Positions 1 to 53,926 of a stretch of 53,926 bases of DNA are shown piece by piece. Position 1 is the first letter of the stretch, and every line of letters begins with the position of its first letter. Both the position numbers and the translations under genes were made by a program. The notes under the pieces are model-generated. The model had not been told where the DNA came from. It was given only the letters and a program-made list of their open reading frames with translations, and ran no database searches. Source of the DNA: a virus; the IMG/VR virus record IMGVR_UViG_3300044946_000035, positions 1 to 53,926 of that record; one strand, written 5' to 3'.

Positions 1-127
1 AAAAGCGACTCATGGAAACTCGCCGTTTGTCCCAATGAGATGACTCCATCTTTTGATGCTGGGTGCTTGTACGAGATAGCTTACCAACTGACCAGCACTG
101 AGTTGGGAATATGCGAATCATTTACAG
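1..127. repeat. terminal direct repeat, left copy (assembly overlap)
   Basis: These 127 bases are identical to the last 127 bases of the window (53800-53926). A reading frame that starts at 53614 continues without break through this repeat and ends at 165, so the two ends join. A length of exactly 127 is the largest k-mer of common short-read assemblers, so this is most simply the overlap left when a circular or circularly permuted genome is written linearly, not a biological terminal repeat. Confidence 0.97.
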
Positions 128-165
128 GTAAGAATGCTAAAGCAAAGGAGATCAGTTGCCAATGA
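1..165 (+). CDS. 3' part of exported Cys protein split by the circular join
   Basis: This is residues 63-116 and the stop codon of a 116-residue protein whose 5' part lies at 53614-53926. The part here carries Cys72, Cys84, Cys100 and Cys115. Together with the N-terminal signal sequence this suggests a small exported protein with two possible disulfides. It lies just after a membrane protein with a coiled coil and just before more small membrane proteins, so a role in lysis or at the cell envelope is possible. Its stop overlaps the next start (ATGA at 162-165), showing that it is the first member of a coupled gene series. No family was recognised. Confidence 0.8.
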   Translation, partial: KSDSWKLAVCPNEMTPSFDAGCLYEIAYQLTSTELGICESFTGKNAKAKEISCQ

Positions 166-380
166 ATCTCGATTACACGCAAATCACAGCGGTGCTCAAG
201 ACGGAAGTTCCCAAGCAGTATGGCTTCCGCACGATCTGGCCGTTTTCTGACTACATCTACGATCAGGATGGAACGATTGTCAAGGTTACCTCCGGTGGTC
301 CTCCGGCAACTTGGGAACCGACGGAGGAAGACAAAGAAGCTGAGGATTACAGTTACGACGGGGATCTGCCGCCCCGATAG
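162..380 (+). CDS. hypothetical acidic 72-residue protein
   Basis: The protein is soluble and acidic, with an aromatic-rich middle (WPFSDYIYDQDG) and a Glu/Asp-rich tail. The ATG at 162 is preferred because it overlaps the preceding stop as ATGA and has AAGGAG at 145-150; a TTG at 156 is in frame but lies only five bases from that site. It sits between an exported Cys protein and a two-helix membrane protein in the presumed lysis group. No family was recognised. Confidence 0.65.
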   Translation: MNLDYTQITAVLKTEVPKQYGFRTIWPFSDYIYDQDGTIVKVTSGGPPATWEPTEEDKEAEDYSYDGDLPPR

Positions 381-389
381 GAGTCTCGC

Positions 390-584
390 ATGATAAGCCT
401 GCTAATTACGCTGGTCGTATTTGCCCTCGTCTGCTACTTGATCATCTGGGCAATGGGTTATCTCAACGTTCCAGAGCCGATCCGTAAGGTGGTGACGGTC
501 ATCATCGTGCTCGTAGCCGTGATCTGGCTGCTGGCGAACTTCCTGCCGGGAACGGCGGGATGGCATATGGCTTGGCCTCGATAA
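390..584 (+). CDS. small two-helix membrane protein (holin-like candidate)
   Basis: The 64 residues hold two hydrophobic segments (about residues 3-23 and 33-51) with a short polar link around residues 25-32. The pattern, with the second helix ending in IWLLANF, resembles the small Thivi_2564-type membrane proteins of bacteria. Position just after an exported protein and upstream of an endolysin candidate makes a holin or antiholin role plausible, but the sequence does not prove it. The stop is followed three bases later by the next start. Confidence 0.7.
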   Translation: MISLLITLVVFALVCYLIIWAMGYLNVPEPIRKVVTVIIVLVAVIWLLANFLPGTAGWHMAWPR

Positions 585-587
585 TGT

Positions 588-911
588 ATGGCTGGGGAGA
601 TTCAACAAGAGCGGGAGCTACGTGAGCAGTGGCAAGAGGCTCACGAGCATGTTCACGAATTGGAGCGCACCGCTCTCAATCACGCAGCTACGGATATGGA
701 CCGTCGGCTGGCAGACCATAATGGCCTGCTGGCTCAGATGGCAAAGGACCGAAGCGATTTCGTTGACAGGAAAGAGCACGACTTGCTGGCGGATCGTATC
801 AAGGACTTGGAAATTGCGCGTGGGGAGCAGACGGGTAAATCTGCCGCCTACGCGTCCATCGCTGGGTTTATCGGAGTGGTCGCCGCGATCATCGGACACT
901 ACTGGAAATGA
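588..911 (+). CDS. coiled-coil protein with C-terminal membrane anchor
   Basis: Residues 1-80 are charged and helical with heptad-like spacing, and about residues 86-104 form one hydrophobic segment followed by a short basic end. This tail-anchored arrangement is like the small phage proteins grouped as holin-associated (XhlA-like) or spanin-like. It follows a two-helix membrane protein by three bases and is co-transcribed with it. It is probably part of the lysis apparatus; the precise job is not readable from sequence. Confidence 0.65.
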   Translation: MAGEIQQERELREQWQEAHEHVHELERTALNHAATDMDRRLADHNGLLAQMAKDRSDFVDRKEHDLLADRIKDLEIARGEQTGKSAAYASIAGFIGVVAAIIGHYWK

Positions 912-917
912 CTGGCC

Positions 918-1136
918 GTGAGAGAGCTTGTTCCTATTCGTAAGACTGTAACCGCCCGTGGCATCGGCGGGAGCTATATCGTCGGCCATGGGTGCTCGGA
1001 GTGCGCCTGGGTTTTCAGTGCGGATCATCCACGCAGGGGAAGCACGCTCTGGGACATTGTGCAGAACTTTGAGCAGGATGAGGCGGAAGCGTTTAGGAAG
1101 CATGATTGCAGTAAGTATCCGAAGGTGAAACCATGA
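918..1136 (+). CDS. small Cys/His protein, possible zinc finger
   Basis: The 72-residue protein starts at GTG and carries GHGCSEC around residues 23-29 and HDCSKYP near its end, giving a C-x2-C plus H-x-C arrangement that could bind zinc. Proteins with GHGCxxCxWVF and a late H-x-C occur in phages, usually without assigned function. It overlaps the following small gene by four bases (ATGA at 1133-1136). Confidence 0.6.
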   Translation: MRELVPIRKTVTARGIGGSYIVGHGCSECAWVFSADHPRRGSTLWDIVQNFEQDEAEAFRKHDCSKYPKVKP

Positions 1137-1279
1137 AGGGCCGGATTGGGGCAGGCGTCACATTTCCTGCCCCGCCTCGGATTAGGCTGCCGTTGCGTAA
1201 TCAGCAGTTGATTGTTTTGCTCACTTCTAATCGTGTGCTGACAACTGCCAGTGGCCAACAAATGACGAGTGGAGTATAA
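1133..1279 (+). CDS. hypothetical 48-residue protein
   Basis: A short frame begins at the ATG that overlaps the stop of the gene before it (ATGA) and ends three bases before the next gene. The product is basic in its first half, followed by a short hydrophobic stretch (QLIVLLTS). The overlap and the otherwise tight packing of genes favour it being real, but no family was recognised and it could be a linker between genes. Confidence 0.4.
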   Translation: MKGRIGAGVTFPAPPRIRLPLRNQQLIVLLTSNRVLTTASGQQMTSGV

Positions 1280-1282
1280 CAC

Positions 1283-2014
1283 ATGAACACGAACGATTTG
1301 ATGACGGCGATAGTGGCGGTAAACTCGGGCAAGCAGGTGACGTTGACGGCCTCGCCCGTGAGCTTCGATATCAACGAAGGCCAGCAACTCCAGCAAGGCG
1401 TGTGGAATTACCACGATGGTGGGACTTTCGGAATCGGTGGACTCCCTACTCGCACTCACGCCACAAGTCGGCAGGCTGATGGTTCGCAGCTATTCTCGAT
1501 CACTGGACCAGCCAAGGCCACGGGCCTGTGGTACATCGCGGTTCCAACGGTTGGATGGAAGAGCGGACAGCACACGCTATCCTGCGACTATATGTACATC
1601 TCCGGACCAGACGGGATGGACGAGTTGGATGGCCGCCTGACGGACGCTGCCGGGAACGGGGAAAACTGTAGCACCGCCTGCGTGTGGAACTACCCGGACG
1701 TGGCCCCGAACAACGCCCTCGTGGTGTCCGGTCCGCAAGGTCAATGGGAAGATACGAAAACGCGCCTAACGCCGTTTCAGCCTGGAGTCTGGTATCCACG
1801 GTCAACCGTTATGGAGTTCGACTTCGAGGCTGCAACCTTCGGCATCGTGGGCGTGGGAGTGGGCGAGAACAACTATCCAATCGAGCAGAACTTCAAGGCC
1901 ATCCCGACCAACTGGACCAAGAATCAGATGATCATCCAAGTGCAAATTTACTGCTCTGGGGATACTGGGAACACACCGCTCTCGGTGGCGGTCAACAACC
2001 TGAGTCTCCTATGA
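1283..2014 (+). CDS. hypothetical beta-rich protein, possible carbohydrate-binding or fibre protein
   Basis: The 243-residue product is rich in Gly, Thr, Asn and aromatic residues in alternating patterns, with no signal peptide and no membrane segment. This suggests a beta-sandwich such as a lectin-like or receptor-binding domain, but no specific family was recognised. It lies directly before the endolysin candidate and overlaps it by four bases (ATGA at 2011-2014), so the two are translationally coupled. It may be a small virion or cell-wall-binding protein. Confidence 0.65.
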   Translation: MNTNDLMTAIVAVNSGKQVTLTASPVSFDINEGQQLQQGVWNYHDGGTFGIGGLPTRTHATSRQADGSQLFSITGPAKATGLWYIAVPTVGWKSGQHTLSCDYMYISGPDGMDELDGRLTDAAGNGENCSTACVWNYPDVAPNNALVVSGPQGQWEDTKTRLTPFQPGVWYPRSTVMEFDFEAATFGIVGVGVGENNYPIEQNFKAIPTNWTKNQMIIQVQIYCSGDTGNTPLSVAVNNLSLL

Positions 2015-2409
2015 TTACAAACGACCTATCCACTTGGCCGACGGGCGACCGCATCTGGCAGATCGCTCAAGCTATCGCCATCGCGGAAGGCTATAACCTT
2101 CCCACGTCGAATCCATTTCGGCTCAACAATCCCGGCGACCTCTCGGACGGCTTCGACGAATTCGGCGGCGAGCCCCATTCTGGGTCGAACGTCACCCGCT
2201 TCCCCGACGCTCAGACCGGCTGGCAATGGCTATACAACAAACTTTCCCGTATCGCTCAGGGGAAATCGGCGGTATACTCTCCCCAAATGACGTGGACTCA
2301 GTTGGCGCAAAAGTGGGCCGGGAACTGGCAGAACTGGGTGGGGAATGTGACCACGGAACTCGGGGTAGAGCCAAACTCCACGATCGTTCAATTTCTTCAG
2401 GCGGAGTGA
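2011..2409 (+). CDS. endolysin candidate, transglycosylase-like with LNNPGD motif
   Basis: The 132-residue protein has a helix ending in IAEGY, with Glu26 a plausible catalytic acid, followed by FRLNNPGDL at residues 36-44 and a later RFPDAQTGWQWL. The Glu and the N-N-P-G-[DN] segment are the signature of small phage and bacterial muralytic enzymes in the lysozyme/transglycosylase superfamily that cut peptidoglycan. There is no signal peptide, so release would need a holin; small membrane proteins occur just upstream and downstream. The start at 2011 rests on the ATGA overlap with the gene before it. The family call is by motif only. Confidence 0.65.
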   Translation: MITNDLSTWPTGDRIWQIAQAIAIAEGYNLPTSNPFRLNNPGDLSDGFDEFGGEPHSGSNVTRFPDAQTGWQWLYNKLSRIAQGKSAVYSPQMTWTQLAQKWAGNWQNWVGNVTTELGVEPNSTIVQFLQAE

Positions 2410-2412
2410 CAG

Positions 2413-2622
2413 ATGAAGATGAACTGGGAAGGCTACGCATGGATCGCATGGCTCGCGGCTTTCTTCATTCTGGAGGCTATTGGGCTCTGGAAACGGCCTA
2501 CCGGGGGCATGACCCTGACCTTCTTCATTGAGAACCACTTTCCGCGAGGGCTGCTGGCGGCGGTGATCGGATTTCTGGCTTTACACTTTCTGGATCCATC
2601 TGAAAGGGATACGAAGGGATGA
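2413..2622 (+). CDS. small membrane protein next to endolysin (holin candidate)
   Basis: The 69-residue protein has a hydrophobic segment at about residues 7-24 (AWIAWLAAFFILEAIGL) and another at about 45-58, with a basic link KRPTGG. It starts three bases after the endolysin candidate. Size, topology and position fit a class II holin, and similar small proteins with EGYAWIAW-like starts are common beside phage lysins. This is the best holin candidate in the genome. Confidence 0.6.
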   Translation: MKMNWEGYAWIAWLAAFFILEAIGLWKRPTGGMTLTFFIENHFPRGLLAAVIGFLALHFLDPSERDTKG

Positions 2623-2638
2623 AGGGATAACGATAACT

Positions 2639-3010
2639 ATGAAACAGGTGCATGTTCTATTACTCACCCTGACACTGGCAGCGGGCCTCGGATGCGCGGC
2701 CAAGACTACCGTCACCGCGCCTATTCCCGGCGCGATCAACTCCTTTGACTCCGTAAGCTACCAGACGCTCATGGACGCGCAGGCGGCGATTAACGCGGTC
2801 AAGGCGGATGTAGCGGCAGGGAAGGTTACGCTCACCGCTACCCAGAAGACCGTACTCAACCAGGCGATTCAGGACTATGACCTTGCTCAAGCCGCATGGC
2901 AGGCTTACCACGCCGGATCCACCTCTAACACCGTGGCTCTTACTAGCGCTATTAACCAGATCGTCGCGGATATTGCCGCACTGGCAACGCAGATTCAAGG
3001 AGGAAAGTAA
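2639..3010 (+). CDS. putative lipoprotein, helical
   Basis: The 123-residue product has a basic start, a hydrophobic stretch and Cys19 after AAGLG, which is an imperfect lipobox. The mature part is Ala-rich and helical with no further Cys. In this place, after an endolysin and a holin candidate, an outer-membrane lipoprotein could serve as an o-spanin, but no matching i-spanin was recognised. It could also be a superinfection-exclusion protein. Confidence 0.55.
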   Translation: MKQVHVLLLTLTLAAGLGCAAKTTVTAPIPGAINSFDSVSYQTLMDAQAAINAVKADVAAGKVTLTATQKTVLNQAIQDYDLAQAAWQAYHAGSTSNTVALTSAINQIVADIAALATQIQGGK

Positions 3011-3011
3011 T

Positions 3012-3356
3012 ATGAGCCTGGCCTTGCTTATTGCATCGCTGGTCGCTACCGCCATCGGGACCATTCCCGGCATTCCTTCGGCAATTTCCGCCGCTGTTGG
3101 CTCGATTTCTTCCGTCCTCGGAGTGCTGATCAGGAATGGCGTGGGGACCTCCAGCGTCACCTCTTCGACGACATCTCTCGTACTCGCGTCCTTGAGCGCC
3201 CTGATTACCCAACTGAAGGCTACGAGCGGCCTCAGCGCTTCGGCATTGGCCGATGTACAGTTGCTTGAAGACGCGCTGAATGCCGCCCTCACGCAGCAGG
3301 GGACGATTATGTCGGTTGATCCGACAAAGCTCCTGCCCATTACCCCGGTGGCATAA
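3012..3356 (+). CDS. hypothetical hydrophobic helical protein
   Basis: The ATG at 3012 has a strong upstream site (AAGGAGGAAAG at 2998-3008). The 114-residue product starts with a long hydrophobic stretch (about residues 2-44, rich in Ala, Ile, Ser and Pro-Gly), then an amphipathic Ala/Leu helix region. It might be a membrane-active or virion protein. Its TAA overlaps the next start as TAATG. Confidence 0.55.
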   Translation: MSLALLIASLVATAIGTIPGIPSAISAAVGSISSVLGVLIRNGVGTSSVTSSTTSLVLASLSALITQLKATSGLSASALADVQLLEDALNAALTQQGTIMSVDPTKLLPITPVA

Positions 3357-3817
3357 TGAATGAAGAACGCGTATTCAGGGTCCTATGTGAGATCGGGGAA
3401 AAAATTTGCCTTGAACTCAGGGCTATCTACCAGGCGCTACGACCGCGCTTATCCGCAACTCTAACTATCACCACCAAGGAGACAAGTATGCCAGCAACAA
3501 TTCAAGTCACAGGAACAGCACAAGCCAATTGGCAGGAGTGGTCCGGACCGAATGGAACCGGCACCGAACTCCCGCCGGCGGGACCCGTAGCGTATGCTTC
3601 ATCGAACCCGGCGGTGGCTACGGTCGATCCCAATCTCGGAGTGGTTACCGGAGTGGCTCCGGGAACGGCTTCGATCAGCGGGACAGACTCGACGAACTCT
3701 CTGACCGCAAGCGATACGGTTACGGTCACGGCTGAGGAGGCGCAGTCGGCTACCTTGACCCTGACAGCGAATGCCGGCGCTGTAGCGCAGGCGAAAGCGG
3801 CCATCAAGAAGGTGTAA
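3356..3817 (+). CDS. Ig-like (BIG2-type) domain protein with possible nested start
   Basis: From residue 45 on, the protein is a bacterial Ig-like domain: SNPAVATVD, then GVVTGVAPGTASISG, then TVTVT, as in BIG2 domains of surface and phage structural proteins. Two starts are possible. The first is ATG 3356, coupled to the upstream gene by TAATG, and it adds a 44-residue helical leader (MNEERVFRVLCEIGEK...). The second is an internal ATG at 3488 with AAGGAGACAAGT just before it, which gives a 109-residue protein containing only the Ig domain and a helical tail. Both products may be made. It is the last rightward gene before the convergent terminator. Confidence 0.7.
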   Translation: MNEERVFRVLCEIGEKICLELRAIYQALRPRLSATLTITTKETSMPATIQVTGTAQANWQEWSGPNGTGTELPPAGPVAYASSNPAVATVDPNLGVVTGVAPGTASISGTDSTNSLTASDTVTVTAEEAQSATLTLTANAGAVAQAKAAIKKV

Positions 3818-3824
3818 AATTACC

Positions 3825-3850
3825 GAGGGGGTGGCTCAGGCCATTCCCTC
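3825..3850. terminator. hairpin at the convergent gene junction
   Basis: An 11-base-pair stem (3825-3835 with 3840-3850, two G-U pairs when read rightward) closes a TCAG tetraloop. It lies eight bases after the last rightward stop (3817) and overlaps the stop of the leftward gene ending at 3836. Read leftward it is followed by GGTAATTTTA, a modest U-rich tract, so it should end the leftward operon best and may act on both strands. Confidence 0.65.
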
Positions 3851-4054
3851 CGGTTCTTCGACCGACCACGTTTCCACCCGTCGTGGGATCTTCATTCCTA
3901 TTCCAGGAACGAATATATTCGGCTTCACTCCGGAGGAATAAACCAGGGATGCTCTCGGATGGCCCTCCCTGGCGTGGGGGAGAAAGGCTTGCTTGAAGGT
4001 TGCTCCCAGCAACTTTCTCATCCTCTGGTTGATCCCGTCCGTTTCCTTGAACAT
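3836..4054 (-). CDS. hypothetical basic 72-residue protein, last gene of leftward operon
   Basis: The ATG at 4054 has AGGGAAG upstream and follows the stop of the 235-residue gene by nine bases. The product begins with a charged helix (MFKETDGINQRMRKLLG), followed by a basic mixed region, and has no Cys or membrane segment. No family was recognised. Its stop falls inside the terminator hairpin at 3825-3850. Confidence 0.55.
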   Translation of the reverse strand: MFKETDGINQRMRKLLGATFKQAFLPHAREGHPRASLVYSSGVKPNIFVPGIGMKIPRRVETWSVEEPEGMA

Positions 4055-4063
4055 GACGCTTCC

Positions 4064-4771
4064 CTACTTCTTCGACTTGGAATAGACCGCCACAACTTCG
4101 CTGCCGCTCTTTCCCTGGTATTCGTGGGTCTCAACCTTCCCCGAGAACTCCGTCCCAACCAGCTTGACCGGATCGAAGTGTAAATCCCTTGGCTGGCCCA
4201 GCCAGTCCTGAAGGGTAACGAATTGGCCCACCTTGATCGAGATCTGGGTCAACTCCTTTCCGTACTGAGCCTCCATCGCCTCCTGGAGCTTGTCCTCGGG
4301 AGTGTTGGCCGCGATCACCTTGTCAGTGGCTACCTTCTGGAAGTAAGCCCTGGCCTTGTCGATCGACTCCTGCGTGGCTTCCCCTTCCTGGATGGCGGCA
4401 GCCACATAATCCGCCTGGATCACTCCTTCCTTGTTCCGGCTGGCTTCAGTGAAGGCCAGGGCGCAGGCTTCCGGGTTGAGCCACATCTCGTTCAGAGTGA
4501 GCGAGAGGAAGGCGGTGCCCTCGAAGTCGGGCTCGTTCGAAAAGTTGCCCACGTTGCCATTAGGGGGTGGGGCCGAGGCCCTGGCCTCCCTGGATGGCTG
4601 AGTAGCAGCCACCAGAAAGGAGTGGCGCATGGACCCAGATTTGTCCAGCTTCGACCCCTTCTCGCTGTAAGCCACGATCTTGAGGCCGGCCTGTTTCCCG
4701 GTTCCGTAAGAGCCGGGAGAGAGCGAAACTTTTGCTCTCGTGTTGGTTTCAACCTGCTGCAAGAAGCTCAT
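4064..4771 (-). CDS. hypothetical protein linked to RecT-like gene
   Basis: The 235-residue product has a mixed alpha/beta N-terminal part, a Pro-rich link near residues 65-72, a long helical middle (about residues 105-180) and a beta-like C-terminal part ending in Ser/Lys. GGAAGG lies before the ATG at 4771, and the gene begins two bases after the RecT-like stop. Its place in the recombination operon suggests a role in single-strand binding, repair or replication, but no such motif was recognised. Confidence 0.65.
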   Translation of the reverse strand: MSFLQQVETNTRAKVSLSPGSYGTGKQAGLKIVAYSEKGSKLDKSGSMRHSFLVAATQPSREARASAPPPNGNVGNFSNEPDFEGTAFLSLTLNEMWLNPEACALAFTEASRNKEGVIQADYVAAAIQEGEATQESIDKARAYFQKVATDKVIAANTPEDKLQEAMEAQYGKELTQISIKVGQFVTLQDWLGQPRDLHFDPVKLVGTEFSGKVETHEYQGKSGSEVVAVYSKSKK

Positions 4772-4773
4772 AT

Positions 4774-5670
4774 CTATTTACCTTCCTTTTCGTTTGTGAT
4801 TGGCACTGCCTTAAAATCGGTTGCTGTCACCTGCGGAGGCTGGTAGGGAGCCACGTCAAGAATTTCCTTATCCTGATGGGGCTGAGAGATTCCGACTCCG
4901 GTAATGGCCTCGTAGCATAGTCCCTCGGAGCGTACTCTCAGCATGTGTTCCCAGTTCTCTCGCCAGATGGGAGTGTTCTTAAACCACATTGAGATCCATG
5001 CCGTACAGGTCACTGGCTGACCCGCGACCGGAATAGTGCATTCCGCTCCGATATCGGACTTTTGCCAAGGCAGCTTTCTCTCGGCTCCGTTTCCGAGTGG
5101 CCGCTCGACTACCTTCCAGATGGGAATCCCCAAGTCTCCCCGGCGGCTGGCGAGCTTGCGCTGTCCTTCCACGGTGACGTTTACTTTCATGGTCGATAGA
5201 TCCGGCCACACGTCGTTCAGGAAAGGGTTCAGTTTCTTCTGGGGGTCCACGCACCCAGCATTGAGAAACTTGATACTGGATGCGTAGATAAGGGCTTGTT
5301 TGGGGGACATATACTGGTCGGGCTCGTCCTTCTTTCCCTTGAAAGGTTTGGACATGAGAAGGGTAGCCAGAACCGGAACCGGCATATCTTCCCAGTCCAA
5401 GGTAGTGAGAGCGTCAAGTTGTTCAAGAAACTTCTGCTCCGCCTGCTCCTTTCGGGCCAGAGCTTCAGCCATACGATCCGACCGGATCATCGCAGCCTTA
5501 TCACTGGCCCGAAGTGGAGGTTCGATATTTACCTGTGTCTCTCGCGCAACGCTCGTTGTTGCCTGTTCCGTCTGTGTCGTCGCCACTGGCCCCCCAGTCT
5601 GGCCGCTGGATTGCTGCCTTTCCAGAGGAGAGGAGCCACCGCTTATTTTGTCTTTGAATGGGCTCGTCAT
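4774..5670 (-). CDS. RecT/Bet-like single-strand annealing protein
   Basis: The 298-residue protein has a Ser/Thr/Gln-rich unstructured N-terminus (residues 1-60), then the annealing-protein pattern: VEGQRKLASRRG at 167-178, IPIWKVVERP at 182-191, TAWISMWFKN at 223-232, and W-x-ENWEHMLRVRSEGLCYEAITG at about 236-258, equivalent to the W-x(4-7)-P-x-ML-R-K segment near the end of RecT. Such proteins anneal complementary strands for phage recombination and concatemer formation. It lies in one operon with a RecB-like exonuclease and a RusA-like resolvase, a Red-type set. The ATG at 5670 is preferred over an in-frame TTG at 5799, because the intervening sequence forms a stem-loop. The call rests on motifs and context. 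Confidence 0.7.
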   Translation of the reverse strand: MTSPFKDKISGGSSPLERQQSSGQTGGPVATTQTEQATTSVARETQVNIEPPLRASDKAAMIRSDRMAEALARKEQAEQKFLEQLDALTTLDWEDMPVPVLATLLMSKPFKGKKDEPDQYMSPKQALIYASSIKFLNAGCVDPQKKLNPFLNDVWPDLSTMKVNVTVEGQRKLASRRGDLGIPIWKVVERPLGNGAERKLPWQKSDIGAECTIPVAGQPVTCTAWISMWFKNTPIWRENWEHMLRVRSEGLCYEAITGVGISQPHQDKEILDVAPYQPPQVTATDFKAVPITNEKEGK

Positions 5671-5709
5671 TATATTCTTCACACTTTCTTTATTTAAGTT
5701 GGAGCTATC

Positions 5710-5789
5710 CAGTAGCGGCAGGCTGAAGATGAGAGGCGGACAAGAAGACGCCCCCAACCCGATCAGGCTGAAACTTCCTGCCGCTACTG
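5710..5789. other. inverted repeat with nested hairpin upstream of RecT-like gene
   Basis: Bases 5710-5722 (CAGTAGCGGCAGG) and 5777-5789 are perfect 13-base inverted copies, enclosing 54 bases. On the leftward transcript the enclosed part holds a second helix of six pairs (GGGGCG with CGCCUC, around 5732-5753) with a ten-base loop. The element fills most of the 125-base gap between the stop at 5796 and the RecT-like ATG at 5670, 40 bases upstream of that ATG. It may be a structured RNA leader, a processing signal or a DNA site (cruciform). A frame from TTG 5799 crosses it but encodes low-complexity sequence, so a coding role looks unlikely. Confidence 0.65.
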
Positions 5790-5795
5790 CACAAC

Positions 5796-6086
5796 TCAAC
5801 TTCTGTCCTCGTCCCCAAACTGAAATACATCAATCGTTGTCTGCCGAGGATCGGCCTCCCTGGCCTTCTTTCCGTTTCTACTCTTGGCAATTTCTGCTTC
5901 TGCTTCCATCCTGTGCTTGTAGCAGAGGATGGCCTCTGCCTGCGTGGTATGACCGGAAAAGGTAACTCTTTCCGCTGGAGCTTTGCAGGTCTCGTGCCAG
6001 CGTATGACCGAACCATCCAGACGCTTCTCACCGTTCGACTTTACGACTACCCGCGTGCATTTCAGCGGTTCATTGGCATCAGCCAT
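5796..6086 (-). CDS. hypothetical 96-residue Cys/His protein of recombination operon
   Basis: Starting at ATG 6086 the product is charged, with Cys10, Cys34 and a late CYKHRMEAEAE segment, so metal binding is possible but no standard finger is seen. It begins inside the last codons of the preceding 51-residue gene (24-base overlap). No strong ribosome site precedes the ATG, which fits coupling to the overlapping gene. No family was recognised. Confidence 0.55.
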   Translation of the reverse strand: MADANEPLKCTRVVVKSNGEKRLDGSVIRWHETCKAPAERVTFSGHTTQAEAILCYKHRMEAEAEIAKSRNGKKAREADPRQTTIDVFQFGDEDRS

Positions 6087-6217
6087 AGTTTTAATCCATG
6101 CTCTGACTGTCTCAAGTGAACCACGACCACATGCTCCATCAGGTCGTAGAACCCCTGGAACTTCCACTTGGCTCCCCGCAGCGGGTGCCGCTCGCAGTAA
6201 CCGCAGTGGAAGGTCAC
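6062..6217 (-). CDS. 51-residue zinc-finger-like protein
   Basis: A short frame starts at the GTG that overlaps the exonuclease stop (GTGA at 6214-6217). It begins TFHCGYCERHP, giving H-C-x2-C with nearby His, and continues with an aromatic and hydrophobic stretch. The overlap on both sides with neighbouring genes is typical of this operon. It may be a small nucleic-acid-binding or partner protein; no family was recognised. Confidence 0.5.
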   Translation of the reverse strand: MTFHCGYCERHPLRGAKWKFQGFYDLMEHVVVVHLRQSEHGLKLWLMPMNR

Positions 6218-7107
6218 TTAGCACCGCGTACAAGGAGGTGTTCTTCCCTCGCCTTATATCCCTCCAGCACCTTCGGGATCGGACCCGATAAGCACAGGTC
6301 CATGAACGGACACTCTCCGTAAACCGTCCTACAGGCGCTCCCTCCGCTCATCGGCCATGGCTTCTGCTCGCGGTAGTTCCGGAAGTAGTGAACGATCTCC
6401 GAGAGCTTGAAAGCCAACTGCTGCCTGAACCTCTGCCGGTAAGCCTCCGTGGTCACATGGGGCAGCTCTATAATCTCCATGCGACACGGCTTACTCTTGT
6501 ATCCCTTGAGGAGGACCTCAAGATAACATCGTCGCGGAGAGAGCCCAATCTGACCCAGATACCAATCGTATAGGCCAAATTGCACAGCAAGCATACTAGA
6601 ACGAGTATAAGAATCTTTCCAGGACTGTCCATAGGAAGCGATCTCCGATGCAGTTTTGACATCCGTTAGTTCCGGTCCGGCCATCACGCGATCAATACGA
6701 CCGCACAGGATCACGTTTTGCGAGTACGGAAAGGACCACTCGATCTCGACCATGGGACCGCCAGTTTCAAACTGCTGTAGCTTGGCTGGATCGTACTCGA
6801 TCAGGTCAAAATATACTGCCAAAAGATCCGGTATCTGATCGACCATCTCTTTCCACTTATTCGTGAAGTAGGGATTCAGCAGCTTGGTGGGGTACCCAGC
6901 GCAGATCTTGTGGGCCTCAGCTATCGCGTACTCGAAAGGGTTCCCTTTCCAGAACTCTTCCACTCCCCTGTGGATGGCCGTCCCAAACACCCAATATACG
7001 CTGGGGGCGACCGGGGCCCGCTCTTCGACAAAGGACTGGCGGGACTGCTCACGGCAGTTCGACCAGGATTGTAAAAAACTACTGTCAATCTTAAGTGGAA
7101 AATTCAT
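6214..7107 (-). CDS. PD-(D/E)XK exonuclease, Cas4/RecB-like, probable Fe-S cluster
   Basis: The 297-residue protein has the full set of RecB-family nuclease signs: His46 in TAIHRG, Asp139 in GRIDR, Asp149-Val-Lys151 (D-x-K) and Q176-FGL-Y180 (Q-x3-Y). Cys18 near the N-terminus and Cys259, Cys266 and Cys272 near the C-terminus match the four-Cys iron-sulphur cluster of Cas4 and AddB-type nucleases. Such enzymes resect DNA ends, here probably feeding the RecT-like annealing protein in the same operon. The ATG at 7107 overlaps the resolvase stop (ATGA at 7104-7107). Confidence 0.85.
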   Translation of the reverse strand: MNFPLKIDSSFLQSWSNCREQSRQSFVEERAPVAPSVYWVFGTAIHRGVEEFWKGNPFEYAIAEAHKICAGYPTKLLNPYFTNKWKEMVDQIPDLLAVYFDLIEYDPAKLQQFETGGPMVEIEWSFPYSQNVILCGRIDRVMAGPELTDVKTASEIASYGQSWKDSYTRSSMLAVQFGLYDWYLGQIGLSPRRCYLEVLLKGYKSKPCRMEIIELPHVTTEAYRQRFRQQLAFKLSEIVHYFRNYREQKPWPMSGGSACRTVYGECPFMDLCLSGPIPKVLEGYKAREEHLLVRGAK

Positions 7108-7583
7108 AAGCTCTCGATCCTCACTTCGGTTCTGGGTATCCCGGTCGTCCAATGCTTCTCCCCGCTCACCTTAGCCACGATGGCATCATCCGCGAAGCAC
7201 AGGCCCATGAAAGCGTCTGTACTCTTGAGGCAGTTATCCGTATCCGGCCTCTGGGTGTGCCAGTCGCCCTCCTTCAGCTTTTTGGCGCGGGACTTCGGAA
7301 TCTCGAAGTAAAAGTCGCAGTGCATCCAGACCGGGCCCACGAACTTCTCCTGCCCCTGCATCCCCTGCTGGGCGCACATGGCAGCAAAGCGTTCGTACTC
7401 CCGCTGGTCCTTATCGGTGTACTCATGCGAGTACGCGAAGTATAGATCCCTGTTCCCGCAGTGGGGGCATTCCGAGCGCTGGCCCACGGTCTGCCGCTGA
7501 CACTTCCCACACCTGAGGGTAACCACGGTAGCGTGACGCGACTTCCCCCGTGGAGCCTGCGGGATTGTGAAAGTAACGGTCAT
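7104..7583 (-). CDS. rusA: RusA-like Holliday junction resolvase with inserted zinc ribbon
   Basis: The C-terminal half carries the RusA signature: RPDTDNCLKSTDAFMG at residues 112-127 with Asp114, Asp116, Lys120 and Asp123, then ADDA at 131-134 with Asp132 and Asp133, and KHW at 143-145. These acidic residues bind the metal that cuts four-way junctions. Unusually, residues 25-42 form a C-x2-C-x10-C-x2-C zinc ribbon after the first strand, making the protein 159 residues where RusA is usually about 120. Translation starts at ATG 7583, overlapping the stop of the gene before it. The gene heads the nuclease set of the leftward recombination operon. Confidence 0.85.
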   Translation of the reverse strand: MTVTFTIPQAPRGKSRHATVVTLRCGKCQRQTVGQRSECPHCGNRDLYFAYSHEYTDKDQREYERFAAMCAQQGMQGQEKFVGPVWMHCDFYFEIPKSRAKKLKEGDWHTQRPDTDNCLKSTDAFMGLCFADDAIVAKVSGEKHWTTGIPRTEVRIESL

Positions 7584-7771
7584 TTGGCTAATGATCTTTC
7601 TTCGCAGGCGTGGTCCGTACTTAGAAACTCGCCACAATTGGAGCACCTGTTCATGTCGGCGTGCCTCGGGCAATACCCTCCTCCAGTCTTCCACAAGCAC
7701 TTCCTGAATGGGCAATACAGCTCCGGATGGGCTTCCTTGTGCTTGGCGACTTTGGCAGCGACGGAGGTCAC
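7580..7771 (-). CDS. small zinc-finger protein
   Basis: The product of about 63 residues has Cys at YCPFRKC, then YCPRH, then RCSNC and HAC, so it could fold around one or two zinc ions. The GTG at 7771 overlaps the preceding stop (GTGA at 7768-7771); an in-frame GTG at 7786 would add five residues. It is coupled to the resolvase gene by ATGA. Small zinc proteins of this sort are a theme of this genome; no function is known. Confidence 0.6.
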   Translation of the reverse strand: MTSVAAKVAKHKEAHPELYCPFRKCLWKTGGGYCPRHADMNRCSNCGEFLSTDHACEERSLAK

Positions 7772-8079
7772 GCAACAGCCTCCCACTTGGCCAGCCAGTC
7801 CTGATGCTGGTAGTAGAGATCTACGGGATTGGTGGTGGGAGAGGTGGCCATCTCCCCTCCCACCTTTTCCGCCAACTCCGGGCGAACCGGTGTCAACTGG
7901 GCTGATCCGGCGGAAACTTGGTTACCAATCGTCCTGAGTCCCAGGCGTACCTTGGTGATGGCTCCCTTGATGATGGTTGCAGTTACGGCATCGGAGATGT
8001 CCTCGGAGGCCTCGTGGCCGATCTCCCGGAGGGAGTCGTCCAGTTGTTGCATGAAGGTCTGGAATTGAGTTGGGGTCAT
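7768..8079 (-). CDS. hypothetical helical protein
   Basis: The ATG at 8079 has GGAGG at a good distance and overlaps the stop of the ribbon-helix-helix gene (TAATG). The 103-residue product is helical and acidic in its first half (MTPTQFQTFMQQLDDSLREIG), then has a hydrophobic helical part and a Trp-rich end. No Cys and no catalytic motif are seen. It may be an early regulatory or accessory replication protein. Confidence 0.6.
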   Translation of the reverse strand: MTPTQFQTFMQQLDDSLREIGHEASEDISDAVTATIIKGAITKVRLGLRTIGNQVSAGSAQLTPVRPELAEKVGGEMATSPTTNPVDLYYQHQDWLAKWEAVA

Positions 8080-8240
8080 TACCGGATACCTCCGTCGCTG
8101 TAAATAATTCCACGCGCAATCAGGCATTGCAGCATGTTATGAATGGTACGGCTCTCGCGCTTAGCAAGATCCGCAACCTGCTTGCTCGCCCCCGCCTGAA
8201 GTTTAACGTGGTATGTGATTAGTGATGGTTTCTTCTGCAT
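8079..8240 (-). CDS. ribbon-helix-helix (Arc/CopG-like) regulator
   Basis: The 53-residue protein has a short beta strand (SLITYHVKLQ) followed by two helices (SKQVADLAKRE and TIHNMLQCLIARGI), the pattern of dimeric ribbon-helix-helix DNA-binding proteins. It is the first gene of the leftward recombination operon and starts only ten bases after the -10 box of its promoter, so its mRNA is nearly leaderless. It probably represses its own promoter or the divergent ATPase promoter; the 13-base motif at 8297-8309 is a candidate operator. Confidence 0.65.
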   Translation of the reverse strand: MQKKPSLITYHVKLQAGASKQVADLAKRESRTIHNMLQCLIARGIIYSDGGIR

Positions 8241-8250
8241 GACGATTGTG

Positions 8251-8279
8251 TTTTTACTCCAGTGGTAAAAAGTTGTCAA
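8251..8279 (-). promoter_or_regulatory. sigma70-like leftward early promoter
   Basis: Read leftward, TTGACA (8279-8274), a 17-base spacer and TAAAAA (8256-8251) precede the ATG at 8240 by ten bases. The -35 box is a perfect match and the spacing ideal. It should drive the recombination operon 8240-3836. The expected start of transcription is only a few bases before the start codon. Confidence 0.75.
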
Positions 8280-8293
8280 GACTTATTTCGAGC

Positions 8294-8322
8294 TTGCCTG
8301 TGGAAATCTTTTCTGCTACAGT
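8294..8322 (+). promoter_or_regulatory. candidate rightward promoter for ATPase gene
   Basis: TTGCCT (8294-8299), a 17-base spacer and TACAGT (8317-8322) lie 53 bases before the TTG start at 8376. Each box matches the consensus at four of six places. The shared 13-base motif (8297-8309) covers the -35 box edge and spacer, so a protein bound there would block this promoter. Confidence 0.45.
8297..8309 (-). repeat. 13-base motif shared with the 19009-19021 control region
   Basis: Read leftward this is AGATTTCCACAGG, identical to 19009-19021 read rightward. Both copies lie in the gaps between divergent genes headed by ribbon-helix-helix genes. It is a candidate operator; its core also resembles a DnaA box at seven of nine positions. 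Confidence 0.55.
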
Positions 8323-8375
8323 CGGGCGGTCGTTTGAACGGCCAGATCTGCTTCCTAGACCGGAGGAGCCCCAGC

Positions 8376-9059
8376 TTGCCTTACGCATACCTGATTGAGG
8401 ATTTACTACCCACCCATGAAGTTCATCTTTTAGCCGGCCCGAGCGGAGCCGGAAAGACCCGATGGCTGTTTCAGATGCTGCTCGAATGGCAACAAGGCCT
8501 CCCTGTACTTGGAAAGAAGTCCTATCCCTGCGAATGGGTCTACGTCTCGGGAGATCGCAGCAGGGACTCCGTAACGCGCACCCTAGGCGGTATGGGAATC
8601 GATCCGGATAAGGTTCCCTTGGTTCCGGCCTGGGACGACCACATGGGAATCAACGAGATATTCGACGAAATCCAGAAGTCGGGTGCCTCGTTCGCCATCA
8701 TCGAGGCCTTCGGCAGCTTCGTCGAGCCGCCGGGCAACGGAAAATGCGTCAAGCAGTTCCTGCAACGCTGCGACAGGTTTATGAAACTGGCCGAATGCAC
8801 CATCCTAGGTATCGTGGAATCCCCCAAATTGAAGCCTTACGAACGGTACGAGAATCCCCGGCAGCGGGTGTCGGGAGCTGCGGCCTGGGCCCACTTCTCG
8901 GAAACAATCTTCCTGGTCGAGCCGGATGATTTGAGCGTGCCCGACAACCCCCATCGCACCCTCACCGTTTGTCCCCGAAACGGCCCCGGAATGACCTTCA
9001 ATATGGTATTCGATAGCTCCGGCAGGCTCCAGCCAGTGCGGACTTTGGACCGACTGTAA
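8376..9059 (+). CDS. RepA-like AAA ATPase (AAA_25 type)
   Basis: The 227-residue protein has a Walker A loop GPSGAGKT at residues 21-28, a hydrophobic strand ending in IIEAFGS near residues 108-114 (Walker B-like), and RVSGAAAWAHFSETIFLV near 164-181, as in the R-G-S-x-A-W segment of hexameric RepA/RecA-like helicases. Such proteins load at replication origins or remodel DNA. TTG 8376 is chosen as the start because GGAGGAG at 8362-8368 lies seven bases ahead and the frame upstream runs into the promoter. It stands alone on the right strand between two leftward operons, and no other replication gene was recognised nearby. Confidence 0.75.
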   Translation: MPYAYLIEDLLPTHEVHLLAGPSGAGKTRWLFQMLLEWQQGLPVLGKKSYPCEWVYVSGDRSRDSVTRTLGGMGIDPDKVPLVPAWDDHMGINEIFDEIQKSGASFAIIEAFGSFVEPPGNGKCVKQFLQRCDRFMKLAECTILGIVESPKLKPYERYENPRQRVSGAAAWAHFSETIFLVEPDDLSVPDNPHRTLTVCPRNGPGMTFNMVFDSSGRLQPVRTLDRL

Positions 9060-9094
9060 CTTGTTGATAATCCGTATAGGGGGTCTGGGAGGGG

Positions 9095-9110
9095 AGGCCG
9101 GGACCGGCCT
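9095..9110. terminator. short GC hairpin after ATPase gene
   Basis: AGGCCGG (9095-9101) and CCGGCCT (9104-9110) are inverted copies; a stem of about six pairs with a small loop can form 35 bases after the ATPase stop and is followed by TTAAGG. With no real T run it is a weak terminator candidate. Confidence 0.35.
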
Positions 9111-9136
9111 TTAAGGCTAAGGCGCTCTCTTATTAC

Positions 9137-9180
9137 GAGAAATCAACAACTTACGATGAATCTGTAAGTTGTTGATTCTC
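9137..9180. repeat. 17-pair inverted repeat between convergent genes
   Basis: GAGA plus a 13-base arm (9137-9140 and 9142-9154) pairs with 9164-9180, with one bulged A at 9141 and a nine-base loop. The arm contains the sequence TTGTTGAT, also found at 9061-9068 beside the ATPase stop. It lies between the rightward ATPase gene and the end of the leftward accessory operon (9259). There is no T run, so it may be an RNA stability structure, a bidirectional terminator or a protein-binding site. Confidence 0.6.
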
Positions 9181-9258
9181 TGTAATGTGGTTTCAGGCTC
9201 CCGCCGTACGTACTCCGGGAAAATTGGTTCATGTTCCCATCCCCGAGCAGAGAAGTTC

Positions 9259-9612
9259 TCATTGCCCAACCTTAGATTGAACTTTGCGGCACCAGTGCTT
9301 GCCGTCTTCGGCCTCTTCCAAAATACGATGTTTATCTTTACAGGTCCATTCCGGGATCGGCGGTGGAACTGGGCATGACCCATGATGATCCACTGGATGC
9401 TTTGGAAACCTACCGATCTTCGGTACGCCATTATTTAAATCATTAGGACTTGGGCCACCACACCAATACTGCTGTCCGTGAATCGCTGGAACATCCAACG
9501 GTTGCCATGTGATAGAAGCAATCGCGTCTTGGTTGGGCACTGGCCCTTCTGGTTGCTTGGTCGTTTGCGCCCATCCCATCGTTGCGAGCAGACACACGAG
9601 TGCGATTCTCAT
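9259..9612 (-). CDS. exported Cys protein with signal peptide
   Basis: Residues 1-15 are a Sec-type signal (short basic start, LVCLLATM core, GWA|Q cleavage). The mature part of about 102 residues has Cys51, Cys80, Cys91 and Cys108, enough for two disulfides, and is rich in Pro and His. It is the last gene of the leftward accessory operon and overlaps the gene before it (ATGA at 9609-9612). No family was recognised. An early exported phage protein could act on the envelope, for example in superinfection exclusion, but this is only inference. Confidence 0.6.
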   Translation of the reverse strand: MRIALVCLLATMGWAQTTKQPEGPVPNQDAIASITWQPLDVPAIHGQQYWCGGPSPNDLNNGVPKIGRFPKHPVDHHGSCPVPPPIPEWTCKDKHRILEEAEDGKHWCRKVQSKVGQ

Positions 9613-9734
9613 TGGTTTGGCGGCTCCAATTTCTTGATGCGGCGCTTAAGTTCGATGACCTCTGTCAACGCTACGATGCAGGCCAATGCCAAAAAGATTG
9701 CGAAAAGTGCGATCTCTTTGCAACACTCCATCAT
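9609..9734 (-). CDS. 41-residue single-helix membrane protein
   Basis: A short frame with GGAG before two adjacent ATG codons (9734 or 9731) encodes MMECCKE, a hydrophobic helix of about 20 residues (IALFAIFLALACIVALTEVI) and a basic tail KRRIKKL. The tail should face the cytoplasm. It is coupled to the exported Cys protein by ATGA, so the two may work together at the membrane. Confidence 0.55.
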   Translation of the reverse strand: MMECCKEIALFAIFLALACIVALTEVIELKRRIKKLEPPNQ

Positions 9735-9772
9735 CTCTGTTTTCTCCTTTTCCCCGAGCAGCCCAAAAGTTG

Positions 9773-10111
9773 TCAGTCAGCGATTTCCCAGTCCTCCGCC
9801 AGCATGTCGATGTTGTTCGGATTCCACGGGACTAACTTGCCGTCAACGGTACTTAGGTAGATGTACGGCATTCCCATTTTGCTGTGCGCGTCGGGCACTT
9901 GCAGTCCAAGCCACATACCTTTGCCGTTCCAGCCTGAACGCCGTATCTTCTGCGAGTTGTCATCTTTCAGCGCCTGAATTGCCTGTCCAAAGTCCATAGC
10001 TTCTCCGCATCTGCAACACGGCTTCCCGTCGTACCAGCAATCACAGTGTTGCTTGTCATCGCTGTTCGGGCAACTGGTCTCCCAGTCCTCGTTGATGGTT
10101 GTGTCGTTCAT
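9773..10111 (-). CDS. Tad2-like (DUF2829) anti-Thoeris candidate with Cys-rich N-terminus
   Basis: Residues 39-112 match the DUF2829 pattern: MDFGQAIQALK, then RRSGWNGKGMWLGL (58-70 region), MPYIYL, VPWNPNNIDMLAEDWEI. In the studied phage members of this family (Tad2) a small tetramer binds the cyclic signalling nucleotide of Thoeris defence and so blocks it. Here an extra N-terminal part (residues 1-38) carries Cys14, Cys23, Cys25, Cys32, Cys33 and Cys35, which could bind zinc. A strong ribosome site (GGGAGGGAG) precedes ATG 10111. The gene lies among accessory early genes, as expected for an anti-defence gene. The activity is inferred from the family. Confidence 0.75.
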   Translation of the reverse strand: MNDTTINEDWETSCPNSDDKQHCDCWYDGKPCCRCGEAMDFGQAIQALKDDNSQKIRRSGWNGKGMWLGLQVPDAHSKMGMPYIYLSTVDGKLVPWNPNNIDMLAEDWEIAD

Positions 10112-10133
10112 TCTCTTCTCCCTCCCAGACCGC

Positions 10134-10337
10134 TCACCCCAATGTTGCCCGCATGGAATCTCGCATCGCCATCATCGCTTCCCCAACTTTCCGCCCGCAG
10201 TCCTCGCACAAATCCCAATGAAAATTACCGTCAGGCCACATATTGGCACGCGGGGCGGCATAGGAAACCGACCTTCCCCAGCAGCCTCCAGCATCTTTCC
10301 CGCAAAAATCACACGTTATTGTCGTAGTCTGGCTCAT
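10134..10337 (-). CDS. zinc-finger protein, 67 residues
   Basis: The ATG at 10337 follows AGGGAGGGAG. The product has CDFCGK near the start and LCEDCGRK later, a C-x2-C...C-x2-C zinc ribbon, with a Met-rich helical end. It resembles small zinc-ribbon proteins of phages, with no known task. It lies just upstream of the Tad2-like gene in the same operon. Confidence 0.6.
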   Translation of the reverse strand: MSQTTTITCDFCGKDAGGCWGRSVSYAAPRANMWPDGNFHWDLCEDCGRKVGEAMMAMRDSMRATLG

Positions 10338-10507
10338 TGTCTCCCTCCCCGACCTGCGCAGCCCCAAGCTTGAATTGTGCGGCCTATTCCACGCTCTTAT
10401 AGGCGGTCCACGTGCCCGGCAATTCCCTCATACTCTCCGGTTGTTGGTGAAACCCGCCGCACAAACTTTATCCAATGCGTTCTCTTTCGTGCTTCCCCTC
10501 TACAGAG

Positions 10508-10780
10508 TCAAGGTTGTGGCTTCAGAATCTGCATCTGCGCCGCAACGTTAGCCGCGTCCTGCGCTCCCTGGAGATAACACGATTGAGCCAGTCGCTCCAA
10601 AAAGTCCCACTCTTGCCGCCAGTCCGCATGGCGCACGGCTTCCCTGTAATAGGAAACCATTGACTGAGTGCGTTCATGGGCGGCTTCGACCAGTCCTGGA
10701 GTTGGAACATAGCCAGTAAGTTGCTCCTCTTTGCTGATCTTCAACATACGCTTCTTGCACCAATGGTTCGCGCTGCTCAC
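10508..10780 (-). CDS. hypothetical helical protein
   Basis: GTG 10780 is preferred because GGAGG lies about ten bases ahead; an in-frame GTG at 10825 would overlap the gene before it. The 90-residue product is helical, with HERTQSMVSYYREAVRHADW and QGAQDAANVAAQMQ segments. No motif was recognised. The 170 bases after it (10338-10507, read leftward) hold only frames of 15-21 codons and no clear gene. Confidence 0.5.
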   Translation of the reverse strand: MSSANHWCKKRMLKISKEEQLTGYVPTPGLVEAAHERTQSMVSYYREAVRHADWRQEWDFLERLAQSCYLQGAQDAANVAAQMQILKPQP

Positions 10781-10803
10781 GATTTTTGTTCCTCCGTCCT
10801 GAC

Positions 10804-11037
10804 CTACTCTGGGAATGCCTGCCACTTTTTTAAGAGTTCTCGCGTCCGTTCTCTAAGCTCTGGCGGCAGACTAGAGATCGTGTAGTCGTACATCTCTTTG
10901 ATGTGCGTGAGAAGTTCTTGTCGAACTTTCTGCTCGCCCTCGGCGCGATACTCAGATATCAACTTATATTTATTGAAGGCAGTGATCGGCCTCTCGCTTA
11001 ACCACTCCCGCGCTCGCTCTAGATCCTCATTGGTCAT
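10804..11037 (-). CDS. hypothetical charged helical protein
   Basis: The 77-residue product is almost all helix with alternating charges (EDLERAREWLSERP, ELRERTRELLKKW). It starts two bases after the HAD phosphatase stop and overlaps the region before the next gene. There is no Cys and no membrane segment. It may be a small partner or regulatory protein; no family was recognised. Confidence 0.6.
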   Translation of the reverse strand: MTNEDLERAREWLSERPITAFNKYKLISEYRAEGEQKVRQELLTHIKEMYDYTISSLPPELRERTRELLKKWQAFPE

Positions 11038-11039
11038 CG

Positions 11040-11477
11040 CTAAAAGTTCCCTTCTGCCACTTGAAAGACTCGCAGACCTTTGGCGCGGTACATGTCTACT
11101 ACTTGCTTACGGTCCTCGAAGATGCCCATAATTTTTTCGTTCGGCCACTGATGGATTAGGTCATCCAGCATTTCGGACTTCACAACGGAATCCTCTCGGT
11201 GGTCGCCTACCTCACGCATAAAGAGAGCCGTGCAGGGTATCTCCAATTCATTGAGCCAGTCCAGTGTCTTCTCGCGGATTTCCTCGCTGCGGCCCGTTAG
11301 AAGCATAATATGTGCCACTCCGCCAAGAGACTTAGCTACCTGTATGACCTCGGGAATCGGCTCATCGTCCGGGCAAGCCGCAAAGAACTTACGCCAATCA
11401 GCAGGCTTGGACTGGATGAAGTGCAGCCGGTGAGAAATGTCGGCCAAAGTTCCGTCGATGTCAAAGATGTAGAGCAT
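11040..11477 (-). CDS. HAD-superfamily phosphatase, PseT 3'-phosphatase-like
   Basis: The 145-residue protein begins LYIFDIDGTLAD, the HAD motif I with nucleophile and acid Asp six and eight residues in. LLTGRSEEIREKTLDWL provides motif II (Thr-Gly-Arg), and IFEDRKQVVDMYRAKGLRVFQV provides the last acidic motif. The whole resembles the phosphatase domain of T4 polynucleotide kinase, which removes 3' phosphates during nucleic-acid repair, but without a kinase domain. A nucleotidase role is equally possible. The ATG at 11477 overlaps the preceding stop as TGATG, tying it to the deoxyribosyltransferase-like protein. Confidence 0.8.
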   Translation of the reverse strand: MLYIFDIDGTLADISHRLHFIQSKPADWRKFFAACPDDEPIPEVIQVAKSLGGVAHIMLLTGRSEEIREKTLDWLNELEIPCTALFMREVGDHREDSVVKSEMLDDLIHQWPNEKIMGIFEDRKQVVDMYRAKGLRVFQVAEGNF

Positions 11478-12958
11478 CACTTCTTTCCTTTCTGCTCCAG
11501 CAGAGCGGCCACGTCCTCAAATTTCACCCACTTGCCGTCTGGTCGGGGCGACATTCCCGCTGGTCGATATTCATCCGCGACGAAAAACTCCCATCGTTCT
11601 AGCGGCGATTCCTCGCGCCCTCCGACTGCTCCCGACTCCCATCCTCCAGCGAATGATTGCTTGTGCTGCGGCCGTCCGGCTTCCTCCTGCACGCCCGGAA
11701 TGCACTTAGGCCATTGCGGGCATTGATCCCCGGTGTACTCGCCGTGTTTAAAGCACCTGCCGCCGCGAAGATGACCGTTTACCGCTGCGGGATGCGTGCT
11801 TGGATCATGACCTTTCGGTAGGGCGCACGCGAACGAAGAATGCCCAGCAAGTAGAATCCCCGCAAATTCGCTACATTTCTCCTGCACGCCTTGGCTGGGG
11901 CGGGCTGCGTTGGCCAATTCATTTATCACTGCTTTCTGTTCGTTGGTAAGCGGCTCCGTGAGGTCACGCAAATGTTCAGCCACGTCTTGATGGCCGTGAA
12001 GTTGAGCGCGAAGTCTAGCTTTCTCGCTGCGTTGATAATCCCGGTCCTTTTGCAGGTCGGAGATAATCCCTACAAGTGGCTGGTCTAATTTAATATCGTC
12101 AACGCAAAGCAATTCGTGACGAACTTCTTCTAACTCTTTCTCGGCTTGTTCCGCACGTTTTCTCCAAGCCGCGTGCATTGTGCGCTCAGTTCCGAGTGCC
12201 GCGTCCTCGCTTGGCAGGGCTGTCGCAGGGACGGACGCGGCGTGCCACTCATGGTCGCAATATACGGTCGTCGTGCCTCCAAGAACGTATTTCGGAATGG
12301 GATTGCGAACTGAACGCTTATAACTCCTGCATTTGGGATTCGGGCACCGTTCTCCCTGCGCTTCCATCGCCGCCCTAATCTCAAACCTTTCGCCGTCTTC
12401 GAGCGGATAGAACAACCTGCGCGCCTTATCAAGAGCCTCATCCTCACAACTGGCTGTAACTCGTGCGCCTTCTGCCATACGCTTACCGTGGCGAAATCGT
12501 AAAACGCTATATTCTTTGGGCACTGCGGGTGCGGCCACGGGGACAGCAGGGTGCGCCCAATCTTCGATGCAGCTAGTCATAAGCACCACGCCGGGGTGTT
12601 TGATCCATGAGCCGAGTGGCCTATAGGTGACTTGGTCAATTTCTACTCCGGGATGAAACACGAGCACTGGCTTACCCATCGCAATAGCCATCCCGACTTC
12701 GACTAACGCTCCCTTGAGCGGGAAATCGTCTGGCTCTACATAGAGAAGCAGCGCAGTCGATGATTTGATTTCTTCCTCTAATCGCTGCCATAGCTCTCCA
12801 AAATCAGCGGTCTCTCCCCTTCCATCCTCATCGATCCATGTGGCGGAAATCCTCATTCCCTGAGAGCGAAACCGCCGCCACATTTGGCCGCGCTCCGGGA
12901 CGCTCGCCCTGCTTGCGACGTAATATATCGGCACGGACTGCTCTCGTTTCTCACTCAC
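11477..12958 (-). CDS. nucleoside deoxyribosyltransferase-like domain fused to zinc-binding and coiled-coil parts
   Basis: Residues 10-125 match the nucleoside 2-deoxyribosyltransferase fold: YYVASRAS at the first strand, STxWIDEDG near 38-46, LLLYVEPDDFPLKGALVEVGMAIAMGKPVLV at 70-100, with Glu87 in the place of the catalytic nucleophile. Related domains act on nucleosides or NAD-like molecules. Residues 207-241 (CPNPKC, then YCDHEWH) look like a zinc site, about 262-330 is coiled coil, another Cys/His-rich segment lies near 355-425, and the tail has WEFF and a helix. At 493 residues it is far longer than the plain enzyme (about 150). GTG 12958 has AGGAGG seven bases ahead. It could remodel nucleotide pools or interfere with nucleotide-signalling defences; this is inference. 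Confidence 0.6.
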   Translation of the reverse strand: MSEKREQSVPIYYVASRASVPERGQMWRRFRSQGMRISATWIDEDGRGETADFGELWQRLEEEIKSSTALLLYVEPDDFPLKGALVEVGMAIAMGKPVLVFHPGVEIDQVTYRPLGSWIKHPGVVLMTSCIEDWAHPAVPVAAPAVPKEYSVLRFRHGKRMAEGARVTASCEDEALDKARRLFYPLEDGERFEIRAAMEAQGERCPNPKCRSYKRSVRNPIPKYVLGGTTTVYCDHEWHAASVPATALPSEDAALGTERTMHAAWRKRAEQAEKELEEVRHELLCVDDIKLDQPLVGIISDLQKDRDYQRSEKARLRAQLHGHQDVAEHLRDLTEPLTNEQKAVINELANAARPSQGVQEKCSEFAGILLAGHSSFACALPKGHDPSTHPAAVNGHLRGGRCFKHGEYTGDQCPQWPKCIPGVQEEAGRPQHKQSFAGGWESGAVGGREESPLERWEFFVADEYRPAGMSPRPDGKWVKFEDVAALLEQKGKK

Positions 12959-12978
12959 AAATTTGCCTCCTGTTTCCT

Positions 12979-13161
12979 CTAGGGTGTCACCGCATCATCT
13001 AGCTCATTCAACGCCTCGATTACGCTGGCATCTTTCGCGGCCTGAAGCTCTTGCCCGCCTTCAAACGCCTGCTGCATCAAACGCTTCACGCCATCAGGAA
13101 TCGGCACGTCGTGTGCGCTGAAAGTTTGTTTGCCTACCCAACGCTCAAACTCAGGATTCAT
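12979..13161 (-). CDS. hypothetical 60-residue protein
   Basis: ATG 13161 has AGGAGG nearby. The product starts with an aromatic, charged stretch (MNPEFERWVGKQTF), then a helical region with Gln/Ala and an acidic end. No motif was recognised. It precedes the deoxyribosyltransferase-like gene by 20 bases and is probably co-translated from the same mRNA. Confidence 0.55.
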   Translation of the reverse strand: MNPEFERWVGKQTFSAHDVPIPDGVKRLMQQAFEGGQELQAAKDASVIEALNELDDAVTP

Positions 13162-13265
13162 ATTTGGCCTCCTGTTCATATCTAGGGTGTCACCCGCAAA
13201 CCCGTTTCCAAATCTTTTACTCTCCGCTATTCCGACTTTTGCGAGTGCTAGACGGGTCCCGGCCC

Positions 13266-13757
13266 TCAGCCTTTGTTGCCTTCTGTCAGAGTGAGAATCT
13301 TCCCAGAGGCCCGGTACTTCATTTGCAGCTCGACCATATGAAGAATCTTGCCTCCGGCTGTGCAAGCTGCGGTTGCTACCTCCGGTTTGATAGTTCCATC
13401 GACGAGGTCCTCCATCAGCGCGGCCATGAACTGCGAGAAATCAGCGCCAGTCTTGATGCCCCTTTGAGCTACTAGCGACGATTTCGACTGCCCGACTTCT
13501 GGAGTTGGCATTTTGTCTCCGGTTGGCATTTTGCCATTGGGAAGCGCAACCTTAGGTACCTTAGGTGTATCCGCTTTCCGATCTAACACTTTATAACCAG
13601 GGGTTTCCCGGTCTTCTGGGAATCGACCCTGTGCAGTTACCGTTGAATGACGCGCACAGAGTGGAGTGCCCGAGGTGATAGTGACAGCGGGAACTTCCGT
13701 CTTGGAGTCATCCCAACAAATATCGCAAATCTCATCAGTGACGCTATCTTTCGCCAT
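13266..13757 (-). CDS. hypothetical protein with N-terminal zinc-like motif
   Basis: The first 40 residues hold ICDICWDD and later LCARH, a possible C-x2-C...C-x2-H site. Residues 55-95 are Lys/Pro-rich and probably flexible, and the rest is helical (DFSQFMAALMEDLVDG, then an Ala/Gly/Cys region). The start overlaps the upstream gene by 14 bases. It could be an adaptor that brings nucleic acid or a host protein to a partner; no family was recognised. Confidence 0.55.
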   Translation of the reverse strand: MAKDSVTDEICDICWDDSKTEVPAVTITSGTPLCARHSTVTAQGRFPEDRETPGYKVLDRKADTPKVPKVALPNGKMPTGDKMPTPEVGQSKSSLVAQRGIKTGADFSQFMAALMEDLVDGTIKPEVATAACTAGGKILHMVELQMKYRASGKILTLTEGNKG

Positions 13758-14151
13758 TCTTCAAGCTCCGCAGATACGCCTTCATCGCCTTAAGATCACG
13801 ACGCGCCTTGACCAGTTCCTTGCGCTCTTTCCATTCGAGTCGATTCGCTTCTATTTCGGCAGACCGCATCACGTGCCTTCTCGCCGTGGAAGGAACGAAT
13901 CGCGTCTCCCCCTCCGTGATGCGATGGTCCAACATTCCGAACCCGATAGAGCAAACGACGGCAGACGTGACTCCTATGACCCTAGCAATGACCGCTTGAG
14001 GCACTTTCCTTTCGAGTGCGGCCTTGGCGACGATGATCGCCTCACGCGACAGCTTGCGCGGAGAGGCATGCCCCTGAATCCACTTATGCCAAGGCCGCGA
14101 GACTTCAAGCCCACAGCCACACGCGCACAACGGGTTCGGTTTGTCACTCAT
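13744..14151 (-). CDS. DNA-binding candidate: Cys motif plus helix-turn-helix
   Basis: The 135-residue product starts with LCACGCGLEV followed by HKWIQGHA, a compact Cys/His site like those in HNH-type or homing-related proteins. Residues about 36-66 (REAIIVAKAALERKVPQAVIARVIGVTSAVV) read as a helix-turn-helix, and the C-terminal third is a strongly basic helix. GGAAGGA precedes ATG 14151. It is probably a regulator of early genes; a nuclease remnant cannot be excluded. Confidence 0.55.
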   Translation of the reverse strand: MSDKPNPLCACGCGLEVSRPWHKWIQGHASPRKLSREAIIVAKAALERKVPQAVIARVIGVTSAVVCSIGFGMLDHRITEGETRFVPSTARRHVMRSAEIEANRLEWKERKELVKARRDLKAMKAYLRSLKNGER

Positions 14152-14179
14152 TGTTCCTTCCACCCGTCCGTATAGGCCC

Positions 14180-14422
14180 TCATTTCGCATCGACCGAGCA
14201 CTGGGCATGAATGGGGGCTGGCACGTAAATGCCAGACGATTGCCACTGCTTAAACTCGTCCGGCCAGAGATTAAACTGGCAATGCTGGGTAATGTATTCG
14301 TTGATAGCTTTCTGGGCTTCTGGCCGCTTGAGTTCATCTTCCAAAGAAAATCCGCCGCCGCTTGCTGCCGCCAGACCACAAACAAATACTGCCAATACCG
14401 CCAGGCTTAAAATACTTTTCAT
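14180..14422 (-). CDS. exported small protein with signal peptide
   Basis: The 80-residue product has a clear Sec signal (MKSILSLAVLAVFVCGLAAA) with likely cleavage near residue 20. The mature part is acidic and helical, with Cys48 and Cys75 that could form one disulfide. It is one of three exported proteins in the leftward accessory operon. The target and family are unknown. Confidence 0.6.
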   Translation of the reverse strand: MKSILSLAVLAVFVCGLAAASGGGFSLEDELKRPEAQKAINEYITQHCQFNLWPDEFKQWQSSGIYVPAPIHAQCSVDAK

Positions 14423-14487
14423 AATCTAACCACCGCTTTCTCCCAGGTTTCAGGGCTGGGACCCGTCTTGTACTCTTTCGTGCTCAA
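14419..14487 (-). CDS. possible 22-residue peptide
   Basis: A TTG at 14487 opens a frame encoding MSTKEYKTGPSPETWEKAVV and two more residues, whose stop overlaps the next ATG (ATGA at 14419-14422). Its composition is that of a real phage mini-protein and the overlap supports it, but the start codon is weak and no clear ribosome site is seen. Bases 14488-14623 hold no other recognised gene. Confidence 0.35.
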   Translation of the reverse strand: MSTKEYKTGPSPETWEKAVVRL

Positions 14488-14623
14488 CCTTCACAGACAA
14501 AAAGGTTTCACAAACCGTTTTACGCTTCTATGATCCGCCGACCATATGCCGTTTTTGCCCTGCGGAAACGACTTGAACACCGCTCGCCTGTCACGCGCCT
14601 TGCTTAGGCATGATTTCTACATG

Positions 14624-14860
14624 TCAACTCAGCCTCCCTTGCCTGATAAACTCTTGGCCTTCCCGGGTCAGGTACCATTCAGAGCAATGCGAGTGCTCGA
14701 TCAGGCCCTTCTTGCGGAGTGCCAACAATGTCCTCAGCCTATAGTCGGAAGAATGCATCAATCGTGTCTTCATTAGCGCATCCTTGCCGACATACAAGCC
14801 TGTACCTTTTAAACCGTAAAGCGCCAATAGTTGCGGGCCTGTGACTTTTCCGTGGGTCAT
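14624..14860 (-). CDS. winged-helix-like regulator
   Basis: The 78-residue product has three helices followed by YLTREGQEFI, close to the wing and last helix of small winged-helix proteins such as PadR or phage DNA-binding proteins (pattern LRTLLALRKKGLIEHS...WYLTREGQEFI). It probably binds DNA and regulates phage or host genes. ATG 14860 is taken as the start; an upstream in-frame start at 14902 would overlap the next gene. Confidence 0.55.
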   Translation of the reverse strand: MTHGKVTGPQLLALYGLKGTGLYVGKDALMKTRLMHSSDYRLRTLLALRKKGLIEHSHCSEWYLTREGQEFIRQGRLS

Positions 14861-14879
14861 CCGGGTGTCACCTAATCCT

Positions 14880-15044
14880 TTACTCCGCCAACCATGTCCC
14901 AAAACGAATCAGCCCCCACCAGGCCAGCAGGCAGGCTCCAATCGCCGGCAACAGCCACCACTGAAAGCTGGCCGCCGGCTGCTGGTTGCTAAGTCTTCTG
15001 CGCCGGTCCGTGGTCGCGTAATCCGTCTCTTGGCTCGTATTCAT
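14880..15044 (-). CDS. 54-residue single-pass membrane protein
   Basis: After a polar, basic N-terminus (ATTDRRRRLSNQQP) there is one hydrophobic segment, WWLLPAIGACLLAWWGLI, and a short end. By the positive-inside rule the N-terminus stays in the cytoplasm. ATG 15044 overlaps the stop of the gene before it (ATGA). No function is known. Confidence 0.55.
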   Translation of the reverse strand: MNTSQETDYATTDRRRRLSNQQPAASFQWWLLPAIGACLLAWWGLIRFGTWLAE

Positions 15045-15235
15045 ATTTTCCTTTCGTCCGCAGTTATTTCTGGATGCTCGGCCCGATACTTCCAAGCCTG
15101 CCATGCCCAATGCACATCAGCTTGGTAGTACTCCTCGGGAAATCTAGGATCGCGCTGTAGTTTTCCCATTGCCCCGCCATAGACCGCTTCGGCCCACCCT
15201 TCAAAACGCTCGCGCTCAACCGTCTCGTCGCTCAT
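15041..15235 (-). CDS. hypothetical protein, Trp-rich
   Basis: The 64-residue product is acidic and Trp-rich (WAEAVYGG, HWAWQAWKYRAEHP) and contains no Cys. Short phage proteins with an FEGWA...WQAW pattern are common in early regions and have no known function. It begins five bases after a very short upstream gene. Confidence 0.6.
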   Translation of the reverse strand: MSDETVERERFEGWAEAVYGGAMGKLQRDPRFPEEYYQADVHWAWQAWKYRAEHPEITADERKI

Positions 15236-15239
15236 TGTG

Positions 15240-15290
15240 TTACTCTCCGTAATCCATCAAGGCCAGCACCGCATCGACCTTAAAGTTCAT
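15240..15290 (-). CDS. possible 16-residue peptide
   Basis: ATG 15290 overlaps the stop of the zinc-ribbon gene (ATGA at 15287-15290) and opens a frame for MNFKVDAVLALMDYGE. It fits exactly between its neighbours in a tightly packed operon. It may be a true micro-protein or merely keep ribosomes moving between genes. Confidence 0.35.
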   Translation of the reverse strand: MNFKVDAVLALMDYGE

Positions 15291-15529
15291 AAGATTGTCC
15301 AAGTGTGACCAGCAGGACAGGTCGCTTTCTTCGTATGCGGCGATACGACAACATGTACGTCTTGCTCGGGATCGGCTGCATGTTTTGGCGGACATTCCGG
15401 GCAGTAGGAGACCAACTTGGGCGGTCTCCCTTGGTTGCCGCCTTTCGTGGAACTCATGGGCGGAATCAAACGCTTGCGTTTTTCCGCCGTCATTCCGACA
15501 AGATGCGAAGTTGGTGTCCATCTACTCAC
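15287..15529 (-). CDS. zinc-ribbon-like protein, 80 residues
   Basis: GTG 15529 follows GGAGGGG. The basic N-terminal half (TAEKRKRLIPP, GGNQGRPP) leads to SYCPECPPKHAAD and a late ATCPAGHTW, a C-x2-C...C-x2-H zinc site. It may bind nucleic acid. The frame is preferred over an overlapping one because it has a coherent zinc pattern and basic region. Confidence 0.55.
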   Translation of the reverse strand: MSRWTPTSHLVGMTAEKRKRLIPPMSSTKGGNQGRPPKLVSYCPECPPKHAADPEQDVHVVVSPHTKKATCPAGHTWTIL

Positions 15530-15562
15530 GGTTCATCCCCTCCAATTTTAGAAACTCTCTCA

Positions 15563-16690
15563 TCATGGCTGCACCTCCCATACCATCCCGGACCCGCCTC
15601 CGGCCACGCCATAGACATTCCCCTTGGCATCCACGATCACATTGCCGTAAGCCGCCGTTACGGGATAGACCACGGAGAAGCTCCACTGGTCCCCGCCGGG
15701 AGTCAACTCGAACAGTTCACCGGAGGTAACCCCATAAATATTTCCGGCGGGGCCGACCGTAATCCCGGATTCGGGAATATCTTCTTTCGGCGCGAACTTC
15801 TCAAGATAGGCGCACTGCCATGATTTTCCTGCGGGGAATATCTGGTACACGGAAGATCCGACAGCGCCCACTCCCTTGAGGGTAACGCCGTAGAGATTCC
15901 CCTGCTGGTCGAAGGAAACTCCCCCGTAGGGCTCCTGGTACCAGCGATTGAAGGTATGCAGAAACTGGTGATACCACTTCCCATTCAGCAGGTAGAGCTT
16001 GAAGGCCACTCCCACGCCATACCCCGGCATCTTCCCGATACCGTACATGGTGGTGCCATAGAGATTCCCCTGGGCGTCGACCGTCAAGGGGCCGTCCGGC
16101 TGGTACCAGAGGTTGCTCAGTTCGGTCAGAACTTCGAACTGTCCGGCAGCGGTTACTTCGAATATGGTTCCGCAGCCCCCATCGCACTTGCTAACCCCGC
16201 CATGCGATGCCGAGCCATAGAAATTCCCCTGGGAGTCCACAGCCAATCCAGCGGTTGGTCCGCAGCCATCCTTCCCCTCAAAGACGTGCAGCAGCGCCAG
16301 CGTGCCCTGAGAGAGCTTAAATACGGTTCCACAATCATCGGCATTGCCCCCCAACTGAGTGGTGCCATAGAGGTTCCCTTGAGTATCCAGTACCAGTCCC
16401 CCGTTCGGGTACATGCCACCAGAACCGCCGGGGAACTGGTACTGGGTAGTTTTCTGCCAGCTGCCCGCCGACAGCTCAAAGATGGTGCCACAGCCAAAGC
16501 TCCCGCAGCCTGGCCCGACAATTCCTCCCTGGAGCGTGGCTCCGTAGAGATTGCCCTGGGCGTCCATGGTGAGCTGTCCGGAGGGAATATACCCATCCGA
16601 TCCTCCCTGAAACTGGTGCAGGATGGTAAAGGTTTGCGCTGGCACGATGGTTGCCAGCAGTAGAAACATCGAGAGCAGTTTTATCCGCAT
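15563..16690 (-). CDS. exported seven-repeat GloVer-type beta-propeller
   Basis: Residues 1-18 are a Sec signal ending VPA|Q. The mature 357 residues contain seven copies of the pattern D-x-x-G-N-x-Y-G, each about 45-55 residues apart and most followed by G-T-x-F-[EK]-L-like strands, the mark of GloVer (choice-of-anchor) tandem-repeat proteins frequent in Acidobacteriota. Seven repeats fit a closed seven-bladed propeller. AAGGAGAATAAT precedes ATG 16690. A gene of this size and type in an early phage operon is unusual; it was probably taken from a host. It may bind glycans or coat the cell, but this is not known. Confidence 0.8.
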   Translation of the reverse strand: MRIKLLSMFLLLATIVPAQTFTILHQFQGGSDGYIPSGQLTMDAQGNLYGATLQGGIVGPGCGSFGCGTIFELSAGSWQKTTQYQFPGGSGGMYPNGGLVLDTQGNLYGTTQLGGNADDCGTVFKLSQGTLALLHVFEGKDGCGPTAGLAVDSQGNFYGSASHGGVSKCDGGCGTIFEVTAAGQFEVLTELSNLWYQPDGPLTVDAQGNLYGTTMYGIGKMPGYGVGVAFKLYLLNGKWYHQFLHTFNRWYQEPYGGVSFDQQGNLYGVTLKGVGAVGSSVYQIFPAGKSWQCAYLEKFAPKEDIPESGITVGPAGNIYGVTSGELFELTPGGDQWSFSVVYPVTAAYGNVIVDAKGNVYGVAGGGSGMVWEVQP

Positions 16691-16702
16691 ATTATTCTCC
16701 TT

Positions 16703-16936
16703 TTAGCGCCGGTCTCTTTCCATGTCAGATTCCGCTTCTAGTGTTTCGTGCGCTCCGTGTTCGTCGCCAGGTTCGGCAGTTGTTCCGCCACCAATCCAAT
16801 CGGAAATCATTTTATGCCAATCGGAGCGTGGCTCTAATTGCGGATTGTCCCTGATCTGCTCGGGAGTCGGTTTGCTTTGCACCGTTTCTACCGCTTTAAA
16901 GCAATCCTCCAGCGGGAATCGGTTGTCAGCGTTCAT
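16703..16936 (-). CDS. hypothetical acidic protein
   Basis: The 77-residue product is acidic and mostly disordered in its second half (GGGTTAEPGDEHGAHETLEAE), with a short N-terminal helix. It overlaps the gene before it (ATGA at 16933-16936) and ends 13 bases before the propeller gene. No family was recognised. Confidence 0.5.
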   Translation of the reverse strand: MNADNRFPLEDCFKAVETVQSKPTPEQIRDNPQLEPRSDWHKMISDWIGGGTTAEPGDEHGAHETLEAESDMERDRR

Positions 16937-17112
16937 GGTTTGTCCTCGTCTTCTTCGGGCAGGTTAGCGATCTTTTCTTGGACTCCGCGTAGATAAGCGC
17001 GAATGATTGACAATGACGATTCCAGACCGTCTTCGGCTTCTTCCAGTTCCTCTCGCGTGTTGTGTTCCGCCAAGGACCAGTGGATCACTCCGACTTCATC
17101 GTTAAAATACAT
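16933..17112 (-). CDS. hypothetical 59-residue acidic helical protein
   Basis: The frame from ATG 17112 encodes MYFNDEVGVIHWSLAEHN followed by a long acidic helix (REELEEAEDGLESSLSIIRAYL) and an acidic tail. It is coupled to the next gene by ATGA. The composition resembles a small coiled-coil partner protein. No family was recognised. Confidence 0.55.
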   Translation of the reverse strand: MYFNDEVGVIHWSLAEHNTREELEEAEDGLESSLSIIRAYLRGVQEKIANLPEEDEDKP

Positions 17113-17183
17113 TGTGTCCCTTTCTACGCTTCCGCGACTTCTCCCGCTCCCCAGGTCCGCTTGGGGATGCAGGGTCTAGCTCA

Positions 17184-17765
17184 CTACAGCCAACGATGCT
17201 GCAACGCATACCCGCCGTCGCCAGTGTGCATCTCTCCCTTGAACGTGCTGCGCTTGCATTCAGGATCGTTAGAGTGATCGTTCGATGGGCAGGAATCGCC
17301 AGAGCACTCGAAGCCATCTGGATAGAGATAGCGGCCAAGGTTGTAAACCAGCTCGAATCCCATGTCCATGCCGCAACCGCCTACCTCAATTCCAACATCC
17401 TGCACATATCCGGCGCGGTTCTTTACTGGATCGCCCATTGCTTGCGCTGCGGCCCATGAAATATCGCTAACGGCCTTACCATCGCTGATGAGTAAAGAGA
17501 TGCGCCTGCACATACCCGAGCGCGATACATGGCGCAGGATCGTATAAACGGTATCTCCGGGCTTGAGCAATTCGCGCAGGTTGAGTAGGGCTGCCGCTTC
17601 TTGCTCTAACTTAGAATCATGCTTGGGACGTGAACCGCACACGGAACACTCGTAATGTGCGTAGGGCGTGGGATGCTCCCCGAATATCTTTACCCATGCG
17701 TGCCGATATTTACAGCGTTTCGGCTTAACGGACTGCGTAGCGATTACCGCGTCACTCGTTGCCAT
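17184..17765 (-). CDS. conserved phage-type hypothetical protein with Cys sites
   Basis: The 193-residue product contains LLKPGDTVYTILRHVSRSGMCRRISL in the middle, then a GCGMDMGFELVYNLGRYLYPDGF segment and a GGYALQHRWL end. This set of motifs is shared by uncharacterised proteins of many phages. Two N-terminal Cys (YECSVCGS) and later Cys may hold zinc. The start at ATG 17765 is chosen because AAGGAG precedes it and longer in-frame starts run into the upstream gene. Confidence 0.65.
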   Translation of the reverse strand: MATSDAVIATQSVKPKRCKYRHAWVKIFGEHPTPYAHYECSVCGSRPKHDSKLEQEAAALLNLRELLKPGDTVYTILRHVSRSGMCRRISLLISDGKAVSDISWAAAQAMGDPVKNRAGYVQDVGIEVGGCGMDMGFELVYNLGRYLYPDGFECSGDSCPSNDHSNDPECKRSTFKGEMHTGDGGYALQHRWL

Positions 17766-17850
17766 TGTCGTATTCTCCTTGTCTGATTTGTACCCTGCAA
17801 AGCTACCGTCTGGCTTCGCCAAAGGCGCTGCGAACGGCAGCCTTCCGGGG

Positions 17851-18180
17851 TTAGGCTTCCACTCGTGCCATTGTGGTGTCGTCCAATCGTCCATAGTTAA
17901 CGTAGTAAGCGCAATCTTCGCAGATGGTGAACTGTTGGACTTCATTGTTCACATCGCGGCCAAACAGATATTCTCGATTTCCGCCCAGATGACAGCCGCA
18001 CATCTCGCAGGGATGCCACGAGAACCACGGTTCTCCGTCCTGATTGTCCTCTTGCTCTCCTTCCGGCTCACCATATGGCGTGCAGCCCGTAGAGAGAAAC
18101 GATAACCCTTCATTGACAATGAACTTGTTAATGGTCTGCGTGTATCGCGCGTACTCTTCTTTGGTCATAATATCTGGCAT
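17851..18180 (-). CDS. zinc-binding hypothetical protein
   Basis: The 109-residue product has a helical N-terminus (MTKEEYARYTQTINKF), then WHPCEMCGCHLGG and TICEDCAYYV, a two-part C-x2-C zinc ribbon. Similar proteins with CEMCG...CEDC pairs are spread among phages without known function. It lies 85 bases upstream of the conserved gene at 17184-17765. Confidence 0.6.
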   Translation of the reverse strand: MPDIMTKEEYARYTQTINKFIVNEGLSFLSTGCTPYGEPEGEQEDNQDGEPWFSWHPCEMCGCHLGGNREYLFGRDVNNEVQQFTICEDCAYYVNYGRLDDTTMARVEA

Positions 18181-18235
18181 TGTGAATCCCCTTTCCCTCT
18201 CGAAATGAACTGCTTTCGTCCAAAGTTTAGACGGG

Positions 18236-18505
18236 CTACTTCAATATCGAGCCTTGTAACTGCCTGCGTTTTAGCCAATCCAGCGTCTTGAGGCCCAGAT
18301 CTGTATCTGGATGCTTGTGTACCCAGCGTTTCAGCAATTGCACAGCATCCAACAGGTCGGCGTGATCGTTGTACGGATCGCTCGAACGCTCTAGGGGCGG
18401 CATCTCTTCGCGGCAACGTCCGCAGACGGTAATCTCTTGGCCGCCAATGACTTCTTTCTTGCGTCCCCATTTCAATTCGTCGTGAGTGCAGGGAATGTGA
18501 GTCAC
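18236..18505 (-). CDS. zinc-binding hypothetical protein
   Basis: From GTG 18505, overlapping the preceding stop (GTGA), the 89-residue product has CTHDELKWG, then VCGRCREEMPP, forming a possible zinc site, followed by a helical region with an LLKRWVHKHPDTDLG stretch. It is preferred over an overlapping frame (18165-18470) because of its coupling and zinc pattern. Confidence 0.55.
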   Translation of the reverse strand: MTHIPCTHDELKWGRKKEVIGGQEITVCGRCREEMPPLERSSDPYNDHADLLDAVQLLKRWVHKHPDTDLGLKTLDWLKRRQLQGSILK

Positions 18506-18759
18506 AGCGTCACCCGCTCGAAATTAGCAATCTTGTTTCGCGCTTCCGTGGTCCACTTAGGCAGAACGTATCGCGCCTTCATCCAGTCTGGCTTCGTGTT
18601 GCGTCTGACATGTCTGTCATGGCAAGAAGCGATACAGCCGCGTGTCTCACCGGACGGAGTGCGATAGCGATAGGGCGTCTCGACTGGTCGGATGCAGGTA
18701 TTGCAAATCTCCCGTCCATCTTCGATCCGACTGCTTGCAACTTTGACTGTGTGCGTCAT
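18502..18759 (-). CDS. zinc-binding hypothetical protein
   Basis: The 85-residue product has EICNTCIRPVE, then GCIASCHDRHVRR, a C-x2-C...C-x3-C-H arrangement like small nuclease- or ribosomal-type zinc folds, and a basic C-terminal half. It is second in the long leftward operon, coupled by ATGA to the ribbon-helix-helix gene upstream. No function is known. Confidence 0.6.
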   Translation of the reverse strand: MTHTVKVASSRIEDGREICNTCIRPVETPYRYRTPSGETRGCIASCHDRHVRRNTKPDWMKARYVLPKWTTEARNKIANFERVTL

Positions 18760-18938
18760 ATAGATTCCCTTCTTCCTTTCATCTGAGCTGATTGAACCGC
18801 ATCCCGCTGAATAGTCTGAATCCCGATCCTCAAAACTTCGCGGGCAGCTTGACTAAAGGACCACTTCTGCCGTTCCGCCACAGCTTGCACCGCGTCACGC
18901 TCACTCTCTTCTATTCTTGCCTGTACATGAACTAGCAT
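18756..18938 (-). CDS. ribbon-helix-helix regulator heading the accessory operon
   Basis: The 60-residue product begins MLVHVQARIEESERDAVQAV, a beta strand then a helix, followed by FSQAAREVLRIGIQTIQR, the second helix of a ribbon-helix-helix dimer. It probably represses its own promoter, whose -10 box lies only eight bases upstream of ATG 18938. It is the first gene of the leftward accessory operon 18938-9259, just as another such gene heads the operon at 8240. Confidence 0.65.
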   Translation of the reverse strand: MLVHVQARIEESERDAVQAVAERQKWSFSQAAREVLRIGIQTIQRDAVQSAQMKGRRESI

Positions 18939-18946
18939 GGATACAC

Positions 18947-18973
18947 AGTATACGATAGATACAAACCTGTCAA
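18947..18973 (-). promoter_or_regulatory. leftward promoter of accessory operon, leaderless-looking
   Basis: Read leftward, TTGACA (18973-18968) and TATACT (18952-18947) are separated by 15 bases and followed eight bases later by the ATG at 18938. The spacer is short but both boxes are strong. A second TTGACA lies at 18998-18993 on the same strand. Transcription would begin at or next to the start codon. Confidence 0.6.
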
Positions 18974-19008
18974 TACTTTTCTTCATCCTTGCTGTCAATC
19001 ACTTGCAG

Positions 19009-19021
19009 AGATTTCCACAGG
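19009..19021 (+). repeat. 13-base motif shared with 8297-8309
   Basis: AGATTTCCACAGG here is the inverted copy of 8297-8309. It is followed two bases later by TTGACA (19024-19029) on the right strand. Its location in the gap between divergent genes supports an operator role. Confidence 0.55.
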
Positions 19022-19111
19022 ACTTGACACGGTATGCTAGACTAGACAACGATGTCCGACCGACAGAGCCTTTGACCGAACTTTACTCCGATTCGCAGCA
19101 AAGCAAGACGG

Positions 19112-19390
19112 ATGACCAAACTTACTTACCGTGTCAACCCTGACACGATGGAAAGGACCTTAGCTGGTCCTCCTCCACGCTGGCGTAACCTATCACTTGC
19201 AAGACGAGCAGCGTACTGGTCAGCTAAGGTTCGGTACCAACACATACTCTCAGAGGTAAACGCCGGCCGGGCCTTCCTGGTCCCGCGTATCCGGCCATGC
19301 CGGCAGAAGCCGCCAGCGCCTGGCGAACCATCCCGAGCAGCCGTGCTCCTGGACAACTCGCCGGACCTCTGGCCATGGGACCCGCGCTGA
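19112..19390 (+). CDS. hypothetical basic protein at the start of rightward genes
   Basis: The 92-residue product is basic in its first two thirds (PPPRWRNLSLARRAAYWSAKVRYQH) and Pro-rich at the end. No ribosome site precedes ATG 19112, and a seven-codon frame (19051-19074) lies just upstream. It would be the first rightward gene divergent from the ribbon-helix-helix gene. The codon content looks like real coding sequence, but no family was recognised, so it is only a likely gene. Confidence 0.45.
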   Translation: MTKLTYRVNPDTMERTLAGPPPRWRNLSLARRAAYWSAKVRYQHILSEVNAGRAFLVPRIRPCRQKPPAPGEPSRAAVLLDNSPDLWPWDPR

Positions 19391-19432
19391 ATGTCCGAGC
19401 CCCCTGGCTCACCAGACGGGTACGGGCCATGC

Positions 19433-19448
19433 GGGGGCGTACACCCCC
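19433..19448 (+). terminator. weak GC hairpin
   Basis: GGGGG (19433-19437) can pair with CCCCC (19444-19448) over a six-base loop, followed by CACTTATAATAAATT. It lies 43 bases after the stop of the preceding gene. A frame for a 21-residue peptide (19391-19456) also crosses it. It may be a weak terminator separating that gene from the next promoter. Confidence 0.35.
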
Positions 19449-19460
19449 ACTTATAATAAA

Positions 19461-19489
19461 TTGACATTTTATACAAAGCATGTTTTAAT
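19461..19489 (+). promoter_or_regulatory. sigma70-like rightward promoter
   Basis: TTGACA (19461-19466), a 17-base spacer and TTTAAT (19484-19489) are close to the ideal promoter. The ATG of a 28-codon frame follows eight bases after the -10 box, so the transcript would be leaderless or nearly so. Confidence 0.7.
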
Positions 19490-19497
19490 TAGCGATT

Positions 19498-19584
19498 ATG
19501 TACGGTCACGTCTCTAGATACGAGTACGTTCCCGAGGGAGTGGAGTTTATTTATTGTCTTTACGATCCAAACTTTATTGGATAA
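19498..19584 (+). CDS. 28-residue peptide directly behind a promoter
   Basis: The frame encodes MYGHVSRYEYVPEGVEFIYC and eight more residues, rich in Tyr. It starts where transcription from the promoter at 19461-19489 should begin and ends just before the convergent gene at 19591. The strong promoter and the non-random composition favour a real peptide. No family was recognised. Confidence 0.5.
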   Translation: MYGHVSRYEYVPEGVEFIYCLYDPNFIG

Positions 19585-19590
19585 ACCGAA

Positions 19591-19800
19591 TCAGGTCTGA
19601 GGGCCATCCGTTAACAAACGTGCATGGATTCGGAATTTCGGCACTTTTCTGCCCGGAAAGCGCGCCCGGTACGCCGCCTCCAGATTACGAGAGAGTGCAG
19701 CCAGTTTTCTGGGGGACGTAGACTTTCCCCCAATTGATCCGGCGCGGCTCAGATGCACGCGGAGAGTATCTTCTGGATCAATGGGCTTGCGCTTCTTCAC
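19591..19800 (-). CDS. basic 69-residue protein on opposite strand
   Basis: The product is strongly basic, with GSIGGKSTSPRKLAALSRN in the middle and RARFPGRKVPKFRIHAR near the end, so it may bind nucleic acid. GTG 19800 lies seven bases after a TATAAT box (19813-19808), a leaderless arrangement. It is the only leftward gene within the rightward late block and so may be a separate regulator. No family was recognised. Confidence 0.6.
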   Translation of the reverse strand: MKKRKPIDPEDTLRVHLSRAGSIGGKSTSPRKLAALSRNLEAAYRARFPGRKVPKFRIHARLLTDGPQT

Positions 19801-19815
19801 GGATGGGATTATAAC
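19787..19815 (+). promoter_or_regulatory. rightward promoter for FlbD-like gene and downstream block
   Basis: TTGCGC (19787-19792), a 17-base spacer and TATAAC (19810-19815) lie 20 bases ahead of ATG 19836, leaving room for GGAG at 19827-19830. It overlaps the divergent promoter at 19808-19835, so the two would compete. It probably drives the rightward genes from 19836. Confidence 0.6.
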
Positions 19816-19835
19816 ATGCTTTGGATGGAGGTCAA
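19808..19835 (-). promoter_or_regulatory. leftward promoter overlapping the rightward one
   Basis: Read leftward, TTGACC (19835-19830), 16 bases and TATAAT (19813-19808) precede GTG 19800 by seven bases. The two -10 boxes share 19810-19813, so only one polymerase can bind at a time. Confidence 0.65.
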
Positions 19836-20012
19836 ATGATTGAGCTAACGGGTAAGAACGGTCGAAAGGTGCTAGTCAATCCCGCGATGGTTGCCTGCGT
19901 GGATAGCGATCCGCAGGGGCAATGCTCGATCTTCTTCGTCGGCTACAATATCCAAGTGAAAGAAAGTTACGTGGAGATAAAGGGCGCGATTGCTGCGAGA
20001 ATGCTGAAATGA
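19836..20012 (+). CDS. FlbD-like small protein
   Basis: The 58-residue product (MIELTGKNGRKVLVNPAMVA, then VKESYVEI) follows the pattern of the small flagellar-associated FlbD family, in which a short beta-rich domain begins MI-x-[LV]-T-x-x-NG and contains a [VL]NPxxI strand. Such small domains also occur in phages as orphan genes of unknown function. GGAG lies six bases before ATG 19836. It is the first gene of the rightward block. Confidence 0.6.
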   Translation: MIELTGKNGRKVLVNPAMVACVDSDPQGQCSIFFVGYNIQVKESYVEIKGAIAARMLK

Positions 20013-20518
20013 AATCCATCGCCGAGCGCCCGCCGATCCTGACCGTCCACGAGGACTCGGGCGACTACATCCTCCGCGTCGGGGACACCCGCTACCGCTC
20101 GCTGGTGGTCGGCGTGTCCAAGCTGCTGACAGATGCCCGCCGGCTGATTGTGGTGACGCCAGGGGATGTGAAATTCTTTGTGATGGGGGATGGCGATGGA
20201 TCCAGCGCTGACGATAGCACCGTGGCTACTGATAGTGATTCTGGTGGTAGCACTGTCTCTGAGGAAGTGATCGCCGAGCAGGAGTCGCACGCCCTACCCA
20301 ATGCCGAACCGGAAGATGCTGAACCAATACTGAAGACCGTCCGCAAGCGTAAGCCTCTCAATCCAGACGTTAGGGTCGGCCATACGGAGAACTGCCAGCG
20401 CTGCGCGGGCTCGGGAAAGACCAGCGTGCTGATGCCGGACAACTCGGCGGCGGAGACGGCCTGCCCGATCTGCCGGGGCGAGGGACAGATCAAGCGTTAC
20501 GGCAGTCGCCGTAGTTAG
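20009..20518 (+). CDS. hypothetical protein with DnaJ-like zinc ribbon
   Basis: The 169-residue product has a beta-rich N-terminal part, an acidic Ser/Asp-rich linker (about residues 55-95) and a C-terminal CQRCAGSGKT...CPICRGEGQIKRYG segment, two C-x2-C-x-G-x-G knuckles as in the zinc domain of DnaJ. It may bind nucleic acid or unfolded protein. It overlaps the FlbD-like gene by four bases. Confidence 0.6.
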   Translation: MKSIAERPPILTVHEDSGDYILRVGDTRYRSLVVGVSKLLTDARRLIVVTPGDVKFFVMGDGDGSSADDSTVATDSDSGGSTVSEEVIAEQESHALPNAEPEDAEPILKTVRKRKPLNPDVRVGHTENCQRCAGSGKTSVLMPDNSAAETACPICRGEGQIKRYGSRRS

Positions 20519-20538
20519 ACGAACGGAACGAGGCAAAG

Positions 20539-20712
20539 ATGAAGGACGATGATGACATCACGAAATACTACCCCTTGCCTGATTACCATCAGGTAGACGG
20601 AACCATCCTGAACCTGACGAATATACAGGTGCCGGACAATCCCTGCGACCGTGGCCCGTCCTGCACCTGCCACTACCAGAAGGCGGCGAGGAAGAAACGG
20701 AAGTCCAAATGA
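20539..20712 (+). CDS. hypothetical 57-residue protein, acidic start and basic Cys tail
   Basis: The frame begins with MKDDDDITKYYPLPDYHQVDG and ends with CDRGPSCTCHYQKAARKKRKSK. Three Cys and one His in the last third could hold a metal, next to a run of Lys and Arg. It overlaps the next gene by four bases (ATGA). No family was recognised. Confidence 0.55.
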   Translation: MKDDDDITKYYPLPDYHQVDGTILNLTNIQVPDNPCDRGPSCTCHYQKAARKKRKSK

Positions 20713-21008
20713 CTCCCGACGAGATGCCCGCTTGTCGATGCACCGCGCACCCAGCGGGAGACGACCGCAAGAAGTACATGGTCATCGCGGAGTGTACCTC
20801 GGACTTCGTGGTCTTCTGCTGCAAGCGCTGCTCAGAGATTACCAAGGTCGCGGTCATCCAGGTGCAGACCTTCGGCAACCTGAAGAAGAAGGCCCAGTAC
20901 GAGGCCATGCAGAAACGGCAGCGCATGGACCCGGAGCTGCTGAGGATGATTATGGCGCGGCGGCGGGGAAGAGTCAGATACCGGAGGGAAGATGACGCAG
21001 ACAAATAA
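20709..21008 (+). CDS. hypothetical zinc-binding protein
   Basis: The 99-residue product has ACRCTAH near the start and FCCKRCSEIT in the middle, a possible zinc site, with a beta strand between and a long basic helix at the end (LRMIMARRRGRVRYRRE). It is probably a nucleic-acid-binding protein. It overlaps both neighbours by a few bases. Confidence 0.55.
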   Translation: MTPDEMPACRCTAHPAGDDRKKYMVIAECTSDFVVFCCKRCSEITKVAVIQVQTFGNLKKKAQYEAMQKRQRMDPELLRMIMARRRGRVRYRREDDADK

Positions 21009-21159
21009 CCAAGGCTGTATGGATCTACCAAGTTCTCCACATCACTATGAGATCGTGTGGTCCGACAATAAATCTGGTAGAGCCCTACTGGTTTGTACTC
21101 AATGTGCCAATCCTAAAAAGATTGATATACGCGAGTTCTGGAAGGACGAAGATGCCTGA
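20992..21159 (+). CDS. hypothetical 55-residue Cys protein
   Basis: The product contains NNQGCMDLP and later LVCTQCANPKKIDI, a C-x2-C motif plus an upstream Cys, with a short acidic end. It starts within the last codons of the gene before it and overlaps the next start by eight bases. No family was recognised. Confidence 0.5.
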   Translation: MTQTNNQGCMDLPSSPHHYEIVWSDNKSGRALLVCTQCANPKKIDIREFWKDEDA

Positions 21160-21364
21160 TCCCAAGTTAGAGCCCACCATCCCCCTGAAGCCGGGGGATA
21201 TCGTTCGGCTCAAAAGCTCCACCCGCTGCATGGTCATCGAGCAACTGGTGCAGCAGGGCTCGATGGTCAACGTGGTGTTAATCAACCCGGTGGACGGCTG
21301 CCTCTACCATGAGACGGTGTGCATCGAGGCGGTGGAGAAAGCGGAGGATGACGACGATGACTAA
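21152..21364 (+). CDS. DUF2158/YodC-like small protein
   Basis: The 70-residue product has LKPGDIVRLKSSTRCMVIEQLV, then VNVVLINPVDGCLYHETVC and an acidic tail. The GD-[IV]-VRLKS opening of a small beta-barrel is like YodC-type (DUF2158) proteins found in bacteria and phages. ATG 21152 has GGAAGGACGAAG before it. Its function is not known. Confidence 0.5.
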   Translation: MPDPKLEPTIPLKPGDIVRLKSSTRCMVIEQLVQQGSMVNVVLINPVDGCLYHETVCIEAVEKAEDDDDD

Positions 21365-21806
21365 CCCTCTCCATCTCGAACCGCACCCCGAGTCCGAACG
21401 CTCCTACGCCGAACTACGATCCGAGTTCCGCGCCGAGAACCTTCAGCGAATCCGGTCGCTGCTGAAGGACTACCGCGTCAACGGAGTGAATATGAAACTC
21501 CTCGGCGAGCCCCTAGCCGCGCTCGGAGGCACCACTCCCGAGAAACGCGCCAAGCTACTCCTAGAAGCCCTCGACTCCCCAGTGGAGCAGGACTTCAACC
21601 TGGGCTCGGTCCCGGTCGAGTTCATCCAGCGCCTCGGCGACCTCGTGGCGGAATGCGATGAGTTCGAGCAGGTGACATGGCCCGATGGCATGGGCGCGGT
21701 GGATCACGACGCACCTCCCGCGCCGATCCCGGTTGAGATGATGACAGACGCGGAACAGTGTGAGTACGTGGATCGAGCGATCAAGAGTTCAGAGGATAAG
21801 TCCTGA
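21357..21806 (+). CDS. hypothetical helical acidic protein
   Basis: The 149-residue product starts at an ATG overlapping the end of the gene before it. It is helical and acidic, with RAENLQRIRSLLKDYR and TPEKRAKLLLEALDSPV segments and a Pro-rich part near residue 120. No catalytic motif is seen. It is probably an early or middle regulatory protein. Confidence 0.5.
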   Translation: MTNPLHLEPHPESERSYAELRSEFRAENLQRIRSLLKDYRVNGVNMKLLGEPLAALGGTTPEKRAKLLLEALDSPVEQDFNLGSVPVEFIQRLGDLVAECDEFEQVTWPDGMGAVDHDAPPAPIPVEMMTDAEQCEYVDRAIKSSEDKS

Positions 21807-22015
21807 TGGATCGCCTCAAATGCAGCACGGTTACTGACACGCTCATGCAGGCAATGGAACGCGCTGAGGACATGGAAGATGTGGTTATTATTTACTACGC
21901 TAAGGATGGCTGCAAAGGTTCCATGTTTTGCAGTGAGGGGATGAAATCGAGCGATACCTTATGGCTTCTCGAACAATTCAAGGCGTGGCTCCTTGGCCTC
22001 GCCCGGAGAGATTGA
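21806..22015 (+). CDS. hypothetical 69-residue protein
   Basis: The stop of the previous gene overlaps ATG 21806 as TGATG. The product is compact, with TDTLMQAMERAEDMEDVVII, a Cys pair (GCKGSMFCSEG) and a hydrophobic helical end. Similar small phage proteins with an MEDVVIIYYxKDG-type strand exist, without known function. It ends right at the start of the glycosyltransferase cassette. Confidence 0.5.
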   Translation: MDRLKCSTVTDTLMQAMERAEDMEDVVIIYYAKDGCKGSMFCSEGMKSSDTLWLLEQFKAWLLGLARRD

Positions 22016-23488
22016 ATGGCTAAGTACAACATCACCCGCATAGTCCCTGAAGGCTTCCTCCACACCTCCGCCTTCCTCGAAGTCATCGACTCGCTAGCGT
22101 GGGCGCTCTCCTCCCTTGGCCATGACGTGAACGTGACCCAGAACTGGCTCTCCGAGCACGGCGAGACCAACATCGTCTTCGGCGCGGAAGTGATGGCTCC
22201 CTTCCAGCGCCTCCCGCACAATTCCATAATCTACAATCTTGAACAACCATCACATCCCAACATGGATAAGGTGAGGGCGTTTGCTCGCGGAGTTAAAGTA
22301 TGGGACTTCTCTGCCAGCAACGTGAAGGATTGGCAGGACCGGGCGGTCGAGGCGTACCACGTCCCAGTTGGCTACACCCCGAACCTCACTCGTATCCCCA
22401 AGTCCTCGGAGCAGGACATCGACGTATGCTTCTGGGGCTGGCTCACTCCCCGCCGCGTGGCCCTTCTCGACTCCCTTCAGAAAGCAGGCCTCAAGGTCTA
22501 TTCCGGCGCAGCCTGCTACGGCGGCGGCAGAGACAACATCATCAGCCGCTCTAAAGTCTGCCTCAACGTTCACCACGATGGCCGCGACATGTTCGAGATC
22601 GTCCGCTGCTCCTACCTTTTCGCTAACTCCAAGTGCGTCATCTCTGAGCAATCCGTGGACGACTCTGACTACCCCATCTCTCGAATCTCCGTGGACTACC
22701 GCGCCCTGCTCGACCATTGCGTGACCTATGCACGGGACCACGGCGCGGTCCGCCGGTCGATGGAACACCTGGCGCTGGAGGATTTCAGGAAGCTGGATTT
22801 CAGGATTCCAGTCAGGAAGGCGCTTGAAGGTGTGAAGGAGGTGATGCCCGCTGCAACCACAACAACCACCACTGACCTAACCGGGGGCCAGCCGAGCGTC
22901 AAACGAGCTGGTGATGTACTGACTAGAGCGCAGGAACGATACGAGCGTGGTTGTGCCGAAGGCGACATGCGCGACTTCCTCCCCTGGCTCCGCGCCCACG
23001 CCAAGGGCAACGTCATGGAGATCGGCGTCCGCGACGGCGCATCCACTTCCGCCTTTCTCCTCGGCCTCGAAGAACACGGGGGCCATCTCTACTCCGTGGA
23101 CGTGATGGACTGCTCCGCCCTATTCGCCGGCCATCCCCAGTGGACCTTCATCCACGCCAACTCCACCGACCTCAAGGCCGTCGGCAGGCACATGCCCTAC
23201 GAACTCGACCTCCTCCTGATCGACGGCGACCACTCCCGCGCCGGAGTCCTCGCCGACTTCCAGTACGCTCGCCAGCTTCGTCCCGGCGGCTGCGTTCTCT
23301 TCCACGACATCGACCCGGCCTGCAAGCCTCCGGGATGTTCCGCTGTGGACTGGCCGGGGGACGCGGTGCGGGACGTGTTCGAGGAACTTTCCGCCGCACT
23401 CGCTCCGCAGGGATGGAAGTCGGAGAGGCTGGAGGGCAAATATGGAATGGGGATCTTGTGGAAACCAGAAAGGGTGGCCCACCCCTGA
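22016..23488 (+). CDS. glycosyltransferase-like protein fused to SAM methyltransferase
   Basis: Residues 1-270 resemble a GT-B glycosyltransferase: VPEGFLHTSAFLEVID, YNLEQPS, HVPVGYTP, and an acceptor/nucleotide-sugar region with SRSKVCLNVHH and FEIVR. After a Thr-rich link (about 275-290), residues 310-490 form a class I methyltransferase with GNVMEIGVRDGAST as the SAM-binding motif, LLLIDGDHS, and a late FHDIDPACKPPG segment. The two activities in one chain suggest building and capping of a sugar. It is first of three coupled sugar genes placed directly before the packaging genes. The target could be virion glycan, host glycan or DNA; this is not shown. Confidence 0.7.
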   Translation: MAKYNITRIVPEGFLHTSAFLEVIDSLAWALSSLGHDVNVTQNWLSEHGETNIVFGAEVMAPFQRLPHNSIIYNLEQPSHPNMDKVRAFARGVKVWDFSASNVKDWQDRAVEAYHVPVGYTPNLTRIPKSSEQDIDVCFWGWLTPRRVALLDSLQKAGLKVYSGAACYGGGRDNIISRSKVCLNVHHDGRDMFEIVRCSYLFANSKCVISEQSVDDSDYPISRISVDYRALLDHCVTYARDHGAVRRSMEHLALEDFRKLDFRIPVRKALEGVKEVMPAATTTTTTDLTGGQPSVKRAGDVLTRAQERYERGCAEGDMRDFLPWLRAHAKGNVMEIGVRDGASTSAFLLGLEEHGGHLYSVDVMDCSALFAGHPQWTFIHANSTDLKAVGRHMPYELDLLLIDGDHSRAGVLADFQYARQLRPGGCVLFHDIDPACKPPGCSAVDWPGDAVRDVFEELSAALAPQGWKSERLEGKYGMGILWKPERVAHP

Positions 23489-24354
23489 AGATCCTGTTCA
23501 TCTCGGCTGGCGGCAACACGCAGGACTACCTCCGCGATTGCGTATTCCACGGCCTCCGCTCTATCCTCGGCCCCGATGTGGTAGACGTTGGCAAGCTGAA
23601 CTCCATGTACGTCGGCGCGGACCGCTCACAAATGTACGGGAAGGGAATGACCCTCTATGGAGAACTGCCGGACATCCCCGTGGACCGCACCGATATTCTG
23701 AAAAAGGTGGCCCACTCTTTCTTCGACCTCGTGATCTATGGCTCCATTCATCGCTGTCAGGACCTCCTGCACGAAGTCGTCTCCAAGTATCCCCCATCCC
23801 GCGTCGTCTACATCGACGGAGAAGATCACCCTGGCTACCTTAAAGGGCTTCCGGGGATCTACTTCAAACGTGAGCTTCACAACCCTCAGCCCGGAGTTCG
23901 CCCCATCCAGTTCGCCATCCCCAAGGAAAAGATCCTAAAGGATGGCCCACCCAAATCCCGGCTGATGGCCCCCATGGACCCGCTGGATTCCTCGACCTAC
24001 ATTTACAAGGACGAAGCTTCCTACTACGCCCAGTACGCCTCCTCCTACTACGCCGCCACCATGAAAAAGGCCGGATGGGACTGCCTGCGCCACTACGAGA
24101 TCCTGTCGCAGTGGGCGATCCCTTACTTTCGCTGTCTTGAAGCGTGCCCCACGTCGATTATGGCCAGACTGCCGAAGCGAGAGCTGATGGTCATCAAAGA
24201 TTTCCTCGAACTTCCTCTGGATAACAATCGGGAATCCCTTATGAAAAGTCTGTACGACTACCTGATCGAGCCTATCATGGAGACGATGAGGTCCTGCCTA
24301 ACCACCGAAGCCCTCGCCCGCTCGATCCTCGACACCGCAAAGGCAGCCCAATGA
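23458..24354 (+). CDS. glycosyltransferase-like protein, second of cassette
   Basis: The 298-residue product begins with LKILFISAGGNTQDYLRDCVF, like the first strand and loop of GT-B enzymes, and continues through VVYIDGEDHPGYL and HYEILSQWAIPYFRC. GTG 23458 is taken as start because it is the earliest in-frame codon with a GGGG site upstream; translation would begin 31 bases inside the preceding gene. The exact family was not identified. It probably adds a further sugar in the same pathway. Confidence 0.6.
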   Translation: METRKGGPPLKILFISAGGNTQDYLRDCVFHGLRSILGPDVVDVGKLNSMYVGADRSQMYGKGMTLYGELPDIPVDRTDILKKVAHSFFDLVIYGSIHRCQDLLHEVVSKYPPSRVVYIDGEDHPGYLKGLPGIYFKRELHNPQPGVRPIQFAIPKEKILKDGPPKSRLMAPMDPLDSSTYIYKDEASYYAQYASSYYAATMKKAGWDCLRHYEILSQWAIPYFRCLEACPTSIMARLPKRELMVIKDFLELPLDNNRESLMKSLYDYLIEPIMETMRSCLTTEALARSILDTAKAAQ

Positions 24355-25400
24355 CCTCCCAGCGCTCCGTCCCCCTCGACCTCGACTACCTCCGCACCTG
24401 CCGCCTGTGGATCGCCACCCCCGCTTACGGAGGCCAGTCCTACGTCGCCTTCTCGACCGCCGTCCTCAAACTCCTTCTGCGCTGCCGCGAACTCGGCATC
24501 GTCTGTACCCACCATTACCTCCCGAACGATTCCCTCATCACCCGCGCCCGCAACAACCTGACCGACCTCTTCCTCTATTGCGGCTGGGACAACCTCGACC
24601 GCGACCTCATGCTGTGGCTGGACGGCGACGTGATCTTCGAGCCGGAAGACATCATCTACATGATCCAGCTTACTAAATCCCCGCAGTACGACATCCTCGC
24701 CGCTCCCTACACCCGCAAGGGCCTCCACTGGGACCGAATCGCCGAAGCCGCACGTCTCGGCTGGCCTTCTTCCCGCCTGCAATCCGTCGCGGGCTCTCCG
24801 AACGTCAACCACATCGTCCAGCCTCTCGTGCTGACCGAGCCGCATCCCCTGCTCGAATCCGGCACTGGCTTCCTGCTCATCCGCCGCAAGGTCTACCTCC
24901 AGATCTCCGCCGCGCACCCCGAACTTACCTACAACCGCACCAACGACGAGAAAAATACCTATGGCCGTGACACCTGCGTGGCCTACTTCCTCGACGGCAT
25001 CGACCCCGAATCCCACCAGTTCCTCTCCGAAGACTGGTGGTTCTGCCGCCAGTGGATTAGACTCGGGGGAACGATCCACGGCTGTATGTGGATCTGTACC
25101 GGGCACATCGGCACTTATGTCTACCTTATGAACATGCCCGCCATCGCGGAATTGCTGAACGCGACCGACGGTTACCTTGACGGACCCACGAAAGGAAACT
25201 CGAATGCCATCGCACCTGCCACCGCCGCCGTCGAAACTGAGGTCAGTGGAAACGGAACTAAGCCTGACATCTCCCGAGTCCTCTCCCTTATCGGAGCGCC
25301 CCGTGAAGCAGCAGTCGAAGGCGATCCAGGCACGCTGGGCGGGGGAGCGGGAAGCGGAATCGGAGTTGACGGAATACTTCCGCTCGATCCCGGTCGATAA
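24351..25400 (+). CDS. GT-A type glycosyltransferase with D-G-D motif
   Basis: Residues 15-110 read as a GT-A fold: CRLWIATPAYGGQSY, a helix, then LMLWLDGDVIFEPEDI with Asp91-Gly-Asp93 as the metal and nucleotide-sugar binding D-x-D. Later WWFCRQWIRLGG and a GTHGxxxW-like end complete the domain by about residue 275. The last 65 residues are low-complexity (Ala, Gly, Glu, Pro) and lie in the stretch shared with the next gene in another frame. It overlaps its upstream neighbour by four bases and is third of the sugar cassette. Confidence 0.75.
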   Translation: MTSQRSVPLDLDYLRTCRLWIATPAYGGQSYVAFSTAVLKLLLRCRELGIVCTHHYLPNDSLITRARNNLTDLFLYCGWDNLDRDLMLWLDGDVIFEPEDIIYMIQLTKSPQYDILAAPYTRKGLHWDRIAEAARLGWPSSRLQSVAGSPNVNHIVQPLVLTEPHPLLESGTGFLLIRRKVYLQISAAHPELTYNRTNDEKNTYGRDTCVAYFLDGIDPESHQFLSEDWWFCRQWIRLGGTIHGCMWICTGHIGTYVYLMNMPAIAELLNATDGYLDGPTKGNSNAIAPATAAVETEVSGNGTKPDISRVLSLIGAPREAAVEGDPGTLGGGAGSGIGVDGILPLDPGR

Positions 25401-25758
25401 AGGCCTCGAAGTGTTGGCCCGGATGCGGAAGAACTGCACCCTTGGCGGGACCATCCTCAACGAGCGCATCAACGATCAGTCCATCCAGCGCTGCTTCACC
25501 TGCAAGAAATCCATCGAGGAATTGAACAAGCGCCCCGGCGGCTTCCGTGGCTGGCGCATGAGCCGCCCACGCTACCACCCCGAGGACCGGAACATCAAGA
25601 TTGTCGATAACTTCTGCTCCGACATCTGCATCGCCATGGCGCACCAGAAGGAGCAAGGCGTGCGCGGCGTGCCCGACCGTGGGATGCTCCCTTCTGATAA
25701 TCCCGAGAATCACCCTCGGCAGGTTGATGTCAAGAACCTGCATGAGAAGGCGATCTGA
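25204..25758 (+). CDS. hypothetical protein before terminase, Cys-rich core
   Basis: From ATG 25204 (AGGAAA before it) the 184-residue product has a Pro/Ser-rich N-terminus, a charged helix (QARWAGEREAESELTEYF), and a core with RCFTCKKSIEE and NFCSDICIAMAH, a C-x2-C...C-x3-C metal site. The first 197 bases are also read in another frame as the end of the glycosyltransferase. Its position before the large terminase makes a small-terminase or packaging-linked role possible, but no such domain was recognised. Confidence 0.6.
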   Translation: MPSHLPPPPSKLRSVETELSLTSPESSPLSERPVKQQSKAIQARWAGEREAESELTEYFRSIPVDKGLEVLARMRKNCTLGGTILNERINDQSIQRCFTCKKSIEELNKRPGGFRGWRMSRPRYHPEDRNIKIVDNFCSDICIAMAHQKEQGVRGVPDRGMLPSDNPENHPRQVDVKNLHEKAI

Positions 25759-26003
25759 TGTTCTGGGACCAGGTAGAATATTCCCGAGTCTCTTCTTCCC
25801 TTGTGCAAGCCTATGGAAGAAGCGGGGATGTTTTCTACTACGGCAACGGAGACTCGGAGCCGTCTGCGTTTAAAAACATGGAAAGGGTGCGGATGCTCAT
25901 CGAGTTACAGCGGCGGGTAAGCCGACTCCGATCCTCATCCGAAGAGATGCAAGCGGGAGATGTGCTCGATATCGTTGAGGAGTTGCTGCGATGCTTGATC
26001 TGA
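25758..26003 (+). CDS. hypothetical 81-residue helical protein before terminase
   Basis: The product has a short aromatic N-terminus (MFWDQVEYSRVSSSLVQAYG) and a helical, charged second half with a leucine-rich end. TGATG at 25755-25759 couples it to the gene before it, and it overlaps the terminase start by 13 bases. It might be a small terminase subunit or a DNA-binding partner; no motif proves this. Confidence 0.5.
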   Translation: MFWDQVEYSRVSSSLVQAYGRSGDVFYYGNGDSEPSAFKNMERVRMLIELQRRVSRLRSSSEEMQAGDVLDIVEELLRCLI

Positions 26004-27751
26004 GCCGCTTCGAGACCTTCTGCTCGCGCCTTCCTATCAAGGACCGCGATTCCGGTCGCATGGTCCCTTTCATCTTCAACCCATCCCAGCGTAAGATCAT
26101 GGAGAAACTGAAGGCGCATCAGGCGAAGAAACGTCACCTGTGGCTGATCTTCCTCAAGGCTCGCCGTCTCGGCATCTCCCGTCTCATGCTCGCGCTCGGC
26201 ATCGCGCATATGCTTCAGAAGCAGAACGCGAACGGCCAAGTCGTAGCCCAGCTCACCGCTACCGCGAAGGAATTATTCTCGCAGGCAAAGGAGTTTGCAA
26301 GCGCTCTGCCCTTCAGGCTTCCCGAGCCCACGCAGAGCGAACTGTTCTTCCCCCATTCCGATGGCGTATCCTCCTTCAAGCGTTCGACAGCAAAGACTGT
26401 GATCGGCGGTCGCGGCCTGACCCACTCCTTCCTCCACCTGACCGAAGCCGCATTCTATCCTGGCGAGGATTCTTTCATCGCTCTCCTCTCGACCGTCTCC
26501 GGCGCGGACCCGGATAACGTTGTCGGCATCGAAACCACCGCCAACGGCATCGAGGGCCCCGGCGAATCCTACTACAAATACTGGCAAGCTGCTGAAACCG
26601 GAGACAACGAGTTCCTTTCCATCTTCCTTCCCGTGTGGGACGACCCCGGCACCCGTTGGCCGGATAAGATGGCTCCCGACGCTCCCCGCGACGACTACGA
26701 GAAATGGCTGATGAGAGAGTTCAAATGTACCAAGGGCCAGATCGCGTGGTTCCGCTCGACGCTCGAAACCAAATGCGGTGGCTCGATCTACAAATGGCGG
26801 CAGGAATACCCTTCGACGCCCGACGAGGCGTTTGTGTCGAGCGGTGATCCCATCTTCGAGTTCCAAGAGTTAGAGTACATGCGCCGTTCCTGTTGCGCCC
26901 CAATCTCCCAAGGCCACATCCTCGGCTCTCGCAACTCTCCCCGCTTTGAGGAAATGCGTGGCGGCCCCCTCCGCATCTGGGAGACTCCCCAGCCTCTGTG
27001 CCATTACTTCATCGGCGTGGACGCGGCCAAGGGCGTCGAGGACGGCGACTTCGCGGTCGCAGTCGGATGGAACGCGGAAACCGGAGAGCAGGCGTTTACC
27101 TACGCAGACAAGATTGGCCCGGAAGCGCTTTCAGAGAAGGTCAACTTTCTGGGCAAGTGGTACAACAAGGCGATGGTGAACGTTGAGCTGACGGGCGGCT
27201 GGGGCTACCAGGTGATGAAGGATCTCCGCGACCGCTTTCACTACCCGAATCAATATCTATGGAGGTCAAGGGATGACAAACCAGACACCAAAGGGAGGCA
27301 GGCGTATGGTTGGGAAACAACGGATCGCTCTCGTCAAATGTTATTCACTGTCTTTAGAAAGTCTGTTAGGGCTTCGCTTCCGCGTGATTACGGTGACGGA
27401 GAGCTGGTCACTACGCCCGAGGTGGTGGTCAAGGATATCCAACTATATTCTCAGGCGTCCAAGGCTCAGAGCGACATCGGCTGGCGCTGGCGTGTACTCA
27501 AAGGCCACGACGATATCCTGATGGCGGGCTGGCTCGGATGGATCGCCAATATCCAGTATCACATCCCCCATCCCGACCTGCGAAAGATTGGCTCTACCAT
27601 GTCTGAGGAACCCCGGCTCGGGCTTTCTTATGATGATTCTCCAGAGACGACGGCTGCGGGGGTGATCGGCTACTCCTCCACCCAGCACTACAATAAAATT
27701 ATGAACTGGTCGCACACGCAGAGAGAGCGCGACCGATTGCGAGGGATCTGA
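25991..27751 (+). CDS. terL: terminase large subunit
   Basis: The 586-residue protein has the terminase ATPase signs: LKARRLGIS at residues 55-63 (Walker A variant), FLHLTEAAF at 147-155 with Glu152 (Walker B), and a C-motif-like stretch IETTANG near 180. The C-terminal nuclease domain begins near residue 338 with HYFIGVDAAKGVEDGDFAVAVG, whose first Asp is a metal ligand. The enzyme pumps DNA into the empty head and cuts the genome. It lies directly upstream of the portal block, the usual order. Confidence 0.9.
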   Translation: MLDLSRFETFCSRLPIKDRDSGRMVPFIFNPSQRKIMEKLKAHQAKKRHLWLIFLKARRLGISRLMLALGIAHMLQKQNANGQVVAQLTATAKELFSQAKEFASALPFRLPEPTQSELFFPHSDGVSSFKRSTAKTVIGGRGLTHSFLHLTEAAFYPGEDSFIALLSTVSGADPDNVVGIETTANGIEGPGESYYKYWQAAETGDNEFLSIFLPVWDDPGTRWPDKMAPDAPRDDYEKWLMREFKCTKGQIAWFRSTLETKCGGSIYKWRQEYPSTPDEAFVSSGDPIFEFQELEYMRRSCCAPISQGHILGSRNSPRFEEMRGGPLRIWETPQPLCHYFIGVDAAKGVEDGDFAVAVGWNAETGEQAFTYADKIGPEALSEKVNFLGKWYNKAMVNVELTGGWGYQVMKDLRDRFHYPNQYLWRSRDDKPDTKGRQAYGWETTDRSRQMLFTVFRKSVRASLPRDYGDGELVTTPEVVVKDIQLYSQASKAQSDIGWRWRVLKGHDDILMAGWLGWIANIQYHIPHPDLRKIGSTMSEEPRLGLSYDDSPETTAAGVIGYSSTQHYNKIMNWSHTQRERDRLRGI

Positions 27752-28191
27752 TGCGTGACCCATTCGCGTTCTTACAATCCGAGTCACCGGAGCGGGTGCG
27801 ATTACTACTCCTATTGGCGCTGGTCAAACAACAAGGCGGCGAGGTCAAACTGTCCCTCACCGACCTGACCTCGATCGACGACGGCGCAGGCCTGTTCCGC
27901 CGCACCAGTGACAAAGGCGATGAACTCGTGCTATGCTTCGCTCGAAAGGGAGCGGAAGCCTACTTCCTCTCGGAGCCGCAGCCATCGTCACCCGCACCCA
28001 ACCCGCGCACGCGAGTGGTCCAGCCGCAACCGTCGCAACCCTCCCCACCTCGCACGACAGTCCACAGCGATCTCGACTTGGCCCTGCTGGAGGAGCAGCA
28101 AGCGGAGCGGATGCAGGATCTCCAGGACCGCCAGACCCGTCAGGCGCGACGGGAAGCTGGAGCCCCTCCGTGGACAACTCGCCCCTCCTGA
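27751..28191 (+). CDS. hypothetical protein between terminase and portal
   Basis: ATG 27751 overlaps the terminase stop. The 146-residue product has a helical, hydrophobic part (RVRLLLLLALVKQQGGEVKL), a strand-rich middle and a Pro-rich, charged tail ending in Arg. It may be a head-assembly factor. The last 22 bases overlap the next gene in another frame. Confidence 0.55.
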   Translation: MRDPFAFLQSESPERVRLLLLLALVKQQGGEVKLSLTDLTSIDDGAGLFRRTSDKGDELVLCFARKGAEAYFLSEPQPSSPAPNPRTRVVQPQPSQPSPPRTTVHSDLDLALLEEQQAERMQDLQDRQTRQARREAGAPPWTTRPS

Positions 28192-28493
28192 CCGGCGACG
28201 AGCGCAAGGACCGTGAATCCGCATTGACCAAGTACAACGAGGTCATGCGCCGGTTCACTGCGACCTTTAAATCCTCCGAATCCGAAGCCTACGGCACTCT
28301 CCTGCGCGACCTCATGGACAACTCCTCCCTGTTCATCGCGGGCCAGATCATGTCGGCCAAGGAGATCCTCGACAAGACGGAGGACTTGCAACTTCACCTG
28401 AAGAAGGCTGGTGGCGCTGGCGGCAAGACTATGGGCGATATGTTCAACGAGTGGATAAACGGAGGCTACGATGCAGCTTCTAGTCTGCGGTGA
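28170..28493 (+). CDS. hypothetical helical protein
   Basis: Starting at GTG 28170 inside the preceding gene, the 107-residue product is helical and charged (DERKDRESALTKYNEVMRRF, then FIAGQIMSAKEILDKTEDLQ). It could be a small packaging or assembly helper. The start is uncertain because no strong ribosome site is visible. It overlaps the next gene by 23 bases. Confidence 0.55.
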   Translation: MDNSPLLTGDERKDRESALTKYNEVMRRFTATFKSSESEAYGTLLRDLMDNSSLFIAGQIMSAKEILDKTEDLQLHLKKAGGAGGKTMGDMFNEWINGGYDAASSLR

Positions 28494-28665
28494 CGGCGCA
28501 ATCGAATGCCCCATCTGCTCTCTCGTTCTCACCCTCATCAAGCATCGCTATCAGGTCGCGGTCGAAGCCGTCCACAAGCCCTACCAATGTCCATGGTCAG
28601 AGTGGAAGTTCCGCGTCAACCTGCTTACCGGGCAGGCCGAACGCATCAAGGAAAAAGCGGCATGA
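28471..28665 (+). CDS. hypothetical zinc-like 64-residue protein
   Basis: The product has LVCGDGAIECPICSLV near the start and PYQCPWSEWK later, giving three to four Cys in a zinc-like pattern, followed by a Lys/Arg-containing tail. It lies between small packaging-region genes and overlaps the gene before it. No family was recognised. Confidence 0.5.
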   Translation: MQLLVCGDGAIECPICSLVLTLIKHRYQVAVEAVHKPYQCPWSEWKFRVNLLTGQAERIKEKAA

Positions 28666-28692
28666 TATAGTCATCCACGAGGGACCGATCCG

Positions 28693-28809
28693 ATGAACAA
28701 ACCCAATCATGCCCGTAACCGACTCAACCGCACCCGCCCCATGCCCGCCCCCGGTCGATCCGGCAAGGGTAAGGTGACGGCGCGTGCCCGACACAGGAAG
28801 AGGTACTGA
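28693..28809 (+). CDS. basic 38-residue micro-protein
   Basis: The frame from ATG 28693 encodes MNKPNHARNRLNRTRPMPAP followed by GRSGKGKVTARARHRKRY. About a third of the residues are Arg or Lys and almost none are acidic. It is one of five such basic small proteins in the head and tail region. It may bind DNA inside the head, but this is not shown. Confidence 0.5.
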   Translation: MNKPNHARNRLNRTRPMPAPGRSGKGKVTARARHRKRY

Positions 28810-28810
28810 G

Positions 28811-28972
28811 ATGACAATGTTTCCAATGATTGATGAACAGATACGAGATCGTGAAATAATCGCGGATGCTGTAGGTCCTCATGGAGAGCAGGATGTTGAT
28901 CGTTGCTGGTGTGATGAGTGTACGAAGAATCGTCAACTGGGCGATACTCTCGGATTAGGATTAGGATTCTGA
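28811..28972 (+). CDS. hypothetical acidic 53-residue protein
   Basis: The frame encodes MTMFPMIDEQIRDREIIADA, then a DVDRCWCDECTKN segment with three Cys and a Gly/Leu end. Its base composition is richer in A and T than that of neighbours. The Cys set may hold zinc. It begins one base after the basic micro-protein and overlaps the next start. Confidence 0.5.
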   Translation: MTMFPMIDEQIRDREIIADAVGPHGEQDVDRCWCDECTKNRQLGDTLGLGLGF

Positions 28973-29151
28973 TGCCCACCCCCATCCCCTCCCACGACTA
29001 CGGCTCCCCGGATGAAGAAACCAACCGCGCCTTCCGCCAGCGCCAAGGTACTCTGCGCGGCACTCGTGTAGGCCTCCCCGGACGCGACGACTCATCGCAG
29101 GACCGTAACGGGCGCTGGTATCCGGGGCCAGAGCGCAAACGTAATGACTAA
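28972..29151 (+). CDS. hypothetical 59-residue polar protein
   Basis: The product is polar and Arg/Gly/Pro-rich with an acidic start (MPTPIPSHDYGSPDEET) and a basic end (YPGPERKRND), probably disordered. It overlaps the stop of the preceding gene, and its own stop overlaps the portal ATG. It may be a flexible assembly helper. Confidence 0.5.
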   Translation: MPTPIPSHDYGSPDEETNRAFRQRQGTLRGTRVGLPGRDDSSQDRNGRWYPGPERKRND

Positions 29152-30833
29152 TGGCTAACCTTGCCCTCATCACGTCGCGCAAAACGGCGGACTACAGGTC
29201 GCCAATATCGAAGCATCTCGACGAATGGGAACGCATCTCCATCGACCACCGCGACCGCTCCCTTGGCCGCGACTGGTACAACGATGTCGAAGCCTTCTAC
29301 CGCCTGACCTCTGAAACCGACCCTCTCCCGTCCTTCCGTCCGGCGATGCGTATCCCGCAGCTCCAAGTCCTGATGATGCACGAGGCCAACGATCTCTCCG
29401 AGACCTCCCCCCGCCCGTACATCACCGACAACTCCGAGGGCAAGCGCGACGAGTCCCGCGAGAAGGCTCTCCAGTGCCAGTGGCGTCAGTCCCAGATCAA
29501 CTACCACGCCATGTACACCACGCTCATGTCCCTGTTCACCGGGATGTGCCCGATGCAGATCGGATTCTCTCCCGATGCACGTCAGGGCCGAGGCGCTCTC
29601 TGGGCCAAGATGCGCGACCCGCGCACCTTCAACTGCGACCCGTGGACCGACTACACGCTCAACTGGTCCTACCTGATCCTCGAAGACCGGATGCACCTCG
29701 AAGAAGTGAAATCCATCTGGGGCGCGGCGGCTTCCCAGGTGAGGCCCCGAGTGCAGGGACGATCCGTTACTCCATTCATCGGAGACTCGGGATATGGCGT
29801 ACAGATGCCGGCGGGCCCAATGTCGATGGTCCCCGGACTTCCGTCAAACAAAGCGATCCCCGACGACAATCGCGTCCGCGTTCGCCGCTGCTTCTGCCTC
29901 GACTACACGCGCCAGAAGATCGAATCCGATGAACTCCCCGAGGGCGCGATCATCCCGGCGGACTTCGAGTGGAAGTACCCGAACGGTCGCATGATCGTCG
30001 AGTGCGAAGGCTACGTCCTGCAAGACGGCGATAATCCGTTCCCGCTGAAAATGTTTCCCATTGTCCCGTTCTGGTCCACGCTTCCCCTGTTCGGAATCTG
30101 GACCGTCCCGGCGATCCGCTACTCCATGCAGCTCCAGGGGAACGCCGAGCGTCTCTACACGCAACTGTTCGAGAATGCCGTCCGCGTCAACAACGGCGTG
30201 TGGTTCATCGACGAGCGCACGGGCATCGACACGGAAGCGTTCGGCGGCATCCCCGGCGAAGTGCAGGTCATCAATGCTAATTCTCCCGTTCCCCAATGTG
30301 TCGCGCCGCAGGGACTCTCTCAACAGGCGTACCAGTTCCCCCAGATCCTGCTCGACAAGCAGAAGGAACTCCAAGGATTCACCGACGCCCGCGCTGGTAA
30401 ACCCGGAGCCGGGAACATTTCCCCGGAGTTATTCGACGAATCCGTCGTCCGCTCGCAAGGCGTCACCCAGCTCCGAGGCCGACTGAACGCGCTCTCCTTC
30501 CAGCGCATCACCGATCTCATGTTCTATACCATGGCCCGCTACATGAAGCCGCAGACCATGTTCGATAAGTCCGAGAAAGGTTACGATCCCATCAAGTGGG
30601 AGCCGGTCACGCGCCCCGACCAGTACGACGTGGAACTTGATCCGGCATCGCTGCGTCCATTTAGTCAGACGATGCTACGGAAGCTCGCGGGTGAATTGCG
30701 GAAGGCCGGTCTCCTCGGAGTCCGCCGCACCTTGCAGGCAATCGACTGGCCGGATGCGGAAAGCGCGGCGGAGGAAGTGGAGCAGGAGCAAGCGCTGGCT
30801 GCCTTGGCTAAGACTAGGGGCGCTAAAAAGTGA
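29151..30833 (+). CDS. portal protein
   Basis: The 560-residue product has a long N-terminal domain with LDEWERISIDHRDRSLGRDWYNDVEAFYRL and IPQLQVLMMHEANDLSETSPR, a beta-rich middle with PRTFNCDPWTDYTLN, and a helical C-terminus with TMFDKSEKGYD and a coiled tail. It lies between the terminase and the scaffold/capsid genes and has the length of podovirus-type portals. The dodecameric portal forms the DNA entry channel. The call rests on position, length and fold pattern. Confidence 0.8.
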   Translation: MANLALITSRKTADYRSPISKHLDEWERISIDHRDRSLGRDWYNDVEAFYRLTSETDPLPSFRPAMRIPQLQVLMMHEANDLSETSPRPYITDNSEGKRDESREKALQCQWRQSQINYHAMYTTLMSLFTGMCPMQIGFSPDARQGRGALWAKMRDPRTFNCDPWTDYTLNWSYLILEDRMHLEEVKSIWGAAASQVRPRVQGRSVTPFIGDSGYGVQMPAGPMSMVPGLPSNKAIPDDNRVRVRRCFCLDYTRQKIESDELPEGAIIPADFEWKYPNGRMIVECEGYVLQDGDNPFPLKMFPIVPFWSTLPLFGIWTVPAIRYSMQLQGNAERLYTQLFENAVRVNNGVWFIDERTGIDTEAFGGIPGEVQVINANSPVPQCVAPQGLSQQAYQFPQILLDKQKELQGFTDARAGKPGAGNISPELFDESVVRSQGVTQLRGRLNALSFQRITDLMFYTMARYMKPQTMFDKSEKGYDPIKWEPVTRPDQYDVELDPASLRPFSQTMLRKLAGELRKAGLLGVRRTLQAIDWPDAESAAEEVEQEQALAALAKTRGAKK

Positions 30834-31033
30834 GCGCATCTTCCGATTGGCGCGGCCAGTGGCTCTCTCTCCACGACCTTGCTGTCCTTATGAATAAATC
30901 CTATCCAATGATCTGTAAAATGTGGCGTGAGGGCACTCTTTCGATGCCAGGAATAGTGATCTTCAACGAAGGCCGTCGCGTCTGGGTACGCTTGAACGAC
31001 CAGGTTTACGATTCCCTCACCCGTACCAGTTAA
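30830..31033 (+). CDS. helix-turn-helix-like small protein
   Basis: From GTG 30830, overlapping the portal stop, the 67-residue product reads QWLSLHDLAVLMNKSYPMICKMWREGTL followed by a strand and VWVRLNDQVYD, the pattern of an excisionase-like or MerR-like winged helix-turn-helix. It may act as a DNA-binding regulator or a small-terminase-like subunit placed late. No exact family was identified. Confidence 0.5.
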   Translation: MSASSDWRGQWLSLHDLAVLMNKSYPMICKMWREGTLSMPGIVIFNEGRRVWVRLNDQVYDSLTRTS

Positions 31034-31061
31034 CCGATCATATTGACCTTATCTTGCCGTT

Positions 31062-31078
31062 AACCGCATCCTGCGGTT
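31062..31078 (+). other. hairpin abutting a GTG start
   Basis: AACCGCA (31062-31068) and TGCGGTT (31072-31078) form a seven-pair stem with a three-base loop that ends exactly at the base before GTG 31079. No ribosome site is visible. The hairpin could limit access to this start. Confidence 0.45.
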
Positions 31079-31300
31079 GTGCAGCGTCTGGAAATCCTCG
31101 AACTCACGCTTGACCGCCCCGGCGATTACGACTTCATTCGTGTCGCCGTGGATGGTCATCCGGTAATCCCGTTCGAGATCCCAAAGTCGATTCGCCGGGA
31201 GCAATTCACCCGAGACGAAGATTTCCTGGCCTATTTGCAGCGGCAAGCGATCACTCTGCTTGAGTCCTATGGGGACGCGAGGGAACAGAGGGCGAATTAG
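31079..31300 (+). CDS. hypothetical 73-residue protein
   Basis: The product has a strand-rich start (LEILELTLDRPGDYDFIRVAVDG), a Pro-rich turn, and a charged helical end. GTG 31079 is the only start codon after the in-frame TAA at 31061 and lies against a hairpin. It may be weakly or conditionally translated. No family was recognised. Confidence 0.45.
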   Translation: MQRLEILELTLDRPGDYDFIRVAVDGHPVIPFEIPKSIRREQFTRDEDFLAYLQRQAITLLESYGDAREQRAN

Positions 31301-31364
31301 AACTACCGTCAACGGTTGATGCTTCTCTCTCCCGCTGGCGGATCTTACGAGAGGAGGTGCTTTC

Positions 31365-31403
31365 ATGGCTCGACGCAAGCATCGTGGCAAGAAACGGAAG
31401 TAG
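31365..31403 (+). CDS. 12-residue strongly basic peptide
   Basis: A strong ribosome site (GAGGAGGTG at 31350-31358) sits seven bases before ATG 31365, which opens a frame for MARRKHRGKKRK. Nine of twelve residues are Arg, Lys or His. Such a clean ribosome site makes translation likely. It may be a DNA-condensing peptide, and it resembles the other basic micro-proteins in this region. Confidence 0.45.
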   Translation: MARRKHRGKKRK

Positions 31404-31461
31404 TTAGAGACATCACGGGGCGGTGAGATTCCGCCCCCACTTTATTCGAGGAGACAAGCAC

Positions 31462-31629
31462 ATGCCAGGATCCATGGGTGAAAAGACATTCGATGAGGAG
31501 ATCCTCAAATCGCCACTTTACGTTGGCCGTCCGAAAAACGAGCCCGGTCCGCAGGTGAACAACAACCCCGTGGCCAAGCCGGAAGATCCCCTGAAGCTGA
31601 TCCCCGGCAACTCCAAGAAAGCGCGGTAG
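31462..31629 (+). CDS. hypothetical 55-residue protein
   Basis: ATG 31462 has AGGAGACAAGC before it. The product is polar with MGEKTFDEEILKSPLYVG, a PKNEPGPQVNNN stretch and a basic end. It is probably disordered and may be an assembly helper. It lies five bases upstream of a basic micro-protein. Confidence 0.55.
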   Translation: MPGSMGEKTFDEEILKSPLYVGRPKNEPGPQVNNNPVAKPEDPLKLIPGNSKKAR

Positions 31630-31633
31630 CTCC

Positions 31634-31744
31634 ATGAAGGCTACACACAATCGCGGCAAGTCTCTCAAGGGGCACAAGGCCAGCGGCGGTCGCGTTCGCA
31701 TGAAGATGCCCAAACGCGCAAAGAAATGGACGGGTCGCTCCTGA
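31634..31744 (+). CDS. basic 36-residue micro-protein
   Basis: The frame encodes MKATHNRGKSLKGHKASGGR followed by VRMKMPKRAKKWTGRS, with 14 Lys, Arg or His and no acidic residue after the first. It overlaps the next start as TGATG. It is another of the small basic proteins in the head region. Confidence 0.5.
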   Translation: MKATHNRGKSLKGHKASGGRVRMKMPKRAKKWTGRS

Positions 31745-32157
31745 TGGCATCCCCCGCATCCTCTCCGGTGGACATGAAGTCGATGATGGCGCAGCAGATG
31801 GTCAAGCGCCTCGCCGCTCATGGTCCCCAAGGCTCCGACCCGAACCAGTCCGGTCGGCAGCTGTCCGAGCAGATGTCACAACTTTCCGGCGCGGACCCGC
31901 AGATGTTATCGAAAGCCGCCGAGCAGGTGAAGTCGATGCTGGTGGCGATCTACACCAAGACCGCGTTTCAGGTTCCCGAAGCCGCACGGCACGCGGCCAC
32001 CGCCCAGAAAGCCGTGGATCAGATGTTGAAGGCTCTGGAGCAGGGCGCGGCCACGGCTCAGACGGTTCAGCCCATCGTGAACCAGGCAGGCATGAGCGGG
32101 GCGGATCCGAACGCAGGCGGAACGCAGGGAGCGATTCCCCAATCAGGAGGCATGTAA
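31744..32157 (+). CDS. hypothetical head-assembly protein
   Basis: The 137-residue product is Ala, Gln, Ser and Met rich with two helical segments (SMMAQQMVKRLAAHG and AQKAVDQMLKALEQGAATAQ) and a Gly-rich tail. It lies directly before the scaffold and major capsid genes and ends with AGGAGG that serves the next gene. A role in head assembly is plausible. An alternative in-frame ATG at 31726 would add six residues. Confidence 0.6.
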   Translation: MASPASSPVDMKSMMAQQMVKRLAAHGPQGSDPNQSGRQLSEQMSQLSGADPQMLSKAAEQVKSMLVAIYTKTAFQVPEAARHAATAQKAVDQMLKALEQGAATAQTVQPIVNQAGMSGADPNAGGTQGAIPQSGGM

Positions 32158-32988
32158 ATGGCGAAGAAATGGGCCGAAATTCTCAAAGATGGCACCGCGT
32201 ACCCGGATGATTTCACCGTCACCCTGAAGAATGGTGAAGTGATGTCTTTGGGCGATATGCGCTCCTACGACAAGGAACACGAAGGCGAACTCACCCGCAA
32301 CCTGACCGCCAAGGAGCAGGAACTTTCCGCCCGCGAGCGTAATGTCTCCGGCGCATCCACGGCCCTCGCGCAGCGCATCAAGCAGGCTGCTGATGCCGCT
32401 GGCATCTCCGTTGACGATTTCATTGAAGGCAAGATTCCATCGAGGAAACAAGTCGCCAAAGAGCAAGACCTCGATGAAGACGACCCCCTGGTCGGCAAAC
32501 TGGTGAAGGAACTTAGGGCCGTCCGGCAGGAACTCTCGACCACCCAAGCCTCGATCAAGGACATCCGCGAGAAGGCCATCGGCCCGGTCATCAACACTTA
32601 TCTCGAAGACTACTACGAAGGCCGCTGGGAAAAATTGTCCACCAAGCTCCCCAAGGGCGCGAAGCTTGAACTGAAAGACGTTCTCTCCTACGCCGAGAAG
32701 GAAGGCCTCAAGGACGGCAAAGGCCGATTCAACCTGGAGAAGGCCGTCCGCGATCTCACCTACGAGCAGCGCGTGGCCGAGGACGCCGAGAAGCGCGTAG
32801 CCGATCTCCGTAAGAAGGACGATGACCAACGCGTGCTTGACTCGATCCCTCAACCGGGAAACACCCGCGCTCACCTGAAGACCCAGCCCCAGTTTAAGAA
32901 TGCCAAGGGCGGCACGAAATCCTTTGACGAAGTTATGAACGACGCTTTGACCGACACGGATCTGTGGCGGCAAGTCGGCACCGCATAA
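32158..32988 (+). CDS. scaffold protein
   Basis: The 276-residue product is strongly charged and almost all helix, with long coiled regions (LTAKEQELSARERNVSGAST, DDPLVGKLVKELRAVRQELS, VRDLTYEQRVAEDAEKRVADL) and no Cys. Length, composition and position just before the major capsid gene fit an internal head scaffold. AGGAGG lies before ATG 32158. Confidence 0.75.
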   Translation: MAKKWAEILKDGTAYPDDFTVTLKNGEVMSLGDMRSYDKEHEGELTRNLTAKEQELSARERNVSGASTALAQRIKQAADAAGISVDDFIEGKIPSRKQVAKEQDLDEDDPLVGKLVKELRAVRQELSTTQASIKDIREKAIGPVINTYLEDYYEGRWEKLSTKLPKGAKLELKDVLSYAEKEGLKDGKGRFNLEKAVRDLTYEQRVAEDAEKRVADLRKKDDDQRVLDSIPQPGNTRAHLKTQPQFKNAKGGTKSFDEVMNDALTDTDLWRQVGTA

Positions 32989-33009
32989 ACGTAGCGAAAG
33001 GGAATCATC

Positions 33010-33999
33010 ATGGCGAACAGCGTAATCGGACTCGGACTCGCAACTCCCCCGGTCCTGTTATCGAACACCGTCAACGCAATCAGTCAGAAATACATTGTCC
33101 CGGTCCTCGGTGACAACGTATTCAAGCCCTCTCCCGTGTTCTGGGCGCTGACCCGTGACGGCAAGAAATTCGGCGCGGGCGAACTGGTCTTCCCCGAAAT
33201 CAACCAGGAAGAACTCCCTGGCGGCGCGTACTACGGCGACCAGCTCCTCGACACCTCCGTGGTCGATTCCGTCCAACCCGCCGACCAGGTGTGGCGTCCC
33301 TACCGCCAGCCGATCGTCATCCCGATTACCGACGTAATCCTCAATCGCGGTGGCGCGGGCAACCTCGACATCATCAAGCTCAAGTACCAAACGGCGTCCG
33401 GCTCCTTCCTCCAGAAGCTGTCCCGCGCCCTATGGCACACCGCCCCGCAGAACACCTCCCTCGACATCGACGACATCAATTCGTGGGCGGGACAGACCAC
33501 CAACACCATCGCGGGCATCAACCGGAACCTCGCTGCGAACACCTTCTGGCAGCCGGCGGGCAACCAGACGAATACCTCCGGCTCCCTGACCCCGACCAAC
33601 GCGGAGATCGCTTACCAAGCTGTTACGTTAGGCTACGACGAGCCCGACCTGATGCCGATCGTGCAGAACCGCTACGCCGGCTTCAAGGGGAACTTCACTA
33701 CCCTCGTGCGCTTTGGCCAAGGGATGCAGGACGAGGAGGCGTTACAGGTCGGATTCCGCAACCACTTCCTGTTCAACAACGCCATCGTGGTGCCGGATGT
33801 GTTCGCCACGGCGAACTCGGCGTATTTCCTTAACAGTAAATACTTCTTCCCGGTCTTTCACGAGGCGGATTACTTCAATGTAGACCCATTCGTAAAGCCT
33901 AGCAACCAAAGGGTGTTAGTATCCACGATGTACCTGACTTGGCAGCTCTCGTGCATCTCTCCGAGAATGCTGATCCAGATTACTAACATCACGAGCTAA
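33010..33999 (+). CDS. major capsid protein
   Basis: The 329-residue product comes right after the scaffold gene and has the composition of a head protein, rich in Asn, Thr, Val and aromatic residues, with no membrane segment. It contains LVFPEINQEELPGGAYYGDQ, QPIVIPITDVILN, and a C-terminal HEADYFNVDPFVKPSNQRVL segment ending in a strand. The match is to the HK97-like major capsid group by position and pattern, not by search. It should be the most abundant virion protein. Confidence 0.75.
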   Translation: MANSVIGLGLATPPVLLSNTVNAISQKYIVPVLGDNVFKPSPVFWALTRDGKKFGAGELVFPEINQEELPGGAYYGDQLLDTSVVDSVQPADQVWRPYRQPIVIPITDVILNRGGAGNLDIIKLKYQTASGSFLQKLSRALWHTAPQNTSLDIDDINSWAGQTTNTIAGINRNLAANTFWQPAGNQTNTSGSLTPTNAEIAYQAVTLGYDEPDLMPIVQNRYAGFKGNFTTLVRFGQGMQDEEALQVGFRNHFLFNNAIVVPDVFATANSAYFLNSKYFFPVFHEADYFNVDPFVKPSNQRVLVSTMYLTWQLSCISPRMLIQITNITS

Positions 34000-34000
34000 A

Positions 34001-34016
34001 GTTACTACTTAGTAAC
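34001..34016 (+). other. short hairpin between capsid and decoration genes
   Basis: GTTACT (34001-34006) and AGTAAC (34011-34016) can pair over an ACTT loop just two bases after the capsid stop. GGAG (34017-34020) for the next gene follows at once. It has no T run, so it is more likely an mRNA 3'-end protector or spacer than a terminator. Confidence 0.45.
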
Positions 34017-34027
34017 GGAGACAGAAC

Positions 34028-34492
34028 ATGGCAGTCATCAACACGGTAAAACGGATCTATCCGGGACTCGGTTCCCCGACCGTCTACTTCTCGAACATCA
34101 ACGCCGCCATCATCAACGGCAACACTACCATCTCCTGCCCGGTTGGCTCGAACGTCCAGACCAACCAGTCGGGTACCGGTCCTGTTACCTGCGGCATGGT
34201 GCGCGTCAAATCAGAATGGATGGGCACGTTTATCAACACCGGCAACGTCTTCCCCAACAACACACAATGCCGCGTGCTCAACATCTGGGGCGATGACAGC
34301 TCCTCGAACGTGGTGCAGCTCTACGACGGCGATGCCTTCATCGGCGCGGCCAACCTAAACATCGACCGCATCTATTTCTTCAACTCGGATCTCCCGCTGG
34401 CGAACATCAACGTGTCGCTGAACGTGCAGGGGATCAACTCCACCTCGGCGACGAACGCGCTGTTCTCGGTGGAAGTGGCGGCTGGGCCGTAG
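34028..34492 (+). CDS. small head protein (decoration candidate)
   Basis: The 154-residue product is beta-rich and Asn/Thr/Val-rich, with VYFSNINAAIINGNTTISC, DGDAFIGAANLNIDRIYFF and NVSLNVQGINSTSA segments. It follows the capsid gene and precedes a strong terminator, the usual place for a head decoration or stabilising protein. No family was recognised. Confidence 0.6.
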   Translation: MAVINTVKRIYPGLGSPTVYFSNINAAIINGNTTISCPVGSNVQTNQSGTGPVTCGMVRVKSEWMGTFINTGNVFPNNTQCRVLNIWGDDSSSNVVQLYDGDAFIGAANLNIDRIYFFNSDLPLANINVSLNVQGINSTSATNALFSVEVAAGP

Positions 34493-34519
34493 GAATCGGA
34501 AGTTGAGGGGGCGTGCCTG

Positions 34520-34555
34520 ACGGGCTGGGCTTCGGCCCGGCCCGTTAATTTTTAT
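34520..34555 (+). terminator. strong Rho-independent terminator
   Basis: ACGGGCTGGGC (34520-34530) pairs with GCCCGGCCCGT (34535-34545) over a TTCG tetraloop, with one T-G pair, followed at once by TAATTTTTAT. It ends the packaging and head transcript 28 bases after the stop at 34492. A stable UUCG loop and the T run make it the clearest terminator in the genome. Confidence 0.9.
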
Positions 34556-34568
34556 AAGGAGGACTACG

Positions 34569-34673
34569 ATGGCTGAATACCGACACAAAGGCTCCGGCAA
34601 GGACAAGAAATATCTCTCGAAGCTCTACGGCTTTCGTGACAAGATCAAACGCGGCTCGAAGAAACGGAGCTAA
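34569..34673 (+). CDS. basic 34-residue micro-protein
   Basis: AAGGAGG lies before ATG 34569. The product MAEYRHKGSGKDKKYLSKLY, then GFRDKIKRGSKKRS, has 14 Lys or Arg. It is placed directly after the terminator and two bases before the GTG of a large fibre-like gene. It is one of the scattered basic micro-proteins. Confidence 0.5.
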   Translation: MAEYRHKGSGKDKKYLSKLYGFRDKIKRGSKKRS

Positions 34674-34675
34674 GA

Positions 34676-36859
34676 GTGCGCTGGTGGCTGCTCACATTCG
34701 TTCTGCTAACAGGATCGGCGTTCGCCCAGCTGACCACGGCGGTCACGGCCCAGGTGGCCGACGTGAATGGCTCCCCCTACGTCAACTGCCAGTGGTCGGT
34801 GACCTTTGTCGGTCAGTCCACTGCCCCCGGTGTTGGTCCTTACGCGCCCGCCGCCTTGCTCAACGGGCAGCAGGGGAAATGCGACTCAACCGGTCTCCTG
34901 ACTCTTAGCCTCGCGGATAACGTCAACACAGTCACTCCCACTCCGTCCCAGTGGCAGTTCAACATCTGCTCCGCCTCCGGCTACCCGGCTGGCCCGTACT
35001 GCTTTCAGAAACTTCTGACCATCACCGGGACCTCCCAGAACATCAGCGCGGCTCTGACTGCCGTTGCCCCAGTTCTCCCCGCGTTCAACGGGACCAATCT
35101 CCTGCCGGGGACTCCCACTGGATCAATCCAAGTGGCAACCGGGTCCTCCGTGTTCGCCGGAGCGCCGTCTCCGATATACGCATCGCAGCGTCCCGGAGCG
35201 GACTGCGGGGCCAAGATCAACTCTGCTGACGCGGCACTTGGCTCCAATGCCGGAGAAATCTGGCTGGACAAAAATTGCGGTTCGACCCTGACGACCCCTG
35301 TTACCTTGAGCGCCAACCACCACCTGAAGGTCGTCCAAGGCGGGCTCTATACCTACTGCGGAGAGTGGAAGCTCAACACTTCTTCCTCGCTCGAAGGCAC
35401 CATCTCCGGCTTTGTCGAGAACATCTCCGTCCAACCCCTGCCGCCGGTCCTCTTCCAGCAGGCTCCGGGATGCAATCTCGCGGTCAACTTCGATATCGTC
35501 GGGGCGAACGTAGCCATCTCGAACATCGGCCTCAGCTTCAACAATTCCTCAAACGCCGCCGGGGTCGGCATCCAGACTGATACCACCACCTGCTCGACCA
35601 ACGGGTGCCTCGGCCATCTTCTGCTCGACGGCGTGACCATCGCCCAAGGTTACAGCAACAACATCGTCATCCAGTCCACGGGGACGATTGACCAAGCGGT
35701 CGGCGCTCAAATCTGGCGTACCGTTTCCGAGAACTCCCTGAACGGTGACGGTCTCACCGTCCTCAAGACCACCGATGTCAAGCTCCACAACTACTTCGGC
35801 GAGACCAACGGGAACTGCGGCATCACCATCACGGGATCTACCGTCTGGACCGATACCTCTCCTGATATCTCGACCAATAACAACTGCGGCGTCTACATCT
35901 CCGGCACCCCGTCGAATCCCGCCGGCCTCGTTATCGAAATCCCTTCCATCACCTCTCCGTCCCTGACCTCGGGCGTCAACGCATCTCTCGACGGCGGGAT
36001 CGTGGTCCAAGGCTGGGACTCGACATCCTCGACCTGCAACAACGCCTCGCTCATTATCATCGGCGGAGCCTTCAGTGTTACTGGCGGCACTCAAACGAAC
36101 GCCTGGGACATGATTCACATCGAGAACACGGGCGGGGACCGGATTGCGTTCTCGAACTTCCTCGGCCCCGCTTCTGGTTCCGTCGCACGCTATGGCTATT
36201 ACCATGGCAACACCCATGCCTGCACCCTGCAACCGGATGTAATCATCGGCAACGAGTTCGTTGGGACCTTCGGCACGGGTAGCAGCTCCCTCTTCTCCTA
36301 CCTCTCCGGCGATGTCCTTCTGGCCAACAACGAAAGCGGCAACGCAGGCAGTTCGCTCGCCGAGTTCACCAATCACTACCTCCCGAATACCTATCCGCTC
36401 TACGCCGCGAACGCCGCTGGCGCTCCGCAGAAGGCATTGTTTACCGACGCCTCCAATAATCTATGGATCACGGGGGACCCGACCGCAGGCGTGATCGCGT
36501 TTCAGCCGCACGGCACGGGAGCGACGATTGCTTCCCTGACCAACTCGGGGATGCAGCTTGGGGCCTTGGCCGTCACCAATTCCGAAGTCACGCATAACAT
36601 CCTGACCGGCTCCGGCACCCTGACCTACACCGCCATCTCGACCCAGACTTGCCAAGAGCAGGCGATCACCGTCACCGGAGCTTCAGCCACAGCGGGCGCA
36701 GCAACCGCTTCCCCGAACGCCACCCTCGGCTCGACCAATCTCTCCTGGTCCGCCTGGGTGAGCGCAACCAACACGGTCTCGGTGCGTGTGTGCAACGTGG
36801 CCACGACCTCAACCATTACCCCGTCCGCAGTCACCTGGACGGCATTTGTGATGCAATGA
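34676..36859 (+). CDS. exported beta-helix fibre- or spike-like protein
   Basis: The 727-residue product starts (GTG 34676) with a Sec-type signal MRWWLLTFVLLTGSAFA|Q. The rest is rich in Gly, Asn, Thr, Ser and Val in short strand repeats, with right-handed beta-helix-like rungs in about residues 200-540 (for example GVGIQTDTTTC, SNNIVIQSTGTID), and a C-terminal Thr/Ala-rich part. It resembles tail spikes that carry sugar-cleaving helices. A signal peptide on such a protein is unusual because phage tails are built in the cytoplasm. It may be a secreted depolymerase, or a virion protein captured from a secreted ancestor. Confidence 0.65.
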   Translation: MRWWLLTFVLLTGSAFAQLTTAVTAQVADVNGSPYVNCQWSVTFVGQSTAPGVGPYAPAALLNGQQGKCDSTGLLTLSLADNVNTVTPTPSQWQFNICSASGYPAGPYCFQKLLTITGTSQNISAALTAVAPVLPAFNGTNLLPGTPTGSIQVATGSSVFAGAPSPIYASQRPGADCGAKINSADAALGSNAGEIWLDKNCGSTLTTPVTLSANHHLKVVQGGLYTYCGEWKLNTSSSLEGTISGFVENISVQPLPPVLFQQAPGCNLAVNFDIVGANVAISNIGLSFNNSSNAAGVGIQTDTTTCSTNGCLGHLLLDGVTIAQGYSNNIVIQSTGTIDQAVGAQIWRTVSENSLNGDGLTVLKTTDVKLHNYFGETNGNCGITITGSTVWTDTSPDISTNNNCGVYISGTPSNPAGLVIEIPSITSPSLTSGVNASLDGGIVVQGWDSTSSTCNNASLIIIGGAFSVTGGTQTNAWDMIHIENTGGDRIAFSNFLGPASGSVARYGYYHGNTHACTLQPDVIIGNEFVGTFGTGSSSLFSYLSGDVLLANNESGNAGSSLAEFTNHYLPNTYPLYAANAAGAPQKALFTDASNNLWITGDPTAGVIAFQPHGTGATIASLTNSGMQLGALAVTNSEVTHNILTGSGTLTYTAISTQTCQEQAITVTGASATAGAATASPNATLGSTNLSWSAWVSATNTVSVRVCNVATTSTITPSAVTWTAFVMQ

Positions 36860-38109
36860 GCCTAGTCGGCGAACTGATCCTCAGCTTCCGCGAACTGGCG
36901 ACGGACCTACCGCAGGTCATGCCGCCGCCGACGCTCGTCTCACTCGCAGGCCAGACGGTTGCTGGGGGGATCTTCCAAGCAGGAACCTATTTCGTAGTCG
37001 CCACTCTCCTGTCCAGCTTCGGAGAGACGGCGCAGTCGCTCGAACAAACCGTCACCCTGAGCGGAGGCCAGAACTCGATCCTTGGCGTTATCACCTACCC
37101 GACCACGGGCGTCACCGGAGCGCGTTTCTACGTCACCCCAGTCGGCGGGCTCGCGGGCACGGAACTCAACTTCCAGGAGTTCGATTTCTCGAACAGCATT
37201 ACCAATTTCAACATCACCAATCCCGCGACCACCGCGACTCCGCCTTCGCGCTCGACCGCCTACCTCCCGGACACCGACGGTCCGGCGCTCGGAGCCTACG
37301 CTGCGTACCGCTGGCTGAATCAAGCCCTCGCGTGGGCGGCGGGAAAGAATCGTGGCGGGCTGCCTGACTTCGGCGCGGTGGGCACGACCAATGGCATAGG
37401 CAACTATGTCATGCCGGGATACTGGAAGAAAATCGACACCGCATGGTTCGACGGCTACCCTCTCGGCCTCCTGAACAAGAACAATGTATTTCGTCGTCAG
37501 CCTGTCCCCGGTTACTCCGGCGCACTGACCATCTTCCAAGCCACCGACCGCCTGATGGTTGAGTGCTGGCCGCAACCCAATCGAACTTCCAATCAGACCA
37601 CCCTAGCCTCACCTATGGCAGCGACGGACACGGTAGCCAATCTGACCTCAACCGCCAACTTCGTGCTGGGATTTGGGATGGCCTCGATCGGCACGGAACT
37701 CGTATATTATTCGGCCATCAATAACAATCAGCTAACCGGACTCCTGCGTGGGATGTGCGGCACGACTCCGGCGGCATGGCCCACGGGAGCATCCTCGGTC
37801 GAGCTGAACCTGATGATCAGCGGCTACCGCGTACCCTCGACCTATGCCCCTGGTTCAGCCCTCTCGACCCTGTATCTCCCTCCCGGCTGGGACGAAGCCT
37901 TAACCTCGTATATGCTCCATCGCTTCCGCAAGGCCGAGCAGGACGAAAACGGGGCCAAGACCTGCTTGCAGGAGGCCACGCAAAAACTCTCGGATCTATC
38001 CGCCAACCGGATTATCGCGGGGCCACGGCAGATCCAGCCATTTGGGACGCAGGGGCCGGAGATCGCGGTCGGTCTTGGATCGCCGTTCGGGGGAGTTATC
38101 ATCCGATGA
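36856..38109 (+). CDS. head-tail adaptor or tail-tube-like protein
   Basis: The 417-residue product starts at an ATG overlapping the preceding stop. It has a beta-rich N-terminal half (LVSLAGQTVAGGIFQAGTYF, VTPVGGLAGTELNF) and a C-terminal part with LPPGWDEALTSYMLHRFRKAEQDENGAKTCLQEATQ, a helical segment like those of podovirus gp11/gp4-type adaptors. It precedes a larger tail-tube-like gene, the same order as in T7-like and P22-like phages. The family call is by order and pattern. Confidence 0.65.
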   Translation: MSLVGELILSFRELATDLPQVMPPPTLVSLAGQTVAGGIFQAGTYFVVATLLSSFGETAQSLEQTVTLSGGQNSILGVITYPTTGVTGARFYVTPVGGLAGTELNFQEFDFSNSITNFNITNPATTATPPSRSTAYLPDTDGPALGAYAAYRWLNQALAWAAGKNRGGLPDFGAVGTTNGIGNYVMPGYWKKIDTAWFDGYPLGLLNKNNVFRRQPVPGYSGALTIFQATDRLMVECWPQPNRTSNQTTLASPMAATDTVANLTSTANFVLGFGMASIGTELVYYSAINNNQLTGLLRGMCGTTPAAWPTGASSVELNLMISGYRVPSTYAPGSALSTLYLPPGWDEALTSYMLHRFRKAEQDENGAKTCLQEATQKLSDLSANRIIAGPRQIQPFGTQGPEIAVGLGSPFGGVIIR

Positions 38110-40664
38110 GCCAGATGCTCGTCCACTCCCGCTTCCTCAAGGGCCTTCAGGCAGGCTTCGACAAATTCTCGCAGCCCAAGGACTCCATCGCCCGGGTCTC
38201 GAACTTCCTGTTCACCAAGCGGGGAGCTTTAAAAGTCTGCGACGGAAGCTTGCTGCTGTCCGCGTTCAACGGAGCCTTGGAGACCCTCCCGTCCAACTTC
38301 GGAGCGTGGCTTGAACTCTTCCTCTACCAGCCCATCGGAACCGCGCCGGGGTACTTCGGGATTTACAAGGACTACGGCGCTCACCTTTTCAATCCCGGCT
38401 CTCTGGCAGCCTCAGCAGGGTCCTCGGGGGTCCTCTCTGGGACCTATTTCTATATCGTAACCGCCTCCGACGGAGCCGGAGGAGAAACCGCAGGGTCGAA
38501 CGAAGCCACGGTGACGCTTTCTTCGCAGAAAGGTTCCCTAAGCTGGACCGCAGTCCCGAACGCCGCTTCCTACAACATCTATCGAACCGCGAGCGGCGGA
38601 GCGTCCGGCACCGAAGTTCTCGCGGCGACTGGCGTCCTGACCAACTCCTACACGGATAACATCCCCGACAGTTCCCTTGGCACCAAGACTCCGCCTGCGG
38701 CCAACAACACGCAGCAGACGCAGTTTGTCGCCATCCCTTCCGGGAGCTACGGAGCGGGGAACATCGTGCGAGCGTTCCCGGCGGACGCCTTCCCGATTCT
38801 TGGCGGGATTCCCGGCGGCATCGGAGGAGGCGCTTACGGCAAAGGCGGAAACGTCTCCCCGACATTCCAAGGCGGAGTGACCGGAGCCATCTCTCCTATG
38901 CCCATGATCGTCGGATTCGTCAACAAGATGATTCTCGCGCTGGGGAACGGGATCACGCCCTTTCAATCCGACGCGACGAACCTTGGCACTATCCAGCTGA
39001 CCAACACCTTCACCGCCAGCTATCCCGCGTGGGCTACATCCGTCGCCACCAATGTCGGTGATCAGATCCAAGCGACGGTCGCCGGAACCGCGTATGTATT
39101 CACCGCCACGCAGGGAGGGATCACCAACTCCTCCGGCGCTCCAACTTTCCCCGCTACTCTCAATGCCACGGTCGTCGATGGCTCCGGTTCGACGGTGATC
39201 TGGAAAAACTCCGGCCAAGTCTCCGGTTCTCCCGTGCCTCGCGGCGCGGCGCACGAAGAAATCTACGCTGGCTCCCTTTGGGTGGCAAATACCTCTCCAA
39301 CCGAAACCTCCGACCAGCTCGACGGTCCCTCTGCCCTGCGTATGTCCGACCTCAACTCCCCGAACTCGTGGAACCCGCTGAATGCCGCCCAGATCGAGCC
39401 CGACGATGGCGATCAATGCACCGGCATCAAGGCGTTCACCATCGCTGAGGCCGGGATCGCTCCGCAGAACTTCCTGACCTATTTCAAGAACTTCTCGACC
39501 TTCATTATCCAAGGAGTATTCGGCTCGACCGACTTCTCCATCGTTCGCCTTCAGACGGACATGGGCAATATCGCTCCCCGCTCGCTTCAATTCGTCCCCG
39601 GCTTCGGCATCCTGCGGCTGTCTCACCTCGGATTCGCCAAGACCGACGGCATCACGGATCGACTGGAGAATCCCGAAGGGCTGCGTCCCTATCTGTTCGG
39701 CGGCGAGACCGATATCAACCCGGTGGACTGGAATTATCTCTACTTCTCGAAAGCCGCCCAGACCGCCAATCCTCCCATGTACGTCTGCGCCTGCCCGGTG
39801 CTGCCCATGATCGCGGGGAACATTGCATTCGTGTTCGCGGCGATGGGTTCGGGCGGATCGCTCCAGTCGGGGACTTACTGCATCAAGGCTTACCTGGTTA
39901 AGTTCAATGGCACGCTCCTATATTCGACGGAGGTCACTGCCAGCGGCGGGCCGGGGACCAAGATCACCGTCACCCTGCCCGTAGCCGCCCAGCAGGGCAA
40001 CTACTGGATCATCTACTTCGGCATCGGCTCGGGCAACGAGAACCAGTTCGTCCAGGTTCTCTCGTCGCAGACGACCGTGACCATCAGCGCTCCAGGCATC
40101 GCGGGCACCCCCGGCTCCTCAAATGGCTGGCTGACGCGCCTGTTCTGCTACGACCTCGTTCTCAAGGCATGGTCCGTCGTCGATCTCCCGTTCCCTATCT
40201 CGGTCCTGCGGCAGTTCCGTGCGCCGGGGACGATCCCCCTGACCATCATGGGAGGATTCTGGGACGGCGGGGTTCGTCGCTGGCAAGCAGGGGATGCCAC
40301 TTGGGACGCGGGCGCTACCAACAACTTCGCCCCCTCAACGGCGGTCCAGTGGAAAGTCCGAGATTCTGAGGTTTACGACGACGGCGCAACTTCAAAGCTG
40401 TTCAGCGATCAGGTTATAGTTCGCGGCGGAGACGGGATTCCCCCGACGATCACCTTGGAGGTCGTTACTGGAGGGAAGTCCCAAGGAATCCTCCCCGCAC
40501 AGATCACCAGCCTGACCGCGAACCAGTACGAGGCTCGCACGCGGGTATTGCAGACGATCGAGAATCTCCATCTGAATCTGGCTGGGTCGGGGCCGACTAC
40601 GATCGAGTCGATTGGGTATGAATTGACCAAGAAGCCGGTGGGATCGGCGCTGGTGTTCTCGTGA
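38106..40664 (+). CDS. large tail-tube or nozzle-like protein with Fn3-like insert
   Basis: The 852-residue product overlaps the previous gene by four bases (ATGA). It is beta-rich throughout. About residues 95-195 resemble a fibronectin type III domain (GTYFYIVTASDGAGGETAG, then SLSWTAVPNAASYNIYRT). Later parts, such as MSDLNSPNSWNPLNAAQIEPDDGD and LRQFRAPGTIPLTIMGGFWDG, fit the many-strand nozzle proteins (gp12/gp10-like) of short-tailed phages. The call rests on size and position. Confidence 0.65.
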   Translation: MSQMLVHSRFLKGLQAGFDKFSQPKDSIARVSNFLFTKRGALKVCDGSLLLSAFNGALETLPSNFGAWLELFLYQPIGTAPGYFGIYKDYGAHLFNPGSLAASAGSSGVLSGTYFYIVTASDGAGGETAGSNEATVTLSSQKGSLSWTAVPNAASYNIYRTASGGASGTEVLAATGVLTNSYTDNIPDSSLGTKTPPAANNTQQTQFVAIPSGSYGAGNIVRAFPADAFPILGGIPGGIGGGAYGKGGNVSPTFQGGVTGAISPMPMIVGFVNKMILALGNGITPFQSDATNLGTIQLTNTFTASYPAWATSVATNVGDQIQATVAGTAYVFTATQGGITNSSGAPTFPATLNATVVDGSGSTVIWKNSGQVSGSPVPRGAAHEEIYAGSLWVANTSPTETSDQLDGPSALRMSDLNSPNSWNPLNAAQIEPDDGDQCTGIKAFTIAEAGIAPQNFLTYFKNFSTFIIQGVFGSTDFSIVRLQTDMGNIAPRSLQFVPGFGILRLSHLGFAKTDGITDRLENPEGLRPYLFGGETDINPVDWNYLYFSKAAQTANPPMYVCACPVLPMIAGNIAFVFAAMGSGGSLQSGTYCIKAYLVKFNGTLLYSTEVTASGGPGTKITVTLPVAAQQGNYWIIYFGIGSGNENQFVQVLSSQTTVTISAPGIAGTPGSSNGWLTRLFCYDLVLKAWSVVDLPFPISVLRQFRAPGTIPLTIMGGFWDGGVRRWQAGDATWDAGATNNFAPSTAVQWKVRDSEVYDDGATSKLFSDQVIVRGGDGIPPTITLEVVTGGKSQGILPAQITSLTANQYEARTRVLQTIENLHLNLAGSGPTTIESIGYELTKKPVGSALVFS

Positions 40665-41056
40665 TTAGTCAACTCGAAATCCGCCACCCCCACGTCAACG
40701 AGGTCCCTGATGACCTGATGGTCGGCTTCGAGTGCTTCAAGATGGACCCGGAGTTCCAGTGGGTGCTGATCGTGGACGGGAAAGTAAAAGCCCAGATGAT
40801 GTGCGCGAACATGGCCGGGATACTGTTCATCATCCGTCTGGTGTCCCACGCCGACGCCCCGCACGGATGGGCGGTACAATTCTTCCGCCACGTCATGCGC
40901 GAGGCCAAGGCTAACGGGATGATCGGCTATGCTACATTTCTCTCGGATAAGACCGAGGGAGAGCGTAAGCTGATGAAAATCGTTCAGCGGGTAGGTGGCT
41001 TGCTTTGTCCTGTGAGCGGCGTGTGGGCTTTCGGAAGTACCGAGGTGAACTACTGA
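40661..41056 (+). CDS. GNAT-like acetyltransferase
   Basis: GTG 40661 overlaps the preceding stop. The 131-residue product has FQWVLIVDGKVKAQMMC, then a GILFIIRLVSHADAPHGWAVQFFRHVMREAKANGMIGYATFLSDK segment, following the strand-helix-strand of GNAT enzymes with an [RQ]-x-x-G-x-[GA]-like turn less clear than usual. Small GNAT genes in this place among internal-virion genes are common in short-tailed phages. The substrate is not known. Confidence 0.6.
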   Translation: MISQLEIRHPHVNEVPDDLMVGFECFKMDPEFQWVLIVDGKVKAQMMCANMAGILFIIRLVSHADAPHGWAVQFFRHVMREAKANGMIGYATFLSDKTEGERKLMKIVQRVGGLLCPVSGVWAFGSTEVNY

Positions 41057-41415
41057 TGCCTCCGATTTTAGGAATTGCGGGATTGTTGCCAGCCTTAATC
41101 GGTGCTGGGGTGACCGGGGTGACCACGGGACTTGAAGCCTCGGGTGCAATCGGTGGTGGGGGTGGTCCATCGCAAGCCACCCAGCAACAGGAACAGTTGA
41201 CGCAGCAGGAAGCGGCCCAGAAGCAGCAACAGCAACAGTTGCAGCAGACGTTCAAGTCGTTCGCTCCTGACGCGCAGGCGCAAACCGGAGGCTCGCTGTC
41301 AGACTCCTCCTTTGCTTCCCTAGTAGCGGAGTTAGCGGGCCAGCCGGGGAACATCGGGACAGCGCAGCAGACGATCTTCGGCAGCACGCCGGAATCGGGA
41401 TTGGGGGCATCGTAA
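41056..41415 (+). CDS. internal-virion or ejection-like small protein
   Basis: The 119-residue product has a hydrophobic N-terminal stretch (ILGIAGLLPALIGAGVTGVTTGLE), a Gly run, a Gln-rich middle (QQQEQLTQQEAAQKQQQQQL) and a Ser/Ala end. It overlaps neighbours at both ends (TGATG and TAATG). The hydrophobic Gly-rich start followed by Gln-rich coil resembles small ejection proteins. Confidence 0.55.
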   Translation: MPPILGIAGLLPALIGAGVTGVTTGLEASGAIGGGGGPSQATQQQEQLTQQEAAQKQQQQQLQQTFKSFAPDAQAQTGGSLSDSSFASLVAELAGQPGNIGTAQQTIFGSTPESGLGAS

Positions 41416-42029
41416 TGTCGGAAGTTCTCTCACAAATCGGCACCTTCCTCGGCTCGACCACGGGCAAGGGACTGCTCACCGCCGGAACCGCTGGCGGCGG
41501 ACTGATCCAGAACATCCTCGCCAACCGTGAGGCCCAGCAGAAGCAGAACTTCGTCGAACAGCTGGTTACTAACCCGGCGAAATGGAATGCCTTCGTGGCC
41601 TCGAAGGAGCAACCTTTGCAGGCTGGACTGACCGCTGACATCGCCCGTTCAACCGACGCTTACGGAGCCGAACGCGGGCTCGGGTCGTCCCCGGCGGTGA
41701 TGAAGGATGTCTACGCGCAGGCATTGGCCCCGTACATCCAGAACGAGCAACAAATGGCGCAGAATGCCGCATTGCAATCCCTCGGTATCTACGAAGGCTC
41801 CCCGACCACCAAGCCAATCGACGTATCCTCTATTCTGAAAGCGTTCATGTCGATGCCAGGAAACCGTCCGGGGCCGTTCAACAGCATCCCGCCAGCGGTC
41901 CAGGGCGGAGCCCCTGGAGGAGTCCCGGTGCAATCCTCGCCGATACCGGATCAGATTCCCGGCAATGACCCATTCAGCTTGGATTCGCTCATCAGCGGCG
42001 GGGGGTACAGCGGAGGGGAGTTGGGATAA
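41415..42029 (+). CDS. internal-virion-like protein
   Basis: The 204-residue product has a Gly/Thr/Ala-rich N-terminus (GKGLLTAGTAGGGLIQNILA), a helical middle (QNFVEQLVTNPAKWNAFVAS) and a Pro/Gly-rich C-terminal third. Such arrangements are seen in podovirus internal-virion proteins ejected into the cell with the DNA. It starts at the base where the gene before it ends. Confidence 0.6.
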   Translation: MSEVLSQIGTFLGSTTGKGLLTAGTAGGGLIQNILANREAQQKQNFVEQLVTNPAKWNAFVASKEQPLQAGLTADIARSTDAYGAERGLGSSPAVMKDVYAQALAPYIQNEQQMAQNAALQSLGIYEGSPTTKPIDVSSILKAFMSMPGNRPGPFNSIPPAVQGGAPGGVPVQSSPIPDQIPGNDPFSLDSLISGGGYSGGELG

Positions 42030-42193
42030 TGGAAAAAAGAACAAGATTGTTATGCCTAGCTATATTGAGAATCCGTTGTGTGTGCGGGCATTCTGGTTGG
42101 CAGCATCATGGACGTGTGGTAAATCGGCAGCGATTTTGGTGTGCCAGCACAACAAATTGCAAATCGTGCAAGTGTAAGAATTGGAGCGCATAG
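42029..42193 (+). CDS. Cys-rich 54-residue protein in an A+T-richer insert
   Basis: ATG 42029 overlaps the previous stop (TAATG). The product is basic with CVCGH at residues 18-22 and CASTTNCKSCKC near the end, enough for one or two zinc sites. Codon use (AGA, TTA, ATA, CTA) differs from the neighbours, which suggests recent arrival. Its place among internal-virion genes is unusual for a zinc protein. No family was recognised. Confidence 0.5.
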   Translation: MEKRTRLLCLAILRIRCVCGHSGWQHHGRVVNRQRFWCASTTNCKSCKCKNWSA

Positions 42194-42196
42194 AGA

Positions 42197-42304
42197 ATGG
42201 CTATAGCCCTCTGGTTGACTCGACGGCGTGGTTGGGCAGCTGGGTGGCTATACTTGGGAATATTGTTATGGAGAAAGTTTCGACACGGTGATGTTTGCAA
42301 TTAA
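42197..42304 (+). CDS. 35-residue basic, Trp-rich peptide
   Basis: A short frame begins three bases after the Cys-rich gene and encodes MAIALWLTRRRGWAAGWLYL and 15 more residues. It is basic and amphipathic, so it may be membrane-active. There is no convincing ribosome site. With the previous gene it forms an island of about 275 bases between two internal-virion genes. Confidence 0.4.
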   Translation: MAIALWLTRRRGWAAGWLYLGILLWRKFRHGDVCN

Positions 42305-42315
42305 CCGGAGGATCA

Positions 42316-43401
42316 ATGGGCGGAGCACTTAGTATTCTGACATCTCTCGGCTCGGTCGCCAACCAGTACGGCGAGGCGAAGAATGAGAAATCGGCGGAGG
42401 ACTTTGCCCGTTCCGAGAAGCTGAAGCAGATGAGCACGCAGGACGCTTATCTTCAGTTAGCCAAGCAGCAGGAGGAGCGGCAGCAACAGGAGTTTGAGTT
42501 CAAGAAGAAATCCGGTGAGATCATCCCGATGGGGGATGGCCGATTCTGGTCGGTCTCGCAGCAGAAGTTCCTCGAACAACCGAAAGTTGATGAAGCAGAA
42601 GTATTCAAGCAGTTCTTTGATCAGAATCTCGATCCACGAGAGAAGAAACTGCTTGCTCCGCGCTTGCATCTCGCAGCGCAGCGATATCCTTACGATAAGG
42701 AAAAGATGCTCGGGGAGGCACAGTCCGAGGCGGACAAAGTTCATCAGGAAATAGCGCGACAGGACGCAGCAACGCTGGCTGAGACCAATCGTCAGCAGGA
42801 CAAGAAGGACTTGCAGGAGTTTCAATCGAAGCAGGACGAACAGCGACGACGGGAACGTCTTGAAGATCGCAAGAATCTGATGGATTACTCGAAGAATCTG
42901 ATGGGTCTAAAGCCGACTGCCGACGAGGTCCGTCGCGCTGACCTCGCGGAAAACGTGAACGAGAACCTCGATGCGCTGGAAGAGATCGTGAAGCGCCGTC
43001 CTGAACTATTCGGCCCCCTCCACGGAACCTTTACCACCCTTCGCGGGAAGGTTGGAACCAGCGATCAGGATATCGCTGCCTTAGAGCAAATTCGGGACAA
43101 CCTGGGCCGCGCCTTGCAGGGAGCGCACGGAATGCGATCCGCGACCGGAGTCATCAGCGCGGGGAACTCAGTCCTCAATGGATTCCGCAACAGCGACAAG
43201 GCAATCCTGTCCGCGATTGACCGGGCGAGGTCGAGCGTGGGGACATTTATCGGGGATGTGCAGCGGAAGGCGGGAGCGGGGGCCGCTGGACCGCCTCAGC
43301 CGAGCGGAGCGACACAGAGATTCACCTCTGGAGGGAAGACTTACAATATCCCCGCTGATAAGGTAGCGGAGTTCAAGAAGGATCACCCGGATGCCCGATA
43401 A
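42316..43401 (+). CDS. coiled-coil internal-virion-like protein
   Basis: CCGGAGGA lies before ATG 42316. The 361-residue product has a short Gly-rich hydrophobic start, then a long charged helix region (residues 25-210, with QQEERQQQEFEFKKKSG and QDEQRRRERLEDRKNLM), a second helical domain and a Gly/Pro tail. Long coiled-coil proteins in this place are often ejected internal-virion proteins. The last bases overlap the next gene. Confidence 0.6.
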   Translation: MGGALSILTSLGSVANQYGEAKNEKSAEDFARSEKLKQMSTQDAYLQLAKQQEERQQQEFEFKKKSGEIIPMGDGRFWSVSQQKFLEQPKVDEAEVFKQFFDQNLDPREKKLLAPRLHLAAQRYPYDKEKMLGEAQSEADKVHQEIARQDAATLAETNRQQDKKDLQEFQSKQDEQRRRERLEDRKNLMDYSKNLMGLKPTADEVRRADLAENVNENLDALEEIVKRRPELFGPLHGTFTTLRGKVGTSDQDIAALEQIRDNLGRALQGAHGMRSATGVISAGNSVLNGFRNSDKAILSAIDRARSSVGTFIGDVQRKAGAGAAGPPQPSGATQRFTSGGKTYNIPADKVAEFKKDHPDAR

Positions 43402-44539
43402 GTGGGACCAGTACGCGGAGAAGCCTGACAAGTGGGCGCAGTATGCCGCTCCTGTTAGGCCGAGCGCTGCCGCGCAGGAGCAGAGCAAGAAATCCCCGCT
43501 CGCGCTCACCTCCGGCATCGAGCCGACTCCGGGCGGAGTAGCGTCATGGGAACTGGGTGAGTTGGGTGGCGGCGCAGTAGACGCACTCAAGAGTATCTAC
43601 TCCATGGCCAAGCCCGCGGAATCGACCACGGAGAAGGTTATCAGCGGCGTCGGAGGTCCGGGCGGGCTGGCGCTCAAACGCCTGTTCGAATCGACCGGGC
43701 AATCTCTATCCCGCGTCGGAGAAGTCCCCGGCGCGATCAAGGATCTGTACCAGAGCGGCGTTGGCATCCCGGCACTGGCCATGCAGGTTCCGCGCACGAT
43801 GAGCAACCTTGCGACTCAGGCCGCGCTTGGGAAAGCGGTTGGAGCGGATGCTCCCATGCAACAGAAAGCTCAACTCCGCAGCATTATGACCGACCCCCAA
43901 GCGGGAGGTCTTATAGGCTCTCGTACTCGTGGCGTCGAAGCGTTGGATCGCGTGGACAAGGCCGCGCAGGGGATTCCGATTGACTGGCAACCTGCCTACA
44001 AGATAGCGCAGAAGGCGATTGAGCTAGGAAAACGGGGGTTCAATCCGCCCAAACCCATAGTGGACTTCGTGAACTGGATCGACTCCAGAATGAAGCCGGG
44101 GCTGGCTCCGGTTAGGGGGGAGCCCGGAGCGATGATGGATCGTGCTGGCTCGATGAATCCGCTCGAATACCAGCACGCCCGAGACTTCGAGACTGCCCTC
44201 GGTGATGCGATCCCATGGGAGCAATTCGGCGGCAAGGGTGGCAAGATGTTCCGGCTGGCGAAGCAAATGCGGGCGGAGCTAGGCAAGTCCACCGCTGAGG
44301 GACTGAAGCCATATAACCTCGATACTCCTTACCTCCGAGGCAAGGCGGAGTTTGAGAAAGCCTATGGAGCCAAGGATAAATTTGGCCCGCTTGGATATGT
44401 CGGCGGCAAGATGGCGGGATATGGCGTCGGCACTTTTACTGGACATCCCCTGCTGACTGGATATGCCGGAGGCAAAGCCGGAGAGAGCCTAGCGGGATCT
44501 CTTGTTCGCTCGGTTACGAATGCAGGAGGCAAGGAATGA
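43391..44539 (+). CDS. internal-virion or ejection-like protein
   Basis: The 382-residue product has a polar start with two near repeats (PDKWDQYAEKPDKWAQYA), a Gly/Leu/Ala-rich N-terminal half, a helical middle and a Gly-rich end (GYVGGKMAGYGVGTFTGHPL). Similar proteins follow the coiled-coil internal-virion protein in other podovirus-like genomes. It overlaps its neighbours at both ends. Confidence 0.6.
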   Translation: MPDKWDQYAEKPDKWAQYAAPVRPSAAAQEQSKKSPLALTSGIEPTPGGVASWELGELGGGAVDALKSIYSMAKPAESTTEKVISGVGGPGGLALKRLFESTGQSLSRVGEVPGAIKDLYQSGVGIPALAMQVPRTMSNLATQAALGKAVGADAPMQQKAQLRSIMTDPQAGGLIGSRTRGVEALDRVDKAAQGIPIDWQPAYKIAQKAIELGKRGFNPPKPIVDFVNWIDSRMKPGLAPVRGEPGAMMDRAGSMNPLEYQHARDFETALGDAIPWEQFGGKGGKMFRLAKQMRAELGKSTAEGLKPYNLDTPYLRGKAEFEKAYGAKDKFGPLGYVGGKMAGYGVGTFTGHPLLTGYAGGKAGESLAGSLVRSVTNAGGKE

Positions 44540-44697
44540 GCCCAGTCAGTAAATACTTCAAAGGCCACGGCGAGGAAGTCATGTCCAACATGGAGAAAGA
44601 ATACGGCAAGGACGAAGGCAAGCGCGTGTTCTACGCTACGGCCAACAAACGCGACAAGAAGAAACGCAAGAACAAAAGAAGGAGCAAACGAGCATGA
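44536..44697 (+). CDS. basic 53-residue micro-protein with GHGEEVM motif
   Basis: The product begins MSPVSKYFKGHGEEVMSNME, continues GKDEGKRVFYATANKR and ends in a run of Lys and Arg. Small proteins with GHGxxVM...VFYATANKR are shared by many phages, always of unknown function. It overlaps the giant fibre gene by four bases (ATGA at 44694-44697). Confidence 0.65.
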   Translation: MSPVSKYFKGHGEEVMSNMEKEYGKDEGKRVFYATANKRDKKKRKNKRRSKRA

Positions 44698-47600
44698 ACC
44701 GACTACGCGCATTACTCATTACTCTCGCCCTGGCCTGCGCCCTCAGCCCCCCGGCGCTCGCCCAGACCTCGATCAATCAAGCCGGAGGCATCGGCAATGG
44801 CGGCACCGACTGTTCGACCGCCATCAACTGCGTGATCCTCCAGATATCTCCGGGGAGTCTCGGTTCCGCTTCCATCTGGGTCACGGGCACATGGAGCGCT
44901 ACGCTTCAGTTCGAGGTCACCTCCGATATCATCGCCAGCGGCTCGACCAACACCCAACTGAATGCGCTCACCTGGGTCTCGGTCAACGCGTTTCCCTCGA
45001 CTTCCACCACGGGCGCGAGCAACACGACCACAAATGGCCTCTGGGTACTGAACGCAGCCAATATCACCGGCCTGCGGGTCCGGGCATCGACTTACGCCTC
45101 CGGTCTCGTCAACGTAACCCTCCGGGCATCCACTGCTTCTGCCCGTAACAATGGCGGCGGCTCCGGCAGCGGGGTAGGCATCTATACGGTGGCTACCCTG
45201 CCTTCGGGCCTGGGCGCGGGTGGCACGGGAACTCTCGATACGGTCAAGGACGGTTCGACGGCAAGCGACTGCACTGTCGGCGGTGGAAGCAATGCCGTGG
45301 CTTGCATTTGGACCGGCGCGGCGTGGGCCTTCGCGGGATCGTCCGCAGCGGCTCCGGCGTTCTCGGCGATTACGAGCGCGACTAACACCTCGGCGACTAT
45401 GACTTGCGGCGCGGGTTGCACCATGACCACGACCAGCACTGGGGTCAACAATGCGAACGAGGTTAACGGGGGAACGGTCCCGGCCAGCGCTCCCTTAGTC
45501 GGTACCAACTCCAGCAAGCAGCCGATATCGGTAACCACGATTCCGACCTCAACCGTCCCGGCATTCACCGGGGACATGACCAACACTGCCGGTTCGCTCG
45601 CCACCACGGTTGGCCAGGTCAACGGTGCCGCGCTGCCCGCATCGGCCACATTTGCCGGGACCAATGGCAGCAACCAGGTGATCGCTACGGCCTGCACCTC
45701 GGCGGATCTGGTCGTCGGTAACGCTTCCAATAAGCCGGCTTGTGTGGCCCTCACGGGAGACTCTACCCTTACGAATGCCGGTCTTATGACCAATACCGCC
45801 CTGAATGGAGGATCGGTTCCAGCATCGGCTAAAGTGCTTGGCACCAACGGCTCCTCGCAGCCGATCGCGGCAGCTTTGACCTCAGCTCACCTCTATGTCG
45901 GCAACGCAAGCAACCTTCCGGCGGACGTGGCTTTGACCGGAGACTCGACGCTTACCAACGCTGGACTGATGACCAACACGGCCATCAATGGAGGCGCATT
46001 CCCCACCTCCGCCTCGGTCATCGGATCGAATGGCAGCGCCCAGCCGGTTACTGCCACCGCCCACGGCATCCAGGCCCCGCAGGATTGCAACGACGCTTCC
46101 GGCTCGGGAACGGCGCAAACATGCAGCACCACGGTTACCTTCACGCTGGGCCAGAAGGATTGCGTCAACTACACGCCGGGGACCACCAACACGGGAGATG
46201 TGACGCTCGCGGTGAACAGCGGCACGGCTTACCATTTTTACAAGTGGGGAGGGTCTTCCACGCTGGCGTCGGGAGATCTGGTGGCGGGCGTGACGCAGGT
46301 GGTATGTCTCGATTCCAGCAACCGATTTGAGCTGCCTACGGTCGGCAACCCTCCAGCGTCCGGCGCGACGATTAACAACCAGAATCAGTACGGAGCGCCT
46401 TACTATTCCACCTCGGGGTCGAATAACACCCTCAGCGGAATCGCCCCTCCAACCACGCAGGGATACTTTAATCAGGACTGGGTGAATACGACCAACGCGG
46501 CATCCGCTCCCCAAGTTGTCCAAGTCGGCCTCACCGGGCGGTCGCTTACCGGATCGGCTACTACCTGTGGAGGCTCCGGCGTTCTCTACAGCGATGTCGC
46601 CAGCTGGATTGATCACGACCAGGCCGCGACAGGAACGGTGAATTGCTCCCTGCCGACGCCAGCCACGTTGAACAACACCAGTTTCGCCTTCCGCTATACC
46701 AACCACTCGGCACAGACGGATACGATCACGCCAGCGGGGGGCTATACGATCCAGCTCGGCTCAGGAGCGGCGGCGTCAACTCTCAGCGTGGCGTCGGGAG
46801 TAGGCTGCGGGATCATCGTTGATCCGAACTCGGCGTCAAACTGGCTGGCAGACTGCTCAAACATCAACGGGACTACGGGCACAGGCACGGTCACGCACAG
46901 CGTCGGCGCGCTGACACCGCTCTACGCCCCAGTGATCGCCAATGGAGGAGCGGATGTTCAGAGTACGGGCGGGGGCTATATCATGCTGCCTCCCTTGACC
47001 TCCGGGTCCGATGTATGCGGCCCGCTGAACACCGCCCTCCTTGCAGCCCAGACTGCTGGCGTGGTGACCCCAAAGATCGACCTTTCGGGAATCGGCCCGA
47101 ATGTCATCTGTACCAGCGATCCCTTCGTTGGATTCACGAGCGTTAACGGCGCGGAAATCGACATCGGCGGCGGCACCATCTCCACCAACGTACCGATTGG
47201 GCTTCCCTACCGCGTGAGCCTGCACGGAACGTTTGGTTCGGGTAGCAGCATTAACGCCAGCACCACCTTTCACACCAACTACCCGACGATTGTCGGGACG
47301 ACGGCCTCGAACGACACCATCTGTTTCTCCAACGGAAACACGACGGTCATCTCGGGAACGAATGTGTCTGGCACTTGCACCGCAGGGGGCATAGCGTCTT
47401 TTGCCGGAGTGTTACCCCACTATGTTTTGCTGATGTGTCCGGGCACGACGCCCGCTTGCAATCCCGGTAATACTTTAGCAGTTGGAATCGTCCAAAGCGT
47501 GTCGAGTACAACGGCAGGCAATTCGTCGCTAACCCTTCAGCTTGGCCCATCGGGCAGCCTGACCATCCCGACCAGCGGGACCGGGTACCACTATGCGTTC

Positions 47601-49868
47601 GTGGCCCCACTGTTCTTTACCAGCTACCAGAACCAGTCGGGAGGCCTGATCACCACTAATTATCAGGAGTTGGAGCATGTCAGTCTGGGGGTAAACGATT
47701 CGACCTCTGGCGTCACCGACTGTCACTTTGGCTATTTCAATATGACAGGGCAAGAAGGCGTCTGGATGAACGATGTCAAGATCACCGACTCCTGCTGGGC
47801 TTATGTCGGGCAGTTCGAGCCGGGAGAGAACTCTGGCCCGCATCGCAATCTATACCTGTTATCGACCAAGGGATACTCATCGTCTATCGGAGGAGTCGGA
47901 ATCGTCGCCCGTGTGGCTACCTGGCACGGAGTACAAGACTCGACTATCAACATTCGCAATAGCACTTCTGAAACTGCGGTGACGGGCATTCTGGCCGCGA
48001 ACGGCTACAACGCACATGCGGGGACCTTGCCCAACTACGGCCCGGCCCAGTACATCCGTAACCACATCGAAATCGCAGGCGCGGGAGACGCGATCCAGAT
48101 CGGAGATGCTCTGGTATGGCCATGGGCCGCGAATGGCGAAGGTTTATCCGCTGTCAGCTTTGCCAACAACAGCGGCGGGCCGTCGAACGCGGGGAATCTC
48201 TATCACGTGATGAACGCGACCGGAGCCAGTGGAAGTTACAACGTCATTATCGACAACAGCGCCACGGAAGATGTCAACGCGCAATCGAACTGCATCAAGG
48301 ACGACGTAAATACGCTGAATTATGCGAACTGCCCTGTCCACTGGGCGGGCCCGGCGCAAGTCGCATCCGCCCCGGATATCATCGACGGAGGAGTGACCGC
48401 CTTCGGTCCGCTGGATATCGGAACGGTGGGCACGGCTGGCGTGCTTGGACTAGTCGGCTCGACCTCCGGCATAGCTACCTGCACTGCGCCAGCGGTCGCC
48501 GGGACGAGCACCAACGCGGTTGTCTGTACGAATAATCTCCAGGCTCCTGCGCTGGTCTCAACTGTAGCGATCGGCACCGCGCCACTCACTGTGACCTCGA
48601 CCACAGTTGTGCCGAACCTGAATGTCTCACAGCTCCTCGGGAAGACCTGGGCGGTTCCGTCCACCATCGGCAGCACCACGCCGAACACAGGTGCGTTCAC
48701 TACTCTGAGCGCATCGGGACAGGCCTCGGCTACCGCTGCCGGAGCGGCGTCCACCCCCGGCCTTCTCGTGTCCGGCGCTCCCTACACTGGTGGCTCCTCT
48801 TCAACCACCCAGCCGCAGGTGTATGTAAGCTCTGGCGGGTCAGTCACGGGATTCTCGACCGCAGGCACCGTATTCGGCATGAACGCGCCCTCGGGATTCA
48901 CCGGCAACCTGATTGATAGTTTCGTGAACGGCGGCGCGTCTCACTTATTCACGGTCAATTATCAGGGGAATATCACTGCCGGGTCATTGGCTGAAAATCT
49001 TTTGGCCGGAGCATCAGCGGCGGCTACCATTACTGAAGGTGGATCAACCTTCAGTGTGACGAGGGCAGGAGTATCTACCGCAAACCTAACCTATCCTTGG
49101 GTGTTCACGAACGCCAACTCGACGAACAACAATACTTCCGGGGTTGTGGGATTTAGCGCCAGCGGATCATCGACGGGCCAAACGGTAATGAATCTGAATC
49201 AGGCCACGACGGGCGGAGACATCCTCGACTGGGGCACGGGCGGATCATACTCGGCAGGAGTGCTCTCGGGGCAGACAATCTCTGGAAGCATCCTTGAGAA
49301 CGGTTCGATTCAGACCAAGGGAACAACTGCTGGATTCGTCGCCATGTCTCAGGGTTCGACCAGTTCAGGGGTCGCGCCTTGCAATGCAGCAACTACAATC
49401 TGTTTCCAGGCTCCAACTTCAGTTACATCGCAACTCCGTGTTCTGGCAGGCGCTCCGGCGACTGGATTCCCTTTGTACACCAACTCATCTGGCACGATGA
49501 CGGAGACAATCAGTGCGACCAGTGGGACGCTTAGCTCAGGAGTTGGAGTTCTGGGCACGCTAGCGGTGAACGCCGTTCTTGCTTCAACGGTAGCCAATGC
49601 CGCAGGCCATTTCACCAATCTCCAAGTCGTGACTTCGCTAGGCGGCACATGTTCAACGGTTCCAATCTTCAACGTGTTCGACGGAACAACGAACACTGGC
49701 TCGACGGTCACTGCGACATCGAGCACACAGACCAAGGGAACGGGCACCAGCACGGCACAGACCCTCACCTTTGCGGCGGGAGATGTGATTGGTATCTACA
49801 TTTCAACGGCAGGGGCGACATGCACCCTAGATCAATTCGTCGTCTCGGCGCAATACTCGATCCCATGA
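44694..49868 (+). CDS. giant exported fibre-like protein, 1724 residues
   Basis: A Sec signal (MNRLRALLITLALACALSPP, cleaved near ALA|Q24) leads into a Gly/Ser/Thr/Asn-rich chain. Residues about 280-460 contain three near-identical units of 61 residues (VGNASNKPACVALTGDSTLT and copies). The middle (about 770-1230) has beta-helix-like rungs, for example GLITTNYQELEHVSLGVND and SRNxxLLSTKGYSSSIGG-like strands, as in spikes that cleave surface glycans. The C-terminal third is again repeat-rich. Almost 10 percent of the genome is spent on this gene, so it is likely the main adhesion fibre, or a large secreted adhesin. Confidence 0.65.
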   Translation: MNRLRALLITLALACALSPPALAQTSINQAGGIGNGGTDCSTAINCVILQISPGSLGSASIWVTGTWSATLQFEVTSDIIASGSTNTQLNALTWVSVNAFPSTSTTGASNTTTNGLWVLNAANITGLRVRASTYASGLVNVTLRASTASARNNGGGSGSGVGIYTVATLPSGLGAGGTGTLDTVKDGSTASDCTVGGGSNAVACIWTGAAWAFAGSSAAAPAFSAITSATNTSATMTCGAGCTMTTTSTGVNNANEVNGGTVPASAPLVGTNSSKQPISVTTIPTSTVPAFTGDMTNTAGSLATTVGQVNGAALPASATFAGTNGSNQVIATACTSADLVVGNASNKPACVALTGDSTLTNAGLMTNTALNGGSVPASAKVLGTNGSSQPIAAALTSAHLYVGNASNLPADVALTGDSTLTNAGLMTNTAINGGAFPTSASVIGSNGSAQPVTATAHGIQAPQDCNDASGSGTAQTCSTTVTFTLGQKDCVNYTPGTTNTGDVTLAVNSGTAYHFYKWGGSSTLASGDLVAGVTQVVCLDSSNRFELPTVGNPPASGATINNQNQYGAPYYSTSGSNNTLSGIAPPTTQGYFNQDWVNTTNAASAPQVVQVGLTGRSLTGSATTCGGSGVLYSDVASWIDHDQAATGTVNCSLPTPATLNNTSFAFRYTNHSAQTDTITPAGGYTIQLGSGAAASTLSVASGVGCGIIVDPNSASNWLADCSNINGTTGTGTVTHSVGALTPLYAPVIANGGADVQSTGGGYIMLPPLTSGSDVCGPLNTALLAAQTAGVVTPKIDLSGIGPNVICTSDPFVGFTSVNGAEIDIGGGTISTNVPIGLPYRVSLHGTFGSGSSINASTTFHTNYPTIVGTTASNDTICFSNGNTTVISGTNVSGTCTAGGIASFAGVLPHYVLLMCPGTTPACNPGNTLAVGIVQSVSSTTAGNSSLTLQLGPSGSLTIPTSGTGYHYAFVAPLFFTSYQNQSGGLITTNYQELEHVSLGVNDSTSGVTDCHFGYFNMTGQEGVWMNDVKITDSCWAYVGQFEPGENSGPHRNLYLLSTKGYSSSIGGVGIVARVATWHGVQDSTINIRNSTSETAVTGILAANGYNAHAGTLPNYGPAQYIRNHIEIAGAGDAIQIGDALVWPWAANGEGLSAVSFANNSGGPSNAGNLYHVMNATGASGSYNVIIDNSATEDVNAQSNCIKDDVNTLNYANCPVHWAGPAQVASAPDIIDGGVTAFGPLDIGTVGTAGVLGLVGSTSGIATCTAPAVAGTSTNAVVCTNNLQAPALVSTVAIGTAPLTVTSTTVVPNLNVSQLLGKTWAVPSTIGSTTPNTGAFTTLSASGQASATAAGAASTPGLLVSGAPYTGGSSSTTQPQVYVSSGGSVTGFSTAGTVFGMNAPSGFTGNLIDSFVNGGASHLFTVNYQGNITAGSLAENLLAGASAAATITEGGSTFSVTRAGVSTANLTYPWVFTNANSTNNNTSGVVGFSASGSSTGQTVMNLNQATTGGDILDWGTGGSYSAGVLSGQTISGSILENGSIQTKGTTAGFVAMSQGSTSSGVAPCNAATTICFQAPTSVTSQLRVLAGAPATGFPLYTNSSGTMTETISATSGTLSSGVGVLGTLAVNAVLASTVANAAGHFTNLQVVTSLGGTCSTVPIFNVFDGTTNTGSTVTATSSTQTKGTGTSTAQTLTFAAGDVIGIYISTAGATCTLDQFVVSAQYSIP
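45532..46080 (+). repeat. tandem coding repeats in the giant fibre gene, unit 183 bases
   Basis: Two clear units start near 45715 and 45898, 183 bases (61 codons) apart; a more diverged unit precedes them from about 45532. Each encodes VGNAS-x-x-PA-x-VALTGDSTLTNAGLMTNTA-like sequence followed by NGG, then PASA, then GTNGS-x-QP. Such repeats often recombine and change fibre length. Confidence 0.7.
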
Positions 49869-50668
49869 GAAAACTACTCATCTTCGTTGTACTCATCGCG
49901 GCTTCGTTTCTCCATGCTCAAGGCGGGATCGGGGGTAAGGGTGGTATTGGCGGGAAGGGTGGGATTGGGGGAGGGGTAACGAGTGGCGGCGGCAGTGTCA
50001 CAATCGCAAACCACTCTGCACCAAATAGTGCGTGCAGCGGTTCTACGACCTGTACGATTTCCATCACTGTAGGAACAACCGGAGACACGGTAGTCGGGGA
50101 GCTTCAGGGTTGCGTAGGAGCGAGTTGTGTCGCAGATACGGGTTGTACGTTCGCTGTCACTGATGGGACAAACACTTATTCGGCCATCTCTGGAGCCACC
50201 CTCCACGCGGTTACCGGAATACTTGGTTTCTACCCATTTGTTGCCGTTAACGCTACAGCAGGTACGTACACTCTGACCTTTACGATCAGCGGAGCCAGTT
50301 GCAACAGCGGTTCGCCAGCATTCGACTATGCTTATGTTTCTTACGCAGATTTTGCTGGGGCAAGCACGTCGTCCTCGGTTGATTCTGCCGTATCGAACAC
50401 CCACGTAGGTTCTACGTTCGTCACATCAGACAGCATCACTACCGCAGGCAATGTAGCTTTCTCTGGAGAGGTAATTTATACCGACATAGACAGCTCTGGG
50501 GCAGTCGCAATGACTGCCTGCTCCACTCTGGATGCCGCATTCAACGGTGGCGTATCCATTACTGCCGATTCAGTTCATCCAGCATCCGGTGGTACCGTCA
50601 CATGTTCGTGGTCACAAAATTCCGCTTCGGGTGCCGCACGAGCGACCATAATCGGTATCCACCCATGA
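49865..50668 (+). CDS. exported Gly-repeat and Cys protein
   Basis: The 267-residue product has a Sec signal (MRKLLIFVVLIAASFLHA|Q), then three GGIGGKG repeats (residues 20-36), then a beta-rich domain with several Cys (SACSGSTTCTISITVG, LQGCVGASCVADTGC) that may form disulfides. Disulfides fit a protein that leaves the cytoplasm. It follows the giant fibre gene by an ATGA overlap and may be a partner of it. Confidence 0.65.
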   Translation: MRKLLIFVVLIAASFLHAQGGIGGKGGIGGKGGIGGGVTSGGGSVTIANHSAPNSACSGSTTCTISITVGTTGDTVVGELQGCVGASCVADTGCTFAVTDGTNTYSAISGATLHAVTGILGFYPFVAVNATAGTYTLTFTISGASCNSGSPAFDYAYVSYADFAGASTSSSVDSAVSNTHVGSTFVTSDSITTAGNVAFSGEVIYTDIDSSGAVAMTACSTLDAAFNGGVSITADSVHPASGGTVTCSWSQNSASGAARATIIGIHP

Positions 50669-53058
50669 AGCGGCTGCTGCTTACAATCTGCTTGATACTC
50701 TGCTCCATTTATAGTTCTGCCCAAGCATGGTCAGGAATCCTTGCTACGTCTAGAGCTATCGACTGGTCGAGTGTTGGTGCTGCAAATATCGGCACCCCCC
50801 GGACCCAATGCGGTGCGACGATTGCCGCTTACGGGTCGAGTGGTACTCCGCAATCCGCCGCAGCAATCAACACAGCACTCGCCGCCTGTCCTTACAACGG
50901 CTTCGTTCTGCTCGGCCCGGGCACGTTCTACCTGAATACCGGAATCTACTTTCCGTTTGGCGGGAGTAATAGCTCAGGATGCTCGACCAACTGCTCAAAT
51001 GTGACTCTGCGTGGGTCCGGGCCAAGCTCGACATTCATCATTTTCAGCGGTGGCACATCGTCAAGCTATTGCAACCCCCACTCAATCTGCGCCTCTGGTT
51101 CGTCGAACAACTATGCTGGAGGGCCGTCAAATTCCGCGAGTTGGGCGGCAGGGTATTCTCAGGGAACGATCTTGATCACGCTGAATAGTTTGGTCAATTC
51201 GGCTCCCGTCGTGGGCCAGCCCATCATTCTTGATCAGATCGACAACCAATCAGACAATGGCGCGCTGTATATCGGCTGCGAATATCCTGATGGTTCGACT
51301 TCCTGCCCAAACATCAGCCAAGTCGCGAGTGGCTACCAGCGCGGCGAAGGTTCTTATACCACCGTCCGAGGGCAGCAACAATTTGTCACCGTGACAAGCA
51401 TCTCAGGCTCGGGCACTGGACCGTACACAGTCGGCATTACGCCCGGACTCTACGCTTCTAACTGGAATGCGGTTCCGGGCACAAGTCTCCCCGGCGCATG
51501 GTGGGCTTCTGGCCCGGTTTACAATGATGGCGTCGAGAGTCTGTCTGAAGACCTGACAGCGTGGACGAATGCGGGCGGAAGTGGGATCACGTTTTACAAC
51601 TGTCAAGGCTGTTGGGTGAAGGCCGTTCGCAGCATTACATCATCAGCGGGGGGGACCGGATGGTATCACGTCGGCTTCGCCAACTCCAACCACGGCACGG
51701 TTCGCGACTCGTATTTCTACGGCTATCAAGGTGATGATTATGGCGTCTCGACCTATGGCGCGGGCGACATTCTCACCGAGAACAACATCCACCAGTACCC
51801 AGCGGAAAACGGCTTCTATAACTCTGACTGTGAAGGCTGCGTCTCGACTTATGAGTTTACGGTAAATCCCTACTTCGGACAATCGGCAAACTGGCTGGCC
51901 CAGCCTTCCGATTTTCACAGCATCGCATTGTTCACGCTCTTTGAAGGCAATATCGGGGCGGGAATCTATGAAGATGACTTCCACGGCAGCCATGGGCTGA
52001 ACACGCAATTTAGAAACCGCTGGGATGGAAGAGAGCAGAACAACGGCGGGGCAACGAGTAGTCAGACTCTGGCAATGGTTCTCTACCCAAACGCCCGGTA
52101 TAACAACACGGTCGGAAACGTCCTTGGCACTCCCGGCTATCACACGACCTACAAAACGACGCCAACGCAGTGCCCAACTCCCGGCACCTGTGCGGCGTGG
52201 GACACGACCGTCATCGGGGCCGGGGTGGGGAATACAGTCAGCGCCAATGATGCCTTGGTCAATACCACTTCGATGTTCTGGGGCAATTGGGACAATGTGG
52301 ACAACACAACGCGCTGGTGTGGAAACTCCTCGAATACAGGCTGGTCCACCACCTGTGGAAGCGTCTCGGAAGTTCCAACGGGGCTGAGTTCCTACGCGAA
52401 TACCGTCCCCGCAACCCAGACTCTTCCGTCATCGTTCATTTACACGACGAAACCTTCCTGGTGGACTTCGGGAAAAGCGTGGCCCAACATCGGGCCGGAC
52501 GTGACGGGCGGAAATGTCGGCCAGTGCTCAGGGGGAACCTATGACAGCTCAGAGGTTCTGAGTCCCGGCTCGAACTGCACCGGAGGGACGTTTACGGCGG
52601 TCGGGGGTGGCCTTGTGGTGAGCAATCCGGCAATGGACTGCTACTTCGCCATGGGCGGAAATCCGAATGGAACGGGTAGTGCGCTGACGGGCTTCAATTC
52701 GAGTAATTGTCCATACCTGGCCCCAGCAACGCAAGCCTCGGCTCCGTCCTGCACTCCAACCTCCGGCACCGTCCCCCAGACCGTAACCTGCACCAATCCG
52801 AACTCCGGTACGACGGTCATGTGCTACAACTTCACGGGTGGCCCCACAACAGATGGCACGGGAGCAGGCTGCGGGGCTGGCAGCACAAAATACACGACGG
52901 CGCTGACGATCTCCGTGCCGGAAACGCTTTACATCGTCGCCGGAACAAGCACACTGACGGACAGTGCGGTATCGTCGTACAGATACCTTGGCACATCGGC
53001 TCGCCCTGTGAATCTCATCATCGCCCGGCAACTACAGAATGCGGAGGCCTCTCAATGA
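50665..53058 (+). CDS. exported beta-helix spike-like protein with CHB_HEX-like end
   Basis: The 797-residue product has a Sec signal (MKRLLLTICLILCSIYSSA|Q). Residues 55-110 (GTPQSAAAINTALAACP, then GPGTFYLNTGIYFP) match the start of the pectate-lyase-like tail-spike domain, where a tail begins after an A-x-x-A-x-x-A helix. A long beta-helix follows with NNIHQYPAENGFYNSDCEGC. Residues about 690-775 (PSCTPTSGTVPQTVTCTNPN, YTTALTISVPETLYIVAG) resemble a chitobiase C-terminal-like (CHB_HEX) domain. It probably binds or cuts a surface glycan. It overlaps its neighbour by ATGA. Confidence 0.7.
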   Translation: MKRLLLTICLILCSIYSSAQAWSGILATSRAIDWSSVGAANIGTPRTQCGATIAAYGSSGTPQSAAAINTALAACPYNGFVLLGPGTFYLNTGIYFPFGGSNSSGCSTNCSNVTLRGSGPSSTFIIFSGGTSSSYCNPHSICASGSSNNYAGGPSNSASWAAGYSQGTILITLNSLVNSAPVVGQPIILDQIDNQSDNGALYIGCEYPDGSTSCPNISQVASGYQRGEGSYTTVRGQQQFVTVTSISGSGTGPYTVGITPGLYASNWNAVPGTSLPGAWWASGPVYNDGVESLSEDLTAWTNAGGSGITFYNCQGCWVKAVRSITSSAGGTGWYHVGFANSNHGTVRDSYFYGYQGDDYGVSTYGAGDILTENNIHQYPAENGFYNSDCEGCVSTYEFTVNPYFGQSANWLAQPSDFHSIALFTLFEGNIGAGIYEDDFHGSHGLNTQFRNRWDGREQNNGGATSSQTLAMVLYPNARYNNTVGNVLGTPGYHTTYKTTPTQCPTPGTCAAWDTTVIGAGVGNTVSANDALVNTTSMFWGNWDNVDNTTRWCGNSSNTGWSTTCGSVSEVPTGLSSYANTVPATQTLPSSFIYTTKPSWWTSGKAWPNIGPDVTGGNVGQCSGGTYDSSEVLSPGSNCTGGTFTAVGGGLVVSNPAMDCYFAMGGNPNGTGSALTGFNSSNCPYLAPATQASAPSCTPTSGTVPQTVTCTNPNSGTTVMCYNFTGGPTTDGTGAGCGAGSTKYTTALTISVPETLYIVAGTSTLTDSAVSSYRYLGTSARPVNLIIARQLQNAEASQ

Positions 53059-53324
53059 CCAACTTAGCGAATATAAACTGGATATCACTCGGCACGGAAA
53101 TCGTAGCTGGAGCCTCGGTTCTGCATACCGTCCTCCCCCCGTGGGACTTTCTCGATGAATTTCCCACGGCCCAGAAACTCTATAAAGTCTTCGTCTATCT
53201 CGTGGGCTATGTGGCCCTGAACGCCCGTAGTACGGTTTACCAGAAGATCTCGGTGAACAATCCTAACGGGCCGAACGCGAACTGTACCCCTACGACTCCC
53301 GCGCCTGCCGCGCCCAAGCCGTAG
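53055..53324 (+). CDS. hypothetical small protein after the spike gene
   Basis: The 89-residue product overlaps the spike stop (ATGA). It has WISLGTEIVAGASVLHTVLPPW, a second hydrophobic stretch VFVYLVGYVALNA, and a Pro/Ala/Asn-rich tail. One or two membrane segments are possible. It starts the lysis-like group that crosses the join. No family was recognised. Confidence 0.55.
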   Translation: MTNLANINWISLGTEIVAGASVLHTVLPPWDFLDEFPTAQKLYKVFVYLVGYVALNARSTVYQKISVNNPNGPNANCTPTTPAPAAPKP

Positions 53325-53348
53325 ACTCTGGCCTTAGGAGGGTTGAAT

Positions 53349-53621
53349 GTGGCCGCCTTTGTTGCGCTTGCTGAGTTGTCCGATCGAGAGCAGGTCCGTC
53401 TCTTGTTCGCTGTCATGGGGACTCTTGGTACTGTCCTGTTTACTGCTTTTTGTTGGCTGGTTAAACTTGCAATCCGCCGTGAAGTGGCTCGTAGCGATGA
53501 TCGAGCGGAGAGACGTGAGCAGTGGGAACGAGATCAAGACGAGTTTAGAAACTGGGTCCGTGTCATTTTCGCGCTTCATGGAATGCTCCCAACACCCAAG
53601 GACCCAGGCGGTGATGAATAG
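53349..53621 (+). CDS. membrane-anchored coiled-coil protein (holin-like candidate)
   Basis: GTG 53349 is chosen because AGGAGG (53336-53341) lies seven bases ahead; a TTG at 53343 is too close to it. The 90-residue product has a hydrophobic segment near residues 19-41 (LLFAVMGTLGTVLFTAFCWLV) followed by a charged helix (RREVARSDDRAERREQWERDQ). This is the reverse of the tail-anchored protein at 588-911. It may be part of the lysis or spanin set. Confidence 0.6.
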   Translation: MAAFVALAELSDREQVRLLFAVMGTLGTVLFTAFCWLVKLAIRREVARSDDRAERREQWERDQDEFRNWVRVIFALHGMLPTPKDPGGDE

Positions 53622-53926
53622 CATTACGTTTGGTTTTTTTGTGCTCTCGCTTTCTCTGTCTGTCGTAGGAACGTCGCGTTTTCAAACCGAGATGCAAGAA
53701 CGGCAGCACACGGACGAAGGTCCGTACACGATAGCTGTGGAAGAAAAGATCGACAGCCGACACGCGAGAGTTCACACGATAGACACTAATGGGATTCCGA
53801 AAAGCGACTCATGGAAACTCGCCGTTTGTCCCAATGAGATGACTCCATCTTTTGATGCTGGGTGCTTGTACGAGATAGCTTACCAACTGACCAGCACTGA
53901 GTTGGGAATATGCGAATCATTTACAG
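53614..53926 (+). CDS. 5' part of exported Cys protein crossing the circular join
   Basis: ATG 53614 overlaps the end of the preceding gene. The frame encodes a hydrophobic start (MNSITFGFFVLSLSLSVVGT), probably a signal peptide or N-terminal anchor, and then a charged soluble part. It runs through the 127-base repeat and continues at 128-165 to end at TGA 163-165, giving 116 residues with Cys72, Cys84, Cys100 and Cys115. That the frame is intact across the join is strong evidence that the genome is circular or circularly permuted. Confidence 0.8.
   Translation, partial: MNSITFGFFVLSLSLSVVGTSRFQTEMQERQHTDEGPYTIAVEEKIDSRHARVHTIDTNGIPKSDSWKLAVCPNEMTPSFDAGCLYEIAYQLTSTELGICESFT
53800..53926. repeat. 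terminal direct repeat, right copy
   Basis: This is the second copy of the 127 bases at 1-127, identical throughout. It continues the reading frame from 53614 into the left end of the window. Confidence 0.97.

What the first reader, a model, noticed from the sequence alone, without database searches (positions are those of the whole stretch)
34676..53058. Four fibre- or spike-like proteins carry Sec signal peptides
The genes at 34676, 44694, 49865 and 50665 begin with a basic start, hydrophobic core and Ala|Gln cleavage site, followed by Gly/Thr/Asn-rich beta-structured chains, one of 1724 residues. Phage tails are normally built in the cytoplasm, where a cleavable export signal makes no sense. 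Either these proteins are exported during infection (extracellular adhesins, depolymerases or decoys), or virions are finished outside the cytoplasm, or the signals are kept relics of captured host genes. Any of these would be new or at least rarely described.
Basis: partly seen in the sequence, partly recalled or inferred. Interest (0 to 1): 0.8.

Follow-up and report, generated by a model that had tools for sequence, protein, structure and literature searches.

The report
Phage tail spikes carrying export signals
A family of soil viruses that probably infect Acidobacteriota attaches a cut-off export tag to its presumed cell-recognition spikes, which suggests the spikes fold outside the cytoplasm and join the virus particle late; this is not how tailed phages are known to assemble.

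Summary
All four genes have well-supported starts (two use ATGA stop/start overlaps) and textbook Sec/signal-peptidase-I signals. The mature chains are Cys-rich, with even counts (16, 32, 8, 24).

The window is a circularly complete podophage of an uncultured family. Its major capsid protein is distantly related to that of Myxococcus phage Mx8. I compared 27 family genomes. Sec-tagged, Cys-rich spike or fibre genes occur at the same two late positions in nearly all of them.

Three results argue that the tags work. Mature Cys counts are even in 46 of 51 proteins, against 43 of 86 for untagged structural proteins. Signal sequences are near-random while the domain directly behind them is conserved. 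That domain also occurs untagged in three family genomes.

The pattern extends to isolated phages. The Acidobacteriota phages Tunturi_1, Tunturi_2 and Tunturi_4 carry Sec-tagged spikes. Mx8 p64 is a 28-residue signal fused to an ordinary tail-fibre N-terminus.

Best reading: receptor-binding spikes are exported, disulfide-bonded in the periplasm, and added to virions around lysis. Export is strongly supported. Virion membership is likely. Late attachment is inferred. I found no description of this in the literature searched.

The parts
34676..36859 (+). P1, Sec-tagged spike/fibre (727 aa, 16 mature Cys) between the decoration-like gene and the adaptor
34676..34726 (+). signal peptide of P1 (17 aa, AFA|Q)
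34736..34969 (+). conserved N-terminal beta-sandwich domain (A1) starting directly behind the signal peptide; also found untagged in relatives
44694..49868 (+). P2, Sec-tagged giant fibre-like protein (1724 aa, 32 mature Cys)
44694..44762 (+). signal peptide of P2 (23 aa, ALA|Q)
49865..50668 (+). P3, Sec-tagged protein (267 aa, 8 mature Cys), ATGA-coupled to P2
49865..49918 (+). signal peptide of P3 (18 aa, LHA|Q)
50665..53058 (+). P4, Sec-tagged protein with beta-helix-like sequence (797 aa, 24 mature Cys), ATGA-coupled to P3; homologous to a region of a secreted host protein
50665..50721 (+). signal peptide of P4 (19 aa SSA|Q, or 21 aa AQA|W)
33010..33999 (+). major capsid protein (phrog_9953), used to define the family
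36856..38109 (+). head-tail adaptor-like gene (weak SU10 adaptor match), ATGA-coupled to P1, untagged
38106..40664 (+). large untagged tail protein (nozzle/tubeB position)
41415..44539 (+). internal-virion-protein-like genes, no signal, no Cys; Sec spikes start right after them
15563..16690 (-). fifth Sec protein (P0007, repeat protein with host-type homologues), outside the tail module
2639..3010 (+). lipoprotein (Rz1/o-spanin-like) next to putative lysis genes; suggests a diderm host

Best explanation
These are the phage's tail spikes/fibres (receptor-binding and probably depolymerising proteins), made as Sec precursors. SHOWN by sequence: functional-looking cleavable signals at the right starts, conserved in position across the family, with mature chains rich in evenly numbered Cys. 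INFERRED: late in infection the precursors are exported, signal peptidase I cuts at Ala|Gln, and the chains fold with disulfide bonds in the oxidising periplasm. Heads with short tails are built in the cytoplasm as usual. When holin, endolysin and spanin open the cell, the DNA-filled particles meet the pool of finished spikes, which dock through their N-terminal domain (A1 in P1). Possible benefits are disulfide-hardened spikes for soil, and keeping large sticky lectins or hydrolases out of the cytoplasm.
For: (1) Gene position: in 27 family genomes Sec-tagged genes sit between decoration protein and adaptor and/or directly after the internal virion proteins, the usual fibre slot (slot described in PMC10386132). 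Of genes of at least 250 aa, 55 of 214 in the late block score as Sec against 6 of 221 elsewhere, most of those also spike-like. (2) Export is real: mature Cys even in 46/51 (p=1e-9) against 43/86 for untagged structural proteins; density 20.7 against 4.5 per 1000; 45/50 sequence clusters mostly even; where the signal itself holds an odd number of Cys, 11/14 are even only after cleavage. (3) Signal sequences are about 19% identical whether the domain behind is 25% or 70% identical, so pattern and not sequence is kept. (4) Domain A1 follows the signal in 23 of the 26 genomes that have it; three genomes (G015, G017, G034) have it untagged at the N-terminus, and in G015/G017 the untagged form has lost all Cys. 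(5) A1 folds confidently (pLDDT 83); nearest viral models include named tail fibre proteins, and the ur-lambda side-tail-fibre N-terminus appears in PDB. (6) Mx8 p64 = signal + fibre N-terminus that starts at the initiator Met in two other phages; PHROGs call it tail fibre. (7) Plaque-forming Tunturi_1 has four large Sec-tagged Cys-rich genes in a row, one annotated tail spike, and no large untagged fibre gene was seen in the part examined.
Against: No virion proteomics or localisation data. P2, P3 and P4 lack the A1 domain, so their virion attachment is unshown. The two untagged A1 proteins of G034 are also Cys-rich with even counts (16, 12), so Cys richness is not strictly tied to a signal. 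Fold matches of A1 are weak in PDB (best E about 0.02, intradiol dioxygenases rank above the lambda fibre). Late docking has no direct evidence. P4's homology to a secreted host protein fits a captured secreted enzyme just as well.
Confidence: 0.55

Rival explanations
1. The proteins are exported but are not virion parts: secreted depolymerases, adhesins, receptor blockers or decoys that act around the infected cell.
For: Signals and paired Cys prove only export. P3/P4 lack the A1 domain; P4 resembles a region of a secreted host protein. Lambda Lom is a precedent for an exported protein encoded beside tail fibres.
Against: Then most of these phages, and Tunturi_1, have no obvious fibre or spike left. 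The first mature domain of many of them is found untagged in the same gene slot of relatives, and Mx8 p64 has an ordinary fibre N-terminus. Conserved N-terminus with variable C-terminus is the pattern of receptor-binding proteins.
Confidence: 0.25
2. Captured host secretory genes whose signals are inherited relics without a role in infection.
For: P4 body 39% identical to part of a 2918-aa secreted Acidobacteriota protein; P0007 is clearly of host type.
Against: Signals persist across a family whose capsid proteins are as little as 43% identical while their sequence turns over; mature Cys stay even; signals are joined to phage-type N-terminal domains.
Confidence: 0.08
3. The hydrophobic N-terminus is not cleaved and is a structural part used in the cytoplasm or virion (tail anchor or membrane contact).
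For: No mature N-terminus has been sequenced; some phage proteins have hydrophobic N-termini (general knowledge).
Against: Ala/Val-x-Ala consensus at -3/-1 with near-random sequence elsewhere; Cys parity improves when the signal is removed; the untagged relatives' domain begins right where the signal ends.
Confidence: 0.07

Closest known systems
Mx8/P22-like podophage structural module (Myxoctovirus Mx8, phage PhiGT1; PMC10386132)
   Same: Gene order (terminase, portal, MCP, adaptor, large tail protein, internal virion proteins, then fibres); MCP related at 25% to Mx8; Mx8 p64 itself carries a signal peptide on a fibre.
   Different: Different and much larger spike set, nearly all Sec-tagged and Cys-rich; uncultured soil family with little sequence identity to Mx8.
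Tunturiibacter phages Tunturi_1 and Tunturi_2 (podo) and Tunturi_4 (sipho) (PMC11924767)
   Same: Isolated Acidobacteriota phages with consecutive Sec-tagged, even-Cys spike genes; Tunturi_1 ORF17 is 42% identical over 611 aa to a family spike (G033); Tunturi_1 MCP falls in the same PHROG (9953).
   Different: Different genomes; the A1 domain was not detected in Tunturi_1 spikes; the paper's main text does not mention signal peptides.
Lambda side tail fibre (Stf) N-terminal domain and other phage tail-fibre N-termini
   Same: A1 folds as a similar small beta-sandwich at the fibre N-terminus; weak sequence and fold match.
   Different: Lambda Stf has no signal peptide; no Pfam fibre-N model hits A1.
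Lambda Lom and other exported 'moron' proteins
   Same: Sec-tagged protein encoded inside the tail-fibre region.
   Different: Lom is a small outer-membrane protein of a temperate phage, not a spike-like chain.

Membership tests
Sec / signal peptidase I secretory proteins | basic n-region, hydrophobic core, A/V-x-A cleavage site at the true start codon | tested here: met
   (home-made predictor; SignalP not available)
Sec / signal peptidase I secretory proteins | mature chain adapted to an oxidising compartment (paired Cys) | tested here: met
   46/51 even against 43/86; 45/50 clusters
Sec / signal peptidase I secretory proteins | cleaved mature N-terminus observed | not testable with these tools
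   needs mass spectrometry
Tailed-phage tail spike/fibre | gene located after internal virion proteins or next to the adaptor in the late block | tested here: met
Tailed-phage tail spike/fibre | conserved N-terminal tail-binding domain with variable C-terminus | tested here: inconclusive
   A1 conserved over variable C-termini and fibre-like fold; tail binding not shown; P2-P4 lack A1
Tailed-phage tail spike/fibre | present in purified virions | not testable with these tools
   no proteome for this family
Lambda Stf-type fibre N-terminal domain | sequence or profile match | tested here: inconclusive
   PDB 9e7m E=0.77, hhalign P=0.003 at 11% probability; no Pfam hit to fibre-N models
Mx8-like podoviruses | homologous MCP and matching late gene order | tested here: met
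   MCP 25% E 1e-10 to Mx8; order compared
Phage of Acidobacteriota | host link | tested here: inconclusive
   P0007 relatives all Acidobacteriota; spike homology to Tunturi_1; SP+A1 genes in Acidobacteriota genomes; no CRISPR link or prophage of this exact family

The most novel reading that the evidence does not exclude
A whole lineage of tailed phages splits virion assembly between two compartments: heads and tails in the cytoplasm, disulfide-bonded receptor-binding spikes exported by the host Sec pathway, the two joined only in the periplasm or at lysis. The same trick occurs in phages of Acidobacteriota and Myxococcota.
Probability: 0.5. Interest if true: 0.9.

Novelty: new variant of a known kind. 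Interest (0 to 1): 0.8.

Why it matters
Textbook tailed phages assemble entirely in the cytoplasm, and their fibres carry no export signals. A conserved Sec route for spikes would mean virion maturation finishes outside the cytoplasm, allow heavily disulfide-bonded receptor-binding proteins, make host export and disulfide enzymes (Sec, signal peptidase, Dsb/VKOR) infection factors, and complicate annotation, because such genes look like captured host secreted proteins. It is testable now with lab phages (Mx8 on Myxococcus xanthus, Tunturi_1/2 on Tunturiibacter).

Tried and rejected
Wrong-start artefact: rejected (ATGA coupling). Lineage-wide Cys bias: untagged structural genes of the same genomes have few Cys, and Tunturi_3, on the same host strain as Tunturi_1, has untagged low-Cys fibres in the part read. 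Pfam and PHROGs on P1-P4: no meaningful hits. Direct viral-contig searches with P1 and P4: no relatives, so the capsid protein was used instead. tblastn of P1's N-terminus, P2 and P4 against cultured phages: none. Capsid search of genome contigs: none confirmed. Single-sequence structure of P1: pLDDT 37, discarded. A1 as an intradiol dioxygenase (best PDB fold hits): set aside, because no conserved His/Tyr set is seen in the A1 alignment. Ten literature searches found no paper describing Sec-tagged tail spikes; the library is open-access only.

Full report
CHECKING THE OBSERVATION. The four genes read exactly as claimed. Their starts are firm: P3 and P4 start in ATGA overlaps with the stop of the gene before, P2 starts inside the last codons of the gene before, and P1 starts two bases after its neighbour's stop with a GGAG in front. 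P1 is itself ATGA-coupled to the adaptor gene behind it. A rule-based signal-peptide predictor (positive n-region, charge-free hydrophobic core, A/V-x-A site) called all four. On 46 structural proteins of P22, T7, epsilon15, LUZ24 and lambda it called none; its one positive in that set was lambda Lom, a true exported protein. SignalP itself was not available.

WHAT THE WINDOW IS. It is a virus record of 53,926 bases with a 127-base terminal repeat, i.e. circularly complete. It encodes a terminase, portal (phrog_156), major capsid protein (phrog_9953) and a weak SU10-adaptor match. In cultured phages the capsid protein matches only Myxococcus phages Mx8/Mx9 (25-26%) and one unnamed record. In IMG/VR it has 74 relatives. 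I read 26 of those relatives in full or nearly so.

THE PATTERN IS A FAMILY TRAIT. In these genomes Sec-tagged long genes occupy two places: between the decoration-like gene and the adaptor, and directly behind the Cys-free internal virion proteins. Among genes of at least 250 aa the late block has 55 of 214 Sec calls, the rest of the genomes 6 of 221, and most of those six are again spike-like.

THE SIGNALS WORK, BY THREE INDEPENDENT SEQUENCE TESTS. First, cysteine. Tagged proteins have a median of 20.7 Cys per 1000 residues against 4.5 in untagged structural proteins of the same genomes, and the count in the mature chain is even in 46 of 51, against 43 of 86 for untagged ones. At the level of sequence clusters 45 of 50 are mostly even (p=2e-9). 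In the window the counts are 16, 32, 8 and 24. In 14 proteins the signal itself holds an odd number of Cys; 11 are even only after cleavage. Even numbers are what full disulfide pairing predicts, and that needs an oxidising compartment. Second, signals from 30 proteins are about 19% identical to each other whether the following domain is 25% or 70% identical: only the pattern is kept, as in true signal peptides. Third, the domain directly behind the signal (A1, about 80 aa, 26 of 27 genomes) begins without a signal in G015, G017 and G034. In G015 and G017 the untagged form has no Cys at all and is followed by a separate tagged Cys-rich protein. G034 is an honest exception: its untagged proteins keep 16 and 12 Cys.

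THEY LOOK LIKE TAIL SPIKES. A1 folds confidently (pLDDT 83). Named viral fold neighbours include several tail fibre proteins. In PDB the best hits are intradiol dioxygenases at E about 0.02, with the ur-lambda side-tail-fibre N-terminus (9e7m) close behind, which is also the top sequence-profile hit, though weak. In an Acidobacteriota prophage-like region (G292) an untagged A1 protein lies right behind a tape-measure-like gene. P1's C-terminus is unrelated to those of other A1 proteins, the usual fixed-N/variable-C layout of receptor-binding proteins described in PMC10386132.

IT IS NOT CONFINED TO METAGENOMES. Tunturi_1 and Tunturi_2, plaque-forming podophages of Tunturiibacter (PMC11924767), carry four large consecutive Sec-tagged genes with even mature Cys, annotated tail spike, pectin lyase, tail fibre or virion structural protein. 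One is 42% identical over 611 residues to a family spike, and the Tunturi_1 capsid protein falls in the same PHROG as the window's. The siphophage Tunturi_4 carries two more. In the half of Tunturi_3 that I read, fibres are untagged and Cys-poor. In Myxococcus phage Mx8, p64 is a 28-residue signal joined to a fibre N-terminus; in a Stenotrophomonas and a Bradyrhizobium phage the same domain starts at the initiator Met, and the Mx9 homologue is annotated tail fibre.

HOST. Acidobacteriota is likely but not proven: P0007's ten confirmed relatives are all Acidobacteriota, spikes are shared with Tunturi_1, and SP+A1 genes occur in two Acidobacteriota genomes in phage-like settings. Such hosts often have periplasmic disulfide machinery: VKOR in 29 of 80 genomes and a DsbA-like thioredoxin family in 51 of 80.

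MECHANISM. Shown: signals, conservation, Cys adaptation. Likely: the proteins are the phage's spikes. Inferred: export, signal cleavage, disulfide formation in the periplasm, and docking onto cytoplasm-made particles at or after lysis. In vitro attachment of P22 tailspikes to finished heads makes late docking plausible (own knowledge, not tested here). The main rival is a secreted non-virion role, most open for P3 and P4, which lack A1; P4's body resembles part of a secreted host protein.

NOVELTY. Ten searches of open-access papers found no description of Sec-tagged tail spikes; subscription papers and preprints were not covered. I rate it a new variant of a known kind (tail spikes), with a potentially new assembly route.

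Noticed in passing
window 15563-16690 (-): Fifth Sec-tagged protein, repeat-rich (NxxGNLYG motifs), of clear Acidobacteriota host type; outside the tail module, possibly a captured host gene.
   Followed up: partly
window 2011-3356: Putative lysis genes: endolysin-like 2011, membrane protein 2413, lipoprotein 2639 (weak Rz match), hydrophobic protein 3012.
   Followed up: partly
L182 36781-37854 (Mx8 p64) and 38169-38822 (p66): Classic lab phage Mx8 carries a signal peptide on its likely tail fibre p64, annotated hypothetical; p66 also starts with a signal-like segment.
   Followed up: partly
L174/L175 (Acidobacteriota genome G300): A provirus-like region with a signal+A1 protein and an endolysin like the window's, but other genes do not look like a tailed phage; it may be a non-tailed virus.
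   Followed up: no
L208 (G164), reverse complement 1008-9764: 2918-aa secreted Acidobacteriota protein containing a 39% homologue of P4.
   Followed up: partly
window 34569-34673 and 44536-44697: Two tiny very basic genes each sit immediately upstream of a Sec-tagged spike gene.
   Followed up: no
window 40661-41056: Small gene between the large tail protein and internal proteins, at the position of GNAT-like acyltransferase genes in Mx8 (p53) and epsilon15 (gp13).
   Followed up: no
G015/G017 (L084-L089): The A1 domain is split off as a separate 226-aa untagged Cys-free protein followed by a tagged Cys-rich one, perhaps an adaptor plus exported spike pair.
   Followed up: partly
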